From: Shinella sp. PSBB067 | Lineage (GTDB): Bacteria > Pseudomonadota > Alphaproteobacteria > Rhizobiales > Rhizobiaceae | Direction of reading: 5' to 3' | Length of the DNA stretch: 64,000 nt | Assembly: GCF_016839145.1 (NCBI RefSeq) | Contig: NZ_CP069303.1 | Span: forward strand, 806,001-870,000 | Shown here: positions 1 through 64,000 of the stretch, one piece after another | Numbering within the stretch: the stretch's first letter is position 1 | How the letters are laid out: each line of letters starts with the position of its first letter | Position numbers and translations under genes: made by a program | Notes under the pieces: model-generated | The model's database searches: none | The model's input: only the letters and a program-made list of their open reading frames with translations | What the model was told of the DNA's origin: nothing

Positions 1-67
1 TGTCCCATCGGCAGCCGTCAGGTGGCTTTTGATCGGTAACAGCACCACCGATCACCGGTACCAAGAC

Positions 68-271
68 ATGAAGCGCCCCAATCCACTCCCTCCCGACCAG
101 ATGACCGCCGCCGAGCGCCGCGCCGAGCTGTGCGGCCTGCTTGCGCTCGGGCTGGTTCGGTTGCGGATGCGGGATGGGGGCGAAGTAACTGACGATAATG
201 GAGAACGTTGCCTACACTATCCGCCCGACCAATGCCGTCATGCAACTCCAACTCACCGGAGAAATGCATGA
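68..271 (+). CDS. Small conserved protein upstream of DUF2924/recombinase
   Basis: A 67-residue protein with no domain I can name. Its core (residues about 12-35, AERRAELCGLLALGLVRLRM) is a predicted amphipathic helix rich in Arg and Leu. Its stop overlaps the start of the DUF2924 gene as ATGA (268-271), so the two are probably translationally coupled. I recall similar small ORFs in front of DUF2924/recombinase pairs in alphaproteobacteria, which supports it being real, but I cannot confirm that here. I chose the start at 68 because an upstream ATG in frame at 29 adds only unpatterned sequence. Function unknown; perhaps an accessory of the recombinase cassette. Confidence 0.55.
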   Translation: MKRPNPLPPDQMTAAERRAELCGLLALGLVRLRMRDGGEVTDDNGERCLHYPPDQCRHATPTHRRNA

Positions 272-723
272 ACAAGGCCGATCCCATCCCCGCGCGCCTG
301 GCCGCGCTCAAGACCACGCCGACGCCTGACCTGAAGCAACAGTGGCGCGACCTTTTCGACAGCGAGCCGCCGCCGTTCAACCGCCGCTATCTCGAAAGCC
401 GCATCGCTTATCGCATCCAGGAACTCGCCTATGGCGGGCTGAAGCCGGAGACAATCCGGCGGCTTGAACGGCTGGGCGAGGAACTGGACGGCGGCGACAC
501 GACGAAACGCAGGATCCGCGCCGACCGCGATCGCCCGATCAACGGCACACGGCTGCTGCGAGAATGGCAGGGTGTCGAGCAAATCGTCACCGTCACCGCC
601 GACGGCTTCGAATGGCAGGGGCGGCCCTACAAGTCGCTGTCTGCCATCGCGCGGGCGATCACCGGCACACGTTGGAACGGCTGGGTGTTCTTCGGACTCA
701 AGAACCACAGGGGGCGGACATGA
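268..723 (+). CDS. DUF2924 domain-containing protein
   Basis: A 151-residue protein matching DUF2924 by its pattern: an N-terminal helix with Leu-Lys-Gln-Trp, the segment YRIQELAYGGL (about residues 49-59), and a C-terminal module with the motifs GTRLLREW, ADGFEWQG and GTRWNGWVFFGL. DUF2924 proteins are small basic proteins found almost always beside serine recombinases in alphaproteobacterial prophages and islands; their biochemical role is not established. The start at 268 overlaps the previous stop, and the stop (721-723) overlaps the recombinase ATG at 720, so the set is tightly coupled. A longer reading from 208 crosses the upstream gene and is unlikely. Confidence 0.85.
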   Translation: MNKADPIPARLAALKTTPTPDLKQQWRDLFDSEPPPFNRRYLESRIAYRIQELAYGGLKPETIRRLERLGEELDGGDTTKRRIRADRDRPINGTRLLREWQGVEQIVTVTADGFEWQGRPYKSLSAIARAITGTRWNGWVFFGLKNHRGRT

Positions 724-2045
724 CGAAGCCGCCGGAAAAATCAAAGGTCGTCCGAAAGCTGCGCTGCGCGGTTTACACCCGGAAATCCTCCGAGGAAGGG
801 CTGGAGCAGGAGTTCAACAGCCTGCACGCCCAGCGCGAGGCCTGCGAGGCGTACATCGCCAGCCAGCGGTCCGAGGGTTGGGTGCTCGTCCGCGATCAGT
901 ATGACGACGGAGGCATTTCGGGCGGCACGCTGGAACGGCCCGGTCTGCAACGGCTGCTTGAGGATATCGAGGACGGGCTGGTCGACGTGGTCGTCGTCTA
1001 CAAGATCGACCGCCTCAGCCGCTCGCTGGCCGACTTCGCCAAGCTGGTCGAGGTGTTCGACCGGAACGGGGTGACTTTCGTCTCGGTCACGCAGTCGTTC
1101 AACACGACCACGTCCATGGGTCGGCTGACGCTGAACATCCTGCTGTCTTTCGCCCAGTTCGAACGCGAGGTTACGGCCGAGCGCATCCGAGACAAGGTCG
1201 CCGCCAGCCGGAAGAAGGGCATGTGGATGGGCGGCGTGCCGCCCTACGGCTATCGCGTAGAGAACCGGAAGCTGGTAATCGACGACGAGAGCGCCGCGCA
1301 TGTGCGCTGGATCTTCTCTCGCTTCCTCGACATCGGATCCTGCACGGAACTGGCGCGGGAGGTCGGCGCGCGCGGCATCCGGACGCCGCGCGGCAACCGG
1401 ATCGACAAGAAGTACATCTATCGGATGCTCAGCAACCGCGCCTACATCGGCGAGGCGGTCCACAAGGGCGACAGCTATCCCGGCGAGCACGAAGCGATCA
1501 TCGACCGCGAAACGTGGGACAAGATTCACGCCATCCTGCAGGAGAGCCCCCGCAAGCGCGCCGCCCGGACCCGAGCCGATACGCCCGCGCTGTTGAAGGG
1601 GTTGCTGTTCGGGCCAGATGGCGCCGCTTTCTCACCGACGCATACTCGGAAGGGGGATCGTCTCTATCGCTACTATGTCAGCCAGACCGTGCTGAAGCAT
1701 GGTGCTGGTTCGTGTCCGGTCGGCCGCGTGCCTGCGGGCGAGATCGAGGGCGCTGTCACAGACCAGCTCCGCGCCGTGTTCCGCCAGCCGGAGATTGTTG
1801 CGGGGACCTGGAGGGCGGCGCGTGCCCACGCCGACGACATCTCCGAGGCCGACGCCCGCGCGGCCTTGCAGCAGCTCGACCCGCTTTGGGACGAACTCTT
1901 CCCCGCCGAGCAGGCGCGCATCGTGGCGCTGCTTGTCGAGCGCGTCGACATCGGTAGCGACAGCCTGAACGTCCGGCTCCGGGTGGACGGCCTCGGCGGA
2001 CTTGCGCGCGAGATGCTGACCGGCGACATGTGGGCGGCAGCATGA
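720..2045 (+). CDS. Serine recombinase (resolvase/large serine recombinase family)
   Basis: A 441-residue site-specific recombinase. The resolvase domain (about residues 14-160) has the YTRKSS motif, with Ser23 the expected nucleophile, and the arginine-bearing KIDRLSRS segment near residues 95-102. The Recombinase domain follows (GGVPPYGYRVENRKL, from about 173). At about residue 300 most large serine recombinases have a Cys4 zinc ribbon; here the equivalent LLKGLLFGPDGAAFS lacks the cysteines. The C-terminal coiled part is short. It most likely integrates or excises the element through a serine-phosphodiester intermediate. It overlaps its neighbours by ATGA at both ends. No att core could be identified. 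Confidence 0.92.
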   Translation: MTKPPEKSKVVRKLRCAVYTRKSSEEGLEQEFNSLHAQREACEAYIASQRSEGWVLVRDQYDDGGISGGTLERPGLQRLLEDIEDGLVDVVVVYKIDRLSRSLADFAKLVEVFDRNGVTFVSVTQSFNTTTSMGRLTLNILLSFAQFEREVTAERIRDKVAASRKKGMWMGGVPPYGYRVENRKLVIDDESAAHVRWIFSRFLDIGSCTELAREVGARGIRTPRGNRIDKKYIYRMLSNRAYIGEAVHKGDSYPGEHEAIIDRETWDKIHAILQESPRKRAARTRADTPALLKGLLFGPDGAAFSPTHTRKGDRLYRYYVSQTVLKHGAGSCPVGRVPAGEIEGAVTDQLRAVFRQPEIVAGTWRAARAHADDISEADARAALQQLDPLWDELFPAEQARIVALLVERVDIGSDSLNVRLRVDGLGGLAREMLTGDMWAAA

Positions 2046-2425
2046 CCCGCGCCACGTCAATCCCCGAGATCGTCACGCTCCACGTCCCGTTCCGCGTCGC
2101 GAAGCGCGGCGGGCGCAAAGAGATGCAGCTGCCTGAGGGCACCGCGCAGCCGCGGCAGGCCGACAACACGCTGGTCAAGGCGCTTGCACGTGCCTTCCGT
2201 TGGAAGCGGATGCTAGAGTCGGGCGAGTTCGCCACCATCACCGAACTAGCCGAGCGCGAGGGGATCGCACCCTCCTACATAACCCGCGTCCTGCGGCTGA
2301 CGCTGCTTGCGCCGGATACCGTTGAGGCAATCCTCGACGGCACGCAGGGGCCAGAGATGACGCTGGCGCGGGTGCTGGAGCCGTTTCCCTTGCAGTGGAG
2401 CTTGCTGGTCGGTCATTTCCGCTGA
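2042..2425 (+). CDS. HTH DNA-binding protein of the recombinase cassette
   Basis: A 127-residue protein whose middle (about residues 60-95, ITELAEREGIAPSYITRVLR) is a clear helix-turn-helix of the ParB/KorB-like kind, followed by LTLLAPDTVEAILDG. The N-terminal half is basic. The ATG at 2042 overlaps the recombinase stop (2043-2045). Proteins of this type are the usual last gene of DUF2924-recombinase cassettes; a role as directionality factor or repressor of the cassette is plausible but unproven. It ends with hydrophobic residues (FPLQWSLLVGHFR), after which the plus-strand cassette stops. Confidence 0.75.
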   Translation: MTRATSIPEIVTLHVPFRVAKRGGRKEMQLPEGTAQPRQADNTLVKALARAFRWKRMLESGEFATITELAEREGIAPSYITRVLRLTLLAPDTVEAILDGTQGPEMTLARVLEPFPLQWSLLVGHFR

Positions 2426-2431
2426 GAACCT

Positions 2432-2650
2432 CTAAGCAGACCCGTCCACCACTACAAATTGAAGGGTTGGTTGATGGCCTCCCATCAGCAGCGGCAATGA
2501 CTGCCGGTCAAGGTTTGCGAAGCCGCCGGGCACATCTGCCTCCCATGGCCGTGGCCTAGGGTCGAGGCTCTCGCCCGCCTCAACCCAGTTGAGCAACGTG
2601 CTCATCTGGATGAACAGCAGGGGATTGATGATTATGGGCTTATCCGCCAC
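2432..2650 (-). CDS. Possible small hypothetical protein (doubtful)
   Basis: A 72-codon reading frame opening with GTG, convergent with the cassette HTH gene and filling the gap before the MORC gene. It has no recognisable domain and only a weak purine-rich stretch ahead of the start. Composition is ordinary. It may equally be non-coding DNA at the junction between the recombinase cassette and the defence operon. Confidence 0.2.
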   Translation of the reverse strand: MADKPIIINPLLFIQMSTLLNWVEAGESLDPRPRPWEADVPGGFANLDRQSLPLLMGGHQPTLQFVVVDGSA

Positions 2651-2685
2651 CCTGTAAGCATGATGGCAGGGTTACTGGGGGCCGT

Positions 2686-4152
2686 GTGAAGTATCAAAAT
2701 AATCCACCAGACGCCTCTGCGCTGATGACGTCGGCGCGGAGCTTTGGGAACTACGACTTGTCGAGTGCTCTTGCCGATCTCTTGGACAACAGCATAAAGG
2801 CAAAAGCACGTAGTATCGAAATTAAATGCATCCGGAAGGATGACGGGCCCGAGGTCAGGATTCTGGATGATGGGTCCGGAATGTCGGCGAACGAGCTACA
2901 TCGGGCTATGCGACCCGCCAGCACCAATCCCGACGATGAACGGGCTCGCGATGACCTCGGCCGGTTCGGCTGGGGCATGAAGTCGGCATCGCTCTCGCAG
3001 TGCCGGCTCCTGACCGTCGTCACCCGACACGATGGAGTTCTGTCTGGCGCATCTTGGGATCTTGATGATCTCGCCGACTGGAAAATGGGAGTCCTCGAGC
3101 CAGAGGAAATAAAGGCGTTAGCCGATCAACGGCTGCTTGAGCGCGACGGGACGGAGGTTATTTGGTGCAAGTGTGATCGTCTTTCTGAGTTCGGCCAGGT
3201 CGGCGGCAAAGGCTTCAACGACATCGTCGCACACGCAAAGGCGCAGCTGTCTCTCATCTTCCACCGTTATCTGGGCGGCGAGGAAGGTCTTCGGAAGCTC
3301 AAGGTCAATTTTAATGGGGACGCGCTAAAACCGGCAGACCCCTTCTTCCGCCACCATGACGCAACGCAGGCCCAGCCAAAGGAAACGCTTACCCTCGATG
3401 GTCAGCCCATCGAGGTGCAGGCCTTCATCCTCCCGCACTATTCGAAGATAACTGCGGGCGAGCACGACCGGCTGGGCGCTGAGGAAGGCTTCGTTCGCAA
3501 TCAAGGGTTCTATGTATATAGACAACACCGACTAATCATACATGGAACATGGTTTCGGCTGGTGAAGCACGGCGAACTGTCGCAACTTGTCCGGATCGCG
3601 ATTAACATCCCCAACTCGCTCGATGCCATGTGGAAGATCACCTTAGACAAGGCGGACGCACAGCTTCCGTCCGGGCTGAAAAGCCGTTTGAAGGACATCG
3701 TAGACGGCCTCAAGAGAAAATCAGGAAAGGTGTTCCAATCCCGCGGCGGTCGAGTCCGGAATGAAGCTGGGAAGACGTCGGTCTGGGCAAAATATGTAAG
3801 GAACGGCGAGGTCCGATATTATCTCAATCGCGAGCATCCACTGATCGCCGGAATGCTTGATGATGATGACAAAGACAGAGCCAAGGCGTTTGCTGCAGCG
3901 CTCGGCATCATCGAGGACTGCTTCCCTGTTGTCAGCATTGGCGAAGACTATTCTTCACGCCCGGAAATGATGAATCAGAGCGTAGTGGATCGAAGCACGT
4001 TTATCGAAAAGCTCGATGCAGCTCTTCCTTCGCTACTTTTGCATGTGGGGGGCAATATGAAAACACTTCACGAGATCCTCGCGTCTACCGAGCCGTGGTC
4101 CAATCACGCCGATATCGTGCTGACACACCTTAAGGAAAAAGGGTGGAACTGA
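2686..4152 (+). CDS. MORC/MutL-type GHKL ATPase, defence component
   Basis: A 488-residue protein opening with the GHKL/HATPase_c fold: motif I ALADLLDNS (Asp31, Asn35), motif II ILDDGSGMS (Asp61-Gly65) and the lid GRFGWGMKSASLS (92-104). These are the ATP-binding signatures of the Hsp90/MutL/MORC group. Iyer, Abhiman and Aravind described prokaryotic MutL/MORC-like ATPases in restriction-like operons with Z1 ATPases and nucleases, which is the arrangement here. By analogy it may be an ATP-gated DNA clamp that senses or loads on foreign DNA. The rest of the protein has no nuclease motif I can recognise. The start is GTG at 2686, and the stop abuts the Z1 start with no spacer. Confidence 0.85.
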   Translation: MKYQNNPPDASALMTSARSFGNYDLSSALADLLDNSIKAKARSIEIKCIRKDDGPEVRILDDGSGMSANELHRAMRPASTNPDDERARDDLGRFGWGMKSASLSQCRLLTVVTRHDGVLSGASWDLDDLADWKMGVLEPEEIKALADQRLLERDGTEVIWCKCDRLSEFGQVGGKGFNDIVAHAKAQLSLIFHRYLGGEEGLRKLKVNFNGDALKPADPFFRHHDATQAQPKETLTLDGQPIEVQAFILPHYSKITAGEHDRLGAEEGFVRNQGFYVYRQHRLIIHGTWFRLVKHGELSQLVRIAINIPNSLDAMWKITLDKADAQLPSGLKSRLKDIVDGLKRKSGKVFQSRGGRVRNEAGKTSVWAKYVRNGEVRYYLNREHPLIAGMLDDDDKDRAKAFAAALGIIEDCFPVVSIGEDYSSRPEMMNQSVVDRSTFIEKLDAALPSLLLHVGGNMKTLHEILASTEPWSNHADIVLTHLKEKGWN

Positions 4153-6843
4153 ATGTTTCACAGCGAACTTGCGTACTTTCGTTCAATGATCACCCGAGAC
4201 TATGGTGAGGACATTGCTCAAGGAAACGGCCTACCTGAAGGTGCGATCAGTAAAATCGTCCGGTGCGGCCCCTTCCAGCACCTCGGTGAGCCGGCAATCA
4301 ATGCAATCATCCGCGAGCTAGAATCGAGCTTCACGGTAACCCAGAAGCGCGGAGCAGTCATTACAAAGGACCATCGGCCTTGGCTAGCGGCAAAGCGGCC
4401 GCAGATTGACTTCTATTACTGGAATCGGCTCCGTAAATATTATCTTGAGACGGGAACTCTTCCGTCGCACGTGCTTGCCACGCTTGACTCCGATACAGAC
4501 GAGATCCTCGACCAGTGCGGTAACCCGAGAGACGAGAATTACGGCGCTGTTCGCGGCATGGTCATGGGCAATGTCCAGTCGGGCAAGACCACTAATTATT
4601 CGGCACTGATCTGCAAAGCTGCGGACGCAGGCTACCGAGTCATCATCCTGCTTGCCGGGATTACCAATTCGCTGCGTTCCCAGACGCAGGAACGGCTCGA
4701 TGAAACCTTCATTGGCAAGGTCTCGATGTTCGGCGCGGTCGCCCAGCAATCGTTGCCGATCCAGAATTACGCAGCGACGCGGCGGATCCCCTCCTACGGC
4801 ACGACCCGGGTGGCCGATTTTTCGAGTGGCAAGGACGGCATCTATTTCGGCCTGTCCGGTCATCAGGAGCCGATGATCTTCATCACCAAGAAGAACAAAG
4901 GCATCCTTGAACGTCTCGCTCTCTGGATCGAGAAGCAGGGGGAGACTGGCGGCTATGACCTGCCGCTTCTGTTAATCGACGACGAAGCCGACAATGCGTC
5001 CATAAATACAGCCAGTGATCCTAAGCGCACTACTGCTATCAACGGTGTCATCAGGCAGATCCTGTCACGTTTTCCGCGCTCGTCGTATGTCGGCTATACC
5101 GCTACACCGTTCGCCAACATTTTCATCGACCCGGAAACGACGGAAGAGATGGAGACGGACGACCTTTTTCCAGGCAATTTCATCAAGGCGCTCGATCCGC
5201 CCACCAACTATGCCGGCTCACGCCGGATCTTCCGGGAAGGCGGTGACCTGCGTGAAGGCATGGTCCGCATCATTGACGATTATCGTCTGCTACTGCCACT
5301 CAAGCACAAGAGCGGTGACACTGTTGCCGACATCCCCGACAGTCTGCGCCACGCGATCCGCGTGTTCTGCATCACGCGGGCCATCAGGGTACTCCAAGGC
5401 AAGGGCAAAGCTCATTGCTCGATGATGATCAACGTCAGCCGATTCAATGCCATCCAGGACCAGATTCTGGGTCAGGTTTACGAATACCTTGCCGAGATCA
5501 AGGACGCGATCGCGGTCCACGCATCGCTGCCGCCCGACGAGATCAGCGATGATGTCATGGACGATCTCGAAGCGAGCTTCACCAAGGAGTTTGATGATAG
5601 CGGGCTCGACTGGCATGGGCTGCTTGGGGTTCTCAACGAGGGCGTACAGTCCATAGAGGTCCGCACCGTCAATATGCGGGGCGGCAAGCTCGACTATTCA
5701 CTACACAAGTTTGACGGCCTTCATGTCATCGCCATCGGCGGATTGGCGCTGTCACGCGGGCTGACACTCGAAGGCCTCACGGTTTCTTATCTCCTGCGCA
5801 ATGCGACTGCGAGCGACACGCTGATGCAGATGGCGCGCTGGTTCGGCTACCGCACGGGTTATGAGGAATATTGTCGCCTCTATCTGCCTCAGATGTCCTT
5901 CGATCATTACGAATTTGTCGACGAGGCAACTGAAGAACTTAGGAGCGAGATCAAGCGCATGCAGGCCGCGCGCCGCACTCCGCGCGACTTCGGTCTCAAA
6001 GTCCGGCAAAGCCCGCTCGCCATCCGGGTAACCGCGGCAAACAAGATGCGCACGGCTGAGAAGCTCAAAATCGCACAGGATTATTCCGCGCGTCACATCG
6101 AGGGCTTCGCACTCCCCAATGATCCGGTCATCGGTAATAATCAGCGCAATGCAGCCGACAAATTCCTCTCCGCGCTCGGAGACCCTACTGAGAAGGGCAA
6201 GGGTTTCATTCGCTGGTCTGCTAGTGGCCGCGACGTGCTCAAACTCCTTCGCGAATTCCGGTTTGTGGATCATCCCGATCTATCGGTAATTTCCGACACA
6301 TCCCTCTTTGAGGACTATGTTCAGGACCGCGTCACTGACGAACTGGCTGAATGGGATGTGGTGCTTCCCATGCGTCAGTCGGGCGACTCCGTTCAGTTCG
6401 CCGGTCAGGACATCAATCTGAGGTCCCGCGACCAAGGAACGGTCCAGCGGGGTACCTATCGTGTGTACGGCAGCAAGAACCGCGTCGCCGACCCGGGGGA
6501 CGCGCAGATCGGCCTGTCAGACGCACAGAAGGTAGCGGCGGAAGCAGCCTACCAAGCCGAGATTTACAAGAAGGAACGTGCCGCGTGCTCGGTACGCGAG
6601 CGGCCGATGATGCTCGTGCATGTTTTCGGTGCAAAACTGCGCGACGACCGGGTCGATTGCGACGACGAGCTCAAGCTAGACACGCCCATCGTCACGCTTT
6701 CCTTCTGCATGCCTGAGACCGGGAAACCTGCGAAGGAGAGAACCTACCAGGTGAACGCTGTCTATCGCCAGCAACTCGAACTTTATGTCGCCGAAGAAGA
6801 CGATGATTCCCAAGCGATGATGGAGGCTCAGGATGCTGAATGA
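4153..6843 (+). CDS. Z1 domain superfamily II ATPase/helicase
   Basis: An 896-residue P-loop ATPase. Walker A is GNVQSGKTT (139-147), Walker B LLLIDDEAD (about 274-282), a motif III-like YVGYTATPF (about 312-320) and motifs V/VI in LALSRGLTLEGL and MQMARWFGYRTGY (about 530-570), which marks the Z1 domain. Z1 proteins accompany MORC/MutL-type ATPases in restriction-like systems and are thought to translocate on or remodel DNA. The gene follows the MORC stop directly and overlaps the nuclease gene by 11 bases, so the three should form one complex or pathway. Codon use is more AT-rich than in the phage genes further right, which suggests separate ancestry. Confidence 0.9.
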   Translation: MFHSELAYFRSMITRDYGEDIAQGNGLPEGAISKIVRCGPFQHLGEPAINAIIRELESSFTVTQKRGAVITKDHRPWLAAKRPQIDFYYWNRLRKYYLETGTLPSHVLATLDSDTDEILDQCGNPRDENYGAVRGMVMGNVQSGKTTNYSALICKAADAGYRVIILLAGITNSLRSQTQERLDETFIGKVSMFGAVAQQSLPIQNYAATRRIPSYGTTRVADFSSGKDGIYFGLSGHQEPMIFITKKNKGILERLALWIEKQGETGGYDLPLLLIDDEADNASINTASDPKRTTAINGVIRQILSRFPRSSYVGYTATPFANIFIDPETTEEMETDDLFPGNFIKALDPPTNYAGSRRIFREGGDLREGMVRIIDDYRLLLPLKHKSGDTVADIPDSLRHAIRVFCITRAIRVLQGKGKAHCSMMINVSRFNAIQDQILGQVYEYLAEIKDAIAVHASLPPDEISDDVMDDLEASFTKEFDDSGLDWHGLLGVLNEGVQSIEVRTVNMRGGKLDYSLHKFDGLHVIAIGGLALSRGLTLEGLTVSYLLRNATASDTLMQMARWFGYRTGYEEYCRLYLPQMSFDHYEFVDEATEELRSEIKRMQAARRTPRDFGLKVRQSPLAIRVTAANKMRTAEKLKIAQDYSARHIEGFALPNDPVIGNNQRNAADKFLSALGDPTEKGKGFIRWSASGRDVLKLLREFRFVDHPDLSVISDTSLFEDYVQDRVTDELAEWDVVLPMRQSGDSVQFAGQDINLRSRDQGTVQRGTYRVYGSKNRVADPGDAQIGLSDAQKVAAEAAYQAEIYKKERAACSVRERPMMLVHVFGAKLRDDRVDCDDELKLDTPIVTLSFCMPETGKPAKERTYQVNAVYRQQLELYVAEEDDDSQAMMEAQDAE

Positions 6844-7816
6844 ATGGGAAGCGATTATCCCGCCATATGACCCGGGGTCCTACAACGTCCGACTTGCCGA
6901 CAGCAGCCATCCGCTCGATTTCAGGATTGGCCGTGACTATCGCGGACGTTTTGTCTTCCAACTTGATGCAGAGTGTGCGGAGCCCGGCGCGCTCGACCTG
7001 CCGAAGATGTCAGCGATGACCTGCGAAGTCGAGCCTGCAGGTGATGGGCGTTCGAGATTTGTCCTGACCCTCAGCAACGCTGCGGACTTCCGGAATTTCG
7101 CCCTTATGTGCAAAAGCCTCATGCTGGCGACTGACAAGTTCACTCCGTCACAGGCTAGAGAAGGGCTGCTGCAAGCCGTCGAGGAAGTTCACCGTTGGCA
7201 GGAGATGCTGCGCCGAAGGGCCGACCGCCTGCTGTCAAAAACCGAGAGGATTGGCCTGGTCGGCGAATTGCTGTTTCTGCGAGACGTTCTCAGCGACCGG
7301 CTTGGCTGGAATGCCGCCATCCGATGCTGGAACGGCCCCGGCGGTCATGAGCAGGATTTTGTGGTTGCCGGCAGTATTTTTGAGGTGAAGACGCAGGTGG
7401 TGACTGCCGATCGCCGGATCCGAATTTCTTCCGAAGACCAGCTTGATCCGGTTCAGGGACGGATCCTGCTCTGCAATCAGGGCATTGCGCCGCTGCCTTC
7501 CGTCGACCCGGCGGCTCGGACCCTCAACCTTCTGGTGTCAGAGATCCGTGACGCAATGGCTCAGGCTGGCTCGGGCGCCCCGGAACTACTCGATATTGCT
7601 CTTCTGGAGGCGGGCTACGAGGAGCGGCAGGACTATGACGAGGAGAGTTGGGTATTAGTGGACCGCACCTATTATGAGGTGTGCGGAACTTTTCCGCGTA
7701 TTGAGCGCAGCGATCTACGGCCCGGTGTCGACATGGTCAAGTACAGTATCCGCGTTAGTGACTGTGTTCCCTTTACCGTCAGCGATGATGAAGTGTTCGG
7801 GGGAATCATTCAATGA
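6833..7816 (+). CDS. PD-(D/E)XK motif protein (DUF4420), predicted nuclease
   Basis: A 327-residue protein with a PD-(D/E)XK signature: an upstream Glu in LVGELLFLRDVL (about 142-153), then EQDFVVAG and IFEVKTQ (about 172-187), giving the D...ExK metal-binding set. This fits the DUF4420 family, which occurs with Z1 and AIPR proteins. It is the likely DNA-cleaving effector of the operon. The start overlaps the Z1 gene by 11 bases and the stop overlaps the AIPR start as ATGA at 7813. The long N-terminal half (1-120) is beta-rich and has no motif I can name, perhaps a docking module. The nuclease activity itself is inferred. Confidence 0.85.
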   Translation: MLNEWEAIIPPYDPGSYNVRLADSSHPLDFRIGRDYRGRFVFQLDAECAEPGALDLPKMSAMTCEVEPAGDGRSRFVLTLSNAADFRNFALMCKSLMLATDKFTPSQAREGLLQAVEEVHRWQEMLRRRADRLLSKTERIGLVGELLFLRDVLSDRLGWNAAIRCWNGPGGHEQDFVVAGSIFEVKTQVVTADRRIRISSEDQLDPVQGRILLCNQGIAPLPSVDPAARTLNLLVSEIRDAMAQAGSGAPELLDIALLEAGYEERQDYDEESWVLVDRTYYEVCGTFPRIERSDLRPGVDMVKYSIRVSDCVPFTVSDDEVFGGIIQ

Positions 7817-9888
7817 GCGAGTTGCAAGAAGCATTCGAAGAGCTAAGAGAAGATATCCTTTTAGAGGCAGAGGCGCGGGGCGTCTTCCAGCAGGAGGCAT
7901 TTTTTGAACTCTATGCCGCCGCTGCGTCCGACAATGGCGACACCATTGATCTGGAGTACGCCCACAGTCGTCAGGACGGTGGACGCCGACCATACCAGAT
8001 AGACGGCCATGGGTTTGATGACGATCGTGGAACGCTTTATCTTGCCGTCTGCGATTACCGGGACGGGACGGACTTGGAACCTCTCCAGAATGATCGTCTA
8101 ACCTCAGCACTTAAGAGGGTTACCAATTTCTTTGAAAACGCCTGTTCATCGGCATTCATCAACTCCCTTGAGGAAACGAGTCCAGCGTTTTCAGCAGCGT
8201 ATTCCATCTATTCGGCACGTGACCTCATCAAGAGACTTCGCATTATCCTTTTTTCCAACGCGCGCCTAGCAACCAAAAGGCCGCCGCAGCTGGGCGAAGA
8301 GGTCGGCGGACTGCCGGTCGTCTATAGCGTGCTCGACGCCACTCGCTACTTCGACATCCAAAAAAGTTTCAGCACGCCTGAGCCTATCGAGGTCGATGTT
8401 TCAACTATCGCTGGTGGGCCTATCGCCTGCCTGAAGGCATCGACGGAAGCCGAGGAGCATCAATCCTATCTTCTTGCAATTCCGGGATCAGTGCTTGCGG
8501 AAGTTTACGGCCTCTACGGAGCGCGACTACTCGAACAGAATGTCCGGACTTATCTTCAGGCGAGGACCAAGGTGAACAAGGGCATTCTGGAAACCATCAA
8601 GAAGACGCCGGAGATGTTTTTCGCCTACAACAACGGCCTCACCGCGACTGCATCGGCGGTTGACCTAGAGACACTCGAAGACGGCCAGTTGGGAATTGCG
8701 GCCATTCACAACCTCCAGATTGTGAATGGCGGCCAGACGACAGCGTCGATCCTGTACGCCAAGGATGTTGGCAAGTCGTCGCTTGAGCGGGTCCACGTGC
8801 AGATGAAGCTATCGGTGGTTTCCCCTGCTGTAATTGAGCAGGTCGTGCCGAAGATTTCACGGTTCGCGAACACTCAGAACCGGATCTCGGAGGCCGACTT
8901 CTTCTCCAGCCATCCCTTCCATCTGCAAATGGAGCGTTACTCGCGCACTCTCACCGCACCGCCGCAAAACGGAGCGATGACGGGCGACAAGTGGTTTTAC
9001 GAACGAGCCCGCGGCCAGTACCGTGATGGCACTGCATATGCATCAGCAGCAGGAAAGAAAAAATATCAGCTGGAGTACCCCAAGGAGAAGCTCATCGAGA
9101 AGACGGACCTTGCGAAATACATACTAAGTTTTGAACGTAAGCCTTACATCGTCTCACGGGGTGCCCAGAAGGCCTTCGTGGCGTTTGCCGACGAGACTGC
9201 GAAAGCTTGGAAGTCCGCTCCCACCCAGTTCAACGAAACCTGGTATCGAAATGCCTGCGCAATGGCGCTGATTTTCCGCTGGACAGACAAACACGTGGCC
9301 AGCTCTGACTGGTACAAGGATGACCGGGGATACAAATCTCAGACGGTAGCCTATACACTTTCCTGGATCGCCGAACAGATTGACCAGCAGGGGAAGGTAA
9401 ATCTGAACTGGGGGCAAGTCTGGAACACACAGTCAGTGCCGGACGAGCTCCAAGACCTGATCGTCTCTCTTGCCCCACAAATAGCGGCCGCCATACGACG
9501 GACGCCCGCGAACGTCCGGAACGTAGGAGAATACTGCAAGTTTGAACTGTGTTGGCAGAATATAAAGGCAGCAGAATTCAACGTGCCAGTTCTGCCTGAT
9601 CATCTGATGCTCGATGCAGATGAGGTGCACCGAGAGAAAAAGGAGGCGAAGTCGACCGCGATGATCGATCACGAGATCGACTTCGATGTGCTCCTTCACA
9701 CTCTCATTCCCAAGGCCGAGATCATTCGCCGAGTTGCTGAACAACGTAAATTCCTGTCGCCGAAGGCCGACCGAGCCCTTCAGAAGCTTGGGTCAGGTAA
9801 TTTCAATCTGGCCCGGCCGGACAAGAATTCGATCAAGCTTCTTGTTAAGCGAATGGCGGAGGAAGGAATGCCTGTAGAAGAGATGTAG
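7813..9888 (+). CDS. AIPR family protein (abortive infection phage resistance)
   Basis: A 691-residue member of the AIPR family, recognised from FFAYNNGLTATAS (about 269-281) and NLQIVNGGQTTASI (about 300-313), the hallmark segments of these proteins. The family is named for a lactococcal abortive-infection protein and recurs in restriction-like clusters; its biochemical activity is not settled. It is the last gene of the MORC-Z1-nuclease operon, coupled by ATGA to the nuclease. The following methyltransferase is convergent, leaving 95 bases between the two stops. A role in triggering growth arrest or as a DNA-sensing partner is inference. Confidence 0.88.
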   Translation: MSELQEAFEELREDILLEAEARGVFQQEAFFELYAAAASDNGDTIDLEYAHSRQDGGRRPYQIDGHGFDDDRGTLYLAVCDYRDGTDLEPLQNDRLTSALKRVTNFFENACSSAFINSLEETSPAFSAAYSIYSARDLIKRLRIILFSNARLATKRPPQLGEEVGGLPVVYSVLDATRYFDIQKSFSTPEPIEVDVSTIAGGPIACLKASTEAEEHQSYLLAIPGSVLAEVYGLYGARLLEQNVRTYLQARTKVNKGILETIKKTPEMFFAYNNGLTATASAVDLETLEDGQLGIAAIHNLQIVNGGQTTASILYAKDVGKSSLERVHVQMKLSVVSPAVIEQVVPKISRFANTQNRISEADFFSSHPFHLQMERYSRTLTAPPQNGAMTGDKWFYERARGQYRDGTAYASAAGKKKYQLEYPKEKLIEKTDLAKYILSFERKPYIVSRGAQKAFVAFADETAKAWKSAPTQFNETWYRNACAMALIFRWTDKHVASSDWYKDDRGYKSQTVAYTLSWIAEQIDQQGKVNLNWGQVWNTQSVPDELQDLIVSLAPQIAAAIRRTPANVRNVGEYCKFELCWQNIKAAEFNVPVLPDHLMLDADEVHREKKEAKSTAMIDHEIDFDVLLHTLIPKAEIIRRVAEQRKFLSPKADRALQKLGSGNFNLARPDKNSIKLLVKRMAEEGMPVEEM

Positions 9889-9983
9889 TGAAACCGGTGC
9901 CGCGTTTTTATTACATTACCGGCCCAAGGTCTTCTGCGATGGACCGGCCTCGCTATTGGCCACCAAACTACATCAGCGAGAGC

Positions 9984-11579
9984 TCAAGGTACCTGCGACG
10001 GGGCATGGCGGCGCTCGGCTTTACGTTCTCTTCCGATCGACTGCCCGACCGCCAGCACGCGATGCAGCAGCTGTGCAATCTGCATTGCTAGAAACGGCGG
10101 CACGGCGTTTCCGACCTGGACATATTGTTGTGTACGATTTCCCAGAAACAGATAATCATCTGGGAAGGTCTGCAGCCTCGCTGCCTCGCGGACAGTCAGG
10201 CTGCGGCACTGCATCGGATCGGGATGGATGAAGTAGTGGCCATCCTTGGAGATATGGCTCGTGACCGTGGTCGAAGCTTGGTCGGCCAGCTGGACCCGAA
10301 AACGGTCATTGAAGACGCCGCTGTGCCAGTTGCGGTGTTCTGGACTGAGTGCCAAGGGAAAATCGGCAGCCTTCGGGCTGTAGCCACGGACGGTGCCGAA
10401 AACGGCTGCGAACAGGTAGCGGCCGAGATCTGAAGCCATGTGCCCACGCGTCTCGTGCTGGGCAATCGCGCGCATGTTCGGCCGCTCGAGCCAACGCAGC
10501 AGTTCATCGTTCGAAGTGCCATAGCCGTCCTGCAACCATGACGCGACCCGAAGGCTCGGTGATTCGTCACTCAGTCCCCTTGAAACGCCAAGGAACGCTT
10601 CACGGAGCGCGCTGTCGTCCTTCCCCTTGCAGATGCCAGCGAGCAACTTCGCGGCGTCGGTGACCTCCCTTCGCCATGCAGCCACGTCATCGAGGCCGCG
10701 GCTGATGCCGCTGCGCAGGGCGGGCAACGTTCCAATTGCATCGCCGACTGTCCGCGCCATACCCAACACGGCGACCTCGGCATCAGCGGCCTTGCGCGCG
10801 AGGTCGGACCGGATCCCGACAATGATCACCCGATGGCGCCGCTGCGGAACTCCGAATGCCTCGGCGCGCACGATGAAGTCCGCAGGCTGTGTCGCCTCTT
10901 GCAGGCTGGCCTTGCCATTCTCGATCCGGACGGCGCGCAGTTCGTATTGATGGCCGTGGCCAGTGCCGAGTGAGGACAGGTCCTCCATGAGCATCTCAAA
11001 GACAAGGCGGCTCTCGACCGTCGAGGACAGCATACCCTTGACGTTCTCCATCACGAAGGCGGCTGGGCGAAGCCTGTCGAGCACCCGGATGTACTCGCGA
11101 AACAGGTAATGCCGCGCATCCTCCTCGGGGACATAGCCGACCTTGCCCTTGGAGCGGGCGCGCCCCACCAGGGAATAGGCCTGACAGGGCGGGCCGCCGA
11201 TCAGGATTGTGTCGTCGTATTTGTCCTTCAGCTCTACAATCGCACCATCGATGGCGCTTGCCGCATGCTCAGTGCCAAGCTCGAGCGCGCGGGCTTCGTC
11301 GATGGCATGCCGCCACGCCTCAGTGTCGACGGCTGACCAGTCCGGTTCGGAGGTAAGTCCTGCGTGGAAATCGATGAACTGCTTGGGCAATGCATCATGA
11401 CGCGCACGATAGTCGCGCAGGAACGCCCGTAGCGTAAGGGTCCGATGAGCGGATGCTTCCTTTTCGACCGAAATGCCGATCCGGAACGGCGCATGGCCGT
11501 CCTCCACGAGGGAAGCGAAGCCCTCGCCAAGTCCGCCGGGACCGGCAAACAGATCGACAATTCCGAAAGTTGAAGGCAA
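9984..11579 (-). CDS. DNA cytosine-5 methyltransferase (Dcm-like), copy A
   Basis: A 531-residue C5-cytosine methyltransferase with all main motifs: I DLFAGPGGLGEGF (9-21), IV GGPPCQAYS with catalytic Cys132, VI ENV (178-180), VIII QRRHR (246-250) and IX/X REAARLQTFPDDY and VQVGNAVPP near the C-terminus. I start it at a TTG (11577-11579) because AGGAG lies 7 bases ahead, the paralogue at 30426-31958 begins at the same codon, and the longer ATG reading would run into vsr. It should mark self DNA for the MORC-Z1 system. It is about 80% identical by eye to copy B but has an extra basic C-terminal tail of about 25 residues. The target sequence is unknown; pairing with Vsr suggests CCWGG. Confidence 0.93.
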   Translation of the reverse strand: MPSTFGIVDLFAGPGGLGEGFASLVEDGHAPFRIGISVEKEASAHRTLTLRAFLRDYRARHDALPKQFIDFHAGLTSEPDWSAVDTEAWRHAIDEARALELGTEHAASAIDGAIVELKDKYDDTILIGGPPCQAYSLVGRARSKGKVGYVPEEDARHYLFREYIRVLDRLRPAAFVMENVKGMLSSTVESRLVFEMLMEDLSSLGTGHGHQYELRAVRIENGKASLQEATQPADFIVRAEAFGVPQRRHRVIIVGIRSDLARKAADAEVAVLGMARTVGDAIGTLPALRSGISRGLDDVAAWRREVTDAAKLLAGICKGKDDSALREAFLGVSRGLSDESPSLRVASWLQDGYGTSNDELLRWLERPNMRAIAQHETRGHMASDLGRYLFAAVFGTVRGYSPKAADFPLALSPEHRNWHSGVFNDRFRVQLADQASTTVTSHISKDGHYFIHPDPMQCRSLTVREAARLQTFPDDYLFLGNRTQQYVQVGNAVPPFLAMQIAQLLHRVLAVGQSIGRERKAERRHAPSQVP

Positions 11580-11597
11580 ATCAGGCTCCTGACGAGT

Positions 11598-11633
11598 TTC
11601 ATTCAGCCGGTGTATACCAGGTTCAGGGACGAA
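11598..11633. promoter_or_regulatory. Conserved divergent promoter core between dcm and vsr, copy A
   Basis: These 36 bases are identical to 31977-32012 in the second dcm-vsr module. A central GTATAC gives TATACA on the minus strand and TATACC on the plus strand, each about 30 bases from its start codon, so the two -10 elements overlap. On the plus strand CTGACG, 18 bases upstream, is a possible -35. CCAGG occurs at 11617-11621 and at 11636-11640. Promoter function is inferred from position and conservation. Confidence 0.5.
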
Positions 11634-11646
11634 GACCAGGACGGAT

Positions 11647-12144
11647 ATGACCGATATCGTGGACCAGCAAACCCGTTCCCGGATGATGTCGGGAATACGG
11701 GGAAAGAACACGAAGCCCGAGCTGGCTCTCAGGCGGGCATTGCACGCGCGCGGCTTTCGCTTCCGGCTTCATTCCGGAAAGGTTCACGGGCGGCCGGACC
11801 TCGTTCTTCCGAAGCATCGCGCCGTGGTCTTCGTACACGGCTGCTTCTGGCATCGCCACGAGGGCTGTCGCTACACGACCAGCCCATCGACCCGGCCGGA
11901 GTTCTGGCAGACAAAGTTCGAGGCAAACATCGCTCGGGACAGCGCCGTGCGTACGACACTTCTGGAAGACGGATGGCGCGTAGCGACGATTTGGGAGTGC
12001 GCCCTGCGGAAGCTTACACAGATAAGCGCCACAACCGATCTTCTCGCAGCCTGGCTGCCCATGGCGCCTGTCACCATTGAGATCGGTGAGAGCGACATAC
12101 TGCATGGCGGGATCATCGCCACCGGTGGGGATCGCGGCGGCTGA
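11647..12144 (+). CDS. vsr: Very short patch repair endonuclease, copy A
   Basis: A 165-residue Vsr family nuclease. It shows TRSRMMSGIRGKNTKPEL (9-26), the catalytic GRPDLVLPK with its aspartate, the zinc-binding HGCFWHRHEGCRY, and WECALRK. Vsr nicks 5' of the T in T:G mismatches left when 5-methylcytosine deaminates, so it offsets the mutation cost of the divergently transcribed Dcm. It starts at ATG with AGGA about 9 bases ahead. It is about 80% identical over the first 125 residues to the copy at 32026, and carries a C-terminal extension (ILHGGIIATGGDRGG) that the other lacks. Confidence 0.93.
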   Translation: MTDIVDQQTRSRMMSGIRGKNTKPELALRRALHARGFRFRLHSGKVHGRPDLVLPKHRAVVFVHGCFWHRHEGCRYTTSPSTRPEFWQTKFEANIARDSAVRTTLLEDGWRVATIWECALRKLTQISATTDLLAAWLPMAPVTIEIGESDILHGGIIATGGDRGG

Positions 12145-12561
12145 ACGGTCAACTCGCGCTGCGCCGACCTAGATAATGTTCGATTTCAGTTCCTTTTCGA
12201 AGCGCGACCCTGAAATCGTGGTGTTCAGAAGGCAGGAGATTAACTGACGCTATTTCAATGGCTTCTGATAAATTCACCAAAGCGGCGCAGTCATCAGCTC
12301 CGGAGAATATCGGCCCTTAGAGACCGCTTTCGTCCCTCGCGGCACACGGACCGGTTAACAGCCTCTCCCGCATAACCCTCGAAAACAACGAGAAAATCCG
12401 GCCGCAGCCGGATCGGGAGAACGCTTTCGCGAGGGCAAGTGGCGGAGGGCGACGACCTGCCGACAAACTCTCTCATAGTGCGCCTTCTGGATGCCCCATA
12501 TTCCTGAGAAAAGCTCGGGAAATCAGAGGCTACGCAGCAACATGCTGCCAACGCGATGATT
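12145..12561. other. Gene-free stretch after vsr A
   Basis: No convincing gene in 417 bases; reading frames here only shadow the toxin gene to the right. At 12181-12189 and 12210-12218 there is a 9-base inverted repeat (CGATTTCAG/CTGAAATCG) with a 20-base loop, which could end vsr transcription but lacks a T-run. The part from about 12290 to 12560 looks like decayed coding DNA but I cannot assign it. Confidence 0.5.
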
Positions 12562-12879
12562 TCACGACAAGCCGAAATCATCTCGGAACCGTTCAATCTG
12601 ATGCATCCGCTGATGCAGGATCGTGACGATACCGATGTCGCCGTTCGAGAGGCGGCGCCAATAGACAAAATGCTGCTCGTAGCGGAAGAAATACCCCTCA
12701 ACGCCGAACTCCGCCGGAACGGGCCTCGAAGTGACGCCATGACTTTCGATCTTCTCGAAAGCCTCGAAGAGCCCGGTAATATAGCGATCCGCCTGTTCAG
12801 TCCCCCAATGGTCGCGAGAATAGCGATAGATGTCATCGAGGCGGTGCGACGCCGCTTCCTGGATACGCACGGTCGCCAT
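12562..12879 (-). CDS. ParE/RelE-type toxin
   Basis: A 105-residue protein with the ParE/RelE fold signature: SHRLDDIYRYSRDHWG (11-26), an antitoxin-dependent core and the C-terminal IVTILHQRMHQIERF, where the HQR motif is typical. ParE toxins poison DNA gyrase and RelE toxins cut mRNA; the sequence does not decide which, though length and the first helix favour ParE. It follows its antitoxin with a 6-base gap, forming a two-gene operon reading leftwards. It may stabilise the island or add an abortive response. Confidence 0.88.
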   Translation of the reverse strand: MATVRIQEAASHRLDDIYRYSRDHWGTEQADRYITGLFEAFEKIESHGVTSRPVPAEFGVEGYFFRYEQHFVYWRRLSNGDIGIVTILHQRMHQIERFRDDFGLS

Positions 12880-12885
12880 GCTGGG

Positions 12886-13140
12886 TCAGGTCCGATTGCG
12901 GGCTATGACGTCAGCGGCAGTCAATGGATGGTAGGATGCCTCCGGGGCGGCGAAAGAGTGGGCCAATTCAGCTTTCAGCCGATCGAAGGCTTCCTGCTCC
13001 GCGCGATCCTTGTCGCGGCGGATCAGATCGCGGATGTACTCACTGACGTTCTCGTAGGAGCCGCTCTCGCTGACATTGGCAGCGACGAAGTCGCTGAGCG
13101 CGCCGCTAAGGCGAACGGTCATCGTGGTTGTTCGAGACAT
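12886..13140 (-). CDS. ParD-type antitoxin
   Basis: An 84-residue antitoxin with an N-terminal ribbon-helix-helix: TMTVRLSGALSDFVAANVSE (6-25) and YENVSEYIRDLIRRDKDR (29-46), followed by a charged, likely disordered toxin-binding tail ending in ADVIARNRT. ParD-type proteins neutralise the toxin and repress their own promoter. A strong ribosome site (GAAAGGAG) precedes the ATG. It is first in the operon, as usual for ParDE. Confidence 0.9.
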   Translation of the reverse strand: MSRTTTMTVRLSGALSDFVAANVSESGSYENVSEYIRDLIRRDKDRAEQEAFDRLKAELAHSFAAPEASYHPLTAADVIARNRT

Positions 13141-13172
13141 CGGGGCGCTCCTTTCTCGCAGTTGACGTATTC

Positions 13173-13200
13173 AATATAACCAAAAACGAACGCAGTTCAA
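13173..13200 (-). promoter_or_regulatory. Promoter of the parDE-like operon
   Basis: On the minus strand TTGAAC (13195-13200) and TATATT (13173-13178) are separated by 16 bases, close to sigma-70 consensus, about 33 bases ahead of the antitoxin ATG. The region is notably AT-rich against its surroundings. Confidence 0.6.
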
Positions 13201-13352
13201 TGCGTGGCGCTGTTGGTCGAGCGATGCGGGCCATGTCGGCTGCCGTTGCGCCCCGAAGAATGGCTACGTCCTAAACATATGACTTGATAGTGTTTTTCAC
13301 CCACGCCTTCGTCGTGTCGCAGTCAATGTGGTCAACGCGAAAGGAAACGGAA

Positions 13353-13568
13353 ATGGAAGCAACACATCTGAACCAGATCGAACTGGCGGTACGTTGGCGG
13401 GTCAGCCATCGCACTCTGGAGCGTTGGCGTTGGACCGGCGAAGGTCCGCGCTTCGTCAAGCTCGGCGGGAGGGTCGTCTACCGATTGTCCGATATCGAGG
13501 AATACGAGCAGGCAATGATCCGATCCAGCACTCCCGCCAATGGCCGCCCGCAGCAACCGGCCATCTGA
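13353..13568 (+). CDS. Small HTH (excisionase/MerR-like) DNA-binding protein 1
   Basis: A 71-residue protein with a winged-helix module of the HTH_17/excisionase type: LNQIELAVRWRVSHRTLERWRW (5-26) as the helix-turn-helix and KLGGRVVYRLSDIEEYEQ as the wing and trailing helix. Such proteins act as recombination directionality factors or small repressors. The ATG at 13353 was chosen because AGGAAA precedes it; a longer reading from 13284 adds unrelated residues. A paralogue lies at 14340-14543, and the upstream DNA of the two is also similar. It converges on the minus-strand gene at 13569 with no gap. Confidence 0.8.
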   Translation: MEATHLNQIELAVRWRVSHRTLERWRWTGEGPRFVKLGGRVVYRLSDIEEYEQAMIRSSTPANGRPQQPAI

Positions 13569-13988
13569 TCAGAAACCTGATGGCGGTCGTCCATCTGCGC
13601 GGCCGTCATCTCGATCTTGTGTCAGGCTCTGGACTGCCACCAACAGTTCCATGATTGCCTGCTCGGCCGCAGCGAGCTTGGTCGCCACCATCAGATCCTG
13701 CCGCCCCGCCATCACCAAAAAAGCGTTGAGCACTTCATCGGAGTGCCGAACGAGCACAGCGAGATGTTCACCGCTCGGGCCATAGCGCCCCGCAAACCAG
13801 TTCTTCACGGTCTTCTCGTTGGCGCCGGTCCAGCCTGCCACAATCTTCACTCCGGCACCAGTCGGCCCAAGTGAACGCCGCAGCGCAGCAGCGATTTCGT
13901 CTGCGAAACATGTGCGACCCTGGTCACAATAGCCATGATCATGGCCGTTGCCCACTGGAAAGAACTTGCCCTTTTTCGGAAACGACAT
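13569..13988 (-). CDS. Putative DNA-binding protein with HTH-like core
   Basis: A 139-residue protein that I do not recognise by name. Residues about 28-95 (IAAALRRSLG, VAGWTGANEKTVKNWFAGRYGPSGEHLAVLVRHSDEVL broken by a turn) look like a lambda-repressor-type helix-turn-helix that binds DNA through TVKNWFAG. The first 27 residues are rich in His, Cys and Gly, possibly a metal site. It sits convergent with the first HTH gene and divergent from the second. It has a strong SD (AAGGAGG), which an inverted repeat could mask. A transcriptional regulator is the best guess. Confidence 0.65.
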   Translation of the reverse strand: MSFPKKGKFFPVGNGHDHGYCDQGRTCFADEIAAALRRSLGPTGAGVKIVAGWTGANEKTVKNWFAGRYGPSGEHLAVLVRHSDEVLNAFLVMAGRQDLMVATKLAAAEQAIMELLVAVQSLTQDRDDGRADGRPPSGF

Positions 13989-14339
13989 TCCACCCTCCTT
14001 GGAATTAAATCAGCAAGGAGAGTTGAACCGGAGGCGTTGCAGGAACGACGAGTTACGCCCCGGAGGGATTGAGTCATCGAAAATCTCGGCTCAACGTTCC
14101 GCAGGTATGAACTGGTAGAGCGGCACGAGCACTGTCGTCACGGCGCGATTGTTAATCGTTTTCTCTCGCGTACGTCCGTCCGGATCTGACTCGGAGAAGC
14201 GCGCTGATCACTCCTTGGCTGGTCCGTCGGCAAACTTTCCTGAACGCGCGGACTTGCGCAACTATCTGCCTTGCCTCGCATTTTCTTTCACGCCTTCGTT
14301 TGGACGCAACCACACCGAGTTGCTCGAATGGAGGAAGAC
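13989..14339. other. Divergent intergenic region between two regulator genes
   Basis: No gene visible in 351 bases apart from the leader hairpin. The right end (about 14270-14310) resembles the DNA ahead of the first HTH gene (about 13289-13330; both contain CACGCCTTCGT), so the duplication that produced the two HTH genes included upstream DNA. No clear -35/-10 pair was found. Confidence 0.5.
13995..14020 (-). promoter_or_regulatory. Leader hairpin covering the ribosome binding site of the 13569-13988 gene
   Basis: On the minus-strand transcript CTCCTTG (14014-14020) can pair perfectly with CAAGGAG (13995-14001) across a 12-base loop; the second arm is the Shine-Dalgarno sequence. The ATG lies 7 bases further on. 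This could limit translation, or be a small operator. Confidence 0.4.
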
Positions 14340-14543
14340 ATGAAACGCAACTGCATGACCCAGAAGGAACTCGCCGACCGCTGGACCATCTCGCACGGCA
14401 CCCTGGAACGGTGGCGGTGGGCGGGAGAAGGCCCTGCATACATGAAGTTGGGCGGACGCGTCGTGTACCGCGTCTGCGACATCGAGGCGTTCGAGCAAGA
14501 GGTCATTCAATCCACGGCTGAACAGCAGATCTCGGCGTCCTGA
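14340..14543 (+). CDS. Small HTH (excisionase/MerR-like) DNA-binding protein 2
   Basis: A 67-residue paralogue of the protein at 13353-13568. It has MTQKELADRWTISHGTLERW as helix-turn-helix and KLGGRVVYRVCDIEAFEQE as wing and helix. I chose the ATG at 14340 since GAGGAA lies 4 bases ahead; an ATG at 14328 is also in frame. It lies 157 bases ahead of the WYL regulator. It could regulate the defence operon or act as an excision factor for the island. Confidence 0.8.
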   Translation: MKRNCMTQKELADRWTISHGTLERWRWAGEGPAYMKLGGRVVYRVCDIEAFEQEVIQSTAEQQISAS

Positions 14544-14617
14544 CGCCATTCCCGACCCTCCCGCCGCAAGTCACGCTCCAACACTCTGATTTGCGACCCA
14601 TTTCGATTGCGTCACCT

Positions 14618-14693
14618 TCCCGGCTCGGCTAGCCTCAGCTCAGGCCCAGTAAATGGGCGCGCATAGTTAACGTGCGCATCGCCCGAGCCGGGA
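14618..14693. promoter_or_regulatory. Candidate operator: 11-base inverted repeats ahead of the WYL regulator
   Basis: TCCCGGCTCGG (14618-14628) and its exact reverse complement CCGAGCCGGGA (14683-14693) flank 54 bases. The right arm overlaps the ribosome binding site of the WYL gene (GGGAG). Between the arms are GGCTAGCC (14627-14634) and a direct repeat of GCGCAT. BrxR and CapW WYL regulators repress defence operons by binding inverted repeats in front of their own gene, so this is a good operator candidate, although those sites have a much shorter spacer. Confidence 0.5.
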
Positions 14694-14700
14694 GAGCGTG

Positions 14701-15573
14701 ATGGAGAGCGACAGGTCGGAACTTCGCTGGGGAGTCGAGCAGCGCCTCGAGTTCATTGAGTTCCGCCTGTTCTGGGAGGGACATGTGAACCGCAGCGACC
14801 TGATGGACCAGTTCGGGGTCTCGGTGAACCAGGCGTCCACCGATCTGAACCGCTACATTGGTTTCGCGCCGGACAACATGATCTACGATAAGAGCGCGCG
14901 GACCTATGTCCGCGGTCCCGGCTTCAAGCCACAGTTCCTCGAGCCTGACGCAAGCCGCTATCTCGCCCAGCTGCGATCGGTGGCGGACGGGATCCTCGAC
15001 CGCGAGGACTCCTGGATCGCCGATCTCCCGCCCTACGCCTCGGCCCCGACCCCGGTGCGCGGCGTCAATCCGGTGACGCTCCGCTCGGTCGTCAGTGCCA
15101 TCCGCCGGTCCGAGGCAGTCGAGGTCAAGTACCAGTCACTGTCCAGCCCCGAGCCGCGCTGGCGTTGGATCGCTCCTCACGCCATCGCGTTCGACGGGTT
15201 CCGCTGGCACACGCGGGCGTTCTGCCTGACCGACGACTGCTTCAAGGACTTCCTGCTCTCACGGATCCTCGACATCCGCGGATCGCGGGAGAGCGCCACA
15301 TCGGCCGGCGAAGATAGCGATTGGCATTCCGAGGTCACGCTGGAGGTCGGCCCCCACCCTGACCTCTCGGAGACGCAGGCCAAGGTCATCGCGCTCGACT
15401 ACGGCATGCGAGGCGGCAAGGCGAAGATCAAGGTGAGGCGCGCGCTCCTCTACTACGCGCTCAGGCGGCTCGGGCTCGACACAGATCCGGCGGCGCGGAA
15501 GCCGCAGGACCAGCAGATCGTGCTGCTCAACAGGGATCAGATTAGCCAGTCGGCACAAGGAATTTTACAATGA
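14701..15573 (+). CDS. WYL-domain transcriptional regulator (BrxR/CapW-like)
   Basis: A 290-residue protein with an N-terminal winged HTH (QRLEFIEFRLFWEGHVNRSD and LMDQFGVSVNQASTDLNRY, about 12-55), a central WYL domain (RSEAVEVKYQSL through RWIAPHAIAFDGFRWHTRAFC, about 135-180) and a C-terminal WCX-like dimerisation part. This is the architecture of BrxR/CapW, which hold phage-defence operons off until a signal binds the WYL domain. The start at ATG 14701 has GGGAG 6 bases ahead; GTG at 14698 is possible. The stop overlaps the methyltransferase ATG. It is the first gene of the DISARM-like operon and the likely repressor of it. Confidence 0.85.
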   Translation: MESDRSELRWGVEQRLEFIEFRLFWEGHVNRSDLMDQFGVSVNQASTDLNRYIGFAPDNMIYDKSARTYVRGPGFKPQFLEPDASRYLAQLRSVADGILDREDSWIADLPPYASAPTPVRGVNPVTLRSVVSAIRRSEAVEVKYQSLSSPEPRWRWIAPHAIAFDGFRWHTRAFCLTDDCFKDFLLSRILDIRGSRESATSAGEDSDWHSEVTLEVGPHPDLSETQAKVIALDYGMRGGKAKIKVRRALLYYALRRLGLDTDPAARKPQDQQIVLLNRDQISQSAQGILQ

Positions 15574-18527
15574 GTGATACTGTCCAGACCCTCCGCGATC
15601 TCATCCTCGACCTGGTCCCGGCCGACGGTTCGACCATTGGCAGCCAGGCGCTGATTACCGAGCTTCGCAACCACCTGCCGGATCTGGACGACGCCGAGTA
15701 TCATGCCGCGAAGGATGCGCTTGTCGCCGAAGGCCTGCTGGCGAAGGGGCGCGGCCGGGGTGGTTCTGTCTCCCGTGCGGATGGGCAGGTGCCGGCGGTC
15801 GCGGCCTCCGCGCCGGCAAAACCCAAGGCTGCTGCCATGCCGGCCGGGAACGGGTCAGGCGCCTATGCGCATGCGGACGAGGCCGTTCTGCGGCCGGATG
15901 TCGGGGTTGAGGCGCAGTTCTCGCATCGCAAGCCGCCGAAGACCTACCGCTACGATTCCAGCCTCGCGCCGGAGCTGGCGTGGGACGAGAGCGGCGAACG
16001 GCCCTTTGCAGAATGGCTGCTCAACCTGGTGGCCGAGGCCGCGGAGAAGGGAGAGGCCACGGTCTTTGCCGAGCCGCAGGTCTGGCAGGGCACGGAGGAG
16101 CGGTTCACCTCGCTCTCGCAATGCGCGGCGCGGCTGCGCAGCCTGACGAAGCCCTTCCTGAACTGGGCGGGCAAGGCCGAGCGGCAGCAGATCAGCGTGC
16201 CGACTCTGCCCCTGTTCGTGCATGAGCGGCATTCGACGCAGGCGATCCTCGAGACGCTGAAATCGCACAAGGCGCGCGGGCAGACGCTGGACCTGTTCGG
16301 CGATCTGGACCTCGACATCGCCGACCGGCTGGACGCCTACGAGCACAAGGGCCCCTGGACCAACCGCCTGATCCTTGGCGACTCGCTGCAGGTGATGAAC
16401 TCGCTCCTCGAGTACGAGGGGATGGGCGGCCAGGTGCAGATGATCTATTTCGACCCGCCTTATGGCGTGAAGTTCGGCTCGAACTTCCAACCATTCGTTC
16501 GAAAGAACCGGGTAGATCACGGCAAAGATGACGAGATGATCCGTGAGCCCGAGATGGTGAAAGCCTACCGGGACACTTGGGAGCTCGGCCTGCATTCCTA
16601 TCTCGCCTACCTGCGTGACCGAGTGATGCTGGCGAGGGAATTGTTGTCCGAGTCCGGTTCGCTGTTCGTGCAGATTTCCGACGACAACATTCATCACGTC
16701 CGCGAGGTTCTGGACGAAGTGTTCCCCGGCGGCTTCGTTTCGCAGATCAGTTTTCAGACGACCTCTGGGTTCGAGTCGTCGACCCTCCCGACGGTCGGCG
16801 ACTTCCTGCTCTGGTACTCAAAGGACAAGAGTAAGGTCAAATATAACAAGGTCTTCCAGCCGCAGCCGGTGGAGCTTGGCAAAGGAAATGCGCGCTGGGT
16901 GTTGTTCCCCGACGGGACATATCGAGGCGTCACTGCCGCCGAAGCTCGGGGGGAGGATGAACTACCGAAGGACGTGCGACTCTACAATCCCGGCGATCTT
17001 CAATCGCAAGGTGCCGCAACTGAACCGCAGCCCTTCGAACACCTCGGAAGGACTTATCTTCCCGGCGGGAACTCTCATTGGAAGGCAAACTATCCGGACG
17101 GAATGAAGCGCCTCGCGGCAGCTGGTCGTATTCACGTGGCGAAGAACAGCATCCGTTACCGTCGTTTCTCGGATGACTTCCCGTTCCAGCAAATCGGCAA
17201 CATCTGGACGGACACAATCACCGGAAACTTCACCGACGACAAGATCTACGTCGTGCAAACCGGCTTCAAGGTGATTGAGCGCTGCATGCAGATGACCACG
17301 GATCCGGGAGAATTGGTGCTCGACATTACCTGCGGCTCAGGGACCAGCGCGGTCGTGGCAGAACAATGGGGCCGCCGCTGGATCACCGTGGACACATCTC
17401 GGGTGCCGGTGGCTTTGGCCCGGCAGCGACTGCTGACGACTGCGTTTCCATGGTACAAACTGAAGGAGCCGTCGAAAGGTCCTGCTGGCGGCTTCGTCTA
17501 CGAGCGCAAGCGAAACAAGAAGGGCGAGGAAGTCGGCGGCCTCGTGCCCCGCATCACACTCAAGTCGATCGCGAACGATGAAGACCCCAAGATGGAGGTC
17601 CTGGTCGACCGCCCCGAGGTGAACGACAAGATCACGCGCGTCTGCGGTCCCTTCACCGTCGAAGCCACGATCCAGGCGGCGATGAGCATGGAGGAGGATG
17701 CCGAAGGCACCTCGGCGCAGCCGCAATCCTCAAGCCCGCGCGCCTATCTGGACCGCATGATCGAGGTGCTACGGCAGAGCAAGTCGCTCAGCCTGCCAGG
17801 GAACGAGACGCTGCAACTCGACAACGTCCGCCCGCTGGCCGACCGCGAATACCTGCATGCGGAGGCCGTGGCGAAGAATGGCAGCCAGAAGACCATCGCC
17901 ATTGCTTTTGGTCCCGAGGACGGCGCCATCGGCTCCGACTACGTATTCAACGCCGCCATGGAGGCAATGCAGCAGGGCTTTGGCCAGCTGTTCCTGTTCG
18001 GCTTCGCCATCCAGGCCAAGGCACGCGAGATCCTCGAGAAGATGAAGATCCCGACCGCCTACATCTCGATGACGCCGGATGTGGTGATGTCGGACCTGCT
18101 CAAGACGACGAAGGGCAGCGAGATCTTCTCGATCACCGGCCTGCCGGATGTGCGACTGGACAAGGCGGGCAAGCGCGACGACGGCACGCCGCTCTATCGC
18201 GTGGTGCTGCGCGGGCTCGACATCTTCCTGCCGCACCTGATGGACACCGACCACATCGACGCCGAGAACCTGCCCTGCTGGATGCTCGACACCAATCACA
18301 ACGGCATGGCGTTCTACGCGAGCCAGGTGTTCTTCCCCAAGACCAGCGCCTGGGACAACCTGCAGAAATCGCTGAAGGGCCAGTTCGAGGACAGCGTCTG
18401 GTCGCATCTGGCGGGGACGGTCAGCGAGCCCTTCGCGCTGGGTGACAAGAAGCGCATCGCGGTGAAGGTGATCGACGAACGCGGCAACGAGCTGATGGCG
18501 ACCCGCAGCGAAGAGGATGCCGTCTGA
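15570..18527 (+). CDS. Site-specific DNA methyltransferase, type III Mod-like (N6-adenine)
   Basis: A 985-residue methyltransferase. The N-terminus (1-70) is a winged-helix module ending GLLAKGRGRGGS, then an Ala/Pro-rich linker. The catalytic DPPYG is at 295-299, and the AdoMet-binding motif DITCGSGTSAV follows at 585-595, the order of beta-class amino-methyltransferases such as type III Mod. DPPY predicts N6-adenine methylation. The C-terminal 350 residues are probably target recognition and Res docking. It is coupled to WYL (ATGA) and to Res (TGATG at 18525-18529). It likely supplies the self-mark for the adjacent Res. At nearly 1000 residues it is longer than a typical Mod. Confidence 0.9.
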   Translation: MSDTVQTLRDLILDLVPADGSTIGSQALITELRNHLPDLDDAEYHAAKDALVAEGLLAKGRGRGGSVSRADGQVPAVAASAPAKPKAAAMPAGNGSGAYAHADEAVLRPDVGVEAQFSHRKPPKTYRYDSSLAPELAWDESGERPFAEWLLNLVAEAAEKGEATVFAEPQVWQGTEERFTSLSQCAARLRSLTKPFLNWAGKAERQQISVPTLPLFVHERHSTQAILETLKSHKARGQTLDLFGDLDLDIADRLDAYEHKGPWTNRLILGDSLQVMNSLLEYEGMGGQVQMIYFDPPYGVKFGSNFQPFVRKNRVDHGKDDEMIREPEMVKAYRDTWELGLHSYLAYLRDRVMLARELLSESGSLFVQISDDNIHHVREVLDEVFPGGFVSQISFQTTSGFESSTLPTVGDFLLWYSKDKSKVKYNKVFQPQPVELGKGNARWVLFPDGTYRGVTAAEARGEDELPKDVRLYNPGDLQSQGAATEPQPFEHLGRTYLPGGNSHWKANYPDGMKRLAAAGRIHVAKNSIRYRRFSDDFPFQQIGNIWTDTITGNFTDDKIYVVQTGFKVIERCMQMTTDPGELVLDITCGSGTSAVVAEQWGRRWITVDTSRVPVALARQRLLTTAFPWYKLKEPSKGPAGGFVYERKRNKKGEEVGGLVPRITLKSIANDEDPKMEVLVDRPEVNDKITRVCGPFTVEATIQAAMSMEEDAEGTSAQPQSSSPRAYLDRMIEVLRQSKSLSLPGNETLQLDNVRPLADREYLHAEAVAKNGSQKTIAIAFGPEDGAIGSDYVFNAAMEAMQQGFGQLFLFGFAIQAKAREILEKMKIPTAYISMTPDVVMSDLLKTTKGSEIFSITGLPDVRLDKAGKRDDGTPLYRVVLRGLDIFLPHLMDTDHIDAENLPCWMLDTNHNGMAFYASQVFFPKTSAWDNLQKSLKGQFEDSVWSHLAGTVSEPFALGDKKRIAVKVIDERGNELMATRSEEDAV

Positions 18528-21500
18528 TGCCTGAGGCCGCACAGCAGGACGCCCCACTCACCGTTGCCGAGGTCGAGTCCCCGATCATCAACTCGCCCTT
18601 CGCGGAACCGAAGTGTCACTGGAAGATCGAGAAGGCCAAGCCGCCCTACAAGGCTGATGGCCGGCGCCGCGCTAGCTACTTCTACCGCGTGCCGGAACAT
18701 GCCGGGCGTGGGCGCGCGAATCGCGACCAGGCCGAGCTGTTCGAGAGCCAGGCGGGCGAGGAAGTCGAGCTCGAGATCGTCAACGCCATTCGCGGCCGGG
18801 TAAAGGACTGGCGGGCGGGCGTGCACAGCGGTGGCGTGGCATATGACGGCGCCTCCCCGGTGACGCGCGAGCTTCTGGACCTCTGGCGCAGCGATCAGCG
18901 CATGCAGCGCCTGTTCTTCGCCCAGATCGAAGCCGCCGAGACGATCATCTTCCTCGTGGAGGCGAAGGACGTCTATCGCAAAGGGCTTCCCGAGATTCCC
19001 AAGGACGAGCCGGGACTGGAGGCCAAGGCGACCGGCGTGCGCGCCTTCCTGCGCTACGCCTGCAAGATGGCGACTGGCAGCGGCAAGACGACCGTGATGG
19101 GCATGCTTGCCGCGTGGTCGATTCTGAACCGCGTGGCGTCTCCGCGGGATGACCGGTTCTCGGACACCATCCTGATCGTCTGCCCCAACGTGACGATCCG
19201 CGAGCGGCTGCAAGAGCTGGATCCGGCGCTCGGCGACCTGAGCCTCTACCGAACACGGCAGCTGGTCCCGCCACACCGGATGGAAGAGCTGCGGCGTGGC
19301 GAGGTCATGATCGCGAACTGGCACCGGCTCGCGAAGAAGGAGACCAATTCGGTCAACGGCGACAGCGCCAAGGTGGTGAAGACCGGTGAGCCAGTCGAGG
19401 TGGTGAAGAACGCGGGGAAGGCGAACGAGAGCGTCGAGACAAAGTACTTCGAGTCCGACCAGGCCTGGTTCAAGCGCATCCGCCGGGAGCTTGGCAGCGG
19501 CAAGGGTCGGAGCCCGCACTGGCTGATCTTCAACGACGAGGCGCACCACGCCTACCGCAGGGGCGACGCCGCGAGCGAGGAAAGCCTCGACGAGGACAAG
19601 GACCTCGCGAAGAAGAACGCTCGTGAGGCCACGATCTGGATCGAGGGCTTGGACAGGATCAACAAGCTCGCGGGCGGCAGCCGGCGGCGTGGGATCAACC
19701 TCTGCGTCGACCTGTCGGCGACACCCTTCTACATCCAGGGCTCGGGAAACGAGGTCGGCAAGCCGTTCCCGTGGGTCGTGTCGGATTTCGGCCTGCTGGA
19801 TGCGATCGAATCCGGGCTGGTGAAGATTCCACAGCTTCCGGCGCGTGACGTGTCGGGCGCCGAGGAGGCCGCCTACTTCAACATCTGGCGCTGGGTTCAG
19901 GCGAAGGCCAAGGAGGATGGCCTCGGCACGAACATCACGCCGGAGATCGTGATGAACTATGCGTCCGCGCCCATCAACCTGCTGGCACAGGAGTGGCACG
20001 AGCGCTTCCTCGAATGGGAACAGCATTCCAAGCAGCAGCAGAAGCATCCGGTGCCGCCGGTGTTCATCGTCGTGTGCCGAGACACCGCCGTTGCCAAGGA
20101 AGTCCACGACTGGCTGGCGAATGGGAACGACAGCTACGGGGTTTCTCCTGCTTGGTTCCGGAATGCGCCCGGGCAGGAGGTCACTGTCAGGATCGACTCG
20201 AAGGTCATGGAGGACATCGAGGAAGGCGGGTCAAAGGACGAGACCAAGCGGCTTCGATTCATTCTCGACACGGTCGGCAAACCGGAATGGCCGGGCGGCA
20301 AGATCCCCGAGGACTGGTCCGAGCTGGTGCGCAAGCACAATGACAAGGTGGCCAGCGATGACAACGACGGTTCGCTAAAATGGATCGATGAGCGTATCCC
20401 GCCGGGGCGAGACGTCCGTTGCATCGTTTCGGTCGCGATGCTGGCGGAGGGCTGGGACGCCAACACGGTCACGCACATCGTCGGGCTCCGTCCGTTTGGC
20501 TCACAGCTCCTGTGCGAGCAGGTCGTCGGGCGGGCATTGCGGCGCAAGAGCTATGCGCTCGACGAGGAGACACAGATGTTCGCCGAGGAGACGGCCAAGG
20601 TCTTCGGTGTCCCCTTCGAGCTCATTCCGTTCAAGGTGAAGCCGGTTGGTCCGCAACCGCCGCAGCCAGATCCGAACCACATATACTCCGTCCCGGAGAA
20701 GGCCGAGTTCGAGATCACCTTTCCCATCGTGACCGGCTACCACCAGTCGGGCCAGTTCGATGTGCATATCGACTGGAGCAAGGTCGCCAAGGTGACGATC
20801 GATCCGATGAAGATCCCACAGGTGGTCGAGCTGACCCCTCTGACAACACCTGACGGGACATTGGCGGCATTCGGGCCGGGTGAACGCCCGATCCTCTCGT
20901 TGAAGGACTGGCGCGCCCGGTTTCGCGATCAGCAAGTTGCATTCAGGCTGGCACGTGAGATCTGCGACCGCTGGCTCTCAGACAACGGCGCCGAAGCAGT
21001 TCCAGTCCAGCAGCTTTTCCCGAAGGTCGCTTTCGCAGCGAAGCGCTTCCTTGCAGAAAAGCTTGATCGAAAAGGCGATAGTCGGCCGTGTGACGTGCTG
21101 CTGGTCGGCGAATACATGCAGGCTGCCATCGGCTCACTGCTCGAAGCCATCAAGAAGGGATCGGCGACAGGCGGCGGCGAGGTTGCCATCATTCCCCAAG
21201 GCGCAGCCGGTAGGGGAAGCACGCTCTACGTCGATTTCCACACGACAAAGCCGATTTACCCGGTCACGAGGTGTCATCTGAACGCGATGGTGGCTGACAC
21301 GAAGAAGTGGGAGCAAAGTGCCGCCTTCCTTCTCGACAGCCATCCAGGCGTGAAGAGGTGGGTCAAGAATGACCGGCTGGGGTTCACGATCCCCTATCGG
21401 CATCGTGGCCTGCTGTCGCGCTACATCCCCGACTTCATCGTTGTCACGGATCGAGACGAGAAGGTCATCGTGGAGATCAAGGGCCAGGTAACTGACAATG

Positions 21501-21667
21501 CAGACGCCAAGGCGAAGGCGGCTGAGCGATGGGTGGAAGCCGTCAATCGGCTTGGTGAGCACGGTGTATGGAAATACTTGTTCGTCGAAGATCCTGGGCG
21601 GATTGCCATACAGCTGAATGCGTTCACGCAAGCCAAATGGGATGAGGGTCCATTTCAGCTCACCTGA
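18527..21667 (+). CDS. BPTD_3080-type restriction endonuclease, Res-like SF2 helicase-nuclease
   Basis: A 1046-residue helicase-nuclease. The SF2 motor has Walker A MATGSGKT (181-188), the DEAH box (337-340), LSATPF (near 397-402) and a C-terminal helicase lobe with LRPFGSQLLCEQVVGRALRR. A PD-(D/E)XK nuclease follows: PDF with Asp969 and VEIKG with Glu983 and Lys985. This matches the BPTD_3080 family of type III-like Res subunits. With the upstream Mod it should cut DNA lacking the methyl mark after ATP-driven translocation. A gap of 138 bases separates it from the UvrD gene, the only sizeable gap in the operon. Confidence 0.9.
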   Translation: MPEAAQQDAPLTVAEVESPIINSPFAEPKCHWKIEKAKPPYKADGRRRASYFYRVPEHAGRGRANRDQAELFESQAGEEVELEIVNAIRGRVKDWRAGVHSGGVAYDGASPVTRELLDLWRSDQRMQRLFFAQIEAAETIIFLVEAKDVYRKGLPEIPKDEPGLEAKATGVRAFLRYACKMATGSGKTTVMGMLAAWSILNRVASPRDDRFSDTILIVCPNVTIRERLQELDPALGDLSLYRTRQLVPPHRMEELRRGEVMIANWHRLAKKETNSVNGDSAKVVKTGEPVEVVKNAGKANESVETKYFESDQAWFKRIRRELGSGKGRSPHWLIFNDEAHHAYRRGDAASEESLDEDKDLAKKNAREATIWIEGLDRINKLAGGSRRRGINLCVDLSATPFYIQGSGNEVGKPFPWVVSDFGLLDAIESGLVKIPQLPARDVSGAEEAAYFNIWRWVQAKAKEDGLGTNITPEIVMNYASAPINLLAQEWHERFLEWEQHSKQQQKHPVPPVFIVVCRDTAVAKEVHDWLANGNDSYGVSPAWFRNAPGQEVTVRIDSKVMEDIEEGGSKDETKRLRFILDTVGKPEWPGGKIPEDWSELVRKHNDKVASDDNDGSLKWIDERIPPGRDVRCIVSVAMLAEGWDANTVTHIVGLRPFGSQLLCEQVVGRALRRKSYALDEETQMFAEETAKVFGVPFELIPFKVKPVGPQPPQPDPNHIYSVPEKAEFEITFPIVTGYHQSGQFDVHIDWSKVAKVTIDPMKIPQVVELTPLTTPDGTLAAFGPGERPILSLKDWRARFRDQQVAFRLAREICDRWLSDNGAEAVPVQQLFPKVAFAAKRFLAEKLDRKGDSRPCDVLLVGEYMQAAIGSLLEAIKKGSATGGGEVAIIPQGAAGRGSTLYVDFHTTKPIYPVTRCHLNAMVADTKKWEQSAAFLLDSHPGVKRWVKNDRLGFTIPYRHRGLLSRYIPDFIVVTDRDEKVIVEIKGQVTDNADAKAKAAERWVEAVNRLGEHGVWKYLFVEDPGRIAIQLNAFTQAKWDEGPFQLT

Positions 21668-21805
21668 ATTGAACTCGACGATGGAATCGACGTGTCTGCG
21701 TCCAAATAGTTGATCCGAACAATCATGACAGTACTGGTTCGAAAGCATGAAGATTACTCGCACCGAGCCGGCGCACACGCTTTGGACGTTGGGACTTAAG
21801 CAAAC

Positions 21806-23680
21806 ATGAACAACTCTGGGCAACATCGGGTCGATGCCGGCTGGGACGCTGACCAGCTTCAAGTGATTGAGGCGGAAGCGGACGCTCGGCTTGTTGTCGA
21901 AGCGGGTCCCGGAACTGGCAAGACGGCCGTCGCCTGCGCGCGCCTTGCTCACCTCATTAGTGAGGAGGATGTGGAGCCGAGCAATGCCTGGATGATCAGC
22001 TTTACCCGGACCGCAGTTGCAGAAATTCGCGCGCGGCTGCATTCCTACGTCGGCGACGCTTCCTTTGCGATAAGGATAGCGACAATCGACTCTCACGCAT
22101 GGTCCATCCACTCGGGGCACGACCCGAATGCGAGGCTGACCGGGACCTATGAAGAAAACGTCGCCCGGGTCATCGATCTCCTGAAGACTGACGAGGATGT
22201 GGCCGATGAACTGTCACAGGTCGAGCATGTCGTAATCGACGAGGCACAGGACCTCGTCGGCCAGCGGGCAGACCTGATCGAGGAACTGGTGAAGAGATTG
22301 CCGTCTGATTGCGGTGTCACAGTCTTCGCTGACGAGGCCCAAGCCATCTATGGGTTCTCAGACGACAGTGACGGACATCGCAAGGGTGCCGCTGGCAAAC
22401 CCGGGAAGGCGCTTCTCGACAGGCTACGCGCAGAAAGGTCCCTTGGCTTCGAGACGCTGATCCTGAAGGAGATCTATCGCACGACCTCGCTAGGACTGCG
22501 AAAGATCTTCTCCGATTTGCGGAAGGATGTCCTCGACAAGAACAGGCATCGCGACGGCTTTCACGCCGAGACGGCGGAAAGAATCCGGGAGTTTGCAGAC
22601 AAGAAGGGCTTGAAGTGGACCCAGATGAAGGTCGCCGACTTCACCAGAGATGATCTTCTGCTTTTCAGAACCCGCGGCGAGGTGCTGATGGCGGCACAGT
22701 TCTGTGACCTTCCTCATCGGCTGCGCCTGTCAGGATATGGAGCGACGCTCCCGGCGTGGCTCGCAATCTGCTTCTCGGATTTTCTCGATCCCTACCTGGC
22801 CGAGCGGCAATTCCTCGATCTCTGGGCTACCCGCATCGAAAACAAGGCTGCCCCGCATTATGGGCCTGCCGAAGCATGGCAGCACCTGATGCGCGTTGCA
22901 GGGCGCAGGGATGGCTCGGTCGACATGTTGAAGCTGAGGAGGCGGTTGGGCCAGACCCGACCTCCGGTGGAACTGACCCTCCCCGAATATGGTCTTGAGG
23001 GACCGATCGTCGGAACGATTCACGCCAGCAAGGGCCGCGAGGCCAGCAACGTCGTGTTGCTGCTTCCGAACGGCGCGGAATTCGAAAGTGCCGAGGACGA
23101 GGCAGAGGAAGCGAGGGTCATTTTCGTCGGCGCCACACGTGCTCGTACTTCCCTCATCGTCGGCGAGAGCAATGCTTTCCGTTCGTCAACTCTTTCATCG
23201 GGGCGGGTTTATCGGTCAGTGAATTACGGCAAAGCCACAATGGTCGAAGTCGGTCGCGAAGGCGACATCACAGCTCGCGGACTTGTAGGCCGCCGCGAGT
23301 TCACAAGAGACTTGGCGCTAGCTGGCCAGACTTTTCTTGCAAAGCGTGCGGATGTTGTCACCACATTCAAGCTCGAGGCGGATCCCGATCTGGATTGGCG
23401 CTATAGGATCTGGAACGGGGATCAAGACCCCTGCGTAGGAATCCTGTCAAGCAAGCTGACGTCCGACCTGTGGCAGATTCTTGAGACTAGGAACCAGAGG
23501 CACAGTCACAAGCCACCAGGCTACGTGAACCATGTCCGGGGTCAGGGCAGCGCGACGATCGTGCTGGGACCCGATGACAGCGACCTCGAGACACTCAACG
23601 AGCCCTGGGCCACCTCTGGCTTCGTGCTCGCGCCGCGAATTGCGGCCTTCCCGCCATTCTTCTTCTTTCGTCGGAAATAG
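21806..23680 (+). CDS. UvrD/Rep-like superfamily I helicase
   Basis: A 624-residue SF1 helicase: Walker A AGPGTGKT (33-40), motif Ia SFTRTAVAEIRAR (65-77), Walker B VIDEAQD (143-149), motif V GTIHASKGREASNVVLL (about 404-420) and motif VI VGATRARTSL. A region of about 140 residues after motif VI has no motif I can name. It probably unwinds or translocates on DNA 3'-5'. It is not a core DISARM gene, but lies between Res and DrmA in the same operon, 5 bases ahead of drmA. The start ATG has no strong ribosome site; the 138-base leader may hold an internal promoter, though I see no clear one. Confidence 0.87.
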   Translation: MNNSGQHRVDAGWDADQLQVIEAEADARLVVEAGPGTGKTAVACARLAHLISEEDVEPSNAWMISFTRTAVAEIRARLHSYVGDASFAIRIATIDSHAWSIHSGHDPNARLTGTYEENVARVIDLLKTDEDVADELSQVEHVVIDEAQDLVGQRADLIEELVKRLPSDCGVTVFADEAQAIYGFSDDSDGHRKGAAGKPGKALLDRLRAERSLGFETLILKEIYRTTSLGLRKIFSDLRKDVLDKNRHRDGFHAETAERIREFADKKGLKWTQMKVADFTRDDLLLFRTRGEVLMAAQFCDLPHRLRLSGYGATLPAWLAICFSDFLDPYLAERQFLDLWATRIENKAAPHYGPAEAWQHLMRVAGRRDGSVDMLKLRRRLGQTRPPVELTLPEYGLEGPIVGTIHASKGREASNVVLLLPNGAEFESAEDEAEEARVIFVGATRARTSLIVGESNAFRSSTLSSGRVYRSVNYGKATMVEVGREGDITARGLVGRREFTRDLALAGQTFLAKRADVVTTFKLEADPDLDWRYRIWNGDQDPCVGILSSKLTSDLWQILETRNQRHSHKPPGYVNHVRGQGSATIVLGPDDSDLETLNEPWATSGFVLAPRIAAFPPFFFFRRK

Positions 23681-23685
23681 CTCTC

Positions 23686-26600
23686 ATGCAGGACAGATCA
23701 GAGGATAGAGACATCGTTGCCCTCAGGCTTGCAGAGGATCTTGTCGGCCCCCGGGCCGAAAACGAGGTGCTTTCAGCGCGGCCGTCCGATGTCTACCTGA
23801 CCGGCATTCTCTGGCCTCAGCGCACCGCCATGTCGGGCGAGGATGACGATCGCCTTGGCACAGCGGGAGCGGGCAGCGCGGAGGAGAGCGACGGCGAGAG
23901 CGACGCTGTACGAACCGGGTCGGTCCAGAAGCCGTCCGTTGCTGGCATATCCTTCAGCACAAAGGCGGAAGGTGTCGCGAAGGTGCGCATCGTCTGCAGC
24001 TTTGGGACCTATCGGACCGAGAAAGGCGACGATGGCGACGTATGGGTTCGGCAATCTCACAGTGTCGAAATTGCGGCCCTCGAACTGACGCCCGGTCCGA
24101 CGCGCGAGATCCAACTTGCCGAGCACGGAGATGGGCTTCCTGACGTTTCTCTTAGCGTCAGATGCATCAAGGCTGCGGATACCGTCCTCGTTACTCTCGC
24201 TCTGGTCAATTCGGTGGTTCCGGAGCAGGACCGAAACGAGATCGAGGCGGCCTCTCTCTTTCAGACCTCGCTTCGCATCGAGCCCTGCGAGGGTACTCTG
24301 CTGGTCCCGAAGCCTCCTCGGCGCGCAGCTTCGGTAAAGCCGACCACTGACGGCGAAACGGGCGCGGTCACCGACGAGGAGAGCGGAGCGCTTCTCTACA
24401 GGAACGTCGCGGAGTTTGCTGTCGGCCACGTCTGTTCGGCCGAGTGGGAAGAGGCAGAGATTTCGGCAGGCTCACAACCCCATGCTCGATGGGTTGCGAC
24501 GACATGGCTGCCATCGGCCATTGTCGAGGGGGTGGATCCCAATGGACATCCATATTTCGCAGAGCTGGGGAATGAACCCGGGACATTCGACCCTCTTCTG
24601 GCCGAGGCACTGGCCTCCGCTGACGCGACAACCCTTGGGAACGGACTTGTCACCTTCTGCGACGCCTATGCTCGGTGGATCGAGACACAGAGGAAGCGGC
24701 TTGAAGATGCCTGGGACGTCGCCCCTGCGTTGAAGCATGTTGCCGAGGCGCATCTCATCCAGTGCGATAAGGCTCTGGATCGCATGCGAGCATCGGTTGA
24801 TGAACTCGGCGCCAACCCGAGGCTGCGGAGAGCGTTCCAGCTGGCAAACTTCGCCATGCACCTGCAGCACTCGTGGGACAAGTCGAAGAGCCGTCACGGC
24901 TCCCTCCGCTGGCGCCCGTTCCAGCTAGGCTTTCTGCTTCTGAGCGCTCCGTCGTCGGTGGTCCGGGATCACGAGCACCGAGGAGTCATGGACCTGCTCT
25001 GGTTCCCGACGGGTGGCGGCAAGACCGAGGCTTATCTGGCGCTGATCGCGTGCATCGCCGTCTACCGCCGCCTCTCAGACAATCCGGACGACCACAGCGG
25101 CGTTTGCGCCCTAATGCGCTACACGCTTCGTCTTCTTACAACCCAGCAGTTTGCGCGTTCCGCTGCAATGATCGTGGCCCTTGAGGCCATCCGCACTGGT
25201 CGGGTAGCCGCTCCCGAGGGACTGCCGTTTCAGGGCGGAGAGCCTTTCTCGATAGGCCTGTGGGTTGGTGGTGATGCCACCCCAAACAAGCGGACCGCCG
25301 CTTACGCTTCCATCGTCCAGCGTTCGCAGGAGGTGGCTTCGCCAAAGCAACTCGCGCGTTGCCCTGCCTGTGAGTCGAAGCTGAACTGGTCGATAGCAAG
25401 CCCGACATCACCTGTGGAGGTTTCGTGCGAGAACCCCGAATGCGCGATGTATGGGCTGCTCCCGGTCCATACCGTGGACGAGGATGTCTACGACAATCGT
25501 CCGACGCTGATCATTGGAACGGCAGACAAGTTCGCTCAGGTCGTCCGTGAAAAGCGAACCAACAGTCTGTTTGCCGTCTCGGAAGGGTCCCCTCCTGACC
25601 TGATCATCCAGGACGAGTTGCATCTCATTTCGGGTCCGCTCGGGACAATTGCTGGCGTCTATGAATCTGCTTTCGACCTGATGTTCGCCGCGCGCGGACA
25701 TCGCGCCAAGGTCATCGGCTCGACAGCTACGATCCGCAGGGCGCCGGAACAGGTTCTGGCGCTTTTCGATCGCGAGGCCTTCCAGTTTCCGCCGCCGGCC
25801 ATCGACCATGACGATTCAGGGTTTGCGGTGCAGGACCGCCGCCCCAGCGCCAAAGGACGGCGATATCTCGGGGTCACTACAGCGGGCCGATCCGCAAAGT
25901 TCACCCTTCAGGCAGTGGCTGGCTCCCTGCTGCAGACTGCCTTCGGAGCGTTCAGCGACGATGTCCGTCGGGACGCCTACTGGACGCTTGTCGGCTACTT
26001 CAACTCCCTTCGGGAGCTCGGCGGCGCCCTTGTACTGATGCAGGATGACGTCACCGACAGTATCGCGCTCTACGCGAACGCTCGGTCGGAAGAGAAGCGC
26101 CCTCTCAGCAACGTCGAAGAACTCACCTCTCGCCGGACACAGGAGGAGATCCGGGAGATGCTCGACCTTCTCGATATCAAGGTTGGGGCTCCTGGCGCAG
26201 TCGATGCGGTGCTTGCGACTAACATGGTGAGTGTCGGCGTTGACATCTCCCGACTGGGACTAATGCTCGTCAACGGGCAACCAAAGACGTTCGCAGAGTA
26301 CATCCAGTCAACGAGCCGCGTCGGGCGCGGTGACGTGAGCGGCCTGGTCGTTTCGGTCCTCAACAACGCCAAGGCAAGGGACCGCTCGCATTTCGAGACG
26401 TTCTGCAGCTGGCACCGTACATTGTACAGGGACGTTGAGGCGACAAGCGTCACACCCTTCGCATCGCGTGCTCGCGACAGGGCGCTGCATGCCGCCCTTG
26501 TGGCGGCAGTACGCCATCTGGTTCCGGACATGCTCGACTCCCCTCGAATGGAAGACGAGGCGGAAGACGAGGCAATGGATCTCATCGACCTCATTGTCGA

Positions 26601-26880
26601 ACGGGCAAAACGCATCGATCCGGAAGAGACGGCCGTGCGGGATGAACTCGAACGGCGCCTCGATACATGGCGAGCAAGATCGCCGACGGTCTACTGGAGC
26701 GACTACAAGGGAGGGAAATCCCTTCTGCAGAGCGCCGAGCGCGCTGCCGCTCGTCGCGCTGCCGGCCGCGATGCTGGCGCCGCCTGGCCTACCCTAAACT
26801 CCATGCGGACCGTCGAAGCCGGAACGCCATTCAGGATGGCCCCAGTACTGAGGGCAAAGGACGATACGCATGAAGAATGA
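23686..26880 (+). CDS. drmA: DrmA-like DISARM helicase
   Basis: A 1064-residue helicase matching DrmA in length and layout: an N-terminal domain starting RDIVALRLAEDLVGPRAE, Walker A PTGGGKT (441-447), a Cys4-like insert (CPACESK and CENPEC, from about 558), the variant DEXH box DELH (643-646), GSTATIRR, and motifs V/VI (ATNMVSVGVDISRLG and YIQSTSRVGRG). DrmA and DrmB form the core complex of DISARM, which in characterised cases holds DNA and an autoinhibitory loop released by a 5' overhang. It overlaps drmB by 11 bases. Here it is placed with a type III-like Mod/Res rather than with DrmD or DrmE. Confidence 0.85.
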   Translation: MQDRSEDRDIVALRLAEDLVGPRAENEVLSARPSDVYLTGILWPQRTAMSGEDDDRLGTAGAGSAEESDGESDAVRTGSVQKPSVAGISFSTKAEGVAKVRIVCSFGTYRTEKGDDGDVWVRQSHSVEIAALELTPGPTREIQLAEHGDGLPDVSLSVRCIKAADTVLVTLALVNSVVPEQDRNEIEAASLFQTSLRIEPCEGTLLVPKPPRRAASVKPTTDGETGAVTDEESGALLYRNVAEFAVGHVCSAEWEEAEISAGSQPHARWVATTWLPSAIVEGVDPNGHPYFAELGNEPGTFDPLLAEALASADATTLGNGLVTFCDAYARWIETQRKRLEDAWDVAPALKHVAEAHLIQCDKALDRMRASVDELGANPRLRRAFQLANFAMHLQHSWDKSKSRHGSLRWRPFQLGFLLLSAPSSVVRDHEHRGVMDLLWFPTGGGKTEAYLALIACIAVYRRLSDNPDDHSGVCALMRYTLRLLTTQQFARSAAMIVALEAIRTGRVAAPEGLPFQGGEPFSIGLWVGGDATPNKRTAAYASIVQRSQEVASPKQLARCPACESKLNWSIASPTSPVEVSCENPECAMYGLLPVHTVDEDVYDNRPTLIIGTADKFAQVVREKRTNSLFAVSEGSPPDLIIQDELHLISGPLGTIAGVYESAFDLMFAARGHRAKVIGSTATIRRAPEQVLALFDREAFQFPPPAIDHDDSGFAVQDRRPSAKGRRYLGVTTAGRSAKFTLQAVAGSLLQTAFGAFSDDVRRDAYWTLVGYFNSLRELGGALVLMQDDVTDSIALYANARSEEKRPLSNVEELTSRRTQEEIREMLDLLDIKVGAPGAVDAVLATNMVSVGVDISRLGLMLVNGQPKTFAEYIQSTSRVGRGDVSGLVVSVLNNAKARDRSHFETFCSWHRTLYRDVEATSVTPFASRARDRALHAALVAAVRHLVPDMLDSPRMEDEAEDEAMDLIDLIVERAKRIDPEETAVRDELERRLDTWRARSPTVYWSDYKGGKSLLQSAERAAARRAAGRDAGAAWPTLNSMRTVEAGTPFRMAPVLRAKDDTHEE

Positions 26881-28729
26881 GTTGCAGGAGCTGCGGCGAA
26901 GCGCAGTCGTTTCTACCTTTGGTCCCGGTTCCGTCGTGGACTTCAGAGCAGGTGGAGGAGCCGTCTCTGGCATCGCTGCAGGGCTCGAGGAATGGGATCG
27001 GTCCTTCCCTCCGGCGGGACTGGCGCACCCGCAGGTCATCCGCGAGACGCGCCTCCAGAAAAAGCTCGGCGTCAAGGGTTTCAGAACGCCCCCTGTGACG
27101 CTCGAGCGGGGAAAGGATGACGATCCGGATACCCGGCGTCTTGTTGCCGTGCGCTTCCCGAAATGGCTGCAATGCCCCAGCTGCGATGTCATCAAGCCGG
27201 AGCGCCGATGGAAGAACGACCCGGGAAAGGCCTACCGTTACTGCCCGACGTGCACCGAAAAGGCACATGGCGACAGCAAGGTCTTTGTCATTCCCGTCCG
27301 CTTCGTCATGGCATGCAAGCATGGGCATGTTGACGAGTTTCCGTGGGACTGGTGGGTCGGACACAAGCCCGAATGCTCAGTGGCGAAACGGGAAAACACG
27401 GATCGCCATCCGGGGCTTGTCCTGCGGTCCGAGAGGCCGGGCCTCGCCGGTCTGATCCTCAGCTGCCCGAAGTGTGGTGCGCGCCGATCAATGGATGGCG
27501 TCTTTTCCAAGAAGACGTGGGAACGCGGCCCCAAATGCCGCGGCCATCGACCATGGCTGGCCGATGGCGATGAGAGCTGCGGCAAGGAGCAGTACGCCGT
27601 TCAACGAGGGGCGTCGAACCTGTATTTCGCCGTGACGGAGTCCGCGCTGAGCATTCCACCTTGGTCGGACCGCCTTCAGGAGGTGCTTGGTGACTGGTGG
27701 AGTTCCCTGACGAACTTGGACGACCTGTCGAAGCTCGAGGAATACATCGGCTTCCTTGCGAAGGGCGACCTTGAGAGCGTTCTCAAGGAACTCGAAATGT
27801 CGCCTGCCGAACTGGCGGAAGCGATCCGTGCCCGCCTCACGTCTTACGGACAGCTGCGGACCGATGATCTGAGACCAGCAGAGTATCGACAGTTTGTCAC
27901 GGAACCCGGGCGCAGTCGAACCCCCGACATCGACTTCGAGACACGCCGGGAGGCGGTCGCCGCGGAAATCGCCCCGTGGATTTCCCGGGTGGTAAGGGCC
28001 GTACGATTGAGGGAGGTGCGAGCCATCAAGGGCTTTACCCGCATCAACCCACCCGGCGATCCAGACTCGCCAGAGGTGGCTCGTCTCTCCAAGGAGCCGC
28101 TTGAATGGTTGCCAGCCATCGAGGTCCGCGGCGAGGGCATCTTTCTCGCCCTGAACGAGGAGCGCCTATCGAGCTGGGAAAACCGGCCAGACGTCGTGGC
28201 GCGCGTTTCCGAGTGCGAGGCGCGGCATCAGGCCGATTGGAAGGAACGGTACGGAGAAGACGCGAAGCCACCTCAGGCGATCACCCCGCGATACATGCTC
28301 TGCCACACCCTAGCGCACGCTCTCATGCGTCAGCTTACCCTCGAATGCGGCTACTCCTCGGCATCTCTCCAGGAGAGGATCTATGCCGGTACTGGCGAGG
28401 AGCAGATGGCGGGACTTCTCATCTATACCGCGACCCCCGATTCGGATGGGACGCTTGGAGGGCTCGAACGGCAGGGGAAGGCGGGGCGCATTGCAGGCAT
28501 CCTCCAACGTGCAATCGATGCGATCGAATGGTGCTCTTCGGACCCGCTATGCATCACCGACATGATGGGAGCCGAGAAAAGCTACTCCCATTCGGTGTGC
28601 CACGCCTGCTGTCTTGTCCCGGAGACATCGTGTGAAGCGTTCAACAGCTTCCTCGATCGTGCACTACTCACCGGCGACGGGACGGGCTCGGGTCTCGGCT
28701 ACTTCGAAGAGATGCTTCGGAGAAGCTGA
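26870..28729 (+). CDS. drmB: DrmB-like DUF1998 protein
   Basis: A 619-residue protein with the DrmB opening (LQELRRSAVVSTFGPGSVVD, 5-24), zinc-ribbon pairs CPSC (about 102) and CPTC (about 125), another at CPKCGARR (about 199), and the C-terminal DUF1998 with HTLAHALMRQLTLECGYS and a Cys cluster (WCSSDPLC, CHACCLVPETSCE). DrmB partners DrmA on DNA in DISARM. It overlaps drmA by 11 bases and the NERD gene by TGATG, so all three should be made together. Zinc binding is inferred from the Cys pairs. Confidence 0.86.
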   Translation: MKNELQELRRSAVVSTFGPGSVVDFRAGGGAVSGIAAGLEEWDRSFPPAGLAHPQVIRETRLQKKLGVKGFRTPPVTLERGKDDDPDTRRLVAVRFPKWLQCPSCDVIKPERRWKNDPGKAYRYCPTCTEKAHGDSKVFVIPVRFVMACKHGHVDEFPWDWWVGHKPECSVAKRENTDRHPGLVLRSERPGLAGLILSCPKCGARRSMDGVFSKKTWERGPKCRGHRPWLADGDESCGKEQYAVQRGASNLYFAVTESALSIPPWSDRLQEVLGDWWSSLTNLDDLSKLEEYIGFLAKGDLESVLKELEMSPAELAEAIRARLTSYGQLRTDDLRPAEYRQFVTEPGRSRTPDIDFETRREAVAAEIAPWISRVVRAVRLREVRAIKGFTRINPPGDPDSPEVARLSKEPLEWLPAIEVRGEGIFLALNEERLSSWENRPDVVARVSECEARHQADWKERYGEDAKPPQAITPRYMLCHTLAHALMRQLTLECGYSSASLQERIYAGTGEEQMAGLLIYTATPDSDGTLGGLERQGKAGRIAGILQRAIDAIEWCSSDPLCITDMMGAEKSYSHSVCHACCLVPETSCEAFNSFLDRALLTGDGTGSGLGYFEEMLRRS

Positions 28730-30414
28730 TGGCAGTGCTCTGGCCCAAAAAACTTCCTCGTTCGGTCCTCGACGATCCGAGGCGAAAGGCAGAGGTTCGC
28801 GTTTACGATCGCCTCGCCGAAGTGCTCGACGACAGCTTCCATGTCTTCTACTCGAGTCCCTGGCTGGGCACCGACAGGCTCGGAAACGAGAAGGATGGCG
28901 AATGCGATTTCCTGATCGCTCATCCCGAGCACGGCATCCTCGCAATCGAGGTCAAGGGCGGCAGAGAAATCTCGTTCGACCCGAGGGACGGCCAGTGGCG
29001 CAGCACGGATCACGGCGGGTTCGTCCACAAGATCAAGGATCCTGTTGCACAAGCACGCAGCGCGAAACATGAGATCCTGAAACGGCTGAATGACTCACCG
29101 AGGTGGCCAAACCGCTTCGTTCATGCTGCTCACGGGGTGATTTTCCCGAGCGCCGGCTCGCCTCCCGGCAATCTCGGCGCGGATCGGCCGACCCGGATAT
29201 TCTGCTGTTCACGGCAGTTTCACGATGAGTTTGGCGCATGGATTGCCGAGCGGCTGAAGGCTGGCCAGCGCCCCGACAACTGCGAGCCGCTGGGTCGCGA
29301 CGGCATTGCTGCGCTGGAACGCCTTCTCGCGCATCCGTTTACGCTGAGCTTCCGGATTGGCGCCGCGCTGGCTGAAGCCGATGCGGAGTTCCGCGTCCTT
29401 GAGCCGTCCCAGTACCAGATCCTCGACATGATCGCCGATATCCCGCGGGCACTTGTTCGGGGTGGTGCAGGTACCGGCAAGACGGTTGTAGCGATCGAGG
29501 AAGCGCTCAGATCCGCGGCGGCCGGGCGAAAGACCCTCCTGACCTGTCACAGTCGTCCGCTGGCAAGCAACCTCGAACGAAAGCTGAAGAATGTCGAGAA
29601 CCTCACCGTTGCCGGATTTCACGCCATGTGCGGGCGGATCTCACGGCAGGCAGGCATCTCGCCGCCTTCCGGGATCAGCGAAAGGGAACTTTACGAGAGC
29701 GCGCTGCCGAATGCTCTCTATCGCGCAATGGAGGCTCAGCCTGCACTCCGATGGGACACCGTCATCGTCGACGAAGGTCAGGATTTCCGAGACGACTGGT
29801 GGATCGCGCTGGATGCGTGCCTTTTGCCCGATGGACGTATCCGCGTATTCATGGACAGCAATCAACGGGTCTACGAGAGCGCTGGAGATGGCGCTCGCGA
29901 TCTGAGCGTGGTTCCGGTTCGCCTTTCCCGAAACCTTAGGAATACCAAGAATATCCACAAGGCTGCATCGGTCCACTATTCGGGACCAGAGATCGTCGCG
30001 GACGGGCCCGATGGCCTGGAAGTGTCGTGGGTCAGCGCAGAGAGTCCGGACGCGAAGATCGAGGCGGCGTACCGGGAGCTTCGCAGGCTCGTTCTCAACG
30101 AGGAAGTAGCCCCCGGTGACATAGCTGTGCTCGTCAACGGCCCTGCCGCCCGGGCGAGCTTCCTCGAGAGAAGCAGCGGAACCAGTATTCCACTCACCGA
30201 TGCCGAGATCATGGCACTCGAGGACGTGGTCGTGGACACCGTGCGCCGATTCAAGGGGCTCGAACGACCCGCAATAGTGCTGATCGTCAGCGGCGACGAG
30301 ATGGACCGACGAGAACTTGCCTATGTCGCTTTTTCGAGGGCGCGGGCATATCTGTGCGTCGTATCATCGCCAACGGAGGCGAAGTGGTTGTCGGAGGGAT
30401 CGTCGGATGCTTGA
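28729..30414 (+). CDS. NERD nuclease domain fused to UvrD/DUF2075-like helicase
   Basis: A 561-residue fusion. The N-terminal NERD domain has ECD (58-60) and AIEVKGG with Glu74 and Lys76, the D...ExK nuclease set. The helicase part has Walker A GGAGTGKT (245-252), Walker B VDEGQD (347-352), DTVRRFKGLERPAIVLI (motif V) and YVAFSRARAYLCVV (motif VI). It stands directly after drmB, where classical DISARM has the phospholipase-D nuclease DrmC. It may replace DrmC as the nuclease of the system, coupling cleavage to DNA translocation. It converges on dcm copy B with 11 bases between the stops. Confidence 0.88.
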   Translation: MAVLWPKKLPRSVLDDPRRKAEVRVYDRLAEVLDDSFHVFYSSPWLGTDRLGNEKDGECDFLIAHPEHGILAIEVKGGREISFDPRDGQWRSTDHGGFVHKIKDPVAQARSAKHEILKRLNDSPRWPNRFVHAAHGVIFPSAGSPPGNLGADRPTRIFCCSRQFHDEFGAWIAERLKAGQRPDNCEPLGRDGIAALERLLAHPFTLSFRIGAALAEADAEFRVLEPSQYQILDMIADIPRALVRGGAGTGKTVVAIEEALRSAAAGRKTLLTCHSRPLASNLERKLKNVENLTVAGFHAMCGRISRQAGISPPSGISERELYESALPNALYRAMEAQPALRWDTVIVDEGQDFRDDWWIALDACLLPDGRIRVFMDSNQRVYESAGDGARDLSVVPVRLSRNLRNTKNIHKAASVHYSGPEIVADGPDGLEVSWVSAESPDAKIEAAYRELRRLVLNEEVAPGDIAVLVNGPAARASFLERSSGTSIPLTDAEIMALEDVVVDTVRRFKGLERPAIVLIVSGDEMDRRELAYVAFSRARAYLCVVSSPTEAKWLSEGSSDA

Positions 30415-30425
30415 GCATCCTGCCC

Positions 30426-31958
30426 TCAAGCCAGCGCGCTCAGGATCAGCCCTGCAATCTGGCGTGCCAGAAACGGCGGCACGGCGTTCCCGACTTGGAC
30501 GTACTGCTGGGTCCGATTGCCCATGAACAGGTAGTCGTCGGGGAATGTCTGAAGTCGCGCAGCTTCGCGCACCGTCAGGCTGCGGCACTGCAGAGGATCG
30601 GGATGGATGAAGTAATGACCATCCTTCGAGATGTGGCTTGTGACAGTGGTTGAGGCCTCATCGGCCAGCTGGACGCGGAACCGGTCATTGAACACCCCGC
30701 TGTGCCAGTTGCGATGATCCGGGCTCAGCGCGAGCGGAAAATCGGCGGCCTTCGGGCTGTAACCACAGACGGCCCCGAACACGGCTGCGAACAGGTAGCG
30801 GCCGAGATCAGACGCCATGTGTCCCCGCGTTTCATGCTGGGCGAAAGCGCGAAGGTCCGGACGCTCCAGCCAGCGCAGCAGTTCATCATTCGAATTCCCG
30901 TAGTTCTCGGGAAGGCGTGTACCCTTCCGACTACAAGGGGCTTCCGTCGCCGTGCGCCTTGCAACTGACGAGAATGCCTCACGGAGCGGCTGATTGTCCT
31001 TCCCGGCATGCATACGCGCCAGCAGTTTCGCAGCATCTCTCACCTCCTGTCGCCAGTCTTCCGCGCTGTCCGCCCCGCGACTGATCCCGCTTCGCAAGGG
31101 GGGCATGGATTCAATGACGTCACTGACAAATCGTGCTGGTCCGGAGACCGCAATGGCGGTGCCGGCCGCCTTTCCTGCCAGATCAGCCCTGATCCCGACG
31201 ATGATTACCCGATGGCGTCGCTGCGGAACGCCGAACTCTTCGGCGCGCACGACGAAGTCCGAAGGACGCATCGCCTCCTGCAGGCTGGCCTTACCGTCTT
31301 CGACCCGAATGGCCCGCAGCTCGTATTGATGGCCATGGCCGCTGCCGAGGGAGGCAAGGTCCTCCATCAGCATCTCGAACACGAGTCGGCTCTCGACAGT
31401 CGAGGACAACATGCCCTTGACGTTCTCCATCACGAAGGCTGCCGGCCGAAGCCTGTCGAGCACTCTGATGTACTCGCGGAACAGGTAGTGCCGTTCATCC
31501 AACTCAGGCACATAGCCGACCTTGCCCCTCGACCGCGCCCGACCCACGAGGGAGTAGGCCTGACACGGCGGGCCGCCGATCAGGATCGTGTCATCGTAGC
31601 CTGCCCTCAGCTTCTCGATGGCGGCATCGATCGCTGTTGCTGCGGCCTCGGTGCCGAGTTCGAGGCCACGCGCCTCTTCGATCGCTGCTCGCCAGGCAGC
31701 CGCATCGACTTCCGACCAGTCCGGTTCGGACACTTCCCCAGCGTGGAAATCGATGAACTGTCGGGGCAAGGTCCCGTGACGTGCGCGGTATCCGCGCAGG
31801 AACGCGCGCAGTATCAGCGTCCGGTGCGCCGATGCCTCCTTCTCGACAGAGATGCCGATCCGGAACGGCGCGTGGCCGTCCTCGGCAAGAGATGCAAACC
31901 CCTCGCCAAGTCCGCCGGGGCCGGCGAACAGATCAACGATGCCGAAAGTCGAAGGCAA
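30426..31958 (-). CDS. DNA cytosine-5 methyltransferase (DrmMII/Dcm-like), copy B
   Basis: A 510-residue C5 methyltransferase with DLFAGPGGLGEGF (9-21), GGPPCQAYS (Cys132), ENV (178-180), QRRHR (246-250) and VQVGNAVPP. It starts at TTG with AGGAG 7 bases ahead, as in copy A. It is about 80% identical to copy A; differences cluster in the segment after motif VIII (about 255-345), which in this family sits in or near the target-recognition region, so specificity could differ. In class 2 DISARM the 5mC methyltransferase DrmMII marks CCWGG. Here it probably adds a second self-mark next to the adenine methyltransferase of the same locus. Confidence 0.93.
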   Translation of the reverse strand: MPSTFGIVDLFAGPGGLGEGFASLAEDGHAPFRIGISVEKEASAHRTLILRAFLRGYRARHGTLPRQFIDFHAGEVSEPDWSEVDAAAWRAAIEEARGLELGTEAAATAIDAAIEKLRAGYDDTILIGGPPCQAYSLVGRARSRGKVGYVPELDERHYLFREYIRVLDRLRPAAFVMENVKGMLSSTVESRLVFEMLMEDLASLGSGHGHQYELRAIRVEDGKASLQEAMRPSDFVVRAEEFGVPQRRHRVIIVGIRADLAGKAAGTAIAVSGPARFVSDVIESMPPLRSGISRGADSAEDWRQEVRDAAKLLARMHAGKDNQPLREAFSSVARRTATEAPCSRKGTRLPENYGNSNDELLRWLERPDLRAFAQHETRGHMASDLGRYLFAAVFGAVCGYSPKAADFPLALSPDHRNWHSGVFNDRFRVQLADEASTTVTSHISKDGHYFIHPDPLQCRSLTVREAARLQTFPDDYLFMGNRTQQYVQVGNAVPPFLARQIAGLILSALA

Positions 31959-31976
31959 ATCAGGCTCCTGACGAAC

Positions 31977-32012
31977 TTCATTCAGCCGGTGTATACCAGG
32001 TTCAGGGACGAA
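31977..32012. promoter_or_regulatory. Conserved divergent promoter core between dcm and vsr, copy B
   Basis: Identical over 36 bases to 11598-11633, with the same overlapping -10 candidates at GTATAC. CCAGG is at 31996-32000 and at 32015-32019, the spacing of copy A. The surrounding coding DNA is clearly less conserved than this core. Confidence 0.5.
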
Positions 32013-32025
32013 AACCAGGACGCAT

Positions 32026-32487
32026 GTGACAGATATCGTGGATCAGCAGACCCGGTCCCGCATGATGGCAGGGATCAGGGGAAAGGACACGAAGCCCGAG
32101 CTGGCGCTGAGGCGGGCGTTGCACGCGCGCGGTTTCCGATTCCGGCTCCATTCGAAGGCGGTCCACGGTCGACCGGACCTCGTTCTGCCGAAGTATCGCG
32201 CCGTCGTCTTCGTGCATGGCTGTTTCTGGCATCGTCACGAGGGGTGCCGCTACACGACCACACCATCGACCCGCCAGGAGTTCTGGCAGGGAAAGTTCGC
32301 CGCGAACGTTGCTCGAGACGCAGCAGTACGCGGGAGGCTTCTGGAAGAGGGCTGGCGCGTTGCAACAGTGTGGGAGTGCGCGCTTCGGAAACCGGATCAG
32401 ATAGTCGCGTCTGTAAACAGCCTGTCAGAATGGCTGCAATCCGAGGACGATCGGATCGAAATCGGCGCCAAAGAGGCGCAGTCGTAA
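32026..32487 (+). CDS. vsr: Very short patch repair endonuclease, copy B
   Basis: A 153-residue Vsr with TRSRMMAGIRGKDTKPEL, GRPDLVLPK (catalytic Asp) and the zinc-site HGCFWHRHEGCRY, WECALRK. It starts at GTG (32026) with AGGA ahead, against ATG in copy A. It should repair T:G mismatches made by deamination at sites of Dcm copy B. It ends only 27 bases before the stop of the last phage tail gene, which comes from the opposite strand, so this is the right edge of the defence island. Confidence 0.93.
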   Translation: MTDIVDQQTRSRMMAGIRGKDTKPELALRRALHARGFRFRLHSKAVHGRPDLVLPKYRAVVFVHGCFWHRHEGCRYTTTPSTRQEFWQGKFAANVARDAAVRGRLLEEGWRVATVWECALRKPDQIVASVNSLSEWLQSEDDRIEIGAKEAQS

Positions 32488-32514
32488 GGAGATGCTCTTA
32501 CCTTGGACGCGCAC

Positions 32515-33591
32515 TCAGCCGATCTTGCAGCCCCAGAAGGACGTCTGATCGGCGGCGAAGTAGCCGTCCGCGACCCGGAAATACCCCTGCAGCTCGACGG
32601 TATCGCCGGCCGTCAGTGGCACCATGGTCTGCAACCAGATCGCGGTGGCGAGCGAGACGTGGGTGGCGGAGATTTCGCCGAGGGAGCCGCGGATTTCGGT
32701 CGTCCCGTTCAGCACGAGCCGCCCGCGCATGCGCGCAGTTGTACTGGCGTTGACCTTGTACATGAGCGTCGCGCCGAAGAGGTAGGTGCCGTCCACGGGC
32801 GCCACGAAGTGGTTGTTCGCGGCGTCGAAGGCGCCCTGATCGTTGTAGTCTGTGTTGTTGATGGCGATCTTCGTCCAGGTGCCGACGCCGACATAATTGT
32901 CGTAGTTCGTGTAGGCCTTGAACCTCGGCAGCCGGGGCTGGTCGACGATGCCGCTGGCGTTGTCGACGCTGAGCCCGTCGAAGAAGGTGCTGCCGTCGGC
33001 CGAGACCGCGAGGCGGAACCTGTCCGAGCCGAAGAGCCCGACCAGCGCCTTGGTGACGAAGCCGGTCTGCAGCGTCAGCCCGAGATCGTCGCCGGCCGCC
33101 TCCTTGTTCATGGTGTAGAACAGATCGCCGGTGCCCCCCTCGGCCACGGTCTTCGCCGTCCAGAGCGCGGCGTTCAGCTTGGCCGAGAACGGGTTCGATG
33201 CATCGGCCGTCGTGCCAACCCCGAGCAGCGTCATGTTCTGCAGCGCCGCGGGCGTGGTGCCGACCCAGCCCGACCCCTCATAGACCAGCAGCAGGCCCTC
33301 GTCCTCGACCCACGCCCGCCAGCCGGTCCGGGACGGCAGGCGCAGCCAGGCGCCATCGGTCCAGAGCGCGACGTTCAGGTCCCATCCTGCCCAGTCGCCC
33401 GTCGCGCCCGAGCCGACGATGTAGCGGTCGCCATCGGCGGGGCTGCCGGGCGGCGCAGTCAGATCCCGGTCGAGGACGGAGAGCTGCACGAGCCCGTCGA
33501 GCAAGCGCAGCGCCTCATTGTGGGTGACATGCTTCTGGGCCTGCGCGGCCATGATGAAGGGCAGCGCCAGATGCGCCGTGGTGTCGGACAT
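32515..33591 (-). CDS. DUF2793 domain-containing phage protein
   Basis: A 358-residue protein. The first 100 residues match DUF2793 (LALPFIMAAQAQKHVTHNEALRLLDGLVQLSV, broken by no gap, then PPGSPADGDRYIVG and a Trp-rich stretch). The C-terminal half looks like a C1q/TNF-like beta-jelly roll (FDAANNHFVAPVDGTYLFGATLMY), a fold common at tail-fibre tips. It is the last late gene, after the megatron tail protein, so it is probably a tail fibre or receptor-binding tip. The ATG at 33591 has AGGAG 10 bases ahead; a TTG two codons upstream is also in frame. Confidence 0.8.
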   Translation of the reverse strand: MSDTTAHLALPFIMAAQAQKHVTHNEALRLLDGLVQLSVLDRDLTAPPGSPADGDRYIVGSGATGDWAGWDLNVALWTDGAWLRLPSRTGWRAWVEDEGLLLVYEGSGWVGTTPAALQNMTLLGVGTTADASNPFSAKLNAALWTAKTVAEGGTGDLFYTMNKEAAGDDLGLTLQTGFVTKALVGLFGSDRFRLAVSADGSTFFDGLSVDNASGIVDQPRLPRFKAYTNYDNYVGVGTWTKIAINNTDYNDQGAFDAANNHFVAPVDGTYLFGATLMYKVNASTTARMRGRLVLNGTTEIRGSLGEISATHVSLATAIWLQTMVPLTAGDTVELQGYFRVADGYFAADQTSFWGCKIG

Positions 33592-33608
33592 GAACAAAGC
33601 TCTCCTGA

Positions 33609-36600
33609 TCAGAACGAGAGTGTGGTGACAGAGGCGGCACCGGGGCCGAAGAGCTGCCCGATCTGGGCAATACGGACAGTGAGGGAATTGCCAGGCCCGA
33701 GCGGCGCGCCCCAGTCGGCCGTCTGGTCGGCACCGGTATAGACGGCGCTGGTGGTGGCAGTGGTCAAGGATCGCTTGACGACTGAACCGTCGAGAATGTC
33801 GACCACATAGGTTTCGGTCGCCTCGCTCATCGGCACTTCGGCGGCGTTCCAGCTGTCAGCGGCAAGCGAGCGGTCACGGCGCGTCCAGCGAATGGTGAGA
33901 TCGCCGGGCACACGCGCCCGGCGCCACGGCTGCTCGACATGGGCCGGCGCGAACGGCCTCAATCCCATGCCCTGCGGCGTGAAGCTTCTTGCGACATAGG
34001 TCTCGTCGCTGACCGGTTTCGAGGCCGGACCGATGCGCCAGTTCCACGGAATGCCGAGATCGGCCTCGGCAACCGGCAGATCGGCGAGCAGACTGTCGAG
34101 CAGGACGACGCGTGCGCCGGCAGGTGTCGGATTGCCCATCGCCTGTTCGGTGCCGCGCTGGCCGCGCAGGAGCCGGGTGAGCCGGTACCGGCCGGGCGCC
34201 AGCAGCTCGGCCGCGCCCGCCTGCACGATCTCCCAGGCGCCGGGCGTGCTTTCCACGGCGAGCGCATTGGCGCCGCCGAACAGCGCCATGTCGGTGACGC
34301 TTTGCAGCGTGCCGGAGACCAGATCGACGATCATGACATTGCCATGGTCGAAACGCGATACCGGCCCGGACCAGAGATCGTTGACCAGCGTGCCGATGCG
34401 TGCGCGGGTGGCGAAGGCGGTGACCAGCTCGAAGCCATCGGCGCCGGGACTGCGAAACACCGCCATCTGGCCCGGCCATGGCACGGCATGGGCGGCAATC
34501 AGCGGATGGTGCGGGGTGCGGCCTTCGGTCAGCTGTGGCAGGTCGAGGATCACCACTTCCGGCGCGCCGAAGGCGACGATCTTCGCCGGCGTTGCCGGTC
34601 GTGCCGCGCCGGGCGGCAGGTCATAATCCTGCCGATCCTGGCGGATCGCCTCGACGGCGCGGGATTCGGCATCGGCGGCCGAAACAAGGCGGAAACCGAG
34701 CTGGCGGCCATCATGGTCGAGCTGGATCACATCTGTCGGATCAAGCGCCAGCCGAGACGGCGGCAGGCGGAAGACGGCGCTTTCGCGTCCCGTCCAGGCT
34801 TCCATCAGGGCGCGACGACAGCGGCGTTCGGCTTCTTCGGGCGGCACGGCAAAGGGGAAGGTTTCCGAGGAGATGCGGGATGCTTCGACGGTGATACGCC
34901 GGGCTTCCACCACGGCGGCATCGTAATCCTCGTCGGCACGCGCCACCTGCCATTTGAGTGCCTGGGGCAGTTCGGTTTCCTGACCGCGGGTCAGCTCCAG
35001 TACCTCGTCCCTGCCGGCAGCGACCATGTCGTCGACCGAGAGGGTCGCGACCGATGCCCGGCCGCGCATGACGAAGCGGATGTTTCCCTCGCTCTCGACG
35101 GCGTCGAAGCCGAAGTGACGGGCCAGGTTCGAGATCGATGCGCGCGGGCTTTCCAGCGCACCAATCACATAGCCCTCCAGCGCGCCCCAGAGACCGGAAA
35201 CGTCGATGCGGGCTTCCGGCATGCCGGCGCGCAGGCACAGATGCCGCACGAGCGCCGCCAGCGACACAGCGCCTAGCCGTCCGCTCAGCCAGTGACCGAG
35301 TCGCCAGTTGGGGCCGTCGGTCCAGACATCGGTCAACTCCGGGAAAAACGGATAGGGCCGCGCATCCCAGGTCCAGGCGGCGCATTCGGGAATATGCACC
35401 ATTCGTCCGCCATAGACCGACGATATCGGGTTGTTCGCCGGATCGCCCCACCAGAGCCAGGTCGCTTCCAGCCAGGCGCGCTGGATGGCATCGTCGCGCC
35501 AGCCGCGCGAGAAGTATGGCGTGAAGCTTTCGGACGACTTCGGGTCGAAGAAGACGTTCGGCTGGTTGGCGCCGCGGTCGATGGCCGGGCAGCCGAGCTC
35601 GGTGAACCAGATCGGCTTTGACTTTGGCGCCCATGCCGTCGGTGTGGCGCTTTCCACGCCGCCGGGCCGGTTGTGGTGCGCGTTGGACCACCAGGCGCGC
35701 AGGTCCTTGTAGCGGAAGACCCACGGCTTGCCGGCGGCACCATCGGTGATCGGTGTTCGGACCTGGTTCATCCGGTCGGCTTCGGAAGCGTAGAACCAGT
35801 CGAAGCCTTCACCGCCGGTAATGTTGGACTGCAGATAGGCGCGGTCGTGGATGGCGGGCCAGCCGTCTTGCGCATCGAGATGGTCGAAGCCGTTGCGCCA
35901 GTCCGACAGCGGCATGTAGTTGTCGATGCCGATGAAGTCGATATTGGCGTCGGCCCAGAGCGGGTCGAGGTGGAAGAACACGTCGCCGCTCCCGTCCGGC
36001 GGCTGGTGCCCGAAATACTCCGACCAGTCGGCGGCATAGCCAATCTTCGTGCTGGCCCCGAGGATGGATCGAACGTCGGCCGCCAGGTCGCGGAAGGCCT
36101 GCACGGCCGGATAGGTGGATGCGCCGGAGCGGATCGTGGTCAGCCCGCGCAGTTCCGAGCCGATGAGGAAGGCGTCGACGCCGCCGGCGACCTGGCACAG
36201 ATGCGCATAATGCAGCACCATCCGCCGCAAACCCCAGTCACTGGAAGGACGGGTCCAGCTGACGGTTTCGCCCGAGACGGAGAAGTTCGCCGGTGTCGCC
36301 GCGCCGAAGACACTCGCGACCTGCGAAGCCGCTGCGGCCGTCTTGTCGACGCTTCCCACATAGCCAGATGCAGGCGAACAGGTGATCCGACCGCGCCAGG
36401 GGAAGGACGGCTGACCAGCGATCGCGGCATTGTCCGAATATGGGTTCGGCAATGTGTTGCCGGGCGGCACATCCATCAGGATGAACGGATAGAAGGTCAC
36501 GCGCAGTCCGCGCGCCTTCAGTTCACGGATTGCCTGTACCACGGCAAAGTCGGCGGGCGTGCCGCCATAGACGGGGCGGTTCTCGGCATCACGGCTGACG

Positions 36601-37574
36601 AGATGGGCATTGGCCCGGGCAACGCCATTGACGGTCCAGGTTTTGGGGCTGGTGGTCTTGGCCGGAACTTCGACGCCGGGGCGGATCGTGCAATTACCGG
36701 CGCGCAGATCGTTGCCGAACCAGGCAACGACGAGGCTGACGCTCTCGACGTTCGGGGCCATGGCCTGCAGCCGGTCGAGGGCGACGACCATGTCGGCACT
36801 GTCGGAAAGCGCGTTGAGGTTTTCCGCCAGCTGCGCGCCGCTGCCCCCCTTGCGGATCGCTTCAGTCGCATAGGTGAACTCGCCCGAAGCCGGGATCAGG
36901 GTGATGGCCTGCGTCAACCCCTCGGCGGTGTCGGGATCGGCGAGCGGGCGAAACACTTCGAAGGAGAGCTGCGGCAGACGATTGCCGTAGTCGGTCAGCG
37001 GCAGTTCCTCGAACACCACATAGGCCGTGCCGCGATAAGATGGCGTATTGGTGGCCCCCATCTTCGCGGAGATGAAGGGATCGGCGGTCTGGCTTTCGTC
37101 GCCGGGATACCAGCGCCAGGTGATGCCGGCGGTTTCCATGAGCTTGCCATCGGCCCAGACGCGGCCAATGCCGGTGATCGGGCCTTCGCAGAGTGCCACG
37201 GCGAAGCTCGCGTAGTAGAGATATTCGGTGGTCCTAACCTTGCCGCCCCCGCCACCCTTGCCGCCGCCTTGGGTGGTGGTTCGGGTTTCCTCGCGGAAAT
37301 CCGTCGCCCAGATGATGTTGCCGCCGATGCGCATGCGGCCATAGAGCCGAGGAATGACGGCCCCTTCGGTCGACGAGGTGATGCGCAGACTGTCGAGCCG
37401 TGCCCCTTCGATCCGCTGCGTCGGCGCCAGCGACGAGATGATCCAGCTGTCGACCACCGAACCCACGGTCGAGCCGATGAAACCGCCGATGGTTGCGGCG
37501 CTGACGCCAAGGATCGTGCCGCCGATCGAGCCGCCAATGGCAGCGCCGGCAACGCCGAGAACAAGGGTGGCCAT
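33609..37574 (-). CDS. Baseplate multidomain 'megatron' tail protein with TIM-barrel
   Basis: A 1321-residue tail-tip protein. The N-terminus is a glycine/alanine-rich hydrophobic stretch (1-50). A tail-hub part follows, then a glycoside-hydrolase-like TIM barrel in the middle (DFIGIDNYMPLSDW and PIWFTELGCPAIDRGANQ), then a phage-tail domain at the C-terminus. This is the architecture of RcGTA gp15 and of many alphaproteobacterial siphophages. It probably forms the baseplate and may cut cell-surface polysaccharide. It lies 3 bases after the NlpC/P60 gene. The complementary strand also reads open over much of it because of GC skew, and that reading is not a gene. Confidence 0.9.
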   Translation of the reverse strand: MATLVLGVAGAAIGGSIGGTILGVSAATIGGFIGSTVGSVVDSWIISSLAPTQRIEGARLDSLRITSSTEGAVIPRLYGRMRIGGNIIWATDFREETRTTTQGGGKGGGGGKVRTTEYLYYASFAVALCEGPITGIGRVWADGKLMETAGITWRWYPGDESQTADPFISAKMGATNTPSYRGTAYVVFEELPLTDYGNRLPQLSFEVFRPLADPDTAEGLTQAITLIPASGEFTYATEAIRKGGSGAQLAENLNALSDSADMVVALDRLQAMAPNVESVSLVVAWFGNDLRAGNCTIRPGVEVPAKTTSPKTWTVNGVARANAHLVSRDAENRPVYGGTPADFAVVQAIRELKARGLRVTFYPFILMDVPPGNTLPNPYSDNAAIAGQPSFPWRGRITCSPASGYVGSVDKTAAAASQVASVFGAATPANFSVSGETVSWTRPSSDWGLRRMVLHYAHLCQVAGGVDAFLIGSELRGLTTIRSGASTYPAVQAFRDLAADVRSILGASTKIGYAADWSEYFGHQPPDGSGDVFFHLDPLWADANIDFIGIDNYMPLSDWRNGFDHLDAQDGWPAIHDRAYLQSNITGGEGFDWFYASEADRMNQVRTPITDGAAGKPWVFRYKDLRAWWSNAHHNRPGGVESATPTAWAPKSKPIWFTELGCPAIDRGANQPNVFFDPKSSESFTPYFSRGWRDDAIQRAWLEATWLWWGDPANNPISSVYGGRMVHIPECAAWTWDARPYPFFPELTDVWTDGPNWRLGHWLSGRLGAVSLAALVRHLCLRAGMPEARIDVSGLWGALEGYVIGALESPRASISNLARHFGFDAVESEGNIRFVMRGRASVATLSVDDMVAAGRDEVLELTRGQETELPQALKWQVARADEDYDAAVVEARRITVEASRISSETFPFAVPPEEAERRCRRALMEAWTGRESAVFRLPPSRLALDPTDVIQLDHDGRQLGFRLVSAADAESRAVEAIRQDRQDYDLPPGAARPATPAKIVAFGAPEVVILDLPQLTEGRTPHHPLIAAHAVPWPGQMAVFRSPGADGFELVTAFATRARIGTLVNDLWSGPVSRFDHGNVMIVDLVSGTLQSVTDMALFGGANALAVESTPGAWEIVQAGAAELLAPGRYRLTRLLRGQRGTEQAMGNPTPAGARVVLLDSLLADLPVAEADLGIPWNWRIGPASKPVSDETYVARSFTPQGMGLRPFAPAHVEQPWRRARVPGDLTIRWTRRDRSLAADSWNAAEVPMSEATETYVVDILDGSVVKRSLTTATTSAVYTGADQTADWGAPLGPGNSLTVRIAQIGQLFGPGAASVTTLSF

Positions 37575-37577
37575 GGA

Positions 37578-38039
37578 TCAGGTCTTCTTCTTTTGCCGGG
37601 TGCGGGTCGGGCGAGGAAACAGGAAGGCGAAGGCGATACGCCGCCGCCAGGGCAGGGTGAGCTTTTCCTCGATCACCCCAAGGCGCTCATAGGCATGGAT
37701 GAAGGTGCCGGCCTCGGTCAGGATGCCGACATGCTTGGCGATGGCCCGGCGCTCCATGCGGAAGATCAACAGCGCGCCGGGACCAACATCAGTCGCGGCG
37801 GTCTCGATCATGGCGCCGCGCGCGCCTTCGGCCAGCACTTCGTGCGGCCCGGTCTCGCCCCAGTCGCGGCTATAGGGCGGGATGACAAACGGCTCGTCGC
37901 CCACCACCTCGCGCCAGACCCCGCGCGCGAGGCCAAGGCAATCGCAGCCGACGCCCCGAAGGCTGGCTTGGTCGTGGTACGGCGTGCCGAGCCAGGACCG
38001 GGCTGTGTTAATGACCTTTGTCGGGTTGGCGGGCTTCAC
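37578..38039 (-). CDS. NlpC/P60 family tail peptidase
   Basis: A 153-residue protein with the NlpC/P60 catalytic layout: Cys in GVGCDCLGLARGVW (29-42) and the His in AKHVGILTEAGTFIHAY. RcGTA gp14 is the equivalent cell-wall peptidase. It likely opens peptidoglycan during DNA entry as part of the tail tip. Its start overlaps the DUF2163 stop (38036-38039). Confidence 0.88.
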   Translation of the reverse strand: MKPANPTKVINTARSWLGTPYHDQASLRGVGCDCLGLARGVWREVVGDEPFVIPPYSRDWGETGPHEVLAEGARGAMIETAATDVGPGALLIFRMERRAIAKHVGILTEAGTFIHAYERLGVIEEKLTLPWRRRIAFAFLFPRPTRTRQKKKT

Positions 38040-38920
38040 AGCACCGCTCCATCATGGCCGCCATCCTTCGTCGCATAGCGCAGCACCGCGTCCTGGCCGG
38101 GGATGTGGGGGAAGCCGCGGAAGTTGGCGACATTGGCGAATTTTGCTGAGCAGGTCGCCAGCCGCTTGTCGCAGCCGGCGCGGATGATGAAGGCGTCACT
38201 CTCGGCCATGGCGCGTACCGGCGCCTCGAGCAGCGTCACGATGGCGATACCGTCCACGAGATCATGGCTCAGCACCTCCGCTCGTCGCCCGGCATTGGCG
38301 CCGCTGGTCCATGTCACCGTGCCAAAGCCGAACCAGCCCGCGGCAAAGCTGCCGAGACCAGACGCGGTGAAGGCACGGTCACGCAGCAGATCGATCACAG
38401 CACCTGTGCCCGTGAAGGCCGGCGTGTCGAGATTGACCCGGCAGCGGGTATCACCGAGCTCGGCATCGCAGGTCGCCTGGAACAGGCGGCCGACAGTCTG
38501 GCCAAGCACATGGGCCTGGCTGCGCATCTCGGCGACGAAGGCGAGCCGGCCGCGCCGGATCTGGCCGATGGCGCCACGGCGTAGCAGGACGCGCTGCCCC
38601 GGATCGGTCCAGTTTACCCGCCAGACCTCGACTTCGGCATTGTCCCAACGACCGTCGAGAATGTCGGTCTCGGTGATCCGGTCCGAGGTCAGCACGCCCT
38701 GCGCATCCTGCGCATCGACCGAAAGGTCCGAGCCCGAACGCACTTCCGATGCCGTCAATCCACTTTCCGGCTCGAACGGGGTCCCGTCGAACTGGAGCGC
38801 CCGGTCATGATCGGTGAAGCCGAAGGTGACACCATCGGCACGGGTGATCCGCCAGCACCAGGCAAGCGTCGTCGTGCCCTCGTCGAGATGGGCCTGCAGT
38901 TCAGGGGAAAGGTCCTTCAT
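38036..38920 (-). CDS. DUF2163 phage baseplate hub protein
   Basis: A 294-residue DUF2163 protein, the family of RcGTA gp13. It opens with LSPELQAHLDEGTTTLAWCWRITR and ends with the conserved C-terminal zone CDKRLATCSAKFANVANFRGFPHIPGQD (here split by me as CDKRLATCSAKF and NFRGFPHIPGQD), which has the paired Cys residues of the family. It is a hub component between the distal tail protein and the megatron. It sits between the holin and the peptidase, as lysis genes have been inserted into the tail module. Confidence 0.88.
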   Translation of the reverse strand: MKDLSPELQAHLDEGTTTLAWCWRITRADGVTFGFTDHDRALQFDGTPFEPESGLTASEVRSGSDLSVDAQDAQGVLTSDRITETDILDGRWDNAEVEVWRVNWTDPGQRVLLRRGAIGQIRRGRLAFVAEMRSQAHVLGQTVGRLFQATCDAELGDTRCRVNLDTPAFTGTGAVIDLLRDRAFTASGLGSFAAGWFGFGTVTWTSGANAGRRAEVLSHDLVDGIAIVTLLEAPVRAMAESDAFIIRAGCDKRLATCSAKFANVANFRGFPHIPGQDAVLRYATKDGGHDGAVL

Positions 38921-38936
38921 TTTCGCTCACCGACCA

Positions 38937-39461
38937 TTACGACCGCGCCGTCCATTTGACGGCCAGGTCCTTGAGCGTGTGGCCGCCCATGTAGAGGCCC
39001 ATGAACCAGGCGGTGAGCGTCATCATGGTAGGGAGGTCGACGGCTGCTGCGATCTCGGAGCCAAGGATTGCATCGGCGATCGGCACCAGCACCAGCCGGA
39101 ACAGGAAGAGGAAGCCGAGGAACCACATCCATGCCGGGCGCCATGCCCAGGTCCACCAGCTCTCGCTTTTGTCGAGTTCAGCCAGCATCAGCCGGTTGGC
39201 CTCGCGCTGCTGGACGACCCATGCGGCAACGAGCTCGGGCGTTTCCGCCTCGACAGCAGCAACGGCTGCTTCGAGGTCCTTGGCCGGCATTGAAGGAAGA
39301 TCGTCCGGCGCCACACCTGCCTTGCCGGCAATGGCGTCGATGATCATGCCGCCGATCTCGCCGGCCGTGCCGCCGACATGCTGTTCGAGCAGCTGCTTGA
39401 CGATCGGCGCGCCGACCCTGGTCGCCGCCTCGATCAGGATGGAGGCAAGAACCGTGCTCAT
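38937..39461 (-). CDS. 3TM-type holin
   Basis: A 174-residue protein matching the 3TM-type phage holin family. The C-terminal half has WWTWAWRPAWMWFLGFLFLF, LVLVPIADAILG and MMTLTAWFMGLYMGG as membrane segments, and the N-terminal 90 residues are soluble and alanine-rich. Holins open the inner membrane at the set lysis time. It overlaps the lysozyme gene by 4 bases, a standard lysis pair. Confidence 0.85.
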   Translation of the reverse strand: MSTVLASILIEAATRVGAPIVKQLLEQHVGGTAGEIGGMIIDAIAGKAGVAPDDLPSMPAKDLEAAVAAVEAETPELVAAWVVQQREANRLMLAELDKSESWWTWAWRPAWMWFLGFLFLFRLVLVPIADAILGSEIAAAVDLPTMMTLTAWFMGLYMGGHTLKDLAVKWTARS

Positions 39462-40207
39462 GAGGTGATCCTTTTCGCTTCGGCGGCATAGGCCGAGGCC
39501 CGCTGCCGGTGGATGATGGCGCGTATGATGAGAATGGCGGCGACAACCGCGCCCACCGTCAGCAGGCCGCCCAGCATCCAGCCGGCGATCTGGTCGGCAT
39601 GCTGTGGATTGAAGAGTGCATCGCCGCTGCCTGCCGTCGTCGCGGTGCCGGCCGTGCCGGCGCCAACGGTCTGCGTTCTCGATCTGGAGCTGGCCGCAGC
39701 TGCTTCCGTCTCCAGCTGCTCACGCGCCTGCACGGGGCTTTTGGACCTGGCCAGCGCCCACGCCACACCCCTGGCCTCGATTTCTGCGACACGCCGCGAC
39801 CAGCCCCGGCCGAAGGTGTTCCAGATGGCGAGCGAGCGCATGAAGCCGAGACGCCTGGCGCAGAGTTTCCGGACCGTTTCGTGATCGGGCCCACCGATCG
39901 ACGCCATCAGCCAGCTTCTTGCCCGTGCGGGGCCGGAGTTCACCCCGGCATCGAAAGTGGCGAGATCGACGCCGGCGGCAAGCCGGTCGCCATTGATCGT
40001 GTCCCAATAGCCGGCGCGGTAGATCGCCTCGACATCCTTCATCGGGATGTTGCGCAGCTGGGTCCTGGTCGCGCCCGGTTTGTAGCGGCGATAGGTGGCG
40101 AGCGTGATGCCCTTCATGGTGGCGCCGCCTGGATCGGAAGGATGATCCGACCAGCCGCCCTCATAACCCAGCGTCACCGCCAGGCAGTTTCTGAAATTGC
40201 CGTTCAT
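39458..40207 (-). CDS. GH108 endolysin (N-acetylmuramidase) with C-terminal membrane anchor
   Basis: A 249-residue glycoside hydrolase family 108 lysozyme. The catalytic Glu is in LGYEGGWSDHPSDPGG (13-28), followed by TMKGITLATYRRY and DLATFDAGVNSGPARA. A Ser/Thr/Ala-rich linker leads to a transmembrane helix near the end (WMLGGLLTVGAVVAAILIIR), so it may be held in the inner membrane until lysis. It cuts the glycan backbone of peptidoglycan. It is next to the holin. Confidence 0.9.
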   Translation of the reverse strand: MNGNFRNCLAVTLGYEGGWSDHPSDPGGATMKGITLATYRRYKPGATRTQLRNIPMKDVEAIYRAGYWDTINGDRLAAGVDLATFDAGVNSGPARARSWLMASIGGPDHETVRKLCARRLGFMRSLAIWNTFGRGWSRRVAEIEARGVAWALARSKSPVQAREQLETEAAAASSRSRTQTVGAGTAGTATTAGSGDALFNPQHADQIAGWMLGGLLTVGAVVAAILIIRAIIHRQRASAYAAEAKRITS

Positions 40208-40213
40208 GGAAAA

Positions 40214-40345
40214 TCACCTCAGGAGAAAGACGAGCAGGATGAGGAGCGCGACCACGGTCCCCACGCGCAGGCGGTGGACGAAGGCCTCGCGCGGATCGGG
40301 ACTGTCGCAGCGCAGCTGACGGGCGAGGCGAAGGAGCTCACGCAT
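40214..40345 (-). CDS. Small single-membrane-span protein in the lysis module
   Basis: A 43-residue protein with a charged N-terminus (MRELLRLARQLRCDSPDPRE) and one transmembrane helix at the C-terminus (GTVVALLILLVFLL). It overlaps the upstream holin-like gene by 8 bases (40338-40345) and lies 6 bases ahead of the endolysin. It could be a spanin-like or antiholin component. No family is recognised. Confidence 0.55.
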   Translation of the reverse strand: MRELLRLARQLRCDSPDPREAFVHRLRVGTVVALLILLVFLLR

Positions 40346-40688
40346 CGTGATCGCCTCCCTTCGCGCCACGCAGCCGGGCAAGTGCGACCTCGATGAAGGC
40401 GGGACCAAAGACGCCGACGAGATAGGCGGCGGAACCGGCAGCGCCGCCGGCCGGGATCGCTTCGGCAGGCAGACCGAGCCACTTCGTGACCAGCGCCATG
40501 GAAAAACTGCCCATGCCGGCGGCGATGATGCCGCCGAGCAGGATGTGGCGCAGCGCATCGCGCAGCCGCATGCGGGTGCTCAGCGCATTGGTGGCGCCGC
40601 CGAGCGCGCCCCAGGCGGCAAGGATCACCGCCGTCGAGGCTGCAAGATCGCGCAGCACGCCGGCGATGAAGCCGGGTTCATCGTTCAT
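40338..40688 (-). CDS. Putative phage holin (multi-span membrane protein)
   Basis: A 116-residue protein with about three hydrophobic segments: AASTAVILAAWGALGGA (16-32), HILLGGIIAAGMGSFSMALV (48-67) and GAAGSAAYLVGVFGPAFIEV (82-101). It begins MNDEPGFIAG and ends in a basic/acidic tail. This is a holin-like layout, giving the phage two candidate holins with the 3TM protein at 38937. The ATG at 40688 overlaps the DUF2460 stop (40685). Confidence 0.65.
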   Translation of the reverse strand: MNDEPGFIAGVLRDLAASTAVILAAWGALGGATNALSTRMRLRDALRHILLGGIIAAGMGSFSMALVTKWLGLPAEAIPAGGAAGSAAYLVGVFGPAFIEVALARLRGAKGGDHDA

Positions 40689-41311
40689 TTGCGGATCTCC
40701 ACAAGGGGAATGGAGGTGATCGAGCCGAGCCGCTCGAGATCGAGGGTGATGTCGAGCGTGTCGGTGTCGAAACGGACGGGCACGTCGAACTCGAAGCCGG
40801 CGGTGACGGCGACGCCCGCAGCGGGCGCCGTGCCGAAGGTGACGAGCCCCGTTGCGCTGTCGACCGACCAGCCCGCAGGTGCTGGCGTGCCGGCAAGCGC
40901 GATCGTCACGCTGCCGGCAACGGGTTTGGTGATGATCCGCACCCAGCTCTGGCTGCCCGAGGCATAGCTCTTCACCAGTTGGAAGGTCCTGGTGCTGCCG
41001 TTGCCGGTTCCGAGCTGCTGGTCGGTTGCGCCCGGCGCCTGCGACGGCAGGCACGATTTGTAGTCGGCCCAGTCCTTGAAGCGAAACCCGTAGAGCCGAC
41101 CATTGCGCGCCTCGAAGAAGGCGACGACGGCGGCGAGATCGTCGGCGCGGCGGATGCCGTAGGCGACATCATAGCGGCGGCGACTGTTCGCCCAGCTGGC
41201 ATTGCGCTCCTCGTCGCCCGAGGTCAGTTCGACGATCTGCGTGCGCCGTTCCGGCCCGCCGCGTGCGCCACGCGAGATATCGTCCGGAAACCGGACCTCG
41301 TGGAAAGCCAT
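40685..41311 (-). CDS. DUF2460 distal tail protein
   Basis: A 208-residue DUF2460 protein (RcGTA gp12 family). It opens FHEVRFPDDISRGARGGP and has YDVAYGIRRADDLAAVVAFF and GRLYGFRFKDWADY in the N-terminal half, typical of the family, then a beta-rich C-terminal domain. It connects the tail tube to the baseplate. The ATG at 41311 is favoured over an upstream in-frame start because it matches the family start. Confidence 0.88.
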   Translation of the reverse strand: MAFHEVRFPDDISRGARGGPERRTQIVELTSGDEERNASWANSRRRYDVAYGIRRADDLAAVVAFFEARNGRLYGFRFKDWADYKSCLPSQAPGATDQQLGTGNGSTRTFQLVKSYASGSQSWVRIITKPVAGSVTIALAGTPAPAGWSVDSATGLVTFGTAPAAGVAVTAGFEFDVPVRFDTDTLDITLDLERLGSITSIPLVEIRK

Positions 41312-41321
41312 GACAAGAACC

Positions 41322-43451
41322 TCAGAGACCGCGCCGACCGAGCGACACCGCACGCGCTATGTCGGCGGCGACCTGCGTGCGCGATTGCCGGAAGCTCTCG
41401 ACATCGCGGGCGACGATGGTGACGTTGACGGTCGGAGCGGATACGGCCCGCGCCGCCGCTGCTGCCTCACGACGGGACAGCACCCGCTCACCGCGTTGCA
41501 GGATGGCCGGCACTTCGTCGGGCCTGAGACCCGCCCAGCCGCCCGAATGCATGCGGGGCGCTGTGGCGAAGGCCATGGCCGGCACCATGCGACCGGGACC
41601 GGGCGCCCCGACAATCCCACCAGCATGGAGGATGTTGGCGAACAGCCCGCCCGCGCTGCCGAGAACGCCGGAGAGCGCATTGGCGATGGGACCGAGGATG
41701 AAGCGCCGGGCGGCGAGCTTGGCGAGGTCGGCAATGAGCGATGTGACCAGATCACCGAACTTCAGCTTGCCGGTCTTGACGAATTCGCCAATCGCATTTT
41801 CCGCCCCCTGAAACGCATTGACCAGTGCATTGCCGACATCGGCACCAATGTCGCGGGCTTTGGTTGCATAGTCGGTGAGGCTTTTGACCACCGCATCCCA
41901 GCCGGTGACAGCCTCATCCGACGCCTTCTTGTTGGCCTTGCCGGCCTTCTTTGCAGCCGCCGCCGAACGGTCGAGCGCATCGGTCACACGGCCGGCCGCA
42001 TTGGCGGCATCGTCGAGCGATGCGGCGCTGTCATCGCCCTTGATGGCATCGCCAAGCGCCTGCGCGGCGGGACCGACGGCATCGAAGGCATGGGCGCGTG
42101 TATCCTGTGCACGCTGACGATAGCGATCCGCCATGACACCGGCATTGCTGACGGCATGGTCGAGCATCGAAGCGTAGGACTGTGCCCCGAACCAGTCGAT
42201 CCGGGCATCCGTGCCGAGTGTTTCGGCTACACTGTTGAAGGTCGGGCCGATCGTGGCGAGAAAGTCGGCCCATTTGTTGGACAGGAACGCCATCAGCTTG
42301 AGCCAGAGCTGTTCGACACTGGCCTTGATCGAGCGGAAATCGTCGACGAAGGACGAGGCGACCGCCTTGATACCGTCCCAGACGGCGCCGGCCAGATTGC
42401 CCATCAGCTCGAGCGCGCGCCCGAAACCGCCGGCCCCCTTCACCAGCTGGCCGAACCAGTAGATCAGCTCGCCCGCACCGACGATCAGCGCGCCGATGCC
42501 GGTGCGGATGATGGCGCCGCGCAGCAGCGCCAGCGCGCCCGACAGGCTGAAGGTGGCAACCCGCGCCGCAACAAAGGCTGCAACCCAGCGCCCTGCCATG
42601 AAGCCGGCGAAGGCGACACCGATGGCGGCCAGGTGTTCGAGATTGTCGGCGAGCAGGATGATCGCGCCTGCCACCAGGGACGAGGCACCCGCCATGGTGT
42701 CCCAGGAGCCGACCAGCTGCAGGGCGGCATTGGACAACAGCCTGAAGGCATCGCCGATGGTGGCCGGCATCGAGTCGGCTTCCTCGCGCAGGCGTTCGAG
42801 ATTGCCGACCAGAGCGCGCCGGATGACGTCACCGGTGATTGTGCCTTCCGCTCCCAACTCACGCAGCTGATTGACATTGACGCCCAGCTCCGCCGCCAGC
42901 AACTCGGCGACCCGGCCGCCGCTGGCGATCACCGTGTTGAGGTTGTCGCCGGAGAGTTTGCCGAGCGCCATGGCCTTGGACAACGCATTCTGCACCGACG
43001 CCGCCCGTTCGCCCTTGGCGCCCGAGACCACCATGGCGTTGTTGAGCGCCTCGGTGAAATCCAGGCTCTCCCTGGTCGAAAGCCCGAGTTCCCTGAGCGC
43101 CGTGGCATTGGCGAGCCAGGACTCCGTCGTCTGCTCGATGCCGGAATAGGTCCGCCGCGCCATGGCGGCGAGCCGCTCCATGACGGCAGCGCCTTTCTCT
43201 TGGCTGCCGGTGGCGAGATCGACCCGTGAGCGCAGGTCGGTCCAGCTGTTGGTATAGGTGACGAGCTGCTGGACGCTGATTGCCGCGCCAAGCACGCCCA
43301 TGACGCGGCGCACCACCTTGCCGGTGATGTCGGCCTGTGTCTCGATACGCTTGAAACTCTTCTCGCCAGCTTCGCCGACACCCTGAAACTCGGATCTGAC
43401 CAGTCGGCCGCCCTCGGCGACGAGCCGGACGGAGACGCGCTTTTCGGCCAT
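41322..43451 (-). CDS. Phage tail tape measure protein
   Basis: A 709-residue tape measure protein. The N-terminus (VSVRLVAEGGRLVRSEFQGV, then TDLRSRVDLATGSQEKGAAV) matches lambda-like tape measure N-domains, followed by long helical stretches, a hydrophobic middle (about 270-350) and an Ala/Lys-rich helix near 480. It sets tail length and is ejected during infection. It lies 22 bases after the chaperone frameshift product, the conserved place for this gene. Confidence 0.88.
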   Translation of the reverse strand: MAEKRVSVRLVAEGGRLVRSEFQGVGEAGEKSFKRIETQADITGKVVRRVMGVLGAAISVQQLVTYTNSWTDLRSRVDLATGSQEKGAAVMERLAAMARRTYSGIEQTTESWLANATALRELGLSTRESLDFTEALNNAMVVSGAKGERAASVQNALSKAMALGKLSGDNLNTVIASGGRVAELLAAELGVNVNQLRELGAEGTITGDVIRRALVGNLERLREEADSMPATIGDAFRLLSNAALQLVGSWDTMAGASSLVAGAIILLADNLEHLAAIGVAFAGFMAGRWVAAFVAARVATFSLSGALALLRGAIIRTGIGALIVGAGELIYWFGQLVKGAGGFGRALELMGNLAGAVWDGIKAVASSFVDDFRSIKASVEQLWLKLMAFLSNKWADFLATIGPTFNSVAETLGTDARIDWFGAQSYASMLDHAVSNAGVMADRYRQRAQDTRAHAFDAVGPAAQALGDAIKGDDSAASLDDAANAAGRVTDALDRSAAAAKKAGKANKKASDEAVTGWDAVVKSLTDYATKARDIGADVGNALVNAFQGAENAIGEFVKTGKLKFGDLVTSLIADLAKLAARRFILGPIANALSGVLGSAGGLFANILHAGGIVGAPGPGRMVPAMAFATAPRMHSGGWAGLRPDEVPAILQRGERVLSRREAAAAARAVSAPTVNVTIVARDVESFRQSRTQVAADIARAVSLGRRGL

Positions 43452-43473
43452 GTTTGATTTGAACCTCGTCGGG

Positions 43474-43806
43474 TCAGCCGCGTTCGGCCGCCATCTGTTC
43501 GTTGAGCTTGCGCACCATCACCGCCTCGATCCCGGGCAGGCATTCGGCGGCGACCAGCGGATCGATCCCAAGCGCCCGCGCCATGGCGAGCGCCGCTGTG
43601 ATGTCCCAGCCGATGACAACCGTGGCGCCCATGCCGCCGGCAACGCGCAACTGTCCGGTCAGGCGCAGGACGAGGTCCCAGACCTGCCAACCTTCCGGAG
43701 TTTCCGGATGGTTCAGCCGTGCCGGGCAGTCTTCGCACGCGCCTTCGCAGGCCGCGCAATAGCTTTCGCCCCCGCCGAAGTGCCATTCGGCAAGGGCGAT
43801 GAGACG
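43474..43806 (-). CDS. Tail assembly chaperone extension read by -1 frameshift
   Basis: From the slippery site the -1 frame stays open for 110 residues to a stop at 43474. Its sequence looks coding, with a CAACEGACEDCP cysteine cluster and GWQVWDLVLRLTGQL. It is the 'T' part of a lambda G/GT-type pair, giving a 225-residue fusion from 44150 to 43474. It lacks a good start of its own. GT-type proteins recruit the tail tube and tape measure during assembly. Confidence 0.75.
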   Translation of the reverse strand, partial: RLIALAEWHFGGGESYCAACEGACEDCPARLNHPETPEGWQVWDLVLRLTGQLRVAGGMGATVVIGWDITAALAMARALGIDPLVAAECLPGIEAVMVRKLNEQMAAERG

Positions 43807-44150
43807 TTTTTTTCCGCGTCCAGCATCAGATGTGGTGCAAGGCAGCGGGTCTGGAACGCCTCGAATATCGGCCAGATGTCGAGAAGCGCGTCGATGCCTT
43901 CCGGCGTGACGGGAACAGGCTTGCCGTTGGCATCGCCGACGCCTTCCCAATCCGTCACCACGCGCCGGGCGACGGCCTTGGCCATGACTATGGCCATCTG
44001 TTCCTGGCTGGCGTCCTTGGGCAGCGCTTCGACGTCGGGATCGTTGCGGGCAGCGACCATGATGGCCGTGGTCACCGGCAGAACCTGCAGGCGCAGACCA
44101 TGGCCGAGGTCGAGCCAGCGGGGGGTGGTGGAAAGATCGAGACGGATCAT
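43713..44150 (-). CDS. Phage tail assembly chaperone (G-like)
   Basis: A 145-residue protein beginning MIRLDLSTTPRWLDLG, in the position of the tail assembly chaperone between tail tube and tape measure. In-frame translation gives this short form; a -1 slip at 43806-43812 gives the longer form. The codons after the slip site (residues 116-145) are a low-complexity Ala/Lys tail, as expected of a part under weak constraint. It overlaps nothing upstream; the tail tube stop is 2 bases away. Confidence 0.8.
   Translation of the reverse strand: MIRLDLSTTPRWLDLGHGLRLQVLPVTTAIMVAARNDPDVEALPKDASQEQMAIVMAKAVARRVVTDWEGVGDANGKPVPVTPEGIDALLDIWPIFEAFQTRCLAPHLMLDAEKNVSSPLPNGTSAGAKAIARPAKARAKTARHG
43806..43812 (-). 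other. Programmed -1 ribosomal frameshift site A AAA AAC
   Basis: On the minus strand the chaperone zero-frame reads GCG GAA AAA AAC GTC. The heptamer A AAA AAC is the canonical X XXY YYZ slippery sequence, and slipping back one base continues as CGT CTC ATC into the open -1 frame. Position and outcome match lambda gpG/gpGT. Confidence 0.8.
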
Positions 44151-44152
44151 GG

Positions 44153-45097
44153 TCAGTAGTCCTCCACATCATTGACGAGAACGGCGGTGCACATGCGCCC
44201 GAGCGTGGCGTCGCGCGCGGCCTGCCAGTCGAACGAGGCCTGCACGCCCTGCGGTCCGGAAATCTCGATCCGCGGCCGCGGCAGATAAACGGCATGCGCC
44301 GTGAAGGTCAGGCTCTCGCCGGAGATGAGCGTGTAGGAGAATTCCAGTTCGCACGGCGTGCCGTTGATGGCCTGCGTCACCAATGTGCTGTCAGCAAAGC
44401 GCACCTCGGTGCGGCCGGTGAGCGCGGCGATGGAGGGATCGGCGCCGTCGATCATGCCGTCGGCGCGGATGGTCTCGATCCGGTCGAGGTTGTTGGCATA
44501 GGTGATCTCAGTCGAGATCACGTTGCCGAGCGCCGTGCCGTTGCGTTTGATCGCACCGTTGAAGTGACCGAAGCGGATGAGGTCCAATTCCGCCGGTGTT
44601 CCCGAGCCGCTACTCGTGGCTACCGTCTCGCCTTGCGCCACCAGCCGCGCTGTCGCGGTCAGCAAGCCCGAGCGCTGCATCTGCCAGGTCAGTTGATCCA
44701 GCACTACGCCGGAATACATGGCGTAGCGCGGCACCTCGGGCATGCCGGTCTCGATCGCCATGCTGGGTAGCGTCCAGCTGCCGGACTGGAAGGTATGCGT
44801 GAACGGTCCCGGCGCTGTTCCCGTCGTGGTTGGTTCGCCAAAAGCGGCCTTCAGCCAGAAGCCGAAGGCGGCAGCGTCGATCGGCACGACCACGTCGCCA
44901 TCGGCCGTCACCGCGTCCTTGACCGGCGCCAGCGGATCACGGCCGTAGCCCAAGAGCTCGGAATTGAGCAGCGGCTGCTCGGACCCGAGAGTCGTGCTGG
45001 CAAACGGCATCCTCGTGTAGCCGCTGCCGGGCGGTGTGCCATAGGTCGTCTCGAAGGCGAGCGCCATCCGCGCCCGCGCCCCCTGGGCTCGTGCCAT
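44153..45097 (-). CDS. Phage tail tube protein
   Basis: A 314-residue protein of the phage tail tube family. It opens with ARMALAFETTYGTPPGSGYTRMP and has the alternating beta content of tube subunits plus a C-terminal section (TEVRFADSTLVTQAI, LEFSYTLISGESLTF). It polymerises around the tape measure into the DNA conduit. It lies directly ahead of the chaperones, the usual order. Confidence 0.85.
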   Translation of the reverse strand: MARAQGARARMALAFETTYGTPPGSGYTRMPFASTTLGSEQPLLNSELLGYGRDPLAPVKDAVTADGDVVVPIDAAAFGFWLKAAFGEPTTTGTAPGPFTHTFQSGSWTLPSMAIETGMPEVPRYAMYSGVVLDQLTWQMQRSGLLTATARLVAQGETVATSSGSGTPAELDLIRFGHFNGAIKRNGTALGNVISTEITYANNLDRIETIRADGMIDGADPSIAALTGRTEVRFADSTLVTQAINGTPCELEFSYTLISGESLTFTAHAVYLPRPRIEISGPQGVQASFDWQAARDATLGRMCTAVLVNDVEDY

Positions 45098-45121
45098 GTC
45101 GATCTCCTGTTGTCGGTTGGA

Positions 45122-45541
45122 TCAGGCCAGTGGATCGGCCGTCGAATAATGCAGCATCACCGGAATGACGGCCGCCTTCAGGCTGGCCGCGCCGTCCACC
45201 GGCAGATCGACGGGCTGCGGGGCTTCCGCCTCGATCCAGTCGCAGTGGCCGCCCAGCGTGCGGTCTGCCGCGAGCGCCGTGCCGATGCTGGCGCAGAGTG
45301 CGTCGAATGTCGTGTCACGGCTCGCACCTTGCACGACCGCCTCGATCTCGGCACGGTGTTGGTAGTGATAGCGCAAGGGCGAGAGCGTCACCTCTGGTTC
45401 GCCCGGATCGCCGTCGCGAAGGATCAGCAGGCCGGCTGCAGGCACGCGTACCGGTAGGACCTCACCGCGCAGGGCGGTGGCGGGCAGCGCCGAGAGCCGC
45501 GTGTGCAGCGCGGCGAGGATGGTTTCGCGAATGGATGGCAT
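45122..45541 (-). CDS. Tail terminator/completion protein (GTA-type)
   Basis: A 139-residue protein opening SIRETILAALHTRLSALP, with a beta-rich centre and VIPVMLHYSTADPLA at the end. By position (between head-tail joining genes and tail tube) it is the tail terminator, comparable to lambda gpU. Similar GTA-cluster proteins are sometimes labelled 'acyl-CoA transferase' in databases, which I regard as misleading. Confidence 0.7.
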   Translation of the reverse strand: MPSIRETILAALHTRLSALPATALRGEVLPVRVPAAGLLILRDGDPGEPEVTLSPLRYHYQHRAEIEAVVQGASRDTTFDALCASIGTALAADRTLGGHCDWIEAEAPQPVDLPVDGAASLKAAVIPVMLHYSTADPLA

Positions 45542-45574
45542 TGGTGATCCCGGTTGTCCGGGACCCGCCCGGCT

Positions 45575-45919
45575 TCAGTGGTCCCTGTCGGGTTTCGATT
45601 TCGTGATGGCTTCGAGCCGCCGCGGCAGGTCCGAGCGGGCGTGCAGAAAATCGATGATGATCACCTGCTGGGCGTCCTCGACAAAGATGACGAAATGCTG
45701 GCCGCAGCGTGCGAAGCGTAGATCCTCGGGAAGCTCCGTGTCGATGATCCGGCGGCAGTCTTGCGACATGGCCACACGGGCTGCGATCTCCTCACAGCGG
45801 GCGATCAGGTCCTCCTCATAGGCCGTCGCCTGCCGAGGGCCGAAGGTCTCAAGGGTCCAGCGGGCAATCTCGACGAGGGATGCTTCGGCCTGTCGTGTCA
45901 GGCGCCATGATTTGGGCAT
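45575..45919 (-). CDS. parE: ParE-type toxin embedded in the phage late operon
   Basis: A 114-residue ParE/RelE-fold protein: WRLTRQAEASLVEIARWTLETFG (5-27), ATAYEEDLIARCEEIA and the C-terminal VIIIDFLHARSDLPRRLEAI. It lies 5 bases after the antitoxin and is not related by sequence to the late genes around it. It probably inhibits gyrase when free. As a toxin-antitoxin pair inside the structural operon it behaves like a moron: it can be expressed in the lysogen and promote prophage maintenance. Confidence 0.88.
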   Translation of the reverse strand: MPKSWRLTRQAEASLVEIARWTLETFGPRQATAYEEDLIARCEEIAARVAMSQDCRRIIDTELPEDLRFARCGQHFVIFVEDAQQVIIIDFLHARSDLPRRLEAITKSKPDRDH

Positions 45920-45924
45920 CAGGA

Positions 45925-46176
45925 TTACGAACGGGCCGCAGCAAAGGCGCGACGGATCGCATCCTCACCGCTCCCCTCGGCCAGATCGCCACGCCGGGCC
46001 TGTTCCAGTCCGGTCGTCAAGCGAGCGCGAAGATTGTCAAGCTCGGTCTCCTCGCGCTCAAGCAGGCGCAGTCCCGCACGCAGGGCTTCCGAGGCGTTCT
46101 GGTAACGCCCCGACGCCACCAGCCGGTCGACCAGTGCGGACTGGGTATCGGTCAAAACGACGTTGCGGGTGGCCAT
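45925..46176 (-). CDS. parD: ParD-type antitoxin embedded in the phage late operon
   Basis: An 83-residue antitoxin with a ribbon-helix-helix of the ParD/CC2985 type: TRNVVLTDTQSALVDRLVAS (3-22) and YQNASEALRAGLRLLEREE (25-43), then a toxin-binding tail. The start at 46176 has GGAG 9 bases ahead. It is preceded by its own promoter and operator (46199-46231), so its expression does not depend on the late promoter. It is a different branch from the antitoxin at 12886. Confidence 0.9.
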   Translation of the reverse strand: MATRNVVLTDTQSALVDRLVASGRYQNASEALRAGLRLLEREETELDNLRARLTTGLEQARRGDLAEGSGEDAIRRAFAAARS

Positions 46177-46198
46177 GCGAGTCTCCATCAAGTTGCTA

Positions 46199-46213
46199 TG
46201 GCAATATATGCCA
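46199..46213. promoter_or_regulatory. Palindromic operator for ParD
   Basis: TGGCA and TGCCA flank an ATATA core, forming a 15-base palindrome that overlaps the -10 element of the parDE promoter, as expected for autorepression by a ribbon-helix-helix antitoxin. Confidence 0.6.
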
Positions 46214-46231
46214 ATGCCGCAAGAATGTCGA
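46203..46231 (-). promoter_or_regulatory. Promoter of the embedded parDE pair
   Basis: On the minus strand TCGACA (46226-46231) and TATATT (46203-46208) are 17 bases apart, one mismatch each from sigma-70 consensus. It lies just after the DUF6441 stop (46239) and 27 bases ahead of the parD ATG. Confidence 0.7.
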
Positions 46232-46238
46232 CCGCCAC

Positions 46239-46895
46239 TCAGGATGAGTTCTCGTCCCAGTTCGCCACGATCAACCCCGGCAGAGCATTCCCGACCGCCC
46301 GAGCATCGCGCGCCAGATCGAGGCGTTTGGGCAGTTTCACCTGCGGCACCAGCAGGAAGATCACGGCCGTCGCCCGGCCTTGCAGCCGGCTTGAGACGCG
46401 ACCGTCCTTGTGCCGGGTGATGTTTTCGCGAACACGACCTTTCTTGCTGACACGAACATTGTCCGCAACCAGCAGGCTCGGCCCCGCCCTGCGATAGACG
46501 AAGCGCAGGCGCATGCCGGTGCGACGCTCCCATTCACCGGGCGTGATGCGGCCGCCGCGAAGTGATTTGCCCGCCGCCGGCATCGGGATCGCCAGCCAAA
46601 AACCGGCCTTCGAACGGATCAGCGGGCCGGTATCGTGCGCGCCGACGATCACCGGCGCCTTCGACCAGACCAGCGCCGCGGCGTTGAGGCTCGGCCGGCC
46701 CTTTGGATATTGGGCTGAACGAATGGTTCGGGCAAGCCGACTCCCAAGCCCGGCGCCGGTGATCTGCGCTCGCCAGGCGGTCTTGAGACTGGTCCCGGCT
46801 TCGCGCATTGCCGCCGAGACTGCCTTTTCGCCAGCGCGGGTTTCAGCGTCCATGATCTTGGCGATATCACTGACGATGCTGATGCCGAACTTCAT
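46239..46895 (-). CDS. DUF6441 family phage head-tail protein
   Basis: A 218-residue protein of DUF6441, a family that sits in the place of HK97 gp10 between head-tail joining and tail terminator genes. It has an N-terminal helical part (MDAETRAGEKAVSAAMREAG) and a basic centre (GEWERRTGMRLRFVYRR). Its exact role in head-tail connection is not known. The start lies 3 bases inside the upstream joining-gene stop. Confidence 0.75.
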   Translation of the reverse strand: MKFGISIVSDIAKIMDAETRAGEKAVSAAMREAGTSLKTAWRAQITGAGLGSRLARTIRSAQYPKGRPSLNAAALVWSKAPVIVGAHDTGPLIRSKAGFWLAIPMPAAGKSLRGGRITPGEWERRTGMRLRFVYRRAGPSLLVADNVRVSKKGRVRENITRHKDGRVSSRLQGRATAVIFLLVPQVKLPKRLDLARDARAVGNALPGLIVANWDENSS

Positions 46896-47203
46896 GCGGG
46901 TCTCAGATCCACGGTCCAGACGAGCCGCTCGCGGTCACGAACCGGCTCGCCCTGGATGACGAAGGCATCACCACCGATGTCGATCCTGTCGCCGGGACGC
47001 GGGTTTGCCACCTCGGCCACGCGCAGGTCGATCCGCGTCGTTTCCGACCAGAGCCGCGCTTCGCCGAAACCGGTGACCTCGTCCGCTCGTCGGGCGACGA
47101 TACGCACCGGCACGGGCGTGCCGCCATCCGGCGTATGGACCGCATCCCTGCCGATATTGGGATCGGCAAAGAGCAGATCGATGGCGGCGGCAAAAGCGCT
47201 CAT
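46892..47203 (-). CDS. Head-tail joining protein
   Basis: A 103-residue protein: MSAFAAAIDLLFADPNIGRD at the N-terminus, then a beta-rich part (PVPVRIVARRADEV, DRIDIGGDAFVIQGEPVRD, LVWTVDLRP). Length, fold impression and place after the cement protein fit a head-tail adaptor. The ATG at 47203 overlaps the cement-protein stop; a longer upstream reading runs through that gene in the wrong frame. Confidence 0.7.
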   Translation of the reverse strand: MSAFAAAIDLLFADPNIGRDAVHTPDGGTPVPVRIVARRADEVTGFGEARLWSETTRIDLRVAEVANPRPGDRIDIGGDAFVIQGEPVRDRERLVWTVDLRPA

Positions 47204-47538
47204 CAGAACGCGCCGTTCAACCGTACCCGGCCAATGGTGTCGCCAGCGCCACCGGCAACCGCCGTAACGGCGACACCGATCAGCGTGTTGGAGGTCGCGG
47301 TCTTGGTCGCTTCCTTGGCGGTATTGTCCCAATAGACCTTGTCACCGGCGGACCATGCCTGGCTGGCGGTCTTCTTCAGGTCGAACACGCCGACGAGCGC
47401 GGTCTCGACGCTTTCGCCGCTGGCTGCATCGGTGGAGGCGATGCCGAAAATGGAGCCGACCAGCAGACCGTCGCCGGAAGCGACGGCAGAGGGGGCGGTC
47501 AGGGTGATGGTATTGCCGGGCTGGACGTAGTTTTTCAT
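47203..47538 (-). CDS. DUF2190 capsid cement/decoration protein
   Basis: A 111-residue protein of DUF2190: NYVQPGNTITLTAPSAVASGDGLLVGSIFGIA at the start (given here in two parts, NYVQPGNTITLTAPSA and GDGLLVGSIFGIA), then GVFDLKKTASQAWSAGDKVYWD. These small beta proteins stabilise the capsid surface. It lies directly after the capsid gene. Confidence 0.82.
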   Translation of the reverse strand: MKNYVQPGNTITLTAPSAVASGDGLLVGSIFGIASTDAASGESVETALVGVFDLKKTASQAWSAGDKVYWDNTAKEATKTATSNTLIGVAVTAVAGGAGDTIGRVRLNGAF

Positions 47539-47621
47539 GGGGAGGATCCTCGTGGAAAGACGAAGGGCGGCCCGTCAGGACCGCCCGCGTGTTCGGGTTC
47601 ATTGAGAGAATACCCGGTGGC

Positions 47622-49673
47622 TCACGCACCGGGGTTCTTGTAGAGACCGCGCCAGTCGATGGCCTTGGCGCCGAAGTCGAGGCGGCACTTGATCTCGACG
47701 CCGTCGACGTCGAAGCCGTTGCGGGTCTCGATATAGGCGCCTTGCTGGCCCTCGAGATAGGCGTATTCGATGGTGTCGATCTGGTTCGGGCTGGCCGCCA
47801 GATACCAGGCGGTTTCGCTGGCGGTGTCGAGCCGGGGCTCGCTGATGGGACTGAGCGTGCGGATCGACTGCGGCACCACGTTCGCGCTTGCAGCGGGGAT
47901 CAGGTTCTGGGCGACCAGTTGCTCGGCCTTCAGCTCTAGCGAGGCAGGAACGATCAGGAAGGCGGGGCGGATGTTGAGCACCGTCTTCTTGTCGAGCCCG
48001 GTCTGTTTCGCCATCGCCGCGCGGGCCGCTCCGACGCTGGTGACGTCCAGCGCCGCACCCGTGCCAGAAAGGTTCTTGTGATTGGCGTGGAACAGTGCCG
48101 TGCCGTCGGCCATGGCCGGGTTCGACGTGATGATGCCCCAGACCACGTCCGACTCCAGTTGTGCGATGGAGTTCCCGTACATCGCCGGGATGCGGGTGAA
48201 GGCGTCGAGATCGTCATTGATCAGCACCTGGCGGGTGATGGCGACGACCCGGCCATAGGTCTTGACCTTGTAGCTCTCCTTGCTCTCGCCGAGCGTGCCG
48301 CGCTTGAACTCGCCGCTCTCGCCAACCTCCAGCAGCTGCGGCGCCTCGCCGAGTTGCACCCGGTGCATGGACTTGAAGTCGGTGGCGAGCACCTGGCGGC
48401 AGAAGAGCGCGAAGGTCCGCGGATAGGCCTCGTAGGCCTGCCGGAGCGTCTTGTTGGTGACGGCCGACAGGATCTCGGGGAAGTCTGAGGTCGAATGCAG
48501 GGCGCGCGTCGCCACCTCGTCGCGCGACAGGCCCCGCGTATTGACCCCGGCATTGCCGAGGCTTTCGCGGGCGAGTTCCAGCAGGGTCATGCCGCGATAC
48601 TGCCGGGCGGCGTCCTCCAGCGGGAACAGCGTCGGGCTGTAGCGGTGCAGCAGCGCATTCGCCACGGCGTCGCGGCGGGTCACGCGTTCGTCGTGGCCGC
48701 CGAGGGGTACGGAGACATGTGGGAAGGTTCGGGTCTCGTCGGATTTGGCGGCGACCTGGTCGAGAATCAGGCGGCGGGACTCGTCGACGCTGACGCCGCG
48801 CTTGACCAGATCCTCGGCGAAGCTGCGCTCGAGGTTCAGGCGGTTGGCCAGATCATAGATGGTCGAGACCCGGTCACGCTCGGCCTCGCGAGCGCGCGTG
48901 GCGACGGCCTCGGTGTCCGGCATATCGGCCTTTGCCGGCGTCTTCGACTGGTCACGGACCTCGGCCGCATCGGGTTTGGCCGGTGTCGCAGCCGGAACGG
49001 GCTGGTTGCGGGTTTGGATGATGGCGGGGTCATCTCCCGCTGCGACAGTCGTGCTCTCAGGCATAAAGGCCTCCTTGTTCGAGCGGGTTGCGATGATTTC
49101 GATCGGGTAGCTGGTCTGGTCGGCGGCACGCACCTGCGCACGCGGATCGGCGGGAACGGTGACGAAGCTGACCTCGAGCGGCGTCCAGCGTTCGACGATG
49201 CGCTTTTCGACATCGCCCTTCTTCTCGGCCTCGACGACCTTGGCGCGGTCGATCGAATAGCCGACCGAGACATTGCGGATGATGCCGTCGCTGATCAGGC
49301 CGAACATGCGGTCGGCGGCCTGATCCAGCCCTTCGCGCGGGAAACGGATCGTGGCCTTGCCTTCCTTGCCCTCGATCCAGGCGCGTTCAACGACGCCGAC
49401 CTGCGAGAAGGACGACCAGACCGAATGGCTGTCGAGCGCCGGCGCCCCGGCATTGAGGCGTGACAAGTCAACGGCGCGCTCGCTGACCTCGAGGATCTCG
49501 TCGAAGGGCACAGACGTGTCCCAGCCGGTCCAGCGCCGGCGACGTACCGGAGCGCCGGTGGTGAAGACGACATCGACGGAGCGTGTCTCGGGATTGACGG
49601 ACGATGGCGCAATGGGTTCTCGCCGCGTCTGCATCGGCAGCGATGCCGGCGCGGAAACGATCGTGTCGGGCAT
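47622..49673 (-). CDS. Prohead protease-major capsid protein fusion
   Basis: A 683-residue fusion. Residues about 20-190 are an HK97-type prohead protease (RSVDVVFTTGAPVRRRRW, APALDSHSVW with a likely catalytic His and NVSVGYSI, EVSFVTVPADP). A Pro/Ala-rich linker and a helical scaffold-like part follow, then the capsid domain (VQLGEAPQLLEVGESGEFKRG to YLEGQQGAYIETRNGFDVDG). Protease, scaffold and coat are thus made as one polypeptide that the protease would have to cut. The start at 49673 is preferred over a longer frame that overlaps the portal gene. Confidence 0.88.
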   Translation of the reverse strand: MPDTIVSAPASLPMQTRREPIAPSSVNPETRSVDVVFTTGAPVRRRRWTGWDTSVPFDEILEVSERAVDLSRLNAGAPALDSHSVWSSFSQVGVVERAWIEGKEGKATIRFPREGLDQAADRMFGLISDGIIRNVSVGYSIDRAKVVEAEKKGDVEKRIVERWTPLEVSFVTVPADPRAQVRAADQTSYPIEIIATRSNKEAFMPESTTVAAGDDPAIIQTRNQPVPAATPAKPDAAEVRDQSKTPAKADMPDTEAVATRAREAERDRVSTIYDLANRLNLERSFAEDLVKRGVSVDESRRLILDQVAAKSDETRTFPHVSVPLGGHDERVTRRDAVANALLHRYSPTLFPLEDAARQYRGMTLLELARESLGNAGVNTRGLSRDEVATRALHSTSDFPEILSAVTNKTLRQAYEAYPRTFALFCRQVLATDFKSMHRVQLGEAPQLLEVGESGEFKRGTLGESKESYKVKTYGRVVAITRQVLINDDLDAFTRIPAMYGNSIAQLESDVVWGIITSNPAMADGTALFHANHKNLSGTGAALDVTSVGAARAAMAKQTGLDKKTVLNIRPAFLIVPASLELKAEQLVAQNLIPAASANVVPQSIRTLSPISEPRLDTASETAWYLAASPNQIDTIEYAYLEGQQGAYIETRNGFDVDGVEIKCRLDFGAKAIDWRGLYKNPGA

Positions 49674-49677
49674 GGCC

Positions 49678-51180
49678 CTATTCCTTCTCTGTTTCAGATG
49701 GCGAAGCAGCCGGATCGACGGTTTGTGCGCTGCCGGTCTTGGTGACCCGGCGCGGGTCGCTGTCGAGGACGAGGCCCAATTCGTCGAGCCTGGCGTTGGT
49801 GGCAGCGATTTCCGCGAGGACCGCATCGGGGCTGTAGCCCTGCCGCGAGATGGCCTGCGCCAGCGTCATGGTGCCTGAACGGATCGCCAGCAGATCGGCC
49901 ATCGCGTCCTTGTAGGGATCGACGGCGTCGAACTTGGGCGGCGACCATTCGACTGGCACTTGCGGAATGGGGATCAGACCTGCCGCCCATGCTCCTTCCG
50001 TGAACCAGCGCCAGATCGGCGCGCAGAACATCGGGATGAAGAGCTGCCACTGGACCGCATCGATCATGCGGCGGAACTCGACGAGCCCGGCGCGGATCGA
50101 GGAGTAGTTGACCTGGCTGAGGTCCCCGGTCAGCAGTTCGTAGGGCACGCGGAACCCGGCCGAGATCGTGTGCAGGCTGGCGCGCTTGTATTCGCCATAG
50201 CCGCCGGTGGCGGCGGGCTGGTTGAAATGGATGTCCTTGCCGCCCCGGGCATAGGCGATGAGCCCCGGCTCGAACTGCTCGACCCGGTTACCATCGGCAT
50301 CGACTACCGACGGCGCGATGCCCTGCTGCGCCTCGTCGTCGCCGAAGACGATGGCGGTGACGCAAGCCTCGGTCTTCTTGCGGACCAGTTCGGCCACCTC
50401 GTAATCGTCCAGATCGCGCAAGCTGCGGATCACCGGCGCGCCCCAGGGAACGCCGCGCGCCTGCGTGCGCTGCTTCTCGTAGACATGGGCGATCTCGGTC
50501 GCCGGGACGGGGCGGCTCTGCAACCCGTTCTGCAAGGCGCCATAGGCGTCGCCGGGGTGTTCGGCATGCAGCCAGTAGGCGCGGCGCTTGCCGACCGGGT
50601 CAAACTCGATCCCCTGGACCAGCCGCCCTGCGCCGAGGGCGCCGGATTTGGTGGCGTCGAGGAAATCGGCCTCCAGAACCTGCAATTGCAGCGGCACCGG
50701 CAAACCGTCGCTCGCGCGCCGCAGGCGGCGGCGGACCAGAACCTCGCCCGCTTCGACCATCTCGCGGCAGATCAGCGTCTGCAGACCGTAGAAGTCGAGT
50801 TGGCCGTCGGCATCGCAGTCCGCCGTCCAGCGCTCGAAGAGGGCATCGACCTTCCGATCCAGCTTGTCGTCGCCACTGGCGGCGCGCGGCATGATCCCTG
50901 CGCCGATGATGTTGTTGACCAACACCGCCACGGCCTTGGCCGCATGCGGGTTGTTGCGCACCAGATCCCGCATCCGGTCGCGCAGCAGCGCTCCGGCAAC
51001 ACCGATCTCGGTGTCGGCCGAGGATCCCGGCGCGCGCCACCCTTCCGTCCGCCGCCCGCGCGCGGCGCCGTCATAGCCCCGCGTCAGCGTCTCGAAGGCC
51101 TGACGCGCCATCACGCGGCGGGCCGCCATGCGCGGCGCCACCGTGGCGATGGCGTGATCGAACCAGGTCGCCGACATCAC
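49678..51180 (-). CDS. Phage portal protein (lambda family)
   Basis: A 500-residue lambda-type portal: LVRNNPHAAKAVAVLVNNIIGAG (72-94, given as one motif region), FERWTADCDADGQLDFYGLQ, LQVLEADFLD and WRWFTEGAW. It forms the dodecameric vertex through which DNA is packaged. The start overlaps the gpW-like gene by 4 bases. Confidence 0.9.
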   Translation of the reverse strand: MMSATWFDHAIATVAPRMAARRVMARQAFETLTRGYDGAARGRRTEGWRAPGSSADTEIGVAGALLRDRMRDLVRNNPHAAKAVAVLVNNIIGAGIMPRAASGDDKLDRKVDALFERWTADCDADGQLDFYGLQTLICREMVEAGEVLVRRRLRRASDGLPVPLQLQVLEADFLDATKSGALGAGRLVQGIEFDPVGKRRAYWLHAEHPGDAYGALQNGLQSRPVPATEIAHVYEKQRTQARGVPWGAPVIRSLRDLDDYEVAELVRKKTEACVTAIVFGDDEAQQGIAPSVVDADGNRVEQFEPGLIAYARGGKDIHFNQPAATGGYGEYKRASLHTISAGFRVPYELLTGDLSQVNYSSIRAGLVEFRRMIDAVQWQLFIPMFCAPIWRWFTEGAWAAGLIPIPQVPVEWSPPKFDAVDPYKDAMADLLAIRSGTMTLAQAISRQGYSPDAVLAEIAATNARLDELGLVLDSDPRRVTKTGSAQTVDPAASPSETEKE

Positions 51181-51386
51181 CGATCCCCGCGCGAGAAGCC
51201 CGCAAGCCCGGCCACCGGCAGCGGCCGCGTGGTCCCCGCGATGGCGCGCTCGATGGTCCGGATGCGGGCGAGCAGATCCTCGGCCGAGCCGTAGTCCACC
51301 GACTTGCCGTCATAGCTGACCCGGGTCGTGCCGCTGGCGTAGGCGCGGCGCAGCGCCGAGAGCTCGGTTTCCGTCCAGTCGGTCAT
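51177..51386 (-). CDS. gpW-like head-tail connector
   Basis: A 69-residue protein, DWTETELSALRRAYASGTTR then SYDGKSVDYGSAEDLLARIR, the length and pattern of lambda gpW-family proteins, which sit between terminase and portal and join head to tail. It overlaps the portal gene by 4 bases and lies 43 bases after terminase. Confidence 0.82.
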   Translation of the reverse strand: MTDWTETELSALRRAYASGTTRVSYDGKSVDYGSAEDLLARIRTIERAIAGTTRPLPVAGLAGFSRGDR

Positions 51387-51429
51387 TGTAGATTTCCCCG
51401 TCGGGCCGCTGGCCCGCCACGCCTCTTGT

Positions 51430-53445
51430 TCAAAACCATCCCTCCCGCCGTCCGAGCCAGTCGGAGCGGCGCTTGCCCTGCGGGGCCTGTCCCGGCCGGT
51501 TGATCTGCCCGGCGGGATCGCTGTCGGTAGGGGCCGCCCCGAGCTGATCCTCGAGGTCGCGCCATTTCTCGTCTGGCCAGCGGTCCGCGCCCGCAATCCA
51601 GGCGGCGGCGCGGGCATAGACCCGGCAGTCCAGCGCCTCATTGCGCTCGCGCAGCTTCTGCCATTCGAGCTTCGCGAAGCCGCGCTTTGTGCGCACCGTC
51701 ACCAGCTGTTCGGCGACGAATTGCTTCAGCCATTCGTTGTCGACCCAGTGCGGCAGATGCACACTTCCCGGCGGGAATTGTGCACCCGACGCCCGATCCT
51801 CTTCCGTCGGCCGTTCCAGCCGCAGGAAGCGGTAGGTCTCGGCCTTGAAGGTCGACACCGCCACAGTCCAGAGCCGCGCACCGCGGCGCAGGCGTTTGCC
51901 GCCTTCGGTCGCATCGACGAAGGTCGGGCCGGACACCGGGCTCGAGCGGTTGAACCCCTCGACGCCCTTCACCGGTGACACCTGCGCGAACCCCTGCGCC
52001 CGCGCCCACGAGTAAACCGCCGGGGCCTCGTAGCCCGTGTCGATGGCGAGCCGCGCGATCCGAAGATGCGCGCCGCGTTCATGTGGCCAGCTTCGATCCA
52101 GCAGCGCAGTCAGTTCCGACCACGCATCGTGCCGGTCGGGCCCGCCCTCGATCACGACATGATCGACGAGCCAACTTTCCAGCCCGCGCCCCCAGGCCCA
52201 GACATCGACCTCGATCCGGTCCTTCTGCACATCCGCACCGGCCGTCAGGAACAGCCCGCCCGTCGGAATGGTGCCCGGCTTCCACGCCTCGCGGCGGTCG
52301 TAGAGCCGCTGCCAGTCCGGCGCTTCCCCGGTCTCGACCCAGGTCTCGCCGAGGATGGTGTTGCGGAACGCCTTGATCGCCTCGTCGGATCCCTGGGCCG
52401 CCTCCCAGCTTCTCGCAATCTGCATCCAGCTCATCCAGCCCACCGGCGAATAGAGCGCCGAGAGGTGATAGCCGACCGTGGTCGGATCGGCGGCCGTGGC
52501 GGTCGCCCGCCATTCGCCACCTTCCAGCATCGCCGTCTTGTGGTGTTCCGCGATTGCCGCATCGCAGCCCTCGCAGATGTATTCCGCCGTCTCCGGCTTG
52601 CCTTTCTGCCAGCGCAGCCGCTCGAACTTCAGCCACTGCATCGCCCCGCAATGCGGACACGGCACGAAGAACCGGCGCTGGTCCGATGCCTCGTATTCCC
52701 GCTCGATCCGGCTCAGGCCTCGGATCGTCGGCGTCGAAACCAGCAGAACCTTGCGCCGATGGGCGAAGGTCAGCGACCGCGCTTCCGCCAGCGTGACCGG
52801 ATCGCCTTCTTCGTCGGCCGAGGCCGGATAGGCATCGACCTCGTCGAGGAAGATGTAGCGCGCCGGGGTCGAGCGCAGCCCGACCGCCGAGTTCGCGCCG
52901 GTCATGATCAGGATGCCGCCCGCGAATTCCTTCGACAGCATCGTGTTGCCGGCGTCGCGGGATCGGGCCGGTTTGACCTTCTCCCGCAGCTCCGGGCTTT
53001 CCTCGATCAGCGGGTCGATCCGCTGACGAGAATTGCGCTTGGCCAGTTCCACCGTCGGCTGGACCGCCAGCATCGGGCCGGGCGCCTGATGGATGACGAA
53101 GCCGATCCAGTTGTTTCCCGCCTCGGTTGCGCCGACCTGCGCCGCCTTCATGAACACAACCCGCTGCGTAGCATCGCCCGGCGACAGCCGGTCCATGATC
53201 TCGCGCATATAGGGCGTGCGCTGCGTTCGATACCGTCCCGGCTCTGCCGAGGCGCGCGACGACAACCGGCGATGGCGGTCGGCCCATTGCGAAACGGTCA
53301 GGTCTGGATCGGGGGTGAGACCGGCGCTCCAGGCGCGAAGGATGTCCGCCGCGCCTTCGAATTCGGTCAGGCCGCTGTCACCATGATCACCGTCATCGGA
53401 AGTCGGGGCGGACCTCGGCGAGTTCGTCGAGGTGGGCGCGTACAT
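51430..53445 (-). CDS. Phage terminase large subunit (GpA family)
   Basis: A 671-residue GpA-type terminase. The ATPase has a Walker A variant (KAAQVGATEAGNNW, near 100), Walker B IFLDEVDAYP (near 198-207) and a zinc-like CPHCG/CEGCD pair (about 250-295). The nuclease part has AGADVQKDRIEVDVWAWG and the later DTGYEA and DCRVYARAAAW. It packages DNA into the prohead and cuts concatemers. The ATG at 53445 has GGAG 5 bases ahead, so I keep it even though it overlaps the small subunit by 53 bases. Confidence 0.92.
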   Translation of the reverse strand: MYAPTSTNSPRSAPTSDDGDHGDSGLTEFEGAADILRAWSAGLTPDPDLTVSQWADRHRRLSSRASAEPGRYRTQRTPYMREIMDRLSPGDATQRVVFMKAAQVGATEAGNNWIGFVIHQAPGPMLAVQPTVELAKRNSRQRIDPLIEESPELREKVKPARSRDAGNTMLSKEFAGGILIMTGANSAVGLRSTPARYIFLDEVDAYPASADEEGDPVTLAEARSLTFAHRRKVLLVSTPTIRGLSRIEREYEASDQRRFFVPCPHCGAMQWLKFERLRWQKGKPETAEYICEGCDAAIAEHHKTAMLEGGEWRATATAADPTTVGYHLSALYSPVGWMSWMQIARSWEAAQGSDEAIKAFRNTILGETWVETGEAPDWQRLYDRREAWKPGTIPTGGLFLTAGADVQKDRIEVDVWAWGRGLESWLVDHVVIEGGPDRHDAWSELTALLDRSWPHERGAHLRIARLAIDTGYEAPAVYSWARAQGFAQVSPVKGVEGFNRSSPVSGPTFVDATEGGKRLRRGARLWTVAVSTFKAETYRFLRLERPTEEDRASGAQFPPGSVHLPHWVDNEWLKQFVAEQLVTVRTKRGFAKLEWQKLRERNEALDCRVYARAAAWIAGADRWPDEKWRDLEDQLGAAPTDSDPAGQINRPGQAPQGKRRSDWLGRREGWF

Positions 53446-53959
53446 GTTTCTCCAGAGCCTTCTGCATCGTCGATGGCTCCAGCCCCAGTTCGGCCGCCAT
53501 CAGCGCCGCTGCTCGTGCCGGCCAGTTCACCCATGCGTCCCGTTCCTCTCGCGCCAGCCGGAAGATCAGCAAGGTGGCCCGGCTGCGGTCGATCAGTTCT
53601 CCCTTCAGCTTCTGGAGCCGGATGCGCCGCTCCTGCGCCTTCAGCACCTCGTTCGCTGTCTTGGCCTGCAGGAAGGTCGTGCCGCCGCCGACTGCCGGAG
53701 CCATCAGCCCCTGTTCGCGCAGCGTGTCGCCGACGGCGGTCACGGCCGCCTCGGGCACGGGCTTCAATTTCGGCACCGGTGGTTTGCGGGTCTTCGACAG
53801 ATCGGTCGTCTCGGCCCGACGCCGGTCGGAAGCCGTCGCATCGATGCTGCCATCCGGATAAAGAACCAATCGTCCGGCCGTCTTCGCCTTCTGGATCGCG
53901 CCCCGCGACAGGCCGGCATGGGCGGCATACTGGCGCTCGCTCATGCCCTGCATGCGCAT
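53393..53959 (-). CDS. Terminase small subunit-like protein
   Basis: A 188-residue protein with an N-terminal HTH (SERQYAAHAGLSRGAIQKAKTAGRL, broken as SERQYAAHAGLSRGAIQKAK then TAGRL), a Pro/Lys linker and a C-terminal helical part that ends in a packaging-motor contact zone. The Nu1-like HTH and place directly ahead of the large subunit mark it as DNA-recognition subunit. An alternative ATG lies two codons in. Confidence 0.82.
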   Translation of the reverse strand: MRMQGMSERQYAAHAGLSRGAIQKAKTAGRLVLYPDGSIDATASDRRRAETTDLSKTRKPPVPKLKPVPEAAVTAVGDTLREQGLMAPAVGGGTTFLQAKTANEVLKAQERRIRLQKLKGELIDRSRATLLIFRLAREERDAWVNWPARAAALMAAELGLEPSTMQKALEKHVRAHLDELAEVRPDFR

Positions 53960-54072
53960 TCCTTCTCCGGCTCACAATCGACGCGAAAACAGCAACAAGA
54001 TGATCGACTTATTCAGTTGATGATCCCGACGATCAGAGCATGAGTGTGAGCACGAACAGAAAGGACCACACC

Positions 54073-54285
54073 ATGACGAATGCCAGAACAGCCATCGACG
54101 CTTTCATTTCCACCAAGCTCGAGATCGACGACATGCTCACCCGCTTGCAGGCGCTGAGCGACGACCACTTCAATACCAGCCCCGACGAGATCAACTGGGG
54201 CCATGTCGGCACGCTGGAGCACTATCGCGCCAGGCTGCGCGAGATCTGCGACAGCGCCTTTCATGAAGGCGAATACGCCGAGTAG
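54073..54285 (+). CDS. Small hypothetical phage protein
   Basis: A 70-residue protein (TNARTAIDAFISTKLEIDDM, then TRLQALSDDHFNTSPDEINW) with no family I recognise, largely helical and acidic. AAGGA lies 8 bases ahead of the ATG. It is divergent from the terminase operon and is followed by a terminator-like hairpin. Accessory function unknown. Confidence 0.6.
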   Translation: MTNARTAIDAFISTKLEIDDMLTRLQALSDDHFNTSPDEINWGHVGTLEHYRARLREICDSAFHEGEYAE

Positions 54286-54305
54286 CACCAACATTCGCCG
54301 GCCTC

Positions 54306-54324
54306 GCCCGCCTCACTGGCGGGC
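54306..54324 (+). terminator. Hairpin after the 54073-54285 gene
   Basis: GCCCGCC and GGCGGGC form a perfect 7-base stem with a 5-base loop, 21 bases past the stop, followed by TT. The T-run is short, so termination may be partial. Confidence 0.5.
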
Positions 54325-54339
54325 TTGGCCTCGTAGAAG

Positions 54340-54358
54340 GGCCCGCATCCCGCGGGCC
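54340..54358. other. Second GC hairpin ahead of the DUF3489 gene
   Basis: GGCCCGC and GCGGGCC pair perfectly around a 5-base loop, 17 bases ahead of the DUF3489 start. It could be a second terminator arm or hold back access to the ribosome site. Confidence 0.4.
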
Positions 54359-54375
54359 TGAACACGGAGGCCAGG

Positions 54376-54996
54376 ATGGCTCAGCTTTCCGATACCCAAC
54401 TCATCATTCTCAGCGCCGCCGCCCAGCGCGACGACCGCATTGCCCTGCCGCTGCCACCCAATCTGAAGGGCGGTGCCGCCACCAAGGTGGTCAGCACCAT
54501 GATCGCCAAGGGCCTGCTCGAAGAGGTCGAGGCACGCCGTATCGCCTTCCAGCCGCATCTGAGTGATCCGGTCTGGCGCGAGACCGGTGACGGTCACGGC
54601 GTCACCCTGGTCATCACCGACGTGGGTCTTGCCGCCATCGGCATCGAGCCTGACGAGGTGCCCGAACCAGACGCGCCCCGTTCCGCCACACTTGGCGATA
54701 CGGGCGCTTCGGCTGGCGGCGCAGACCATGACGCCACCCCGACCAACAGCGCGTCCACGGTGCCCGCTGGCGCAAAGGCGCGGACACGTCGCGAGGGCAC
54801 CAAGCAGGCGACGCTCATCGCCATGCTGCGTGCGCCGGAAGGCGCGACCATTGCCGAGATCGTTGCCGTCACTGGCTGGCAACCGCACACGGTGCGCGGC
54901 GCGATGGCCGGGGCGCTGAAGAAGAAGCTCGACCTCGAAGTCACCTCGGACAAGATCGAGGGGCGCGGACGGGTCTACAGGCTTCCGCCTGTCTGA
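54376..54996 (+). CDS. DUF3489 domain-containing protein
   Basis: A 206-residue protein. The N-terminal 90 residues (LSDTQLIILSAAAQRDDRIALP) form a winged-helix-like module, followed by an Ala/Pro/Thr linker. The C-terminus is DUF3489 (TKQATLIAMLRAPEGATIAE and TGWQPHTVRGAMAGALKKKL), also winged-helix-like. It is frequent in alphaproteobacterial prophages; a DNA-binding role is likely. GGAGG lies 8 bases ahead of the ATG. Confidence 0.82.
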   Translation: MAQLSDTQLIILSAAAQRDDRIALPLPPNLKGGAATKVVSTMIAKGLLEEVEARRIAFQPHLSDPVWRETGDGHGVTLVITDVGLAAIGIEPDEVPEPDAPRSATLGDTGASAGGADHDATPTNSASTVPAGAKARTRREGTKQATLIAMLRAPEGATIAEIVAVTGWQPHTVRGAMAGALKKKLDLEVTSDKIEGRGRVYRLPPV

Positions 54997-55020
54997 AGGC
55001 CGAAGCGTCGAACAAGATAC

Positions 55021-55040
55021 CGCCGCCTTTCGAGGCGGTG
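55021..55040 (+). terminator. UUCG-tetraloop hairpin after DUF3489
   Basis: CCGCCT and AGGCGG close a TTCG tetraloop, with C-G and G-U pairs extending the stem to 8, followed by GTTTAC, 24 bases past the DUF3489 stop. A very stable hairpin with a weak T-run. Confidence 0.55.
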
Positions 55041-55173
55041 GTTTACGATGCGACGCCACCATGATATGCGCGCTCCCGCGACAATTATCCTGACTCTGAC
55101 CCTCATCGCTGGTTCCTCATTCGTGGCCCTCCGGTCCGCAGGCATTCGTATGTCTGCAAATTCCGGAGGACGA

Positions 55174-55386
55174 ATGATGAACTACAAGCGCAAGAAATCC
55201 CGAACCAGAAGCCGCAGCACTGGCGCGTTCCCGAACGGAACGCCGTCGCACTGGAACATCCTGTTCCACAGCCGTCCGCGCCGTCGCCGCAGCGCCCGGA
55301 CGATCACCCGGCTGCTGCATGGCGCCGATCCCGATACGCTGATCTGGGATCTCGGCAACCACAAGCCGCACAAATATTACTGGTGA
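55174..55386 (+). CDS. Small basic hypothetical protein
   Basis: A 70-residue strongly basic protein (NYKRKKSRTRSRSTG, RPRRRRSARTITRLL) ending in DLGNHKPHKYYW. The ATG at 55174 has GGAGGA 5 bases ahead; the next codon is also ATG. It may bind nucleic acid. No family recognised. It is followed after 4 bases by another small gene. Confidence 0.55.
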   Translation: MMNYKRKKSRTRSRSTGAFPNGTPSHWNILFHSRPRRRRSARTITRLLHGADPDTLIWDLGNHKPHKYYW

Positions 55387-55390
55387 CGCC

Positions 55391-55612
55391 ATGACCGATG
55401 TTTCCACCGATCACGGCTCGGTCCTGCCTCCGGGCTCGTCCGCCCTCGTGGTCTCCGCCGAGGGCGAGTTGTCCTTCTATCTGCCCGACAATCCGCCGGA
55501 TGCACCGGTTCCGCGGCTGGTCCAGCTTCTCGCGGCCGTGCTGATGCGGAGCGAGGACGAGGACTGGGTGGAGGAGATGCTCGGCATCTTCGAGGATCAG
55601 TCTCGGAACTGA
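55391..55612 (+). CDS. Small acidic hypothetical protein
   Basis: A 73-residue protein with a beta-hairpin-like part (SALVVSAEGELSFYLPD) and an acidic helical tail (RSEDEDWVEEMLGIFED). No recognised domain. Similar small ORFs sit next to DUF7220 in other prophages as far as I recall. It overlaps the end of the opposite DUF7220 gene by 16 bases. Confidence 0.6.
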   Translation: MTDVSTDHGSVLPPGSSALVVSAEGELSFYLPDNPPDAPVPRLVQLLAAVLMRSEDEDWVEEMLGIFEDQSRN

Positions 55613-55827
55613 CCGCCGACCCGGATTTCCTCGAACAGCCTCCGCAGTAGGAAGCTCCGCAGGATCGAGACGACGGTGAAGATCGCCCCGATTGCCAGCG
55701 CGTCGTCGAGACGCGCGGGCAGACCGAACCACGGGAAGACCATCAACTGGGTCGCGACCGCGACGCCATAGCCGACGACCACGTTGGCGATGGCTTCGAT
55801 CAGCGACATGAGGCGCGACTGCTTCAT
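55597..55827 (-). CDS. DUF7220 family small membrane protein
   Basis: A 76-residue protein fitting DUF7220: KQSRLMSLIEAIANVVVGYG (2-21), then a first membrane span (VAVATQLMVFPWFGLP) and a second (DDALAIGAIFTVVSILRSFL), ending in a basic/acidic tail. It is common in proteobacterial phages; function unknown. Its ATG overlaps the methyltransferase stop by ATGA. Confidence 0.8.
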   Translation of the reverse strand: MKQSRLMSLIEAIANVVVGYGVAVATQLMVFPWFGLPARLDDALAIGAIFTVVSILRSFLLRRLFEEIRVGGQFRD

Positions 55828-57149
55828 GCTGCATCTGCCTCAGGTGAGGTTTCGCCCAGCCGCTCGGCCTTCACCTCTCCAAACGTCCGGCCGTCGCCGT
55901 CGAGGATCGCCTCACGGCCGGTCTCGCCCTGCCAGCGCTCCACGGCGACATCGACATAGGCGGGACTGATTTCCATCGCGAAGACGCGACGGCCATTGGC
56001 CTCGCCCGCCATGATCTGCGAGCCGGAGCCAGAGAACGGCTCGTAGCAGAGGCCGCCCCGCGCCACATGCTGACGCATCGGGATGCCGAAGGCATCGAGC
56101 GGTTTCGGCGTCGGATGGTCGGGCCGCTCGTCCTTGGCGAAGGACGGCATCTCCCAGGTCGAAGGCAACGTCTGCTCCGCCACCTTCGGCGGGCGCTTGC
56201 CCTTGATCCAGCCCATGAAGCAGGGCTCGTGCTTCCAGAGGTAGTGGGACCGGGTCAGAACCCCGCGGTCCTTCACCCAGATGATCTGCTGGTGGACGAA
56301 GGCTCCAGCCTTTTCCCAGCAAGCCTCCAGCATCGCCTGGCGGCGCGAGGCGTGCCAGCAATACCAGGCCGCGTCCTCCGTGATGGCCTCGGCCACGGCC
56401 GCCGCGATGAAGCCGTCGTAGAGCTCGGCGCCCTGCGAGCTGTCGTCCCAGGTCGTGCCGTAGGACGCGGACCAGTCCTTGTTGCGGGTCGGATGGTTCG
56501 AGCCATCATAGTCGACCAGATACGGAGGGTCGGTGGCGAACAGCACCGCCCGTTCGCCGTTCATCAGGCGGCGCACATCGTTGTGGGAGGTCGCGTCACC
56601 GCAGAGCAGACGGTGGTCCCCGAGGATCCAAAGATCGCCCGTCCGCGAGGCCGGATTGCGCGGTGGTTCGGGGATGGTCACCGGTGGCACGGAGCTTCCG
56701 GCGCCACCTTCTTCTCCGTTACCCTCCGGCACGAAGGCCAGGAGCTTGTCGAGTTCGCCGTCGGAAAAGCCGACCAGCGACAGGTCGAAATCCTCGGCCA
56801 GAAGCTCCTGCAGTTCGGCCGACAGCAGCGCATCGTCCCAAGTGCCGAGTTCGGTGAGCTTGTTGTCCGCAATGCGGTAGGCCCGGCGCTGCGCCTCGGT
56901 CAGGTGCCCCAGCACGATCACCGGCGCCTCCGTCAACCCGAGTTGCGTCGCCGCAAGCACACGCCCGTGTCCCGCGATCAACTCGCCGTCCTCCGCCACG
57001 AGACAGGGCACGGTCCAGCCGAACTCGGCCATGCTGGCGGCGATCTTCGCGACCTGGTCCGCACCATGCACCTTCGCATTCTTCGCGTAGGGTACGAGGC
57101 GCGCAAGCGGCCAGGTCTCGATCCGCTCGGGAGCGAAGGCGAGGGTCAT
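55824..57149 (-). CDS. ParB-like domain-DNA methyltransferase fusion
   Basis: A 441-residue phage methyltransferase. Residues 1-100 are a ParB/Srx-like domain (PLARLVPYAKNAKVHGADQV and ELIAGHGRVLAATQLG). The catalytic part has TDPPYLVDYDG (about 208-218) and, later, YEPFSGSGSQIMAGEANGR, the DPPY-first order of beta-class N6-adenine or N4-cytosine enzymes. It likely methylates phage DNA to evade host restriction or to regulate replication. It is the first gene after a palindrome-rich gap. Confidence 0.9.
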   Translation of the reverse strand: MTLAFAPERIETWPLARLVPYAKNAKVHGADQVAKIAASMAEFGWTVPCLVAEDGELIAGHGRVLAATQLGLTEAPVIVLGHLTEAQRRAYRIADNKLTELGTWDDALLSAELQELLAEDFDLSLVGFSDGELDKLLAFVPEGNGEEGGAGSSVPPVTIPEPPRNPASRTGDLWILGDHRLLCGDATSHNDVRRLMNGERAVLFATDPPYLVDYDGSNHPTRNKDWSASYGTTWDDSSQGAELYDGFIAAAVAEAITEDAAWYCWHASRRQAMLEACWEKAGAFVHQQIIWVKDRGVLTRSHYLWKHEPCFMGWIKGKRPPKVAEQTLPSTWEMPSFAKDERPDHPTPKPLDAFGIPMRQHVARGGLCYEPFSGSGSQIMAGEANGRRVFAMEISPAYVDVAVERWQGETGREAILDGDGRTFGEVKAERLGETSPEADAA

Positions 57150-57528
57150 GAACGATCCTGTCGATGATTAAGGTGGTGATCGGTGGCATCGGTGCCGTGG
57201 ATTCCGTCTGGCACAATCCACCGGCTTCCTGCTGGACTCCGGAGTCCACCGGGTATCCACCCGGAGAGTCCAGTCAGGTGTTTGTAATTGCGTGGTTATT
57301 TCGGGCTGCGCGGTGGATTCCGGCCGGGGTGGCTTCCCAAAATTTTCGGCCTGACGCTGGCGATGCGCCGCGCCTCGCCCGCCAGCATAGGATTTTCGCC
57401 AGGAAGGACCCGGAAATCGAACTGGAAGCGGCCGCGCGCGCCTCGCCTGAGGATAGCCCGAAACCTACCCCGATCCGCCGTTTTTGTCCGTTCGAAAAGT
57501 GTTCGCCGAACACTTTCCTCGGCACTGC
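57150..57528. other. Palindrome-rich intergenic region ahead of the phage methyltransferase
   Basis: No supported gene in 379 bases. It contains three inverted repeats: TGGACTCC/GGAGTCCA with no spacer (57233-57248), CCGGGT/ACCCGG with a 4-base loop (57249-57264), and the 10-base arms AAAGTGTTCG/CGAACACTTT around one base (57496-57516). The last lies 12 bases past the DUF6362 stop. Together they suggest operators or a terminator-promoter switch for the methyltransferase. Confidence 0.5.
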
Positions 57529-57963
57529 TCAGGGCTGCGCCGATCCAGCCAGTTCGATCACCTTGCGCTTCGACAGGTTGCGTCCCAACCGCCGCCCGTT
57601 AAGCCTGAAGGCAATGACGCAGAGCGCGTAAAGCCAGTGTTCGTGGGCGGCGGTGCGCTGCAACCCGACGGTCCAGCAGATGGTCTTCCAGCGCTCGCCA
57701 TGGGCACGCAGCCAGATGATCTTGCCGTCGGTCGGCTCGAGGCCGACCGTCCAGGAGAGCGTTTCCTCCATCCGGCTGATGGCAGCAGGTGACGGGACGA
57801 GACGCATCGGCTGCGGCTCCTGTCCCACCAGATCGGCGAACTCGTAGAAATAGTCCGGCCAGGTGTTGAAATAGCCCTGCCGGCGCGGCTCCGGCAGGCG
57901 CTTCAATACAGATGCGGCTTCAGAGAGACGCGCCTCGACGAGACTGGGTGTCCACTCGGTCAT
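57529..57963 (-). CDS. DUF6362 family phage protein
   Basis: A 144-residue protein of DUF6362: TEWTPSLVEARLSEAASVLK, then SRMEETLSWTVGLEPTDGKI and RSKRKVIELAG-like basic end. The C-terminal half resembles a helix-turn-helix (YALCVIAFRLNGRRLGRNLS). It is a conserved early gene in alphaproteobacterial phages; role unknown, possibly DNA-binding. The ATG at 57963 overlaps the stop of the next gene upstream. Confidence 0.78.
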   Translation of the reverse strand: MTEWTPSLVEARLSEAASVLKRLPEPRRQGYFNTWPDYFYEFADLVGQEPQPMRLVPSPAAISRMEETLSWTVGLEPTDGKIIWLRAHGERWKTICWTVGLQRTAAHEHWLYALCVIAFRLNGRRLGRNLSKRKVIELAGSAQP

Positions 57964-58166
57964 TTGCGCACCTCGTGCTGCAAGGGGCGTGCGCCGTAGA
58001 GCCGCTCGCCGAGTTGGCGGACCAGCTCGCGCTCGGGCCAGGTGAGCCGATGATCGTCGACTGATACCGCGAGCAAACCCTGATCGCGCCAACCGTCGCG
58101 CTTGACCTCATCGACGTCACGGCGGTGCCCACCGTAGCCGCGGGGTGTGAACTTCATGGTCTTCAT
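57960..58166 (-). CDS. Small hypothetical early phage protein
   Basis: A 68-residue protein rich in Arg, Asp and Gly (KFTPRGYGGHRRDVDEVKRD, LTWPERELVRQLGERLYG). No family recognised. It overlaps DUF6362 and DUF6378 by 4 bases each, so it belongs to a coupled early operon. The second ATG at 58157 is also possible. Confidence 0.65.
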   Translation of the reverse strand: MKTMKFTPRGYGGHRRDVDEVKRDGWRDQGLLAVSVDDHRLTWPERELVRQLGERLYGARPLQHEVRK

Positions 58167-58420
58167 GACTGCACCTCCGGCAACAGCGCGGCATAGCCGA
58201 TGACGTCGACAAGGCTGTCACGATGGTGGGGATCGTGCGCGAGCCGGACCATCTTCAGGTCGATCATGCACAGCACGACCTCGGCCGGCGTGATGGTGCG
58301 GCCAAGGGTGAGCGACCAGCGCGCGGCGACGGCGGTGAAGGACGCCGCAGCCGGGCCGTAGGTTTCGGCGCGGGCGTCCAGCACCTGTGCCGCACGGTCG
58401 AGGATTGCGGACCGGGTCAT
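58163..58420 (-). CDS. DUF6378 domain-containing protein
   Basis: An 85-residue DUF6378 protein: ILDRAAQVLDARAETYGP, then DLKMVRLAHDPHHRDSLVDV and IGYAALL. The D...HRDS...DxxGYAALL arrangement resembles the metal-binding helices of MazG/dUTPase-like all-alpha NTP pyrophosphatases, so a nucleotide-pool role is possible. It overlaps its neighbours by 4 bases. Confidence 0.78.
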   Translation of the reverse strand: MTRSAILDRAAQVLDARAETYGPAAASFTAVAARWSLTLGRTITPAEVVLCMIDLKMVRLAHDPHHRDSLVDVIGYAALLPEVQS

Positions 58421-58953
58421 GCCAAGCCTCCATTCGCCTCGATTGCCCAGAGCAGGATGGCGATAGCGTCGGCCTCGTTGTCGTCGGCGGGTGAGAAGCC
58501 ACGAGCGCGAACGGCGGCGATCATGGCGGCCTTGTCGGCATTGCCCTTGCCGGCGGCATGGCGTTTGATCGTGCCGACCGGCACCCCCTCGTAGGGGATG
58601 CCGCGCAGTTCAGCCCACGCGGTCAGTGTGGCCATGAGCCCACCATAGACATGCGCGGCGTCAGTTCCGGCATGGCGGCGGACCTCCTCGAACCAGATCG
58701 CGGCAATTGGCCCCGACAGCCGGTCGATTTCGGTCAGCCAGCTGGTGAAACGCAGGTAGCGCATGCCACCTCCATCGAAGCGGCCGGGACGAAGCGAGAC
58801 GGTGCCACTGGTGATCAGGCCATCTGCATCACGTAGCGCCCAGCCGGTGGTGGTGCCGAGGTCGAGCGCGAGGATGGGGCGGTGGTGTGTCATCGCGACG
58901 GGCGGCACGGGGATTGCGCTGTGCCGTGCAATGCGCAGAGTCGATTCAGCCAT
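58417..58953 (-). CDS. RuvC-like Holliday junction/RNase H-fold nuclease
   Basis: A 178-residue RuvC-like protein: ILALDLGTTTGWAL (first Asp), AIWFEEVRRHAG (Glu), GVPVGTIKRHAAGKGNADKA and DDNEADAIAILLW (final acidic pair). This is the RNase H-fold junction resolvase set of many phages. It likely resolves branched replication intermediates before packaging. The ATG at 58953 has GGAG ahead; a shorter form from MTHHRP, 20 codons in, is also possible. Confidence 0.87.
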   Translation of the reverse strand: MAESTLRIARHSAIPVPPVAMTHHRPILALDLGTTTGWALRDADGLITSGTVSLRPGRFDGGGMRYLRFTSWLTEIDRLSGPIAAIWFEEVRRHAGTDAAHVYGGLMATLTAWAELRGIPYEGVPVGTIKRHAAGKGNADKAAMIAAVRARGFSPADDNEADAIAILLWAIEANGGLA

Positions 58954-59079
58954 GTGTGGTCTCCTTCGGGATTGGCTGCCTTGGTGGAAGACGACGGCGG
59001 TCTGGTGCTTGGCGGTACAGGGCCGCCGTCGTCGGATCGGGATATTCGGGGCGAGACTGGTCACGCGCGCGAACCCCCT

Positions 59080-59139
59080 GGGGGTGGGAGTGGGAGAACC
59101 CGCTCGGCGCGGTTCTCCCCCACCCCCAAAGGGGGTGGG
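59080..59139. promoter_or_regulatory. Alternative GC-rich hairpins
   Basis: CCCACCCCC (59119-59127) can pair with GGGGGTGGG at 59080-59088 or with an identical copy at 59131-59139, across an AAA loop in the second case. A third stem is GGGAGAACC (59092-59100) with GGTTCTCCC (59111-59119). The stems exclude one another in part, as in attenuators. No clear T-run follows on either strand. Confidence 0.45.
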
Positions 59140-59146
59140 TTTCACC

Positions 59147-59400
59147 CCCACAACTTGATCTGATGGCTAACCACTTGTGATAACTTGTGAAATTCAAGTT
59201 GTGGGCGTCAGAGAGATACTCGTCCTTCCCAACTTGAAACTGCGAGCTACAGCGTAGGGTGCGCGCAGGATCAAAGGTAGTTGGGAAAGGCCTTCCCAAC
59301 TTGCTGGCGCGCGATCCTGCAAGGCCGAACGTGCCACAGCGCAGGTAGTTGGAACCAGATTTCCCAACTTCCCCAACTTGAAGCTGCGCAGTGCTGCGCA
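59147..59400. repeat. Iteron-like repeats of CCCAACTTG
   Basis: A 12-base inverted repeat CCCACAACTTGA (59147-59158)/TCAAGTTGTGGG (59194-59205) encloses two ACTTGTGA copies 10 bases apart. TTCCCAACTTG recurs at 59226-59236 and 59293-59303, in inverted form at 59279-59287 (AGTTGGGAA), and shorter copies follow at 59361-59380. GCAGGATC/GATCCTGC (59265-59272, 59313-59320) nests around the inverted pair. GCTGCGCA repeats at 59383 and 59393. Confidence 0.65.
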
Positions 59401-59423
59401 AGGCATGACATCGTGCCAGATGA

Positions 59424-61754
59424 TCATTCGGCATCCTCCGGATAGACCCATACGGTCGGGTTCTCGACTGGGAGCGCCGCGCCGCTTTGCGGACATTTGT
59501 AGGTGCTCGGCAGCACTGGGATCAGAACGGGCACGATCTCGCCCGTCTCGCCATCGGCCTTGTCTTCGCCGGTCGGGAACCTCATGCCTTCGACGCAGAG
59601 GTAGCCGAACTTCGATCTGGAAATGGGCAGGCCGAACGGTGCGCCATCACGGACGAATTTTACGAAGCCCTTGGTCGCAAGCACGCTGATCCGCTCACGG
59701 ATCGTGTCCTTCCCGCCGAGCCCAGCCTTGTTCTCGAAGGCCTCGGCGAATTGCAGCGCTGTGTAGAGGTGCCCGTTTTCCGCCTCATCGAAGAGGAGTT
59801 GCAGGATCACATCGCCCTTGCGCACGCGCTCGGCATCATGCCTGGCGCCGACTTCCGCACGGACCAGGCGCTCGTTCATCGGGTTGATCTCGACCCATCG
59901 GCCGCCCACTTTGTCGACGAGCTTGGCAGGCAGAGCCGGGCCGTTCCGGAGCTCGATCTCGAGGCGGCGCTGGGAAATCTCCTCGTCAGGCCGGTGCAGA
60001 ATGAGGCCGGTGGTGTAAAAGCCTCGCAGGGCGCTGGCGCCGGAGAGTGCCAGGAAGGGATCGTCCTTCACCTGGTGCTTCGACAGTTTCTTCGTGTGGT
60101 GGACGAGGATGACGCCGCAGTCGGGATTGATGTGGTCGCGCAGGACCTCGACCCGCTCCTTCAGGAAGAACATCATGGCGGCGTTGTCATTCTCGCCGCC
60201 GCCATCCGGGCCGCCGTCGAAGATGTTGCGGATCGGGTCGATACAGATGATGTCGACGGGTTCGACCGGAAATGCGCGCCGGATCGCTGCGGCAACACGG
60301 ACGCTGCCCTCGGCATCGAGCAGCATCTGCAGCTTTGGTGTGGTGACAAGATTGTCGTGCGCGGCGGCAAGCATGTCGGGCGGCAGGCCAATCTGCTGCA
60401 CGCGCTCCCGCAGATAATGGTACTGGATCTCGGCCTGCAAATAGAAGATCCGCAGCGGTCCTGGCGGAGTGAAGCCGAGGAAGGGCACGCCCGCCGCCAT
60501 GTGCACGAGCCAGGTGATCAAGAGGTCGCTCTTGCCGACCTTCGGCGCCCCGCCGAGCACGAGCAGGCCGCCTGGCGTCAGCACGCGTGGCGCGATGATA
60601 TCGGCCGGCATGGGGCTGGTGTCGTCGAGCAGCGCGCCAAGGGTGAAGGTGGGGAGCTCGTTCGGCGCGGGCGCCGCGCTGTCGAGGCGGATCAGCGGAG
60701 GCCCATGCTTTTCGACATGGATGGCCCAGAGCCGCTCGGATTCGCGCTTCAGCCGCTCCACCGGCCAGGCTGGGCGCAGCATGGCGGCGTTGTACTCGCA
60801 GATCGCCTGCCAGCCTTCATCCTTCGAGAGGCGGCCGTCATGCACCATGCGAATGTAGTGGCCGATGGCCGCCGATGCCCCCTCGAAGCGTGACCAGTCA
60901 TCCTGCGCGCCTTCGCGCACCGGTGTCACCAGCACATCGGCGACCGCGGGCTTGCCAGGCGTGGAAAAGTCCGGCTGGAGCGAGATGCCGGGCGCAGGAG
61001 GCATGTCGGTTACCGCCTCGATGAACTCTTCGAGATCGCGCTCGATGGTCGCGTTCAGCTCGACAATCTGGACCCGCGTCTTGAGACCGTTCTTGTAATA
61101 GACCGAGCCTGCGACGCGGATCGGCTGATGGGCCGAGCGGAAGTGCGTATCGCCGCCGATCTTCGCGGCAATTTCGCCGCGCAGACGGCAAATGCGCGCG
61201 ATGTCTTCGCCCTCAGCCGGTTCGGTCAGCTTCCACCAGACATGAGCCTTGTGCTGGCCTTCCGGCGTTACGCCGCCGCTTTCCACCACCATGGTGGGGG
61301 TTCCAAGATGACGTTCGAGATGGGCGCGCCTGGCGGCAATGTCGCCAGTGTCGATGTCGACCACCACCGTCTGCATCTGCAGGATATCGGCGGCCTTGGC
61401 CTGTCCCTTGGCGGCAACGGTGCCGGGGATGACATAGACGGCGGCCCCCTCGTGGCTGGCCCAGTTGGCAAAGGTCGCCATCTTGTCGGCAACCGTGTGA
61501 TCGGCGTCGATCCAGATGTTGTGTGGGCGGCCATCGAACCCCTGACCCTTGTCGATGAAGCTGCGCACCGGGATCAGGCCTTCGCAATAACCGAAGACCA
61601 CGTCCATGAACTGCGCGATCTGTTCGGGGTCCGGCTCGTCGCCGAACACGTCGACTTGCGCCGGCGCATCGTTGAAGTCGCGCCAGGGATTGAAGTGGAC
61701 GATCTCACCGGTGGCGGGCTGTTTGATGGAATCAGGCATGTCGTCGTCGCTCAT
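59424..61754 (-). CDS. Phage primase-helicase (RepA-like AAA ATPase)
   Basis: A 776-residue replication protein. The N-terminal half looks like a RepB/prim-pol type primase (VVVDIDTGD, AHVWWKLTEP, FRSAHQPIRVAGSVYYKNG). The C-terminal half is a RecA-like helicase with Walker A LGGAPKVGKSD (Lys408), Walker B VDIICIDPIRN and VILVHHTKK, the RepA/Mip1-type layout. It probably primes and unwinds at the phage origin. The ATG at 61754 overlaps the nuclease stop; a longer frame to 62270 only shadows that gene. Confidence 0.87.
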   Translation of the reverse strand: MSDDDMPDSIKQPATGEIVHFNPWRDFNDAPAQVDVFGDEPDPEQIAQFMDVVFGYCEGLIPVRSFIDKGQGFDGRPHNIWIDADHTVADKMATFANWASHEGAAVYVIPGTVAAKGQAKAADILQMQTVVVDIDTGDIAARRAHLERHLGTPTMVVESGGVTPEGQHKAHVWWKLTEPAEGEDIARICRLRGEIAAKIGGDTHFRSAHQPIRVAGSVYYKNGLKTRVQIVELNATIERDLEEFIEAVTDMPPAPGISLQPDFSTPGKPAVADVLVTPVREGAQDDWSRFEGASAAIGHYIRMVHDGRLSKDEGWQAICEYNAAMLRPAWPVERLKRESERLWAIHVEKHGPPLIRLDSAAPAPNELPTFTLGALLDDTSPMPADIIAPRVLTPGGLLVLGGAPKVGKSDLLITWLVHMAAGVPFLGFTPPGPLRIFYLQAEIQYHYLRERVQQIGLPPDMLAAAHDNLVTTPKLQMLLDAEGSVRVAAAIRRAFPVEPVDIICIDPIRNIFDGGPDGGGENDNAAMMFFLKERVEVLRDHINPDCGVILVHHTKKLSKHQVKDDPFLALSGASALRGFYTTGLILHRPDEEISQRRLEIELRNGPALPAKLVDKVGGRWVEINPMNERLVRAEVGARHDAERVRKGDVILQLLFDEAENGHLYTALQFAEAFENKAGLGGKDTIRERISVLATKGFVKFVRDGAPFGLPISRSKFGYLCVEGMRFPTGEDKADGETGEIVPVLIPVLPSTYKCPQSGAALPVENPTVWVYPEDAE

Positions 61755-62518
61755 GCTGGCAACTCCCAGCAGCGGCTGGCCCACGGGCAGAAGCGGCATT
61801 CGAAGAAGTCGCGATTGGCAGCAATTCGGGGCAGCAGTTCGCCGGCGTCGGTCGCCTGCAGGATGCGCACGCCACGGTCGGACATGCGCTGTGCCAGAGC
61901 GGCATCGAAGGGGACCAGTTCGTGATGAAGCTCGGCCGTGTCCTTGTTGATGGCGGTGAACAACGCGGGCGCAGCCGAGATGCCGGGGACCGTGCCTTCC
62001 ATGTAAGCCTGGTAGAGGGCGATCTGGGCGGCGTAGACGGGCTTCGATTTCGTCACACCGTCCTTGACGCAGGCACGCCAGTTCTTTGTGTTCATGGTCT
62101 TGCATTCCCAGAGCGCGGGAACGGCCAGACCGAAGCCCTCGGGCCCGGTGGCAATGATGCCATCGACATGGCCGCGGATGCGTCCGCCCGCAGCCGAAAA
62201 ACCGAACTGGCCACCATCGGGCCGGTGGCCCTTGCGGGTGTAGAGATCGAAGCCGGCAGCCCGCAGCCACTGGATGGCCAGATCTTCGAGTGCATGGCCG
62301 ATGGCGAAGATGCGCAGCGCCTGACCGGAAAAGCCTGCACCTTCGTCCTTCGGTGTCGCGGTGAACTCGAACTGAAGGGCGCGCTCGCAGGCGTGCCCGA
62401 GGCGCGAGCCGCCAAGGTAATCGCGCTGCGGCGTGGCGGCGTGCTCATCCTCGAGGGCGGCATCGATCAGGGCGGTGATCCGTTCACCAGGTTTTTGCTT
62501 GTGGTTGAAGTCCAGCAT
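61751..62518 (-). CDS. PD-(D/E)XK nuclease, RecB/Cas4-like phage exonuclease
   Basis: A 255-residue nuclease with GHACERALQFEF (first Cys), an upstream GHALEDLAIQWL (His and Glu), GHVDGI (Asp), LWECKTM (ExK) and QIALYQAYM (QxxxY), the RecB/Cas4 nuclease set. The C-terminal FECRFCPWASRCW gives three more Cys, so with Cys in ACER a [4Fe-4S] cluster is likely, as in Cas4 and AddB. It likely processes ends in phage recombination. ATGA overlap with primase-helicase. Confidence 0.87.
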   Translation of the reverse strand: MLDFNHKQKPGERITALIDAALEDEHAATPQRDYLGGSRLGHACERALQFEFTATPKDEGAGFSGQALRIFAIGHALEDLAIQWLRAAGFDLYTRKGHRPDGGQFGFSAAGGRIRGHVDGIIATGPEGFGLAVPALWECKTMNTKNWRACVKDGVTKSKPVYAAQIALYQAYMEGTVPGISAAPALFTAINKDTAELHHELVPFDAALAQRMSDRGVRILQATDAGELLPRIAANRDFFECRFCPWASRCWELPA

Positions 62519-62736
62519 CAGAACGGCACCTCGGGATCGGTGTCGCGATTGGCGGCTCGGTATTCACGTAGCGCATCCTGATAGCCGGTGACGGTAACCT
62601 CGATCAGGGTGAGCACCTGCTGTTCGGAGAGGTCGGCAAACCGGGTCGGCCAGCCGATCTCCTCCATGATCTCGGCGACAGGTTTCATGGTGCTGCGGAT
62701 CGCCGCCTGCTCGGCCAAGGTCGGGTCAACCATCAT
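62518..62736 (-). CDS. DUF6511 domain-containing phage protein
   Basis: A 72-residue protein that fits DUF6511: AIRSTMKPVAEIMEEIGWP then FADLSEQQVLTLIEVTVTGY and an acidic end. Common in alphaproteobacterial phage early regions next to the helicase and Cas4-like nuclease. Function unknown. It overlaps both neighbours. Confidence 0.75.
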   Translation of the reverse strand: MMVDPTLAEQAAIRSTMKPVAEIMEEIGWPTRFADLSEQQVLTLIEVTVTGYQDALREYRAANRDTDPEVPF

Positions 62737-64000
62737 GCCGCCCTCGCCAGATCATGCTCGTCCGCGCCGAAGACCAGGCTGCGTATGGCGGCACGGTTGA
62801 ACTGGAAGGAGAGCAGTGCCGAGGCCTGATAGCGGGTCAGCCCGAAATCGTGTCGGTAGTCGGCCGGGAGGTATGCAAGCTGCCGGTCCGTCGGCGGTTG
62901 CGACAACCAGCGTCGGGTCTTGTGGGCGCTTTCGTCGGACTCGTGCTCGTTCAGCCAATCGTCAGCAGCGGCGAGGCCGACCATGCGCTCGCCGATGGCC
63001 AGCAGACGCGGCGCGACCCCTTTTGCGGCGCCTACGCCATACCAGCGGCCGTTGAGGAAGAAGACGCCGGCCCATGCGGAGAACCCGTTGGCCATCAGTG
63101 CGGCATCGTCACCGAACAGGTCGCACCAGCGGAAGCTGGAGCGTTTCAACAGGTCGATTTCCGACATCACGAAATCGCCGAGCGGAATGTCGCCGCCGCC
63201 GTCGATGCTCTCGAAGATGAAGCCGCAAAGCGGGCATTCATGGCAACCGAGCGGAATATCAGCCTCGCATTGCGGGCAGGTCCTGGTCGGTGCATCGCCG
63301 TACGCCTCGTGTCCGGCAAGGTCGACCTCCTGCTCGAGCGAGCCGTGCATCAGGCTGGATGTGCCGAAGTCCAGCACCACGCAGTCGGTCTTGACGATAC
63401 CGGGGTGCTCGTTCGGATCGACGGTGCGCAAGCCCCGCCCGACCATCTGGATCATGGTCGACTTGTAGGAGGACGGGCGCAGCAGCACGACGCAGGAGGT
63501 TGGCGGGTGGTCCCAGCCTTCGGTCAGCACGGCGACATTGACGACGACCTGAATGTCACCGGCGGCATAGGCGGAAAGCGCCGTCTTGCGCTCAGCGTCG
63601 CCCATCTCGCCATGAACGACGGCCGCAGCAATGCCGGCGGCGTTGAACGCGTCGGTCACGCCGCGTGCGTGGTCGACTGTCGAGCAGAACACCACGGTCT
63701 GCCGATCGGCGGCCTTCTCCCGCCAGTTCCGGATGACGGCATCGGTGACCGGCGTGCGGTTCATGATGCGCTCGACTTCGCCCATGTCGAAATCACTGGC
63801 GGTCTTGCGAACTTTGGTGAGCTCGTCCCTGACGCCGACGTCGATGACGAAGGTGCGCGGCGGCACCAGATGCCCGGAGCGGATCAGCTCGCCGATGCGG
63901 ATCTGATCGGCAACATTGGAGAAGACCTCGCGCAGCCCTTTGCGGTCCCCGCGATTGGGCGTGGCGGTGACGCCGAAGACGCGGCAGGAGGGGTTGGCCT
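62733..64000 (-). CDS. DEAD/DEAH-box helicase, 5' end outside window
   Basis: The C-terminal 420 or so residues of an SF2 helicase. The window-edge part reads VFGVTATPNRGDRKGL (motif III), then a second RecA lobe with TVVFCSTVDHARGV, VVNVAVLTEGWDHPP (motif V) and MIQMVGRGLRTVDP (motif VI). A Cys4 zinc knuckle follows (CPQCEADIPLGCHECPLCG). The start and Walker A lie beyond 64000. It is a phage replication or recombination helicase, first of the early operon seen here. Confidence 0.9.
   Translation of the reverse strand, partial: ANPSCRVFGVTATPNRGDRKGLREVFSNVADQIRIGELIRSGHLVPPRTFVIDVGVRDELTKVRKTASDFDMGEVERIMNRTPVTDAVIRNWREKAADRQTVVFCSTVDHARGVTDAFNAAGIAAAVVHGEMGDAERKTALSAYAAGDIQVVVNVAVLTEGWDHPPTSCVVLLRPSSYKSTMIQMVGRGLRTVDPNEHPGIVKTDCVVLDFGTSSLMHGSLEQEVDLAGHEAYGDAPTRTCPQCEADIPLGCHECPLCGFIFESIDGGGDIPLGDFVMSEIDLLKRSSFRWCDLFGDDAALMANGFSAWAGVFFLNGRWYGVGAAKGVAPRLLAIGERMVGLAAADDWLNEHESDESAHKTRRWLSQPPTDRQLAYLPADYRHDFGLTRYQASALLSFQFNRAAIRSLVFGADEHDLARAA

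What the first reader, a model, noticed from the sequence alone, without database searches (positions are those of the whole stretch)
14618..32487. Hybrid defence locus: type III-like Mod/Res joined to DISARM core DrmA-DrmB
One coupled plus-strand operon encodes WYL regulator, N6-adenine-type Mod, BPTD_3080 Res, UvrD helicase, DrmA, DrmB and NERD-helicase, then a convergent 5mC methyltransferase and Vsr. Known DISARM classes have DrmA, DrmB and DrmC with DrmD/DrmMI or DrmE/DrmMII. Here DrmC, DrmD and DrmE are absent and a full Mod/Res pair with its own nuclease is present. Four ATP-driven motors, two nucleases and two methyl marks in one locus suggest a distinct subtype. The gene content is seen; the joint function is inference.
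Basis: partly seen in the sequence, partly recalled or inferred. Interest (0 to 1): 0.85.

Follow-up and report, generated by a model that had tools for sequence, protein, structure and literature searches.

The report
Two defence cassettes behind one regulator
A bacterial anti-virus locus that looked like one new hybrid system is better read as two separately travelling defence cassettes that became stacked behind a shared regulatory gene, one of them an apparently unnamed branch of the DISARM family.

Summary
The genes are as described: WYL, Mod, Res, UvrD-like helicase, DrmA, DrmB, NERD-helicase, then convergent 5mC methyltransferase and Vsr, motifs intact. The reading as one Mod/Res-DrmAB subtype is not supported. 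Of 22 loci in the window's DrmA/DrmB clade, only the window has Mod/Res. UvrD-DrmA-DrmB-NERD-helicase is the conserved unit (21 of 22; in one, UvrD is cut by a contig end; clade support 1.0), apart from DISARM class 1 and without DrmC or DrmMI by the one model each tried. Conversely, 0 of 23 other Mod/Res loci from the same class and 0 of 12 close relatives have DrmAB nearby.

Both units exist alone behind the same WYL gene: WYL-Mod-Res on one viral-collection contig, WYL-UvrD-DrmA in five genomes. DNA similarity to each stops at the Res/UvrD junction, and the window's WYL is a mosaic with a breakpoint near 15238 (0 of 2000 permutations). In viral-collection contigs the same WYL heads several other restriction-type cassettes.

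Best reading: a DISARM-like four-gene effector with swappable modification modules, here stacked under a type III-like R-M pair by recombination in or beside the regulator. Function is inferred; DISARM class 2 could not be placed on the tree.

The parts
14644..14677 (+). Short inverted repeats upstream of WYL (GCCCA-N5-TGGGC, then GCGCA-N9-TGCGC); candidate operator, read by eye
   Evidence: First repeat matched in 5 of 15 other loci tested: the 5 that hold WYL with its upstream (L096, L002, L003, L004, L010, the last with one arm mismatch), not L009 (upstream not held) and not 9 loci without an intact WYL. Against: a palindrome scan with arms of 6 or more did not list it, and a looser pattern is in only 6 of 25 viral WYL stretches, not in L128-L131.
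14698..15573 (+). WYL-domain regulator, 291 aa; mosaic gene with breakpoint near 15238
   Evidence: PF13280; mosaic test
15570..18527 (+). Mod: type III-like methyltransferase, 985 aa, DPPY at residue 295
   Evidence: PADLOC MTase_III 471 bits, PF01555, motifs
18527..21667 (+). Res: BPTD_3080-family helicase-nuclease, 1046 aa; GSGKT 184, DEAH 337, PD..EIK 968-985
   Evidence: NF046055 1169 bits; invariants in 12 sequences
21668..21805 (.). Junction spacer; similarity to Mod/Res loci ends at 21669, similarity to UvrD loci starts at 21805 at the earliest
   Evidence: blastn; 21670-21805 matches none of the other loci fetched
21806..23680 (+). UvrD/GajB-like SF1 helicase, 624 aa
   Evidence: PF00580; all 5 plasmid relatives at E<=1e-30 lie beside DrmA
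23686..26880 (+). DrmA, 1064 aa, TGGGKTEA 442, DELH 643
   Evidence: NF038325; PADLOC DrmA 651 bits; PDB 7s9v_A E 3.6e-128
26870..28729 (+). DrmB (DUF1998/MZB), 619 aa
   Evidence: NF038324; PDB 7s9v_B E 6e-90
28729..30414 (+). NERD nuclease-helicase, 561 aa, E74-V-K76 and GGAGTGKT 245
   Evidence: PF08378, PADLOC RTasNERD-Hel; motifs
30426..31958 (-). 5mC methyltransferase, 510 aa (PCQ 131, ENV 178), best PADLOC model DrmMII
   Evidence: PF00145, PDLC02649 270 bits
32026..32487 (+). Vsr very-short-patch endonuclease, 153 aa, divergent from the 5mC methyltransferase
   Evidence: PF03852, TIGR00632

Best explanation
The locus is two separable defence cassettes stacked behind one WYL regulator, plus an exchangeable 5mC methyltransferase-Vsr unit. 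Cassette 1 is a type III-like Mod-Res restriction-modification pair. Cassette 2 is a four-gene DISARM-like effector, UvrD-DrmA-DrmB-NERD-helicase, conserved as a unit without Mod/Res. Recombination within or beside the shared WYL header most likely put Mod-Res between WYL and UvrD. Proposed working: WYL represses the operon from repeats upstream until infection (inferred from BrxR-type regulators). Mod marks host sites and Res cuts unmarked DNA (inferred from families). DrmAB loads on ends or forks with a 5' single strand and translocates (binding to 5' overhangs shown for Serratia DrmAB, inferred here). The NERD-helicase, in the place of DrmC, degrades the strand with help from UvrD (inferred). 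The convergent 5mC methyltransferase may give a host mark as DrmMII does, and Vsr repairs the T:G mismatches that 5mC causes (inferred). Shown here: gene content, motifs, unit conservation, junction, WYL mosaic. Not shown: any activity, or that the two cassettes cooperate.
For: Core order UvrD-DrmA-DrmB-NERD in 21 of 22 clade loci, the 22nd (L001) with UvrD cut by the contig end; clade support 1.0 beside a class-1 clade of 17. WYL directly before UvrD without Mod/Res in L002, L003, L004, L009, L010 and on two viral-collection contigs. WYL-Mod-Res without UvrD or DrmAB in L096, colinear with window 14594-15898, its Res 98% identical. Similarity boundaries at 21669 and 21805. Mosaic WYL: DrmAB-type at 64 of 73 informative sites before 15238 and 6 of 43 after, 0 of 2000 permutations. 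Of 12 other loci with a Res 81-98% identical, 0 have DrmAB, 2 have ZacA-ZacB-ZacC. L065 carries a 5mC methyltransferase (86%) and Vsr (91%) in the same place although its DrmA is only 47% identical.
Against: The join is tight: WYL and Mod overlap, and no promoter-like site by E. coli consensus was found before UvrD, so co-transcription and joint action are possible. The donor of the WYL 3' half is uncertain: L009, which has no Mod/Res, is 90% identical there against 92% for L096, and other WYL genes (L134 27.7, L132 23.4, L131 15.3 against 60.9 for the window) also look partly mosaic. Only one WYL-Mod-Res locus without DrmAB was found. Loss of Mod/Res from the relatives instead of gain here is less simple but not excluded. 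No test of this core's activity was in anything I read.
Confidence: 0.75

Rival explanations
1. A true hybrid system: Res cuts unmodified phage DNA and the ends made are the entry points for UvrD, DrmAB and the NERD-helicase, all induced together by WYL. Mod and the 5mC methyltransferase are its two host marks.
For: One operon-like array with overlapping genes, motifs intact. DrmAB of Serratia binds DNA with a 5' overhang (PMC9142583, abstract and passages). Related Mod/Res sits directly behind UvrD-ZacA-ZacB-ZacC in two plasmids, so partnership with multi-helicase effectors recurs.
Against: Mod/Res in 1 of 22 clade loci; 0 of 23 other same-class Mod/Res loci with DrmAB; no excess of genomes with both.
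Confidence: 0.15
2. A diverged DISARM class 2 locus: the 5mC methyltransferase is DrmMII, and UvrD and NERD-helicase stand in for DrmE and DrmC. (This rival concerns only the DrmAB cassette and does not exclude stacking.)
For: The best PADLOC model for the 5mC methyltransferase is DrmMII, 270 bits; a 5mC methyltransferase lies directly downstream and convergent in 10 of 22 clade loci.
Against: No DrmC anywhere in the genome by one model; no DrmE among the rows shown for the nine proteins (where at most 25 rows per protein are shown: 25 of 45 for UvrD); a closely related methyltransferase-Vsr pair also serves a different system in the window. No certified class-2 locus was in the tree, so this is weakly tested.
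Confidence: 0.15
3. Two neighbouring systems that merely abut in a defence island, with no regulatory link and no recombination in WYL; Mod-Res was inserted by chance behind a regulator that belongs to the DISARM-like operon.
For: The window is a defence island with a serine recombinase and another system at its left; island modules are shuffled among relatives.
Against: WYL-Mod-Res exists as a unit with the same WYL C-terminus and overlap, and the mosaic breakpoint lies inside WYL.
Confidence: 0.1

Closest known systems
DISARM class 1 (DrmD, DrmMI, DrmA, DrmB, DrmC)
   Same: Split DrmA and DrmB, homologous to Serratia DrmAB 7s9v, in DrmA from residue 132 of that protein on; an acidic stretch at DrmA 36-80 where the Serratia trigger loop aligns (read).
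   Different: No DrmC, DrmMI or linked DrmD found; about 130 N-terminal residues of Serratia DrmA missing; UvrD and NERD-helicase present; separate clade.
DISARM class 2 (DrmE, DrmMII, DrmA, DrmB, DrmC)
   Same: DrmA, DrmB and a DrmMII-like 5mC methyltransferase nearby.
   Different: No DrmC; no DrmE found (a weak test); methyltransferase on the opposite strand and not called in 8 of 22 clade loci.
Type III restriction-modification (Mod-Res), BPTD_3080 branch
   Same: Mod with DPPY and type III model, Res with SF2 helicase and C-terminal PD-(D/E)xK motif; the pair is together in 22 of 23 same-class loci, the 23rd being a broken copy on a short contig.
   Different: Only 31-39% identical to those same-class Res proteins; the closest kin sit behind ZacABC or without a recognised partner system.
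BrxR/CapW-type WYL regulators
   Same: WYL gene first in a defence operon; BrxR homologues co-localise with BREX, type III and type IV systems and bind inverted repeats (PMC9122601, passages).
   Different: Here nearly the same WYL gene heads many different cassettes and is itself mosaic. Repeat arms are shorter than that paper's 20-bp search criterion.
Azaca (ZacA-ZacB-ZacC; that the Zac names belong to Azaca is recalled)
   Same: Close relatives of this Mod/Res are in line behind UvrD-ZacA-ZacB-ZacC in Shinella and Agrobacterium plasmids.
   Different: No Zac gene among the window's nine; DrmAB takes that place.
ARMADA and TALON (YprA-family systems)
   Same: YprA-family helicase; TALON also has a NERD nuclease (PMC12458937, parts 1-3 of 8 read).
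   Different: Those have the DUF1998 module in the helicase; here it is a separate gene, and no BrxHII, PglX, TBP or TPR-CSD gene is among the nine.

Membership tests
DISARM class 1 (PADLOC definition, PMC9252829 passages) | DrmA and DrmB as separate adjacent genes | tested here: met
DISARM class 1 | DrmC PLD nuclease | tested here: not met
   PDLC02595: 0 in the whole genome, while annotated drmC in two control plasmids is found; one of several models
DISARM class 1 | DrmD SNF2-like helicase | tested here: not met
   Not among the nine genes; genome hits at most 110 bits against 1140 for annotated DrmD, and the model also rings in 14 of 14 controls
DISARM class 1 | DrmMI adenine methylase | tested here: not met
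   PDLC02638: 0 in the genome, 5 of 14 controls ring; one of several models
DISARM class 1 | DrmA/DrmB inside the class-1 clade | tested here: not met
   Separate clades, each support 1.0, 52 loci
DISARM class 2 | DrmE | tested here: inconclusive
   PDLC02637: 0 of 4 records, no control rang
DISARM class 2 | DrmMII 5mC methylase | tested here: inconclusive
   DrmMII is the best model (270 bits) but a type II methylase model follows at 224 bits
DISARM class 2 | DrmC PLD nuclease | tested here: not met
Type III R-M | Mod with methylase motifs next to Res with SF2 motor and PD-(D/E)xK nuclease motif | tested here: met
Type III R-M | Cleavage of unmethylated DNA at paired asymmetric sites | not testable with these tools
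   needs enzymes or a methylome
BrxR-type WYL regulator | WYL domain, first gene of a defence operon | tested here: met
   PF13280 and position; a DNA-binding domain was not matched by Pfam and is inferred from the family
BrxR-type WYL regulator | Binding to upstream inverted repeats | tested here: inconclusive
   Short conserved repeats; not in all WYL loci; binding untested
ARMADA | YprA helicase with fused OB-CON-DUF1998, with BrxHII-like and PglX-like genes | tested here: not met
   DUF1998/MZB is in DrmB; no such genes among the nine scanned
TALON | ARMADA-like YprA with TPR-CSD and TBP genes and NERD nuclease | tested here: not met
   NERD present, TPR-CSD and TBP absent among the nine scanned

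The most novel reading that the evidence does not exclude
The WYL gene is a docking header: a recombination-prone regulator whose conserved sequence lets whole anti-phage cassettes be swapped or stacked under one promoter. The window catches a stacking event, with a breakpoint inside WYL, that put a type III-like R-M pair on top of an unnamed third DISARM class (UvrD-DrmA-DrmB-NERD-helicase).
Probability: 0.4. Interest if true: 0.7.

Novelty: new variant of a known kind. Interest (0 to 1): 0.52.

Why it matters
If true, DISARM has a branch that dispenses with DrmC, DrmD and DrmMI and uses two SF1 helicases and a NERD nuclease with interchangeable modification modules. That tests which parts of DISARM are really the core. 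The DrmA of this branch falls below NCBI's DrmA cut-off and the locus does not meet the PADLOC class definitions as quoted, so such loci may be missed or misnamed (I did not run those annotation tools). A regulator gene that serves as the recombination site for exchanging defence cassettes would give a concrete mechanism for how defence islands are rebuilt, and one that can be tested on existing genomes.

Full report
What is there. The plus-strand array is tightly coupled except for one 138-bp gap between Res (ends 21667) and UvrD (starts 21806). Motifs are complete: Mod DPPY 295 and a CGSGT loop; Res GSGKT 184, DEAH 337 and PD..EIK 968-985, its P, D, E and K invariant in 12 aligned sequences; UvrD AGPGTGKT and DEAQ 145; DrmA TGGGKTEA 442 and DELH 643; NERD E74-V-K76 and its own Walker motif; 5mC methyltransferase PCQ 131 and ENV 178.

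The conserved unit. A scan of GTDB genomes with DrmA gave 15 loci in Paracoccus, Tabrizicola, Pseudomonas, Spiribacter and other genomes, with DrmA 80-94% identical. None has the window's Mod/Res. As far as the stretches reach, UvrD, DrmA, DrmB and NERD-helicase follow in that order, with a second UvrD in three. In a tree of 52 DrmA+DrmB loci (FastTree, 1588 columns), 22 loci including the window form a clade of support 1.0. All 22 have DrmA, DrmB and NERD-helicase; 21 have UvrD in front as called, and in L001 UvrD is cut by the contig end. Seventeen loci with DrmD, DrmMI or DrmC (class 1) form another clade of support 1.0. Twelve further loci, from actinomycetes, Deinococcus, Photobacterium and others, form a third of support 1.0; 7 of these have a NERD-helicase and 3 a UvrD-like gene as called, partly in another order. 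One locus, L038, stands alone. All 5 plasmid relatives of the UvrD at E<=1e-30 lie beside DrmA. Of 10 plasmid relatives of the NERD-helicase, 6 do; one (Burkholderia, L124) lies beside separated DUF1998 and DrmA-like genes; 3 lie elsewhere, so the NERD-helicase is not exclusive to this core.

Not class 1 or class 2 by definition. PADLOC asks for DrmA, B, C, D, MI or DrmA, B, C, E, MII (PMC9252829, passages). One DrmC and one DrmMI model find nothing in the whole genome, with working controls. DrmD finds only weak SNF2 matches elsewhere. For DrmE there was no control. I could not put certified class-2 loci on the tree, so 'third class' is not proven.

Swappable modification modules. In the 22-locus clade a 5mC methyltransferase was called somewhere in the stretch in 14 and a Vsr in 10. 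The methyltransferase is directly downstream and convergent in 10. In L065 this pair is 86% and 91% identical to the window's while DrmA is 47% identical, so the pair moves separately. Upstream, 7 of 22 have a 988-aa orphan protein, in 6 with a called SNF2 helicase; 2 have a protein with TmtA-like and ResIII regions, 1569 aa in L010 and cut in L005; 5 have WYL; 1, the window, has Mod/Res.

The Mod/Res pair. In 385 genomes of the class, 22 pass the BPTD_3080 cut-off. I read 23 loci: the 22 loci of the 21 other genomes over the cut-off, and one broken copy. 22 of 23 have Mod beside Res; 0 of 23 have DrmA, DrmB or UvrD of this kind by tblastn; stretches were 7-20 kb and several were cut by contig ends. 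Same-genome overlap of DrmA and Res: 1 of 297 (10 with DrmA, 23 with Res) in the order and 1 of 385 (9 with DrmA, 22 with Res over the cut-off) in the class, each time the window's own genome (63, 32). Below the cut-off, G656 has two DrmA loci and a fragment of the Res family on another contig, and G386 and G437 have DrmA and matches near 30 bits. Against my reading, one Planktothrix plasmid has class-1 DISARM genes and a distant Mod/Res on the same strand about 6 kb apart, with opposite-strand genes between.

The join. L096 has WYL-Mod-Res with no UvrD or DrmAB behind it; it is colinear with the window from 14594 through the WYL/Mod overlap, with the same WYL C-terminus, and its Res is 98% identical. 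L002, L003, L004, L009 and L010 have WYL directly before UvrD, and L007 keeps a WYL remnant there. Window similarity to the first kind ends at 21669; to the second it ends at 15524-15537 and resumes at 21805 at the earliest. Within WYL, 126 sites tell four DrmAB-type genes from L096. The window follows the DrmAB type at 64 of 73 scored sites before 15238 and at 6 of 43 after (10 others match neither); none of 2000 permutations reaches this. Cautions: the permutation test ignores linkage between sites; other WYL genes also look partly mosaic (L134 27.7, L132 23.4, L131 15.3, L009 10.2, L136 8.1, L003 4.9, against 60.9 for the window, no permutations run for them); and L009, without Mod/Res, resembles the window's 3' half nearly as well as L096 (90% and 92%).

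The header. A WYL scan of viral contigs gave 23 loci at 63-89% identity. Behind WYL stand UvrD-DrmA-DrmB (2 contigs that give identical figures), Mod-Res (1, which is L096 again), Res-x-Mod of the other branch (4, one partial), SNF2 plus methylase (2, one of them HmaA), an HKD-SNF2 and type III methylase set (2, one scanned), a GajB-like plus type III-type methylase set (1), a type IIG enzyme (1) and an HmaB-like set (1); 9 were not assigned. None has Mod/Res and DrmAB together in the stretch held. WYL regulators beside varied defence systems are known (PMC9122601, passages); its main text has no mention of DISARM.

How it may work. Serratia DrmAB is autoinhibited by a trigger loop and binds DNA with a 5' overhang; DrmC appears non-essential there (PMC9142583, abstract and passages). 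The window's DrmA aligns from residue 132 of that protein on and has an acidic stretch where the loop aligns, but lacks the N-terminal part. I infer the same loading step, with NERD-helicase and UvrD as degradation partners. Res-made ends could feed it, but nothing here shows that.

In print. The four-gene core was not found described in my searches of the held library (mostly judged from listings). In the closest paper, PMC12458937 (parts 1-3 of 8 read, and passages), NERD is named in the text only with TALON and UvrD only with ARMADA's ArmD. PMC10952713 and PMC8565338 were seen as passages. Most subscription journals and the original DISARM paper were not readable, so this is weak evidence of novelty.

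Noticed in passing
[not shown]
   Followed up: partly
window 564-2425: Serine recombinase and small gene, 79-84% identical in DNA to the stretch beside Mod/Res in viral contigs L091 and L095, and 81% in L004: a likely vehicle of such islands.
   Followed up: partly
window 32515-53445: RcGTA/prophage-like structural cluster (GTA_TIM tail protein, tape measure, capsid-protease, terminase) directly beside the island; L001 and L003 have a homologue of the same tail gene next to their DrmAB loci, suggesting a defence hotspot at the tail end.
   Followed up: partly
window 12270-12449: Short stretch that recurs at cassette edges in L004 (both sides), L095 and L091; nature unknown.
   Followed up: no
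L012 2457-5423, L036, L037, L063-L065, L113; similar gene in L127: Orphan protein of about 988 aa without Pfam or PADLOC match in the copies scanned, mostly paired with a DrmD/DpdE-like SNF2 helicase, divergent from UvrD-DrmAB-NERD in 7 of 22 clade loci; also beside a NERD-helicase without DrmAB in L127; 124 homologues, many matching only in part; fold unassigned.
   Followed up: partly
L003, L004, L012: A second, about 50% identical UvrD paralogue between UvrD and DrmA.
   Followed up: no
L084, L085: Mod-Res in line behind UvrD-ZacA-ZacB-ZacC, a possible six-gene unit on Agrobacterium and Shinella plasmids.
   Followed up: no
L112 6048-17632: Class-1 DISARM DrmA-DrmB beside convergent ZacC-ZacB-ZacA.
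   Followed up: no
window 12562-12879: ParE-like toxin gene on the minus strand between the two defence sets.
   Followed up: no
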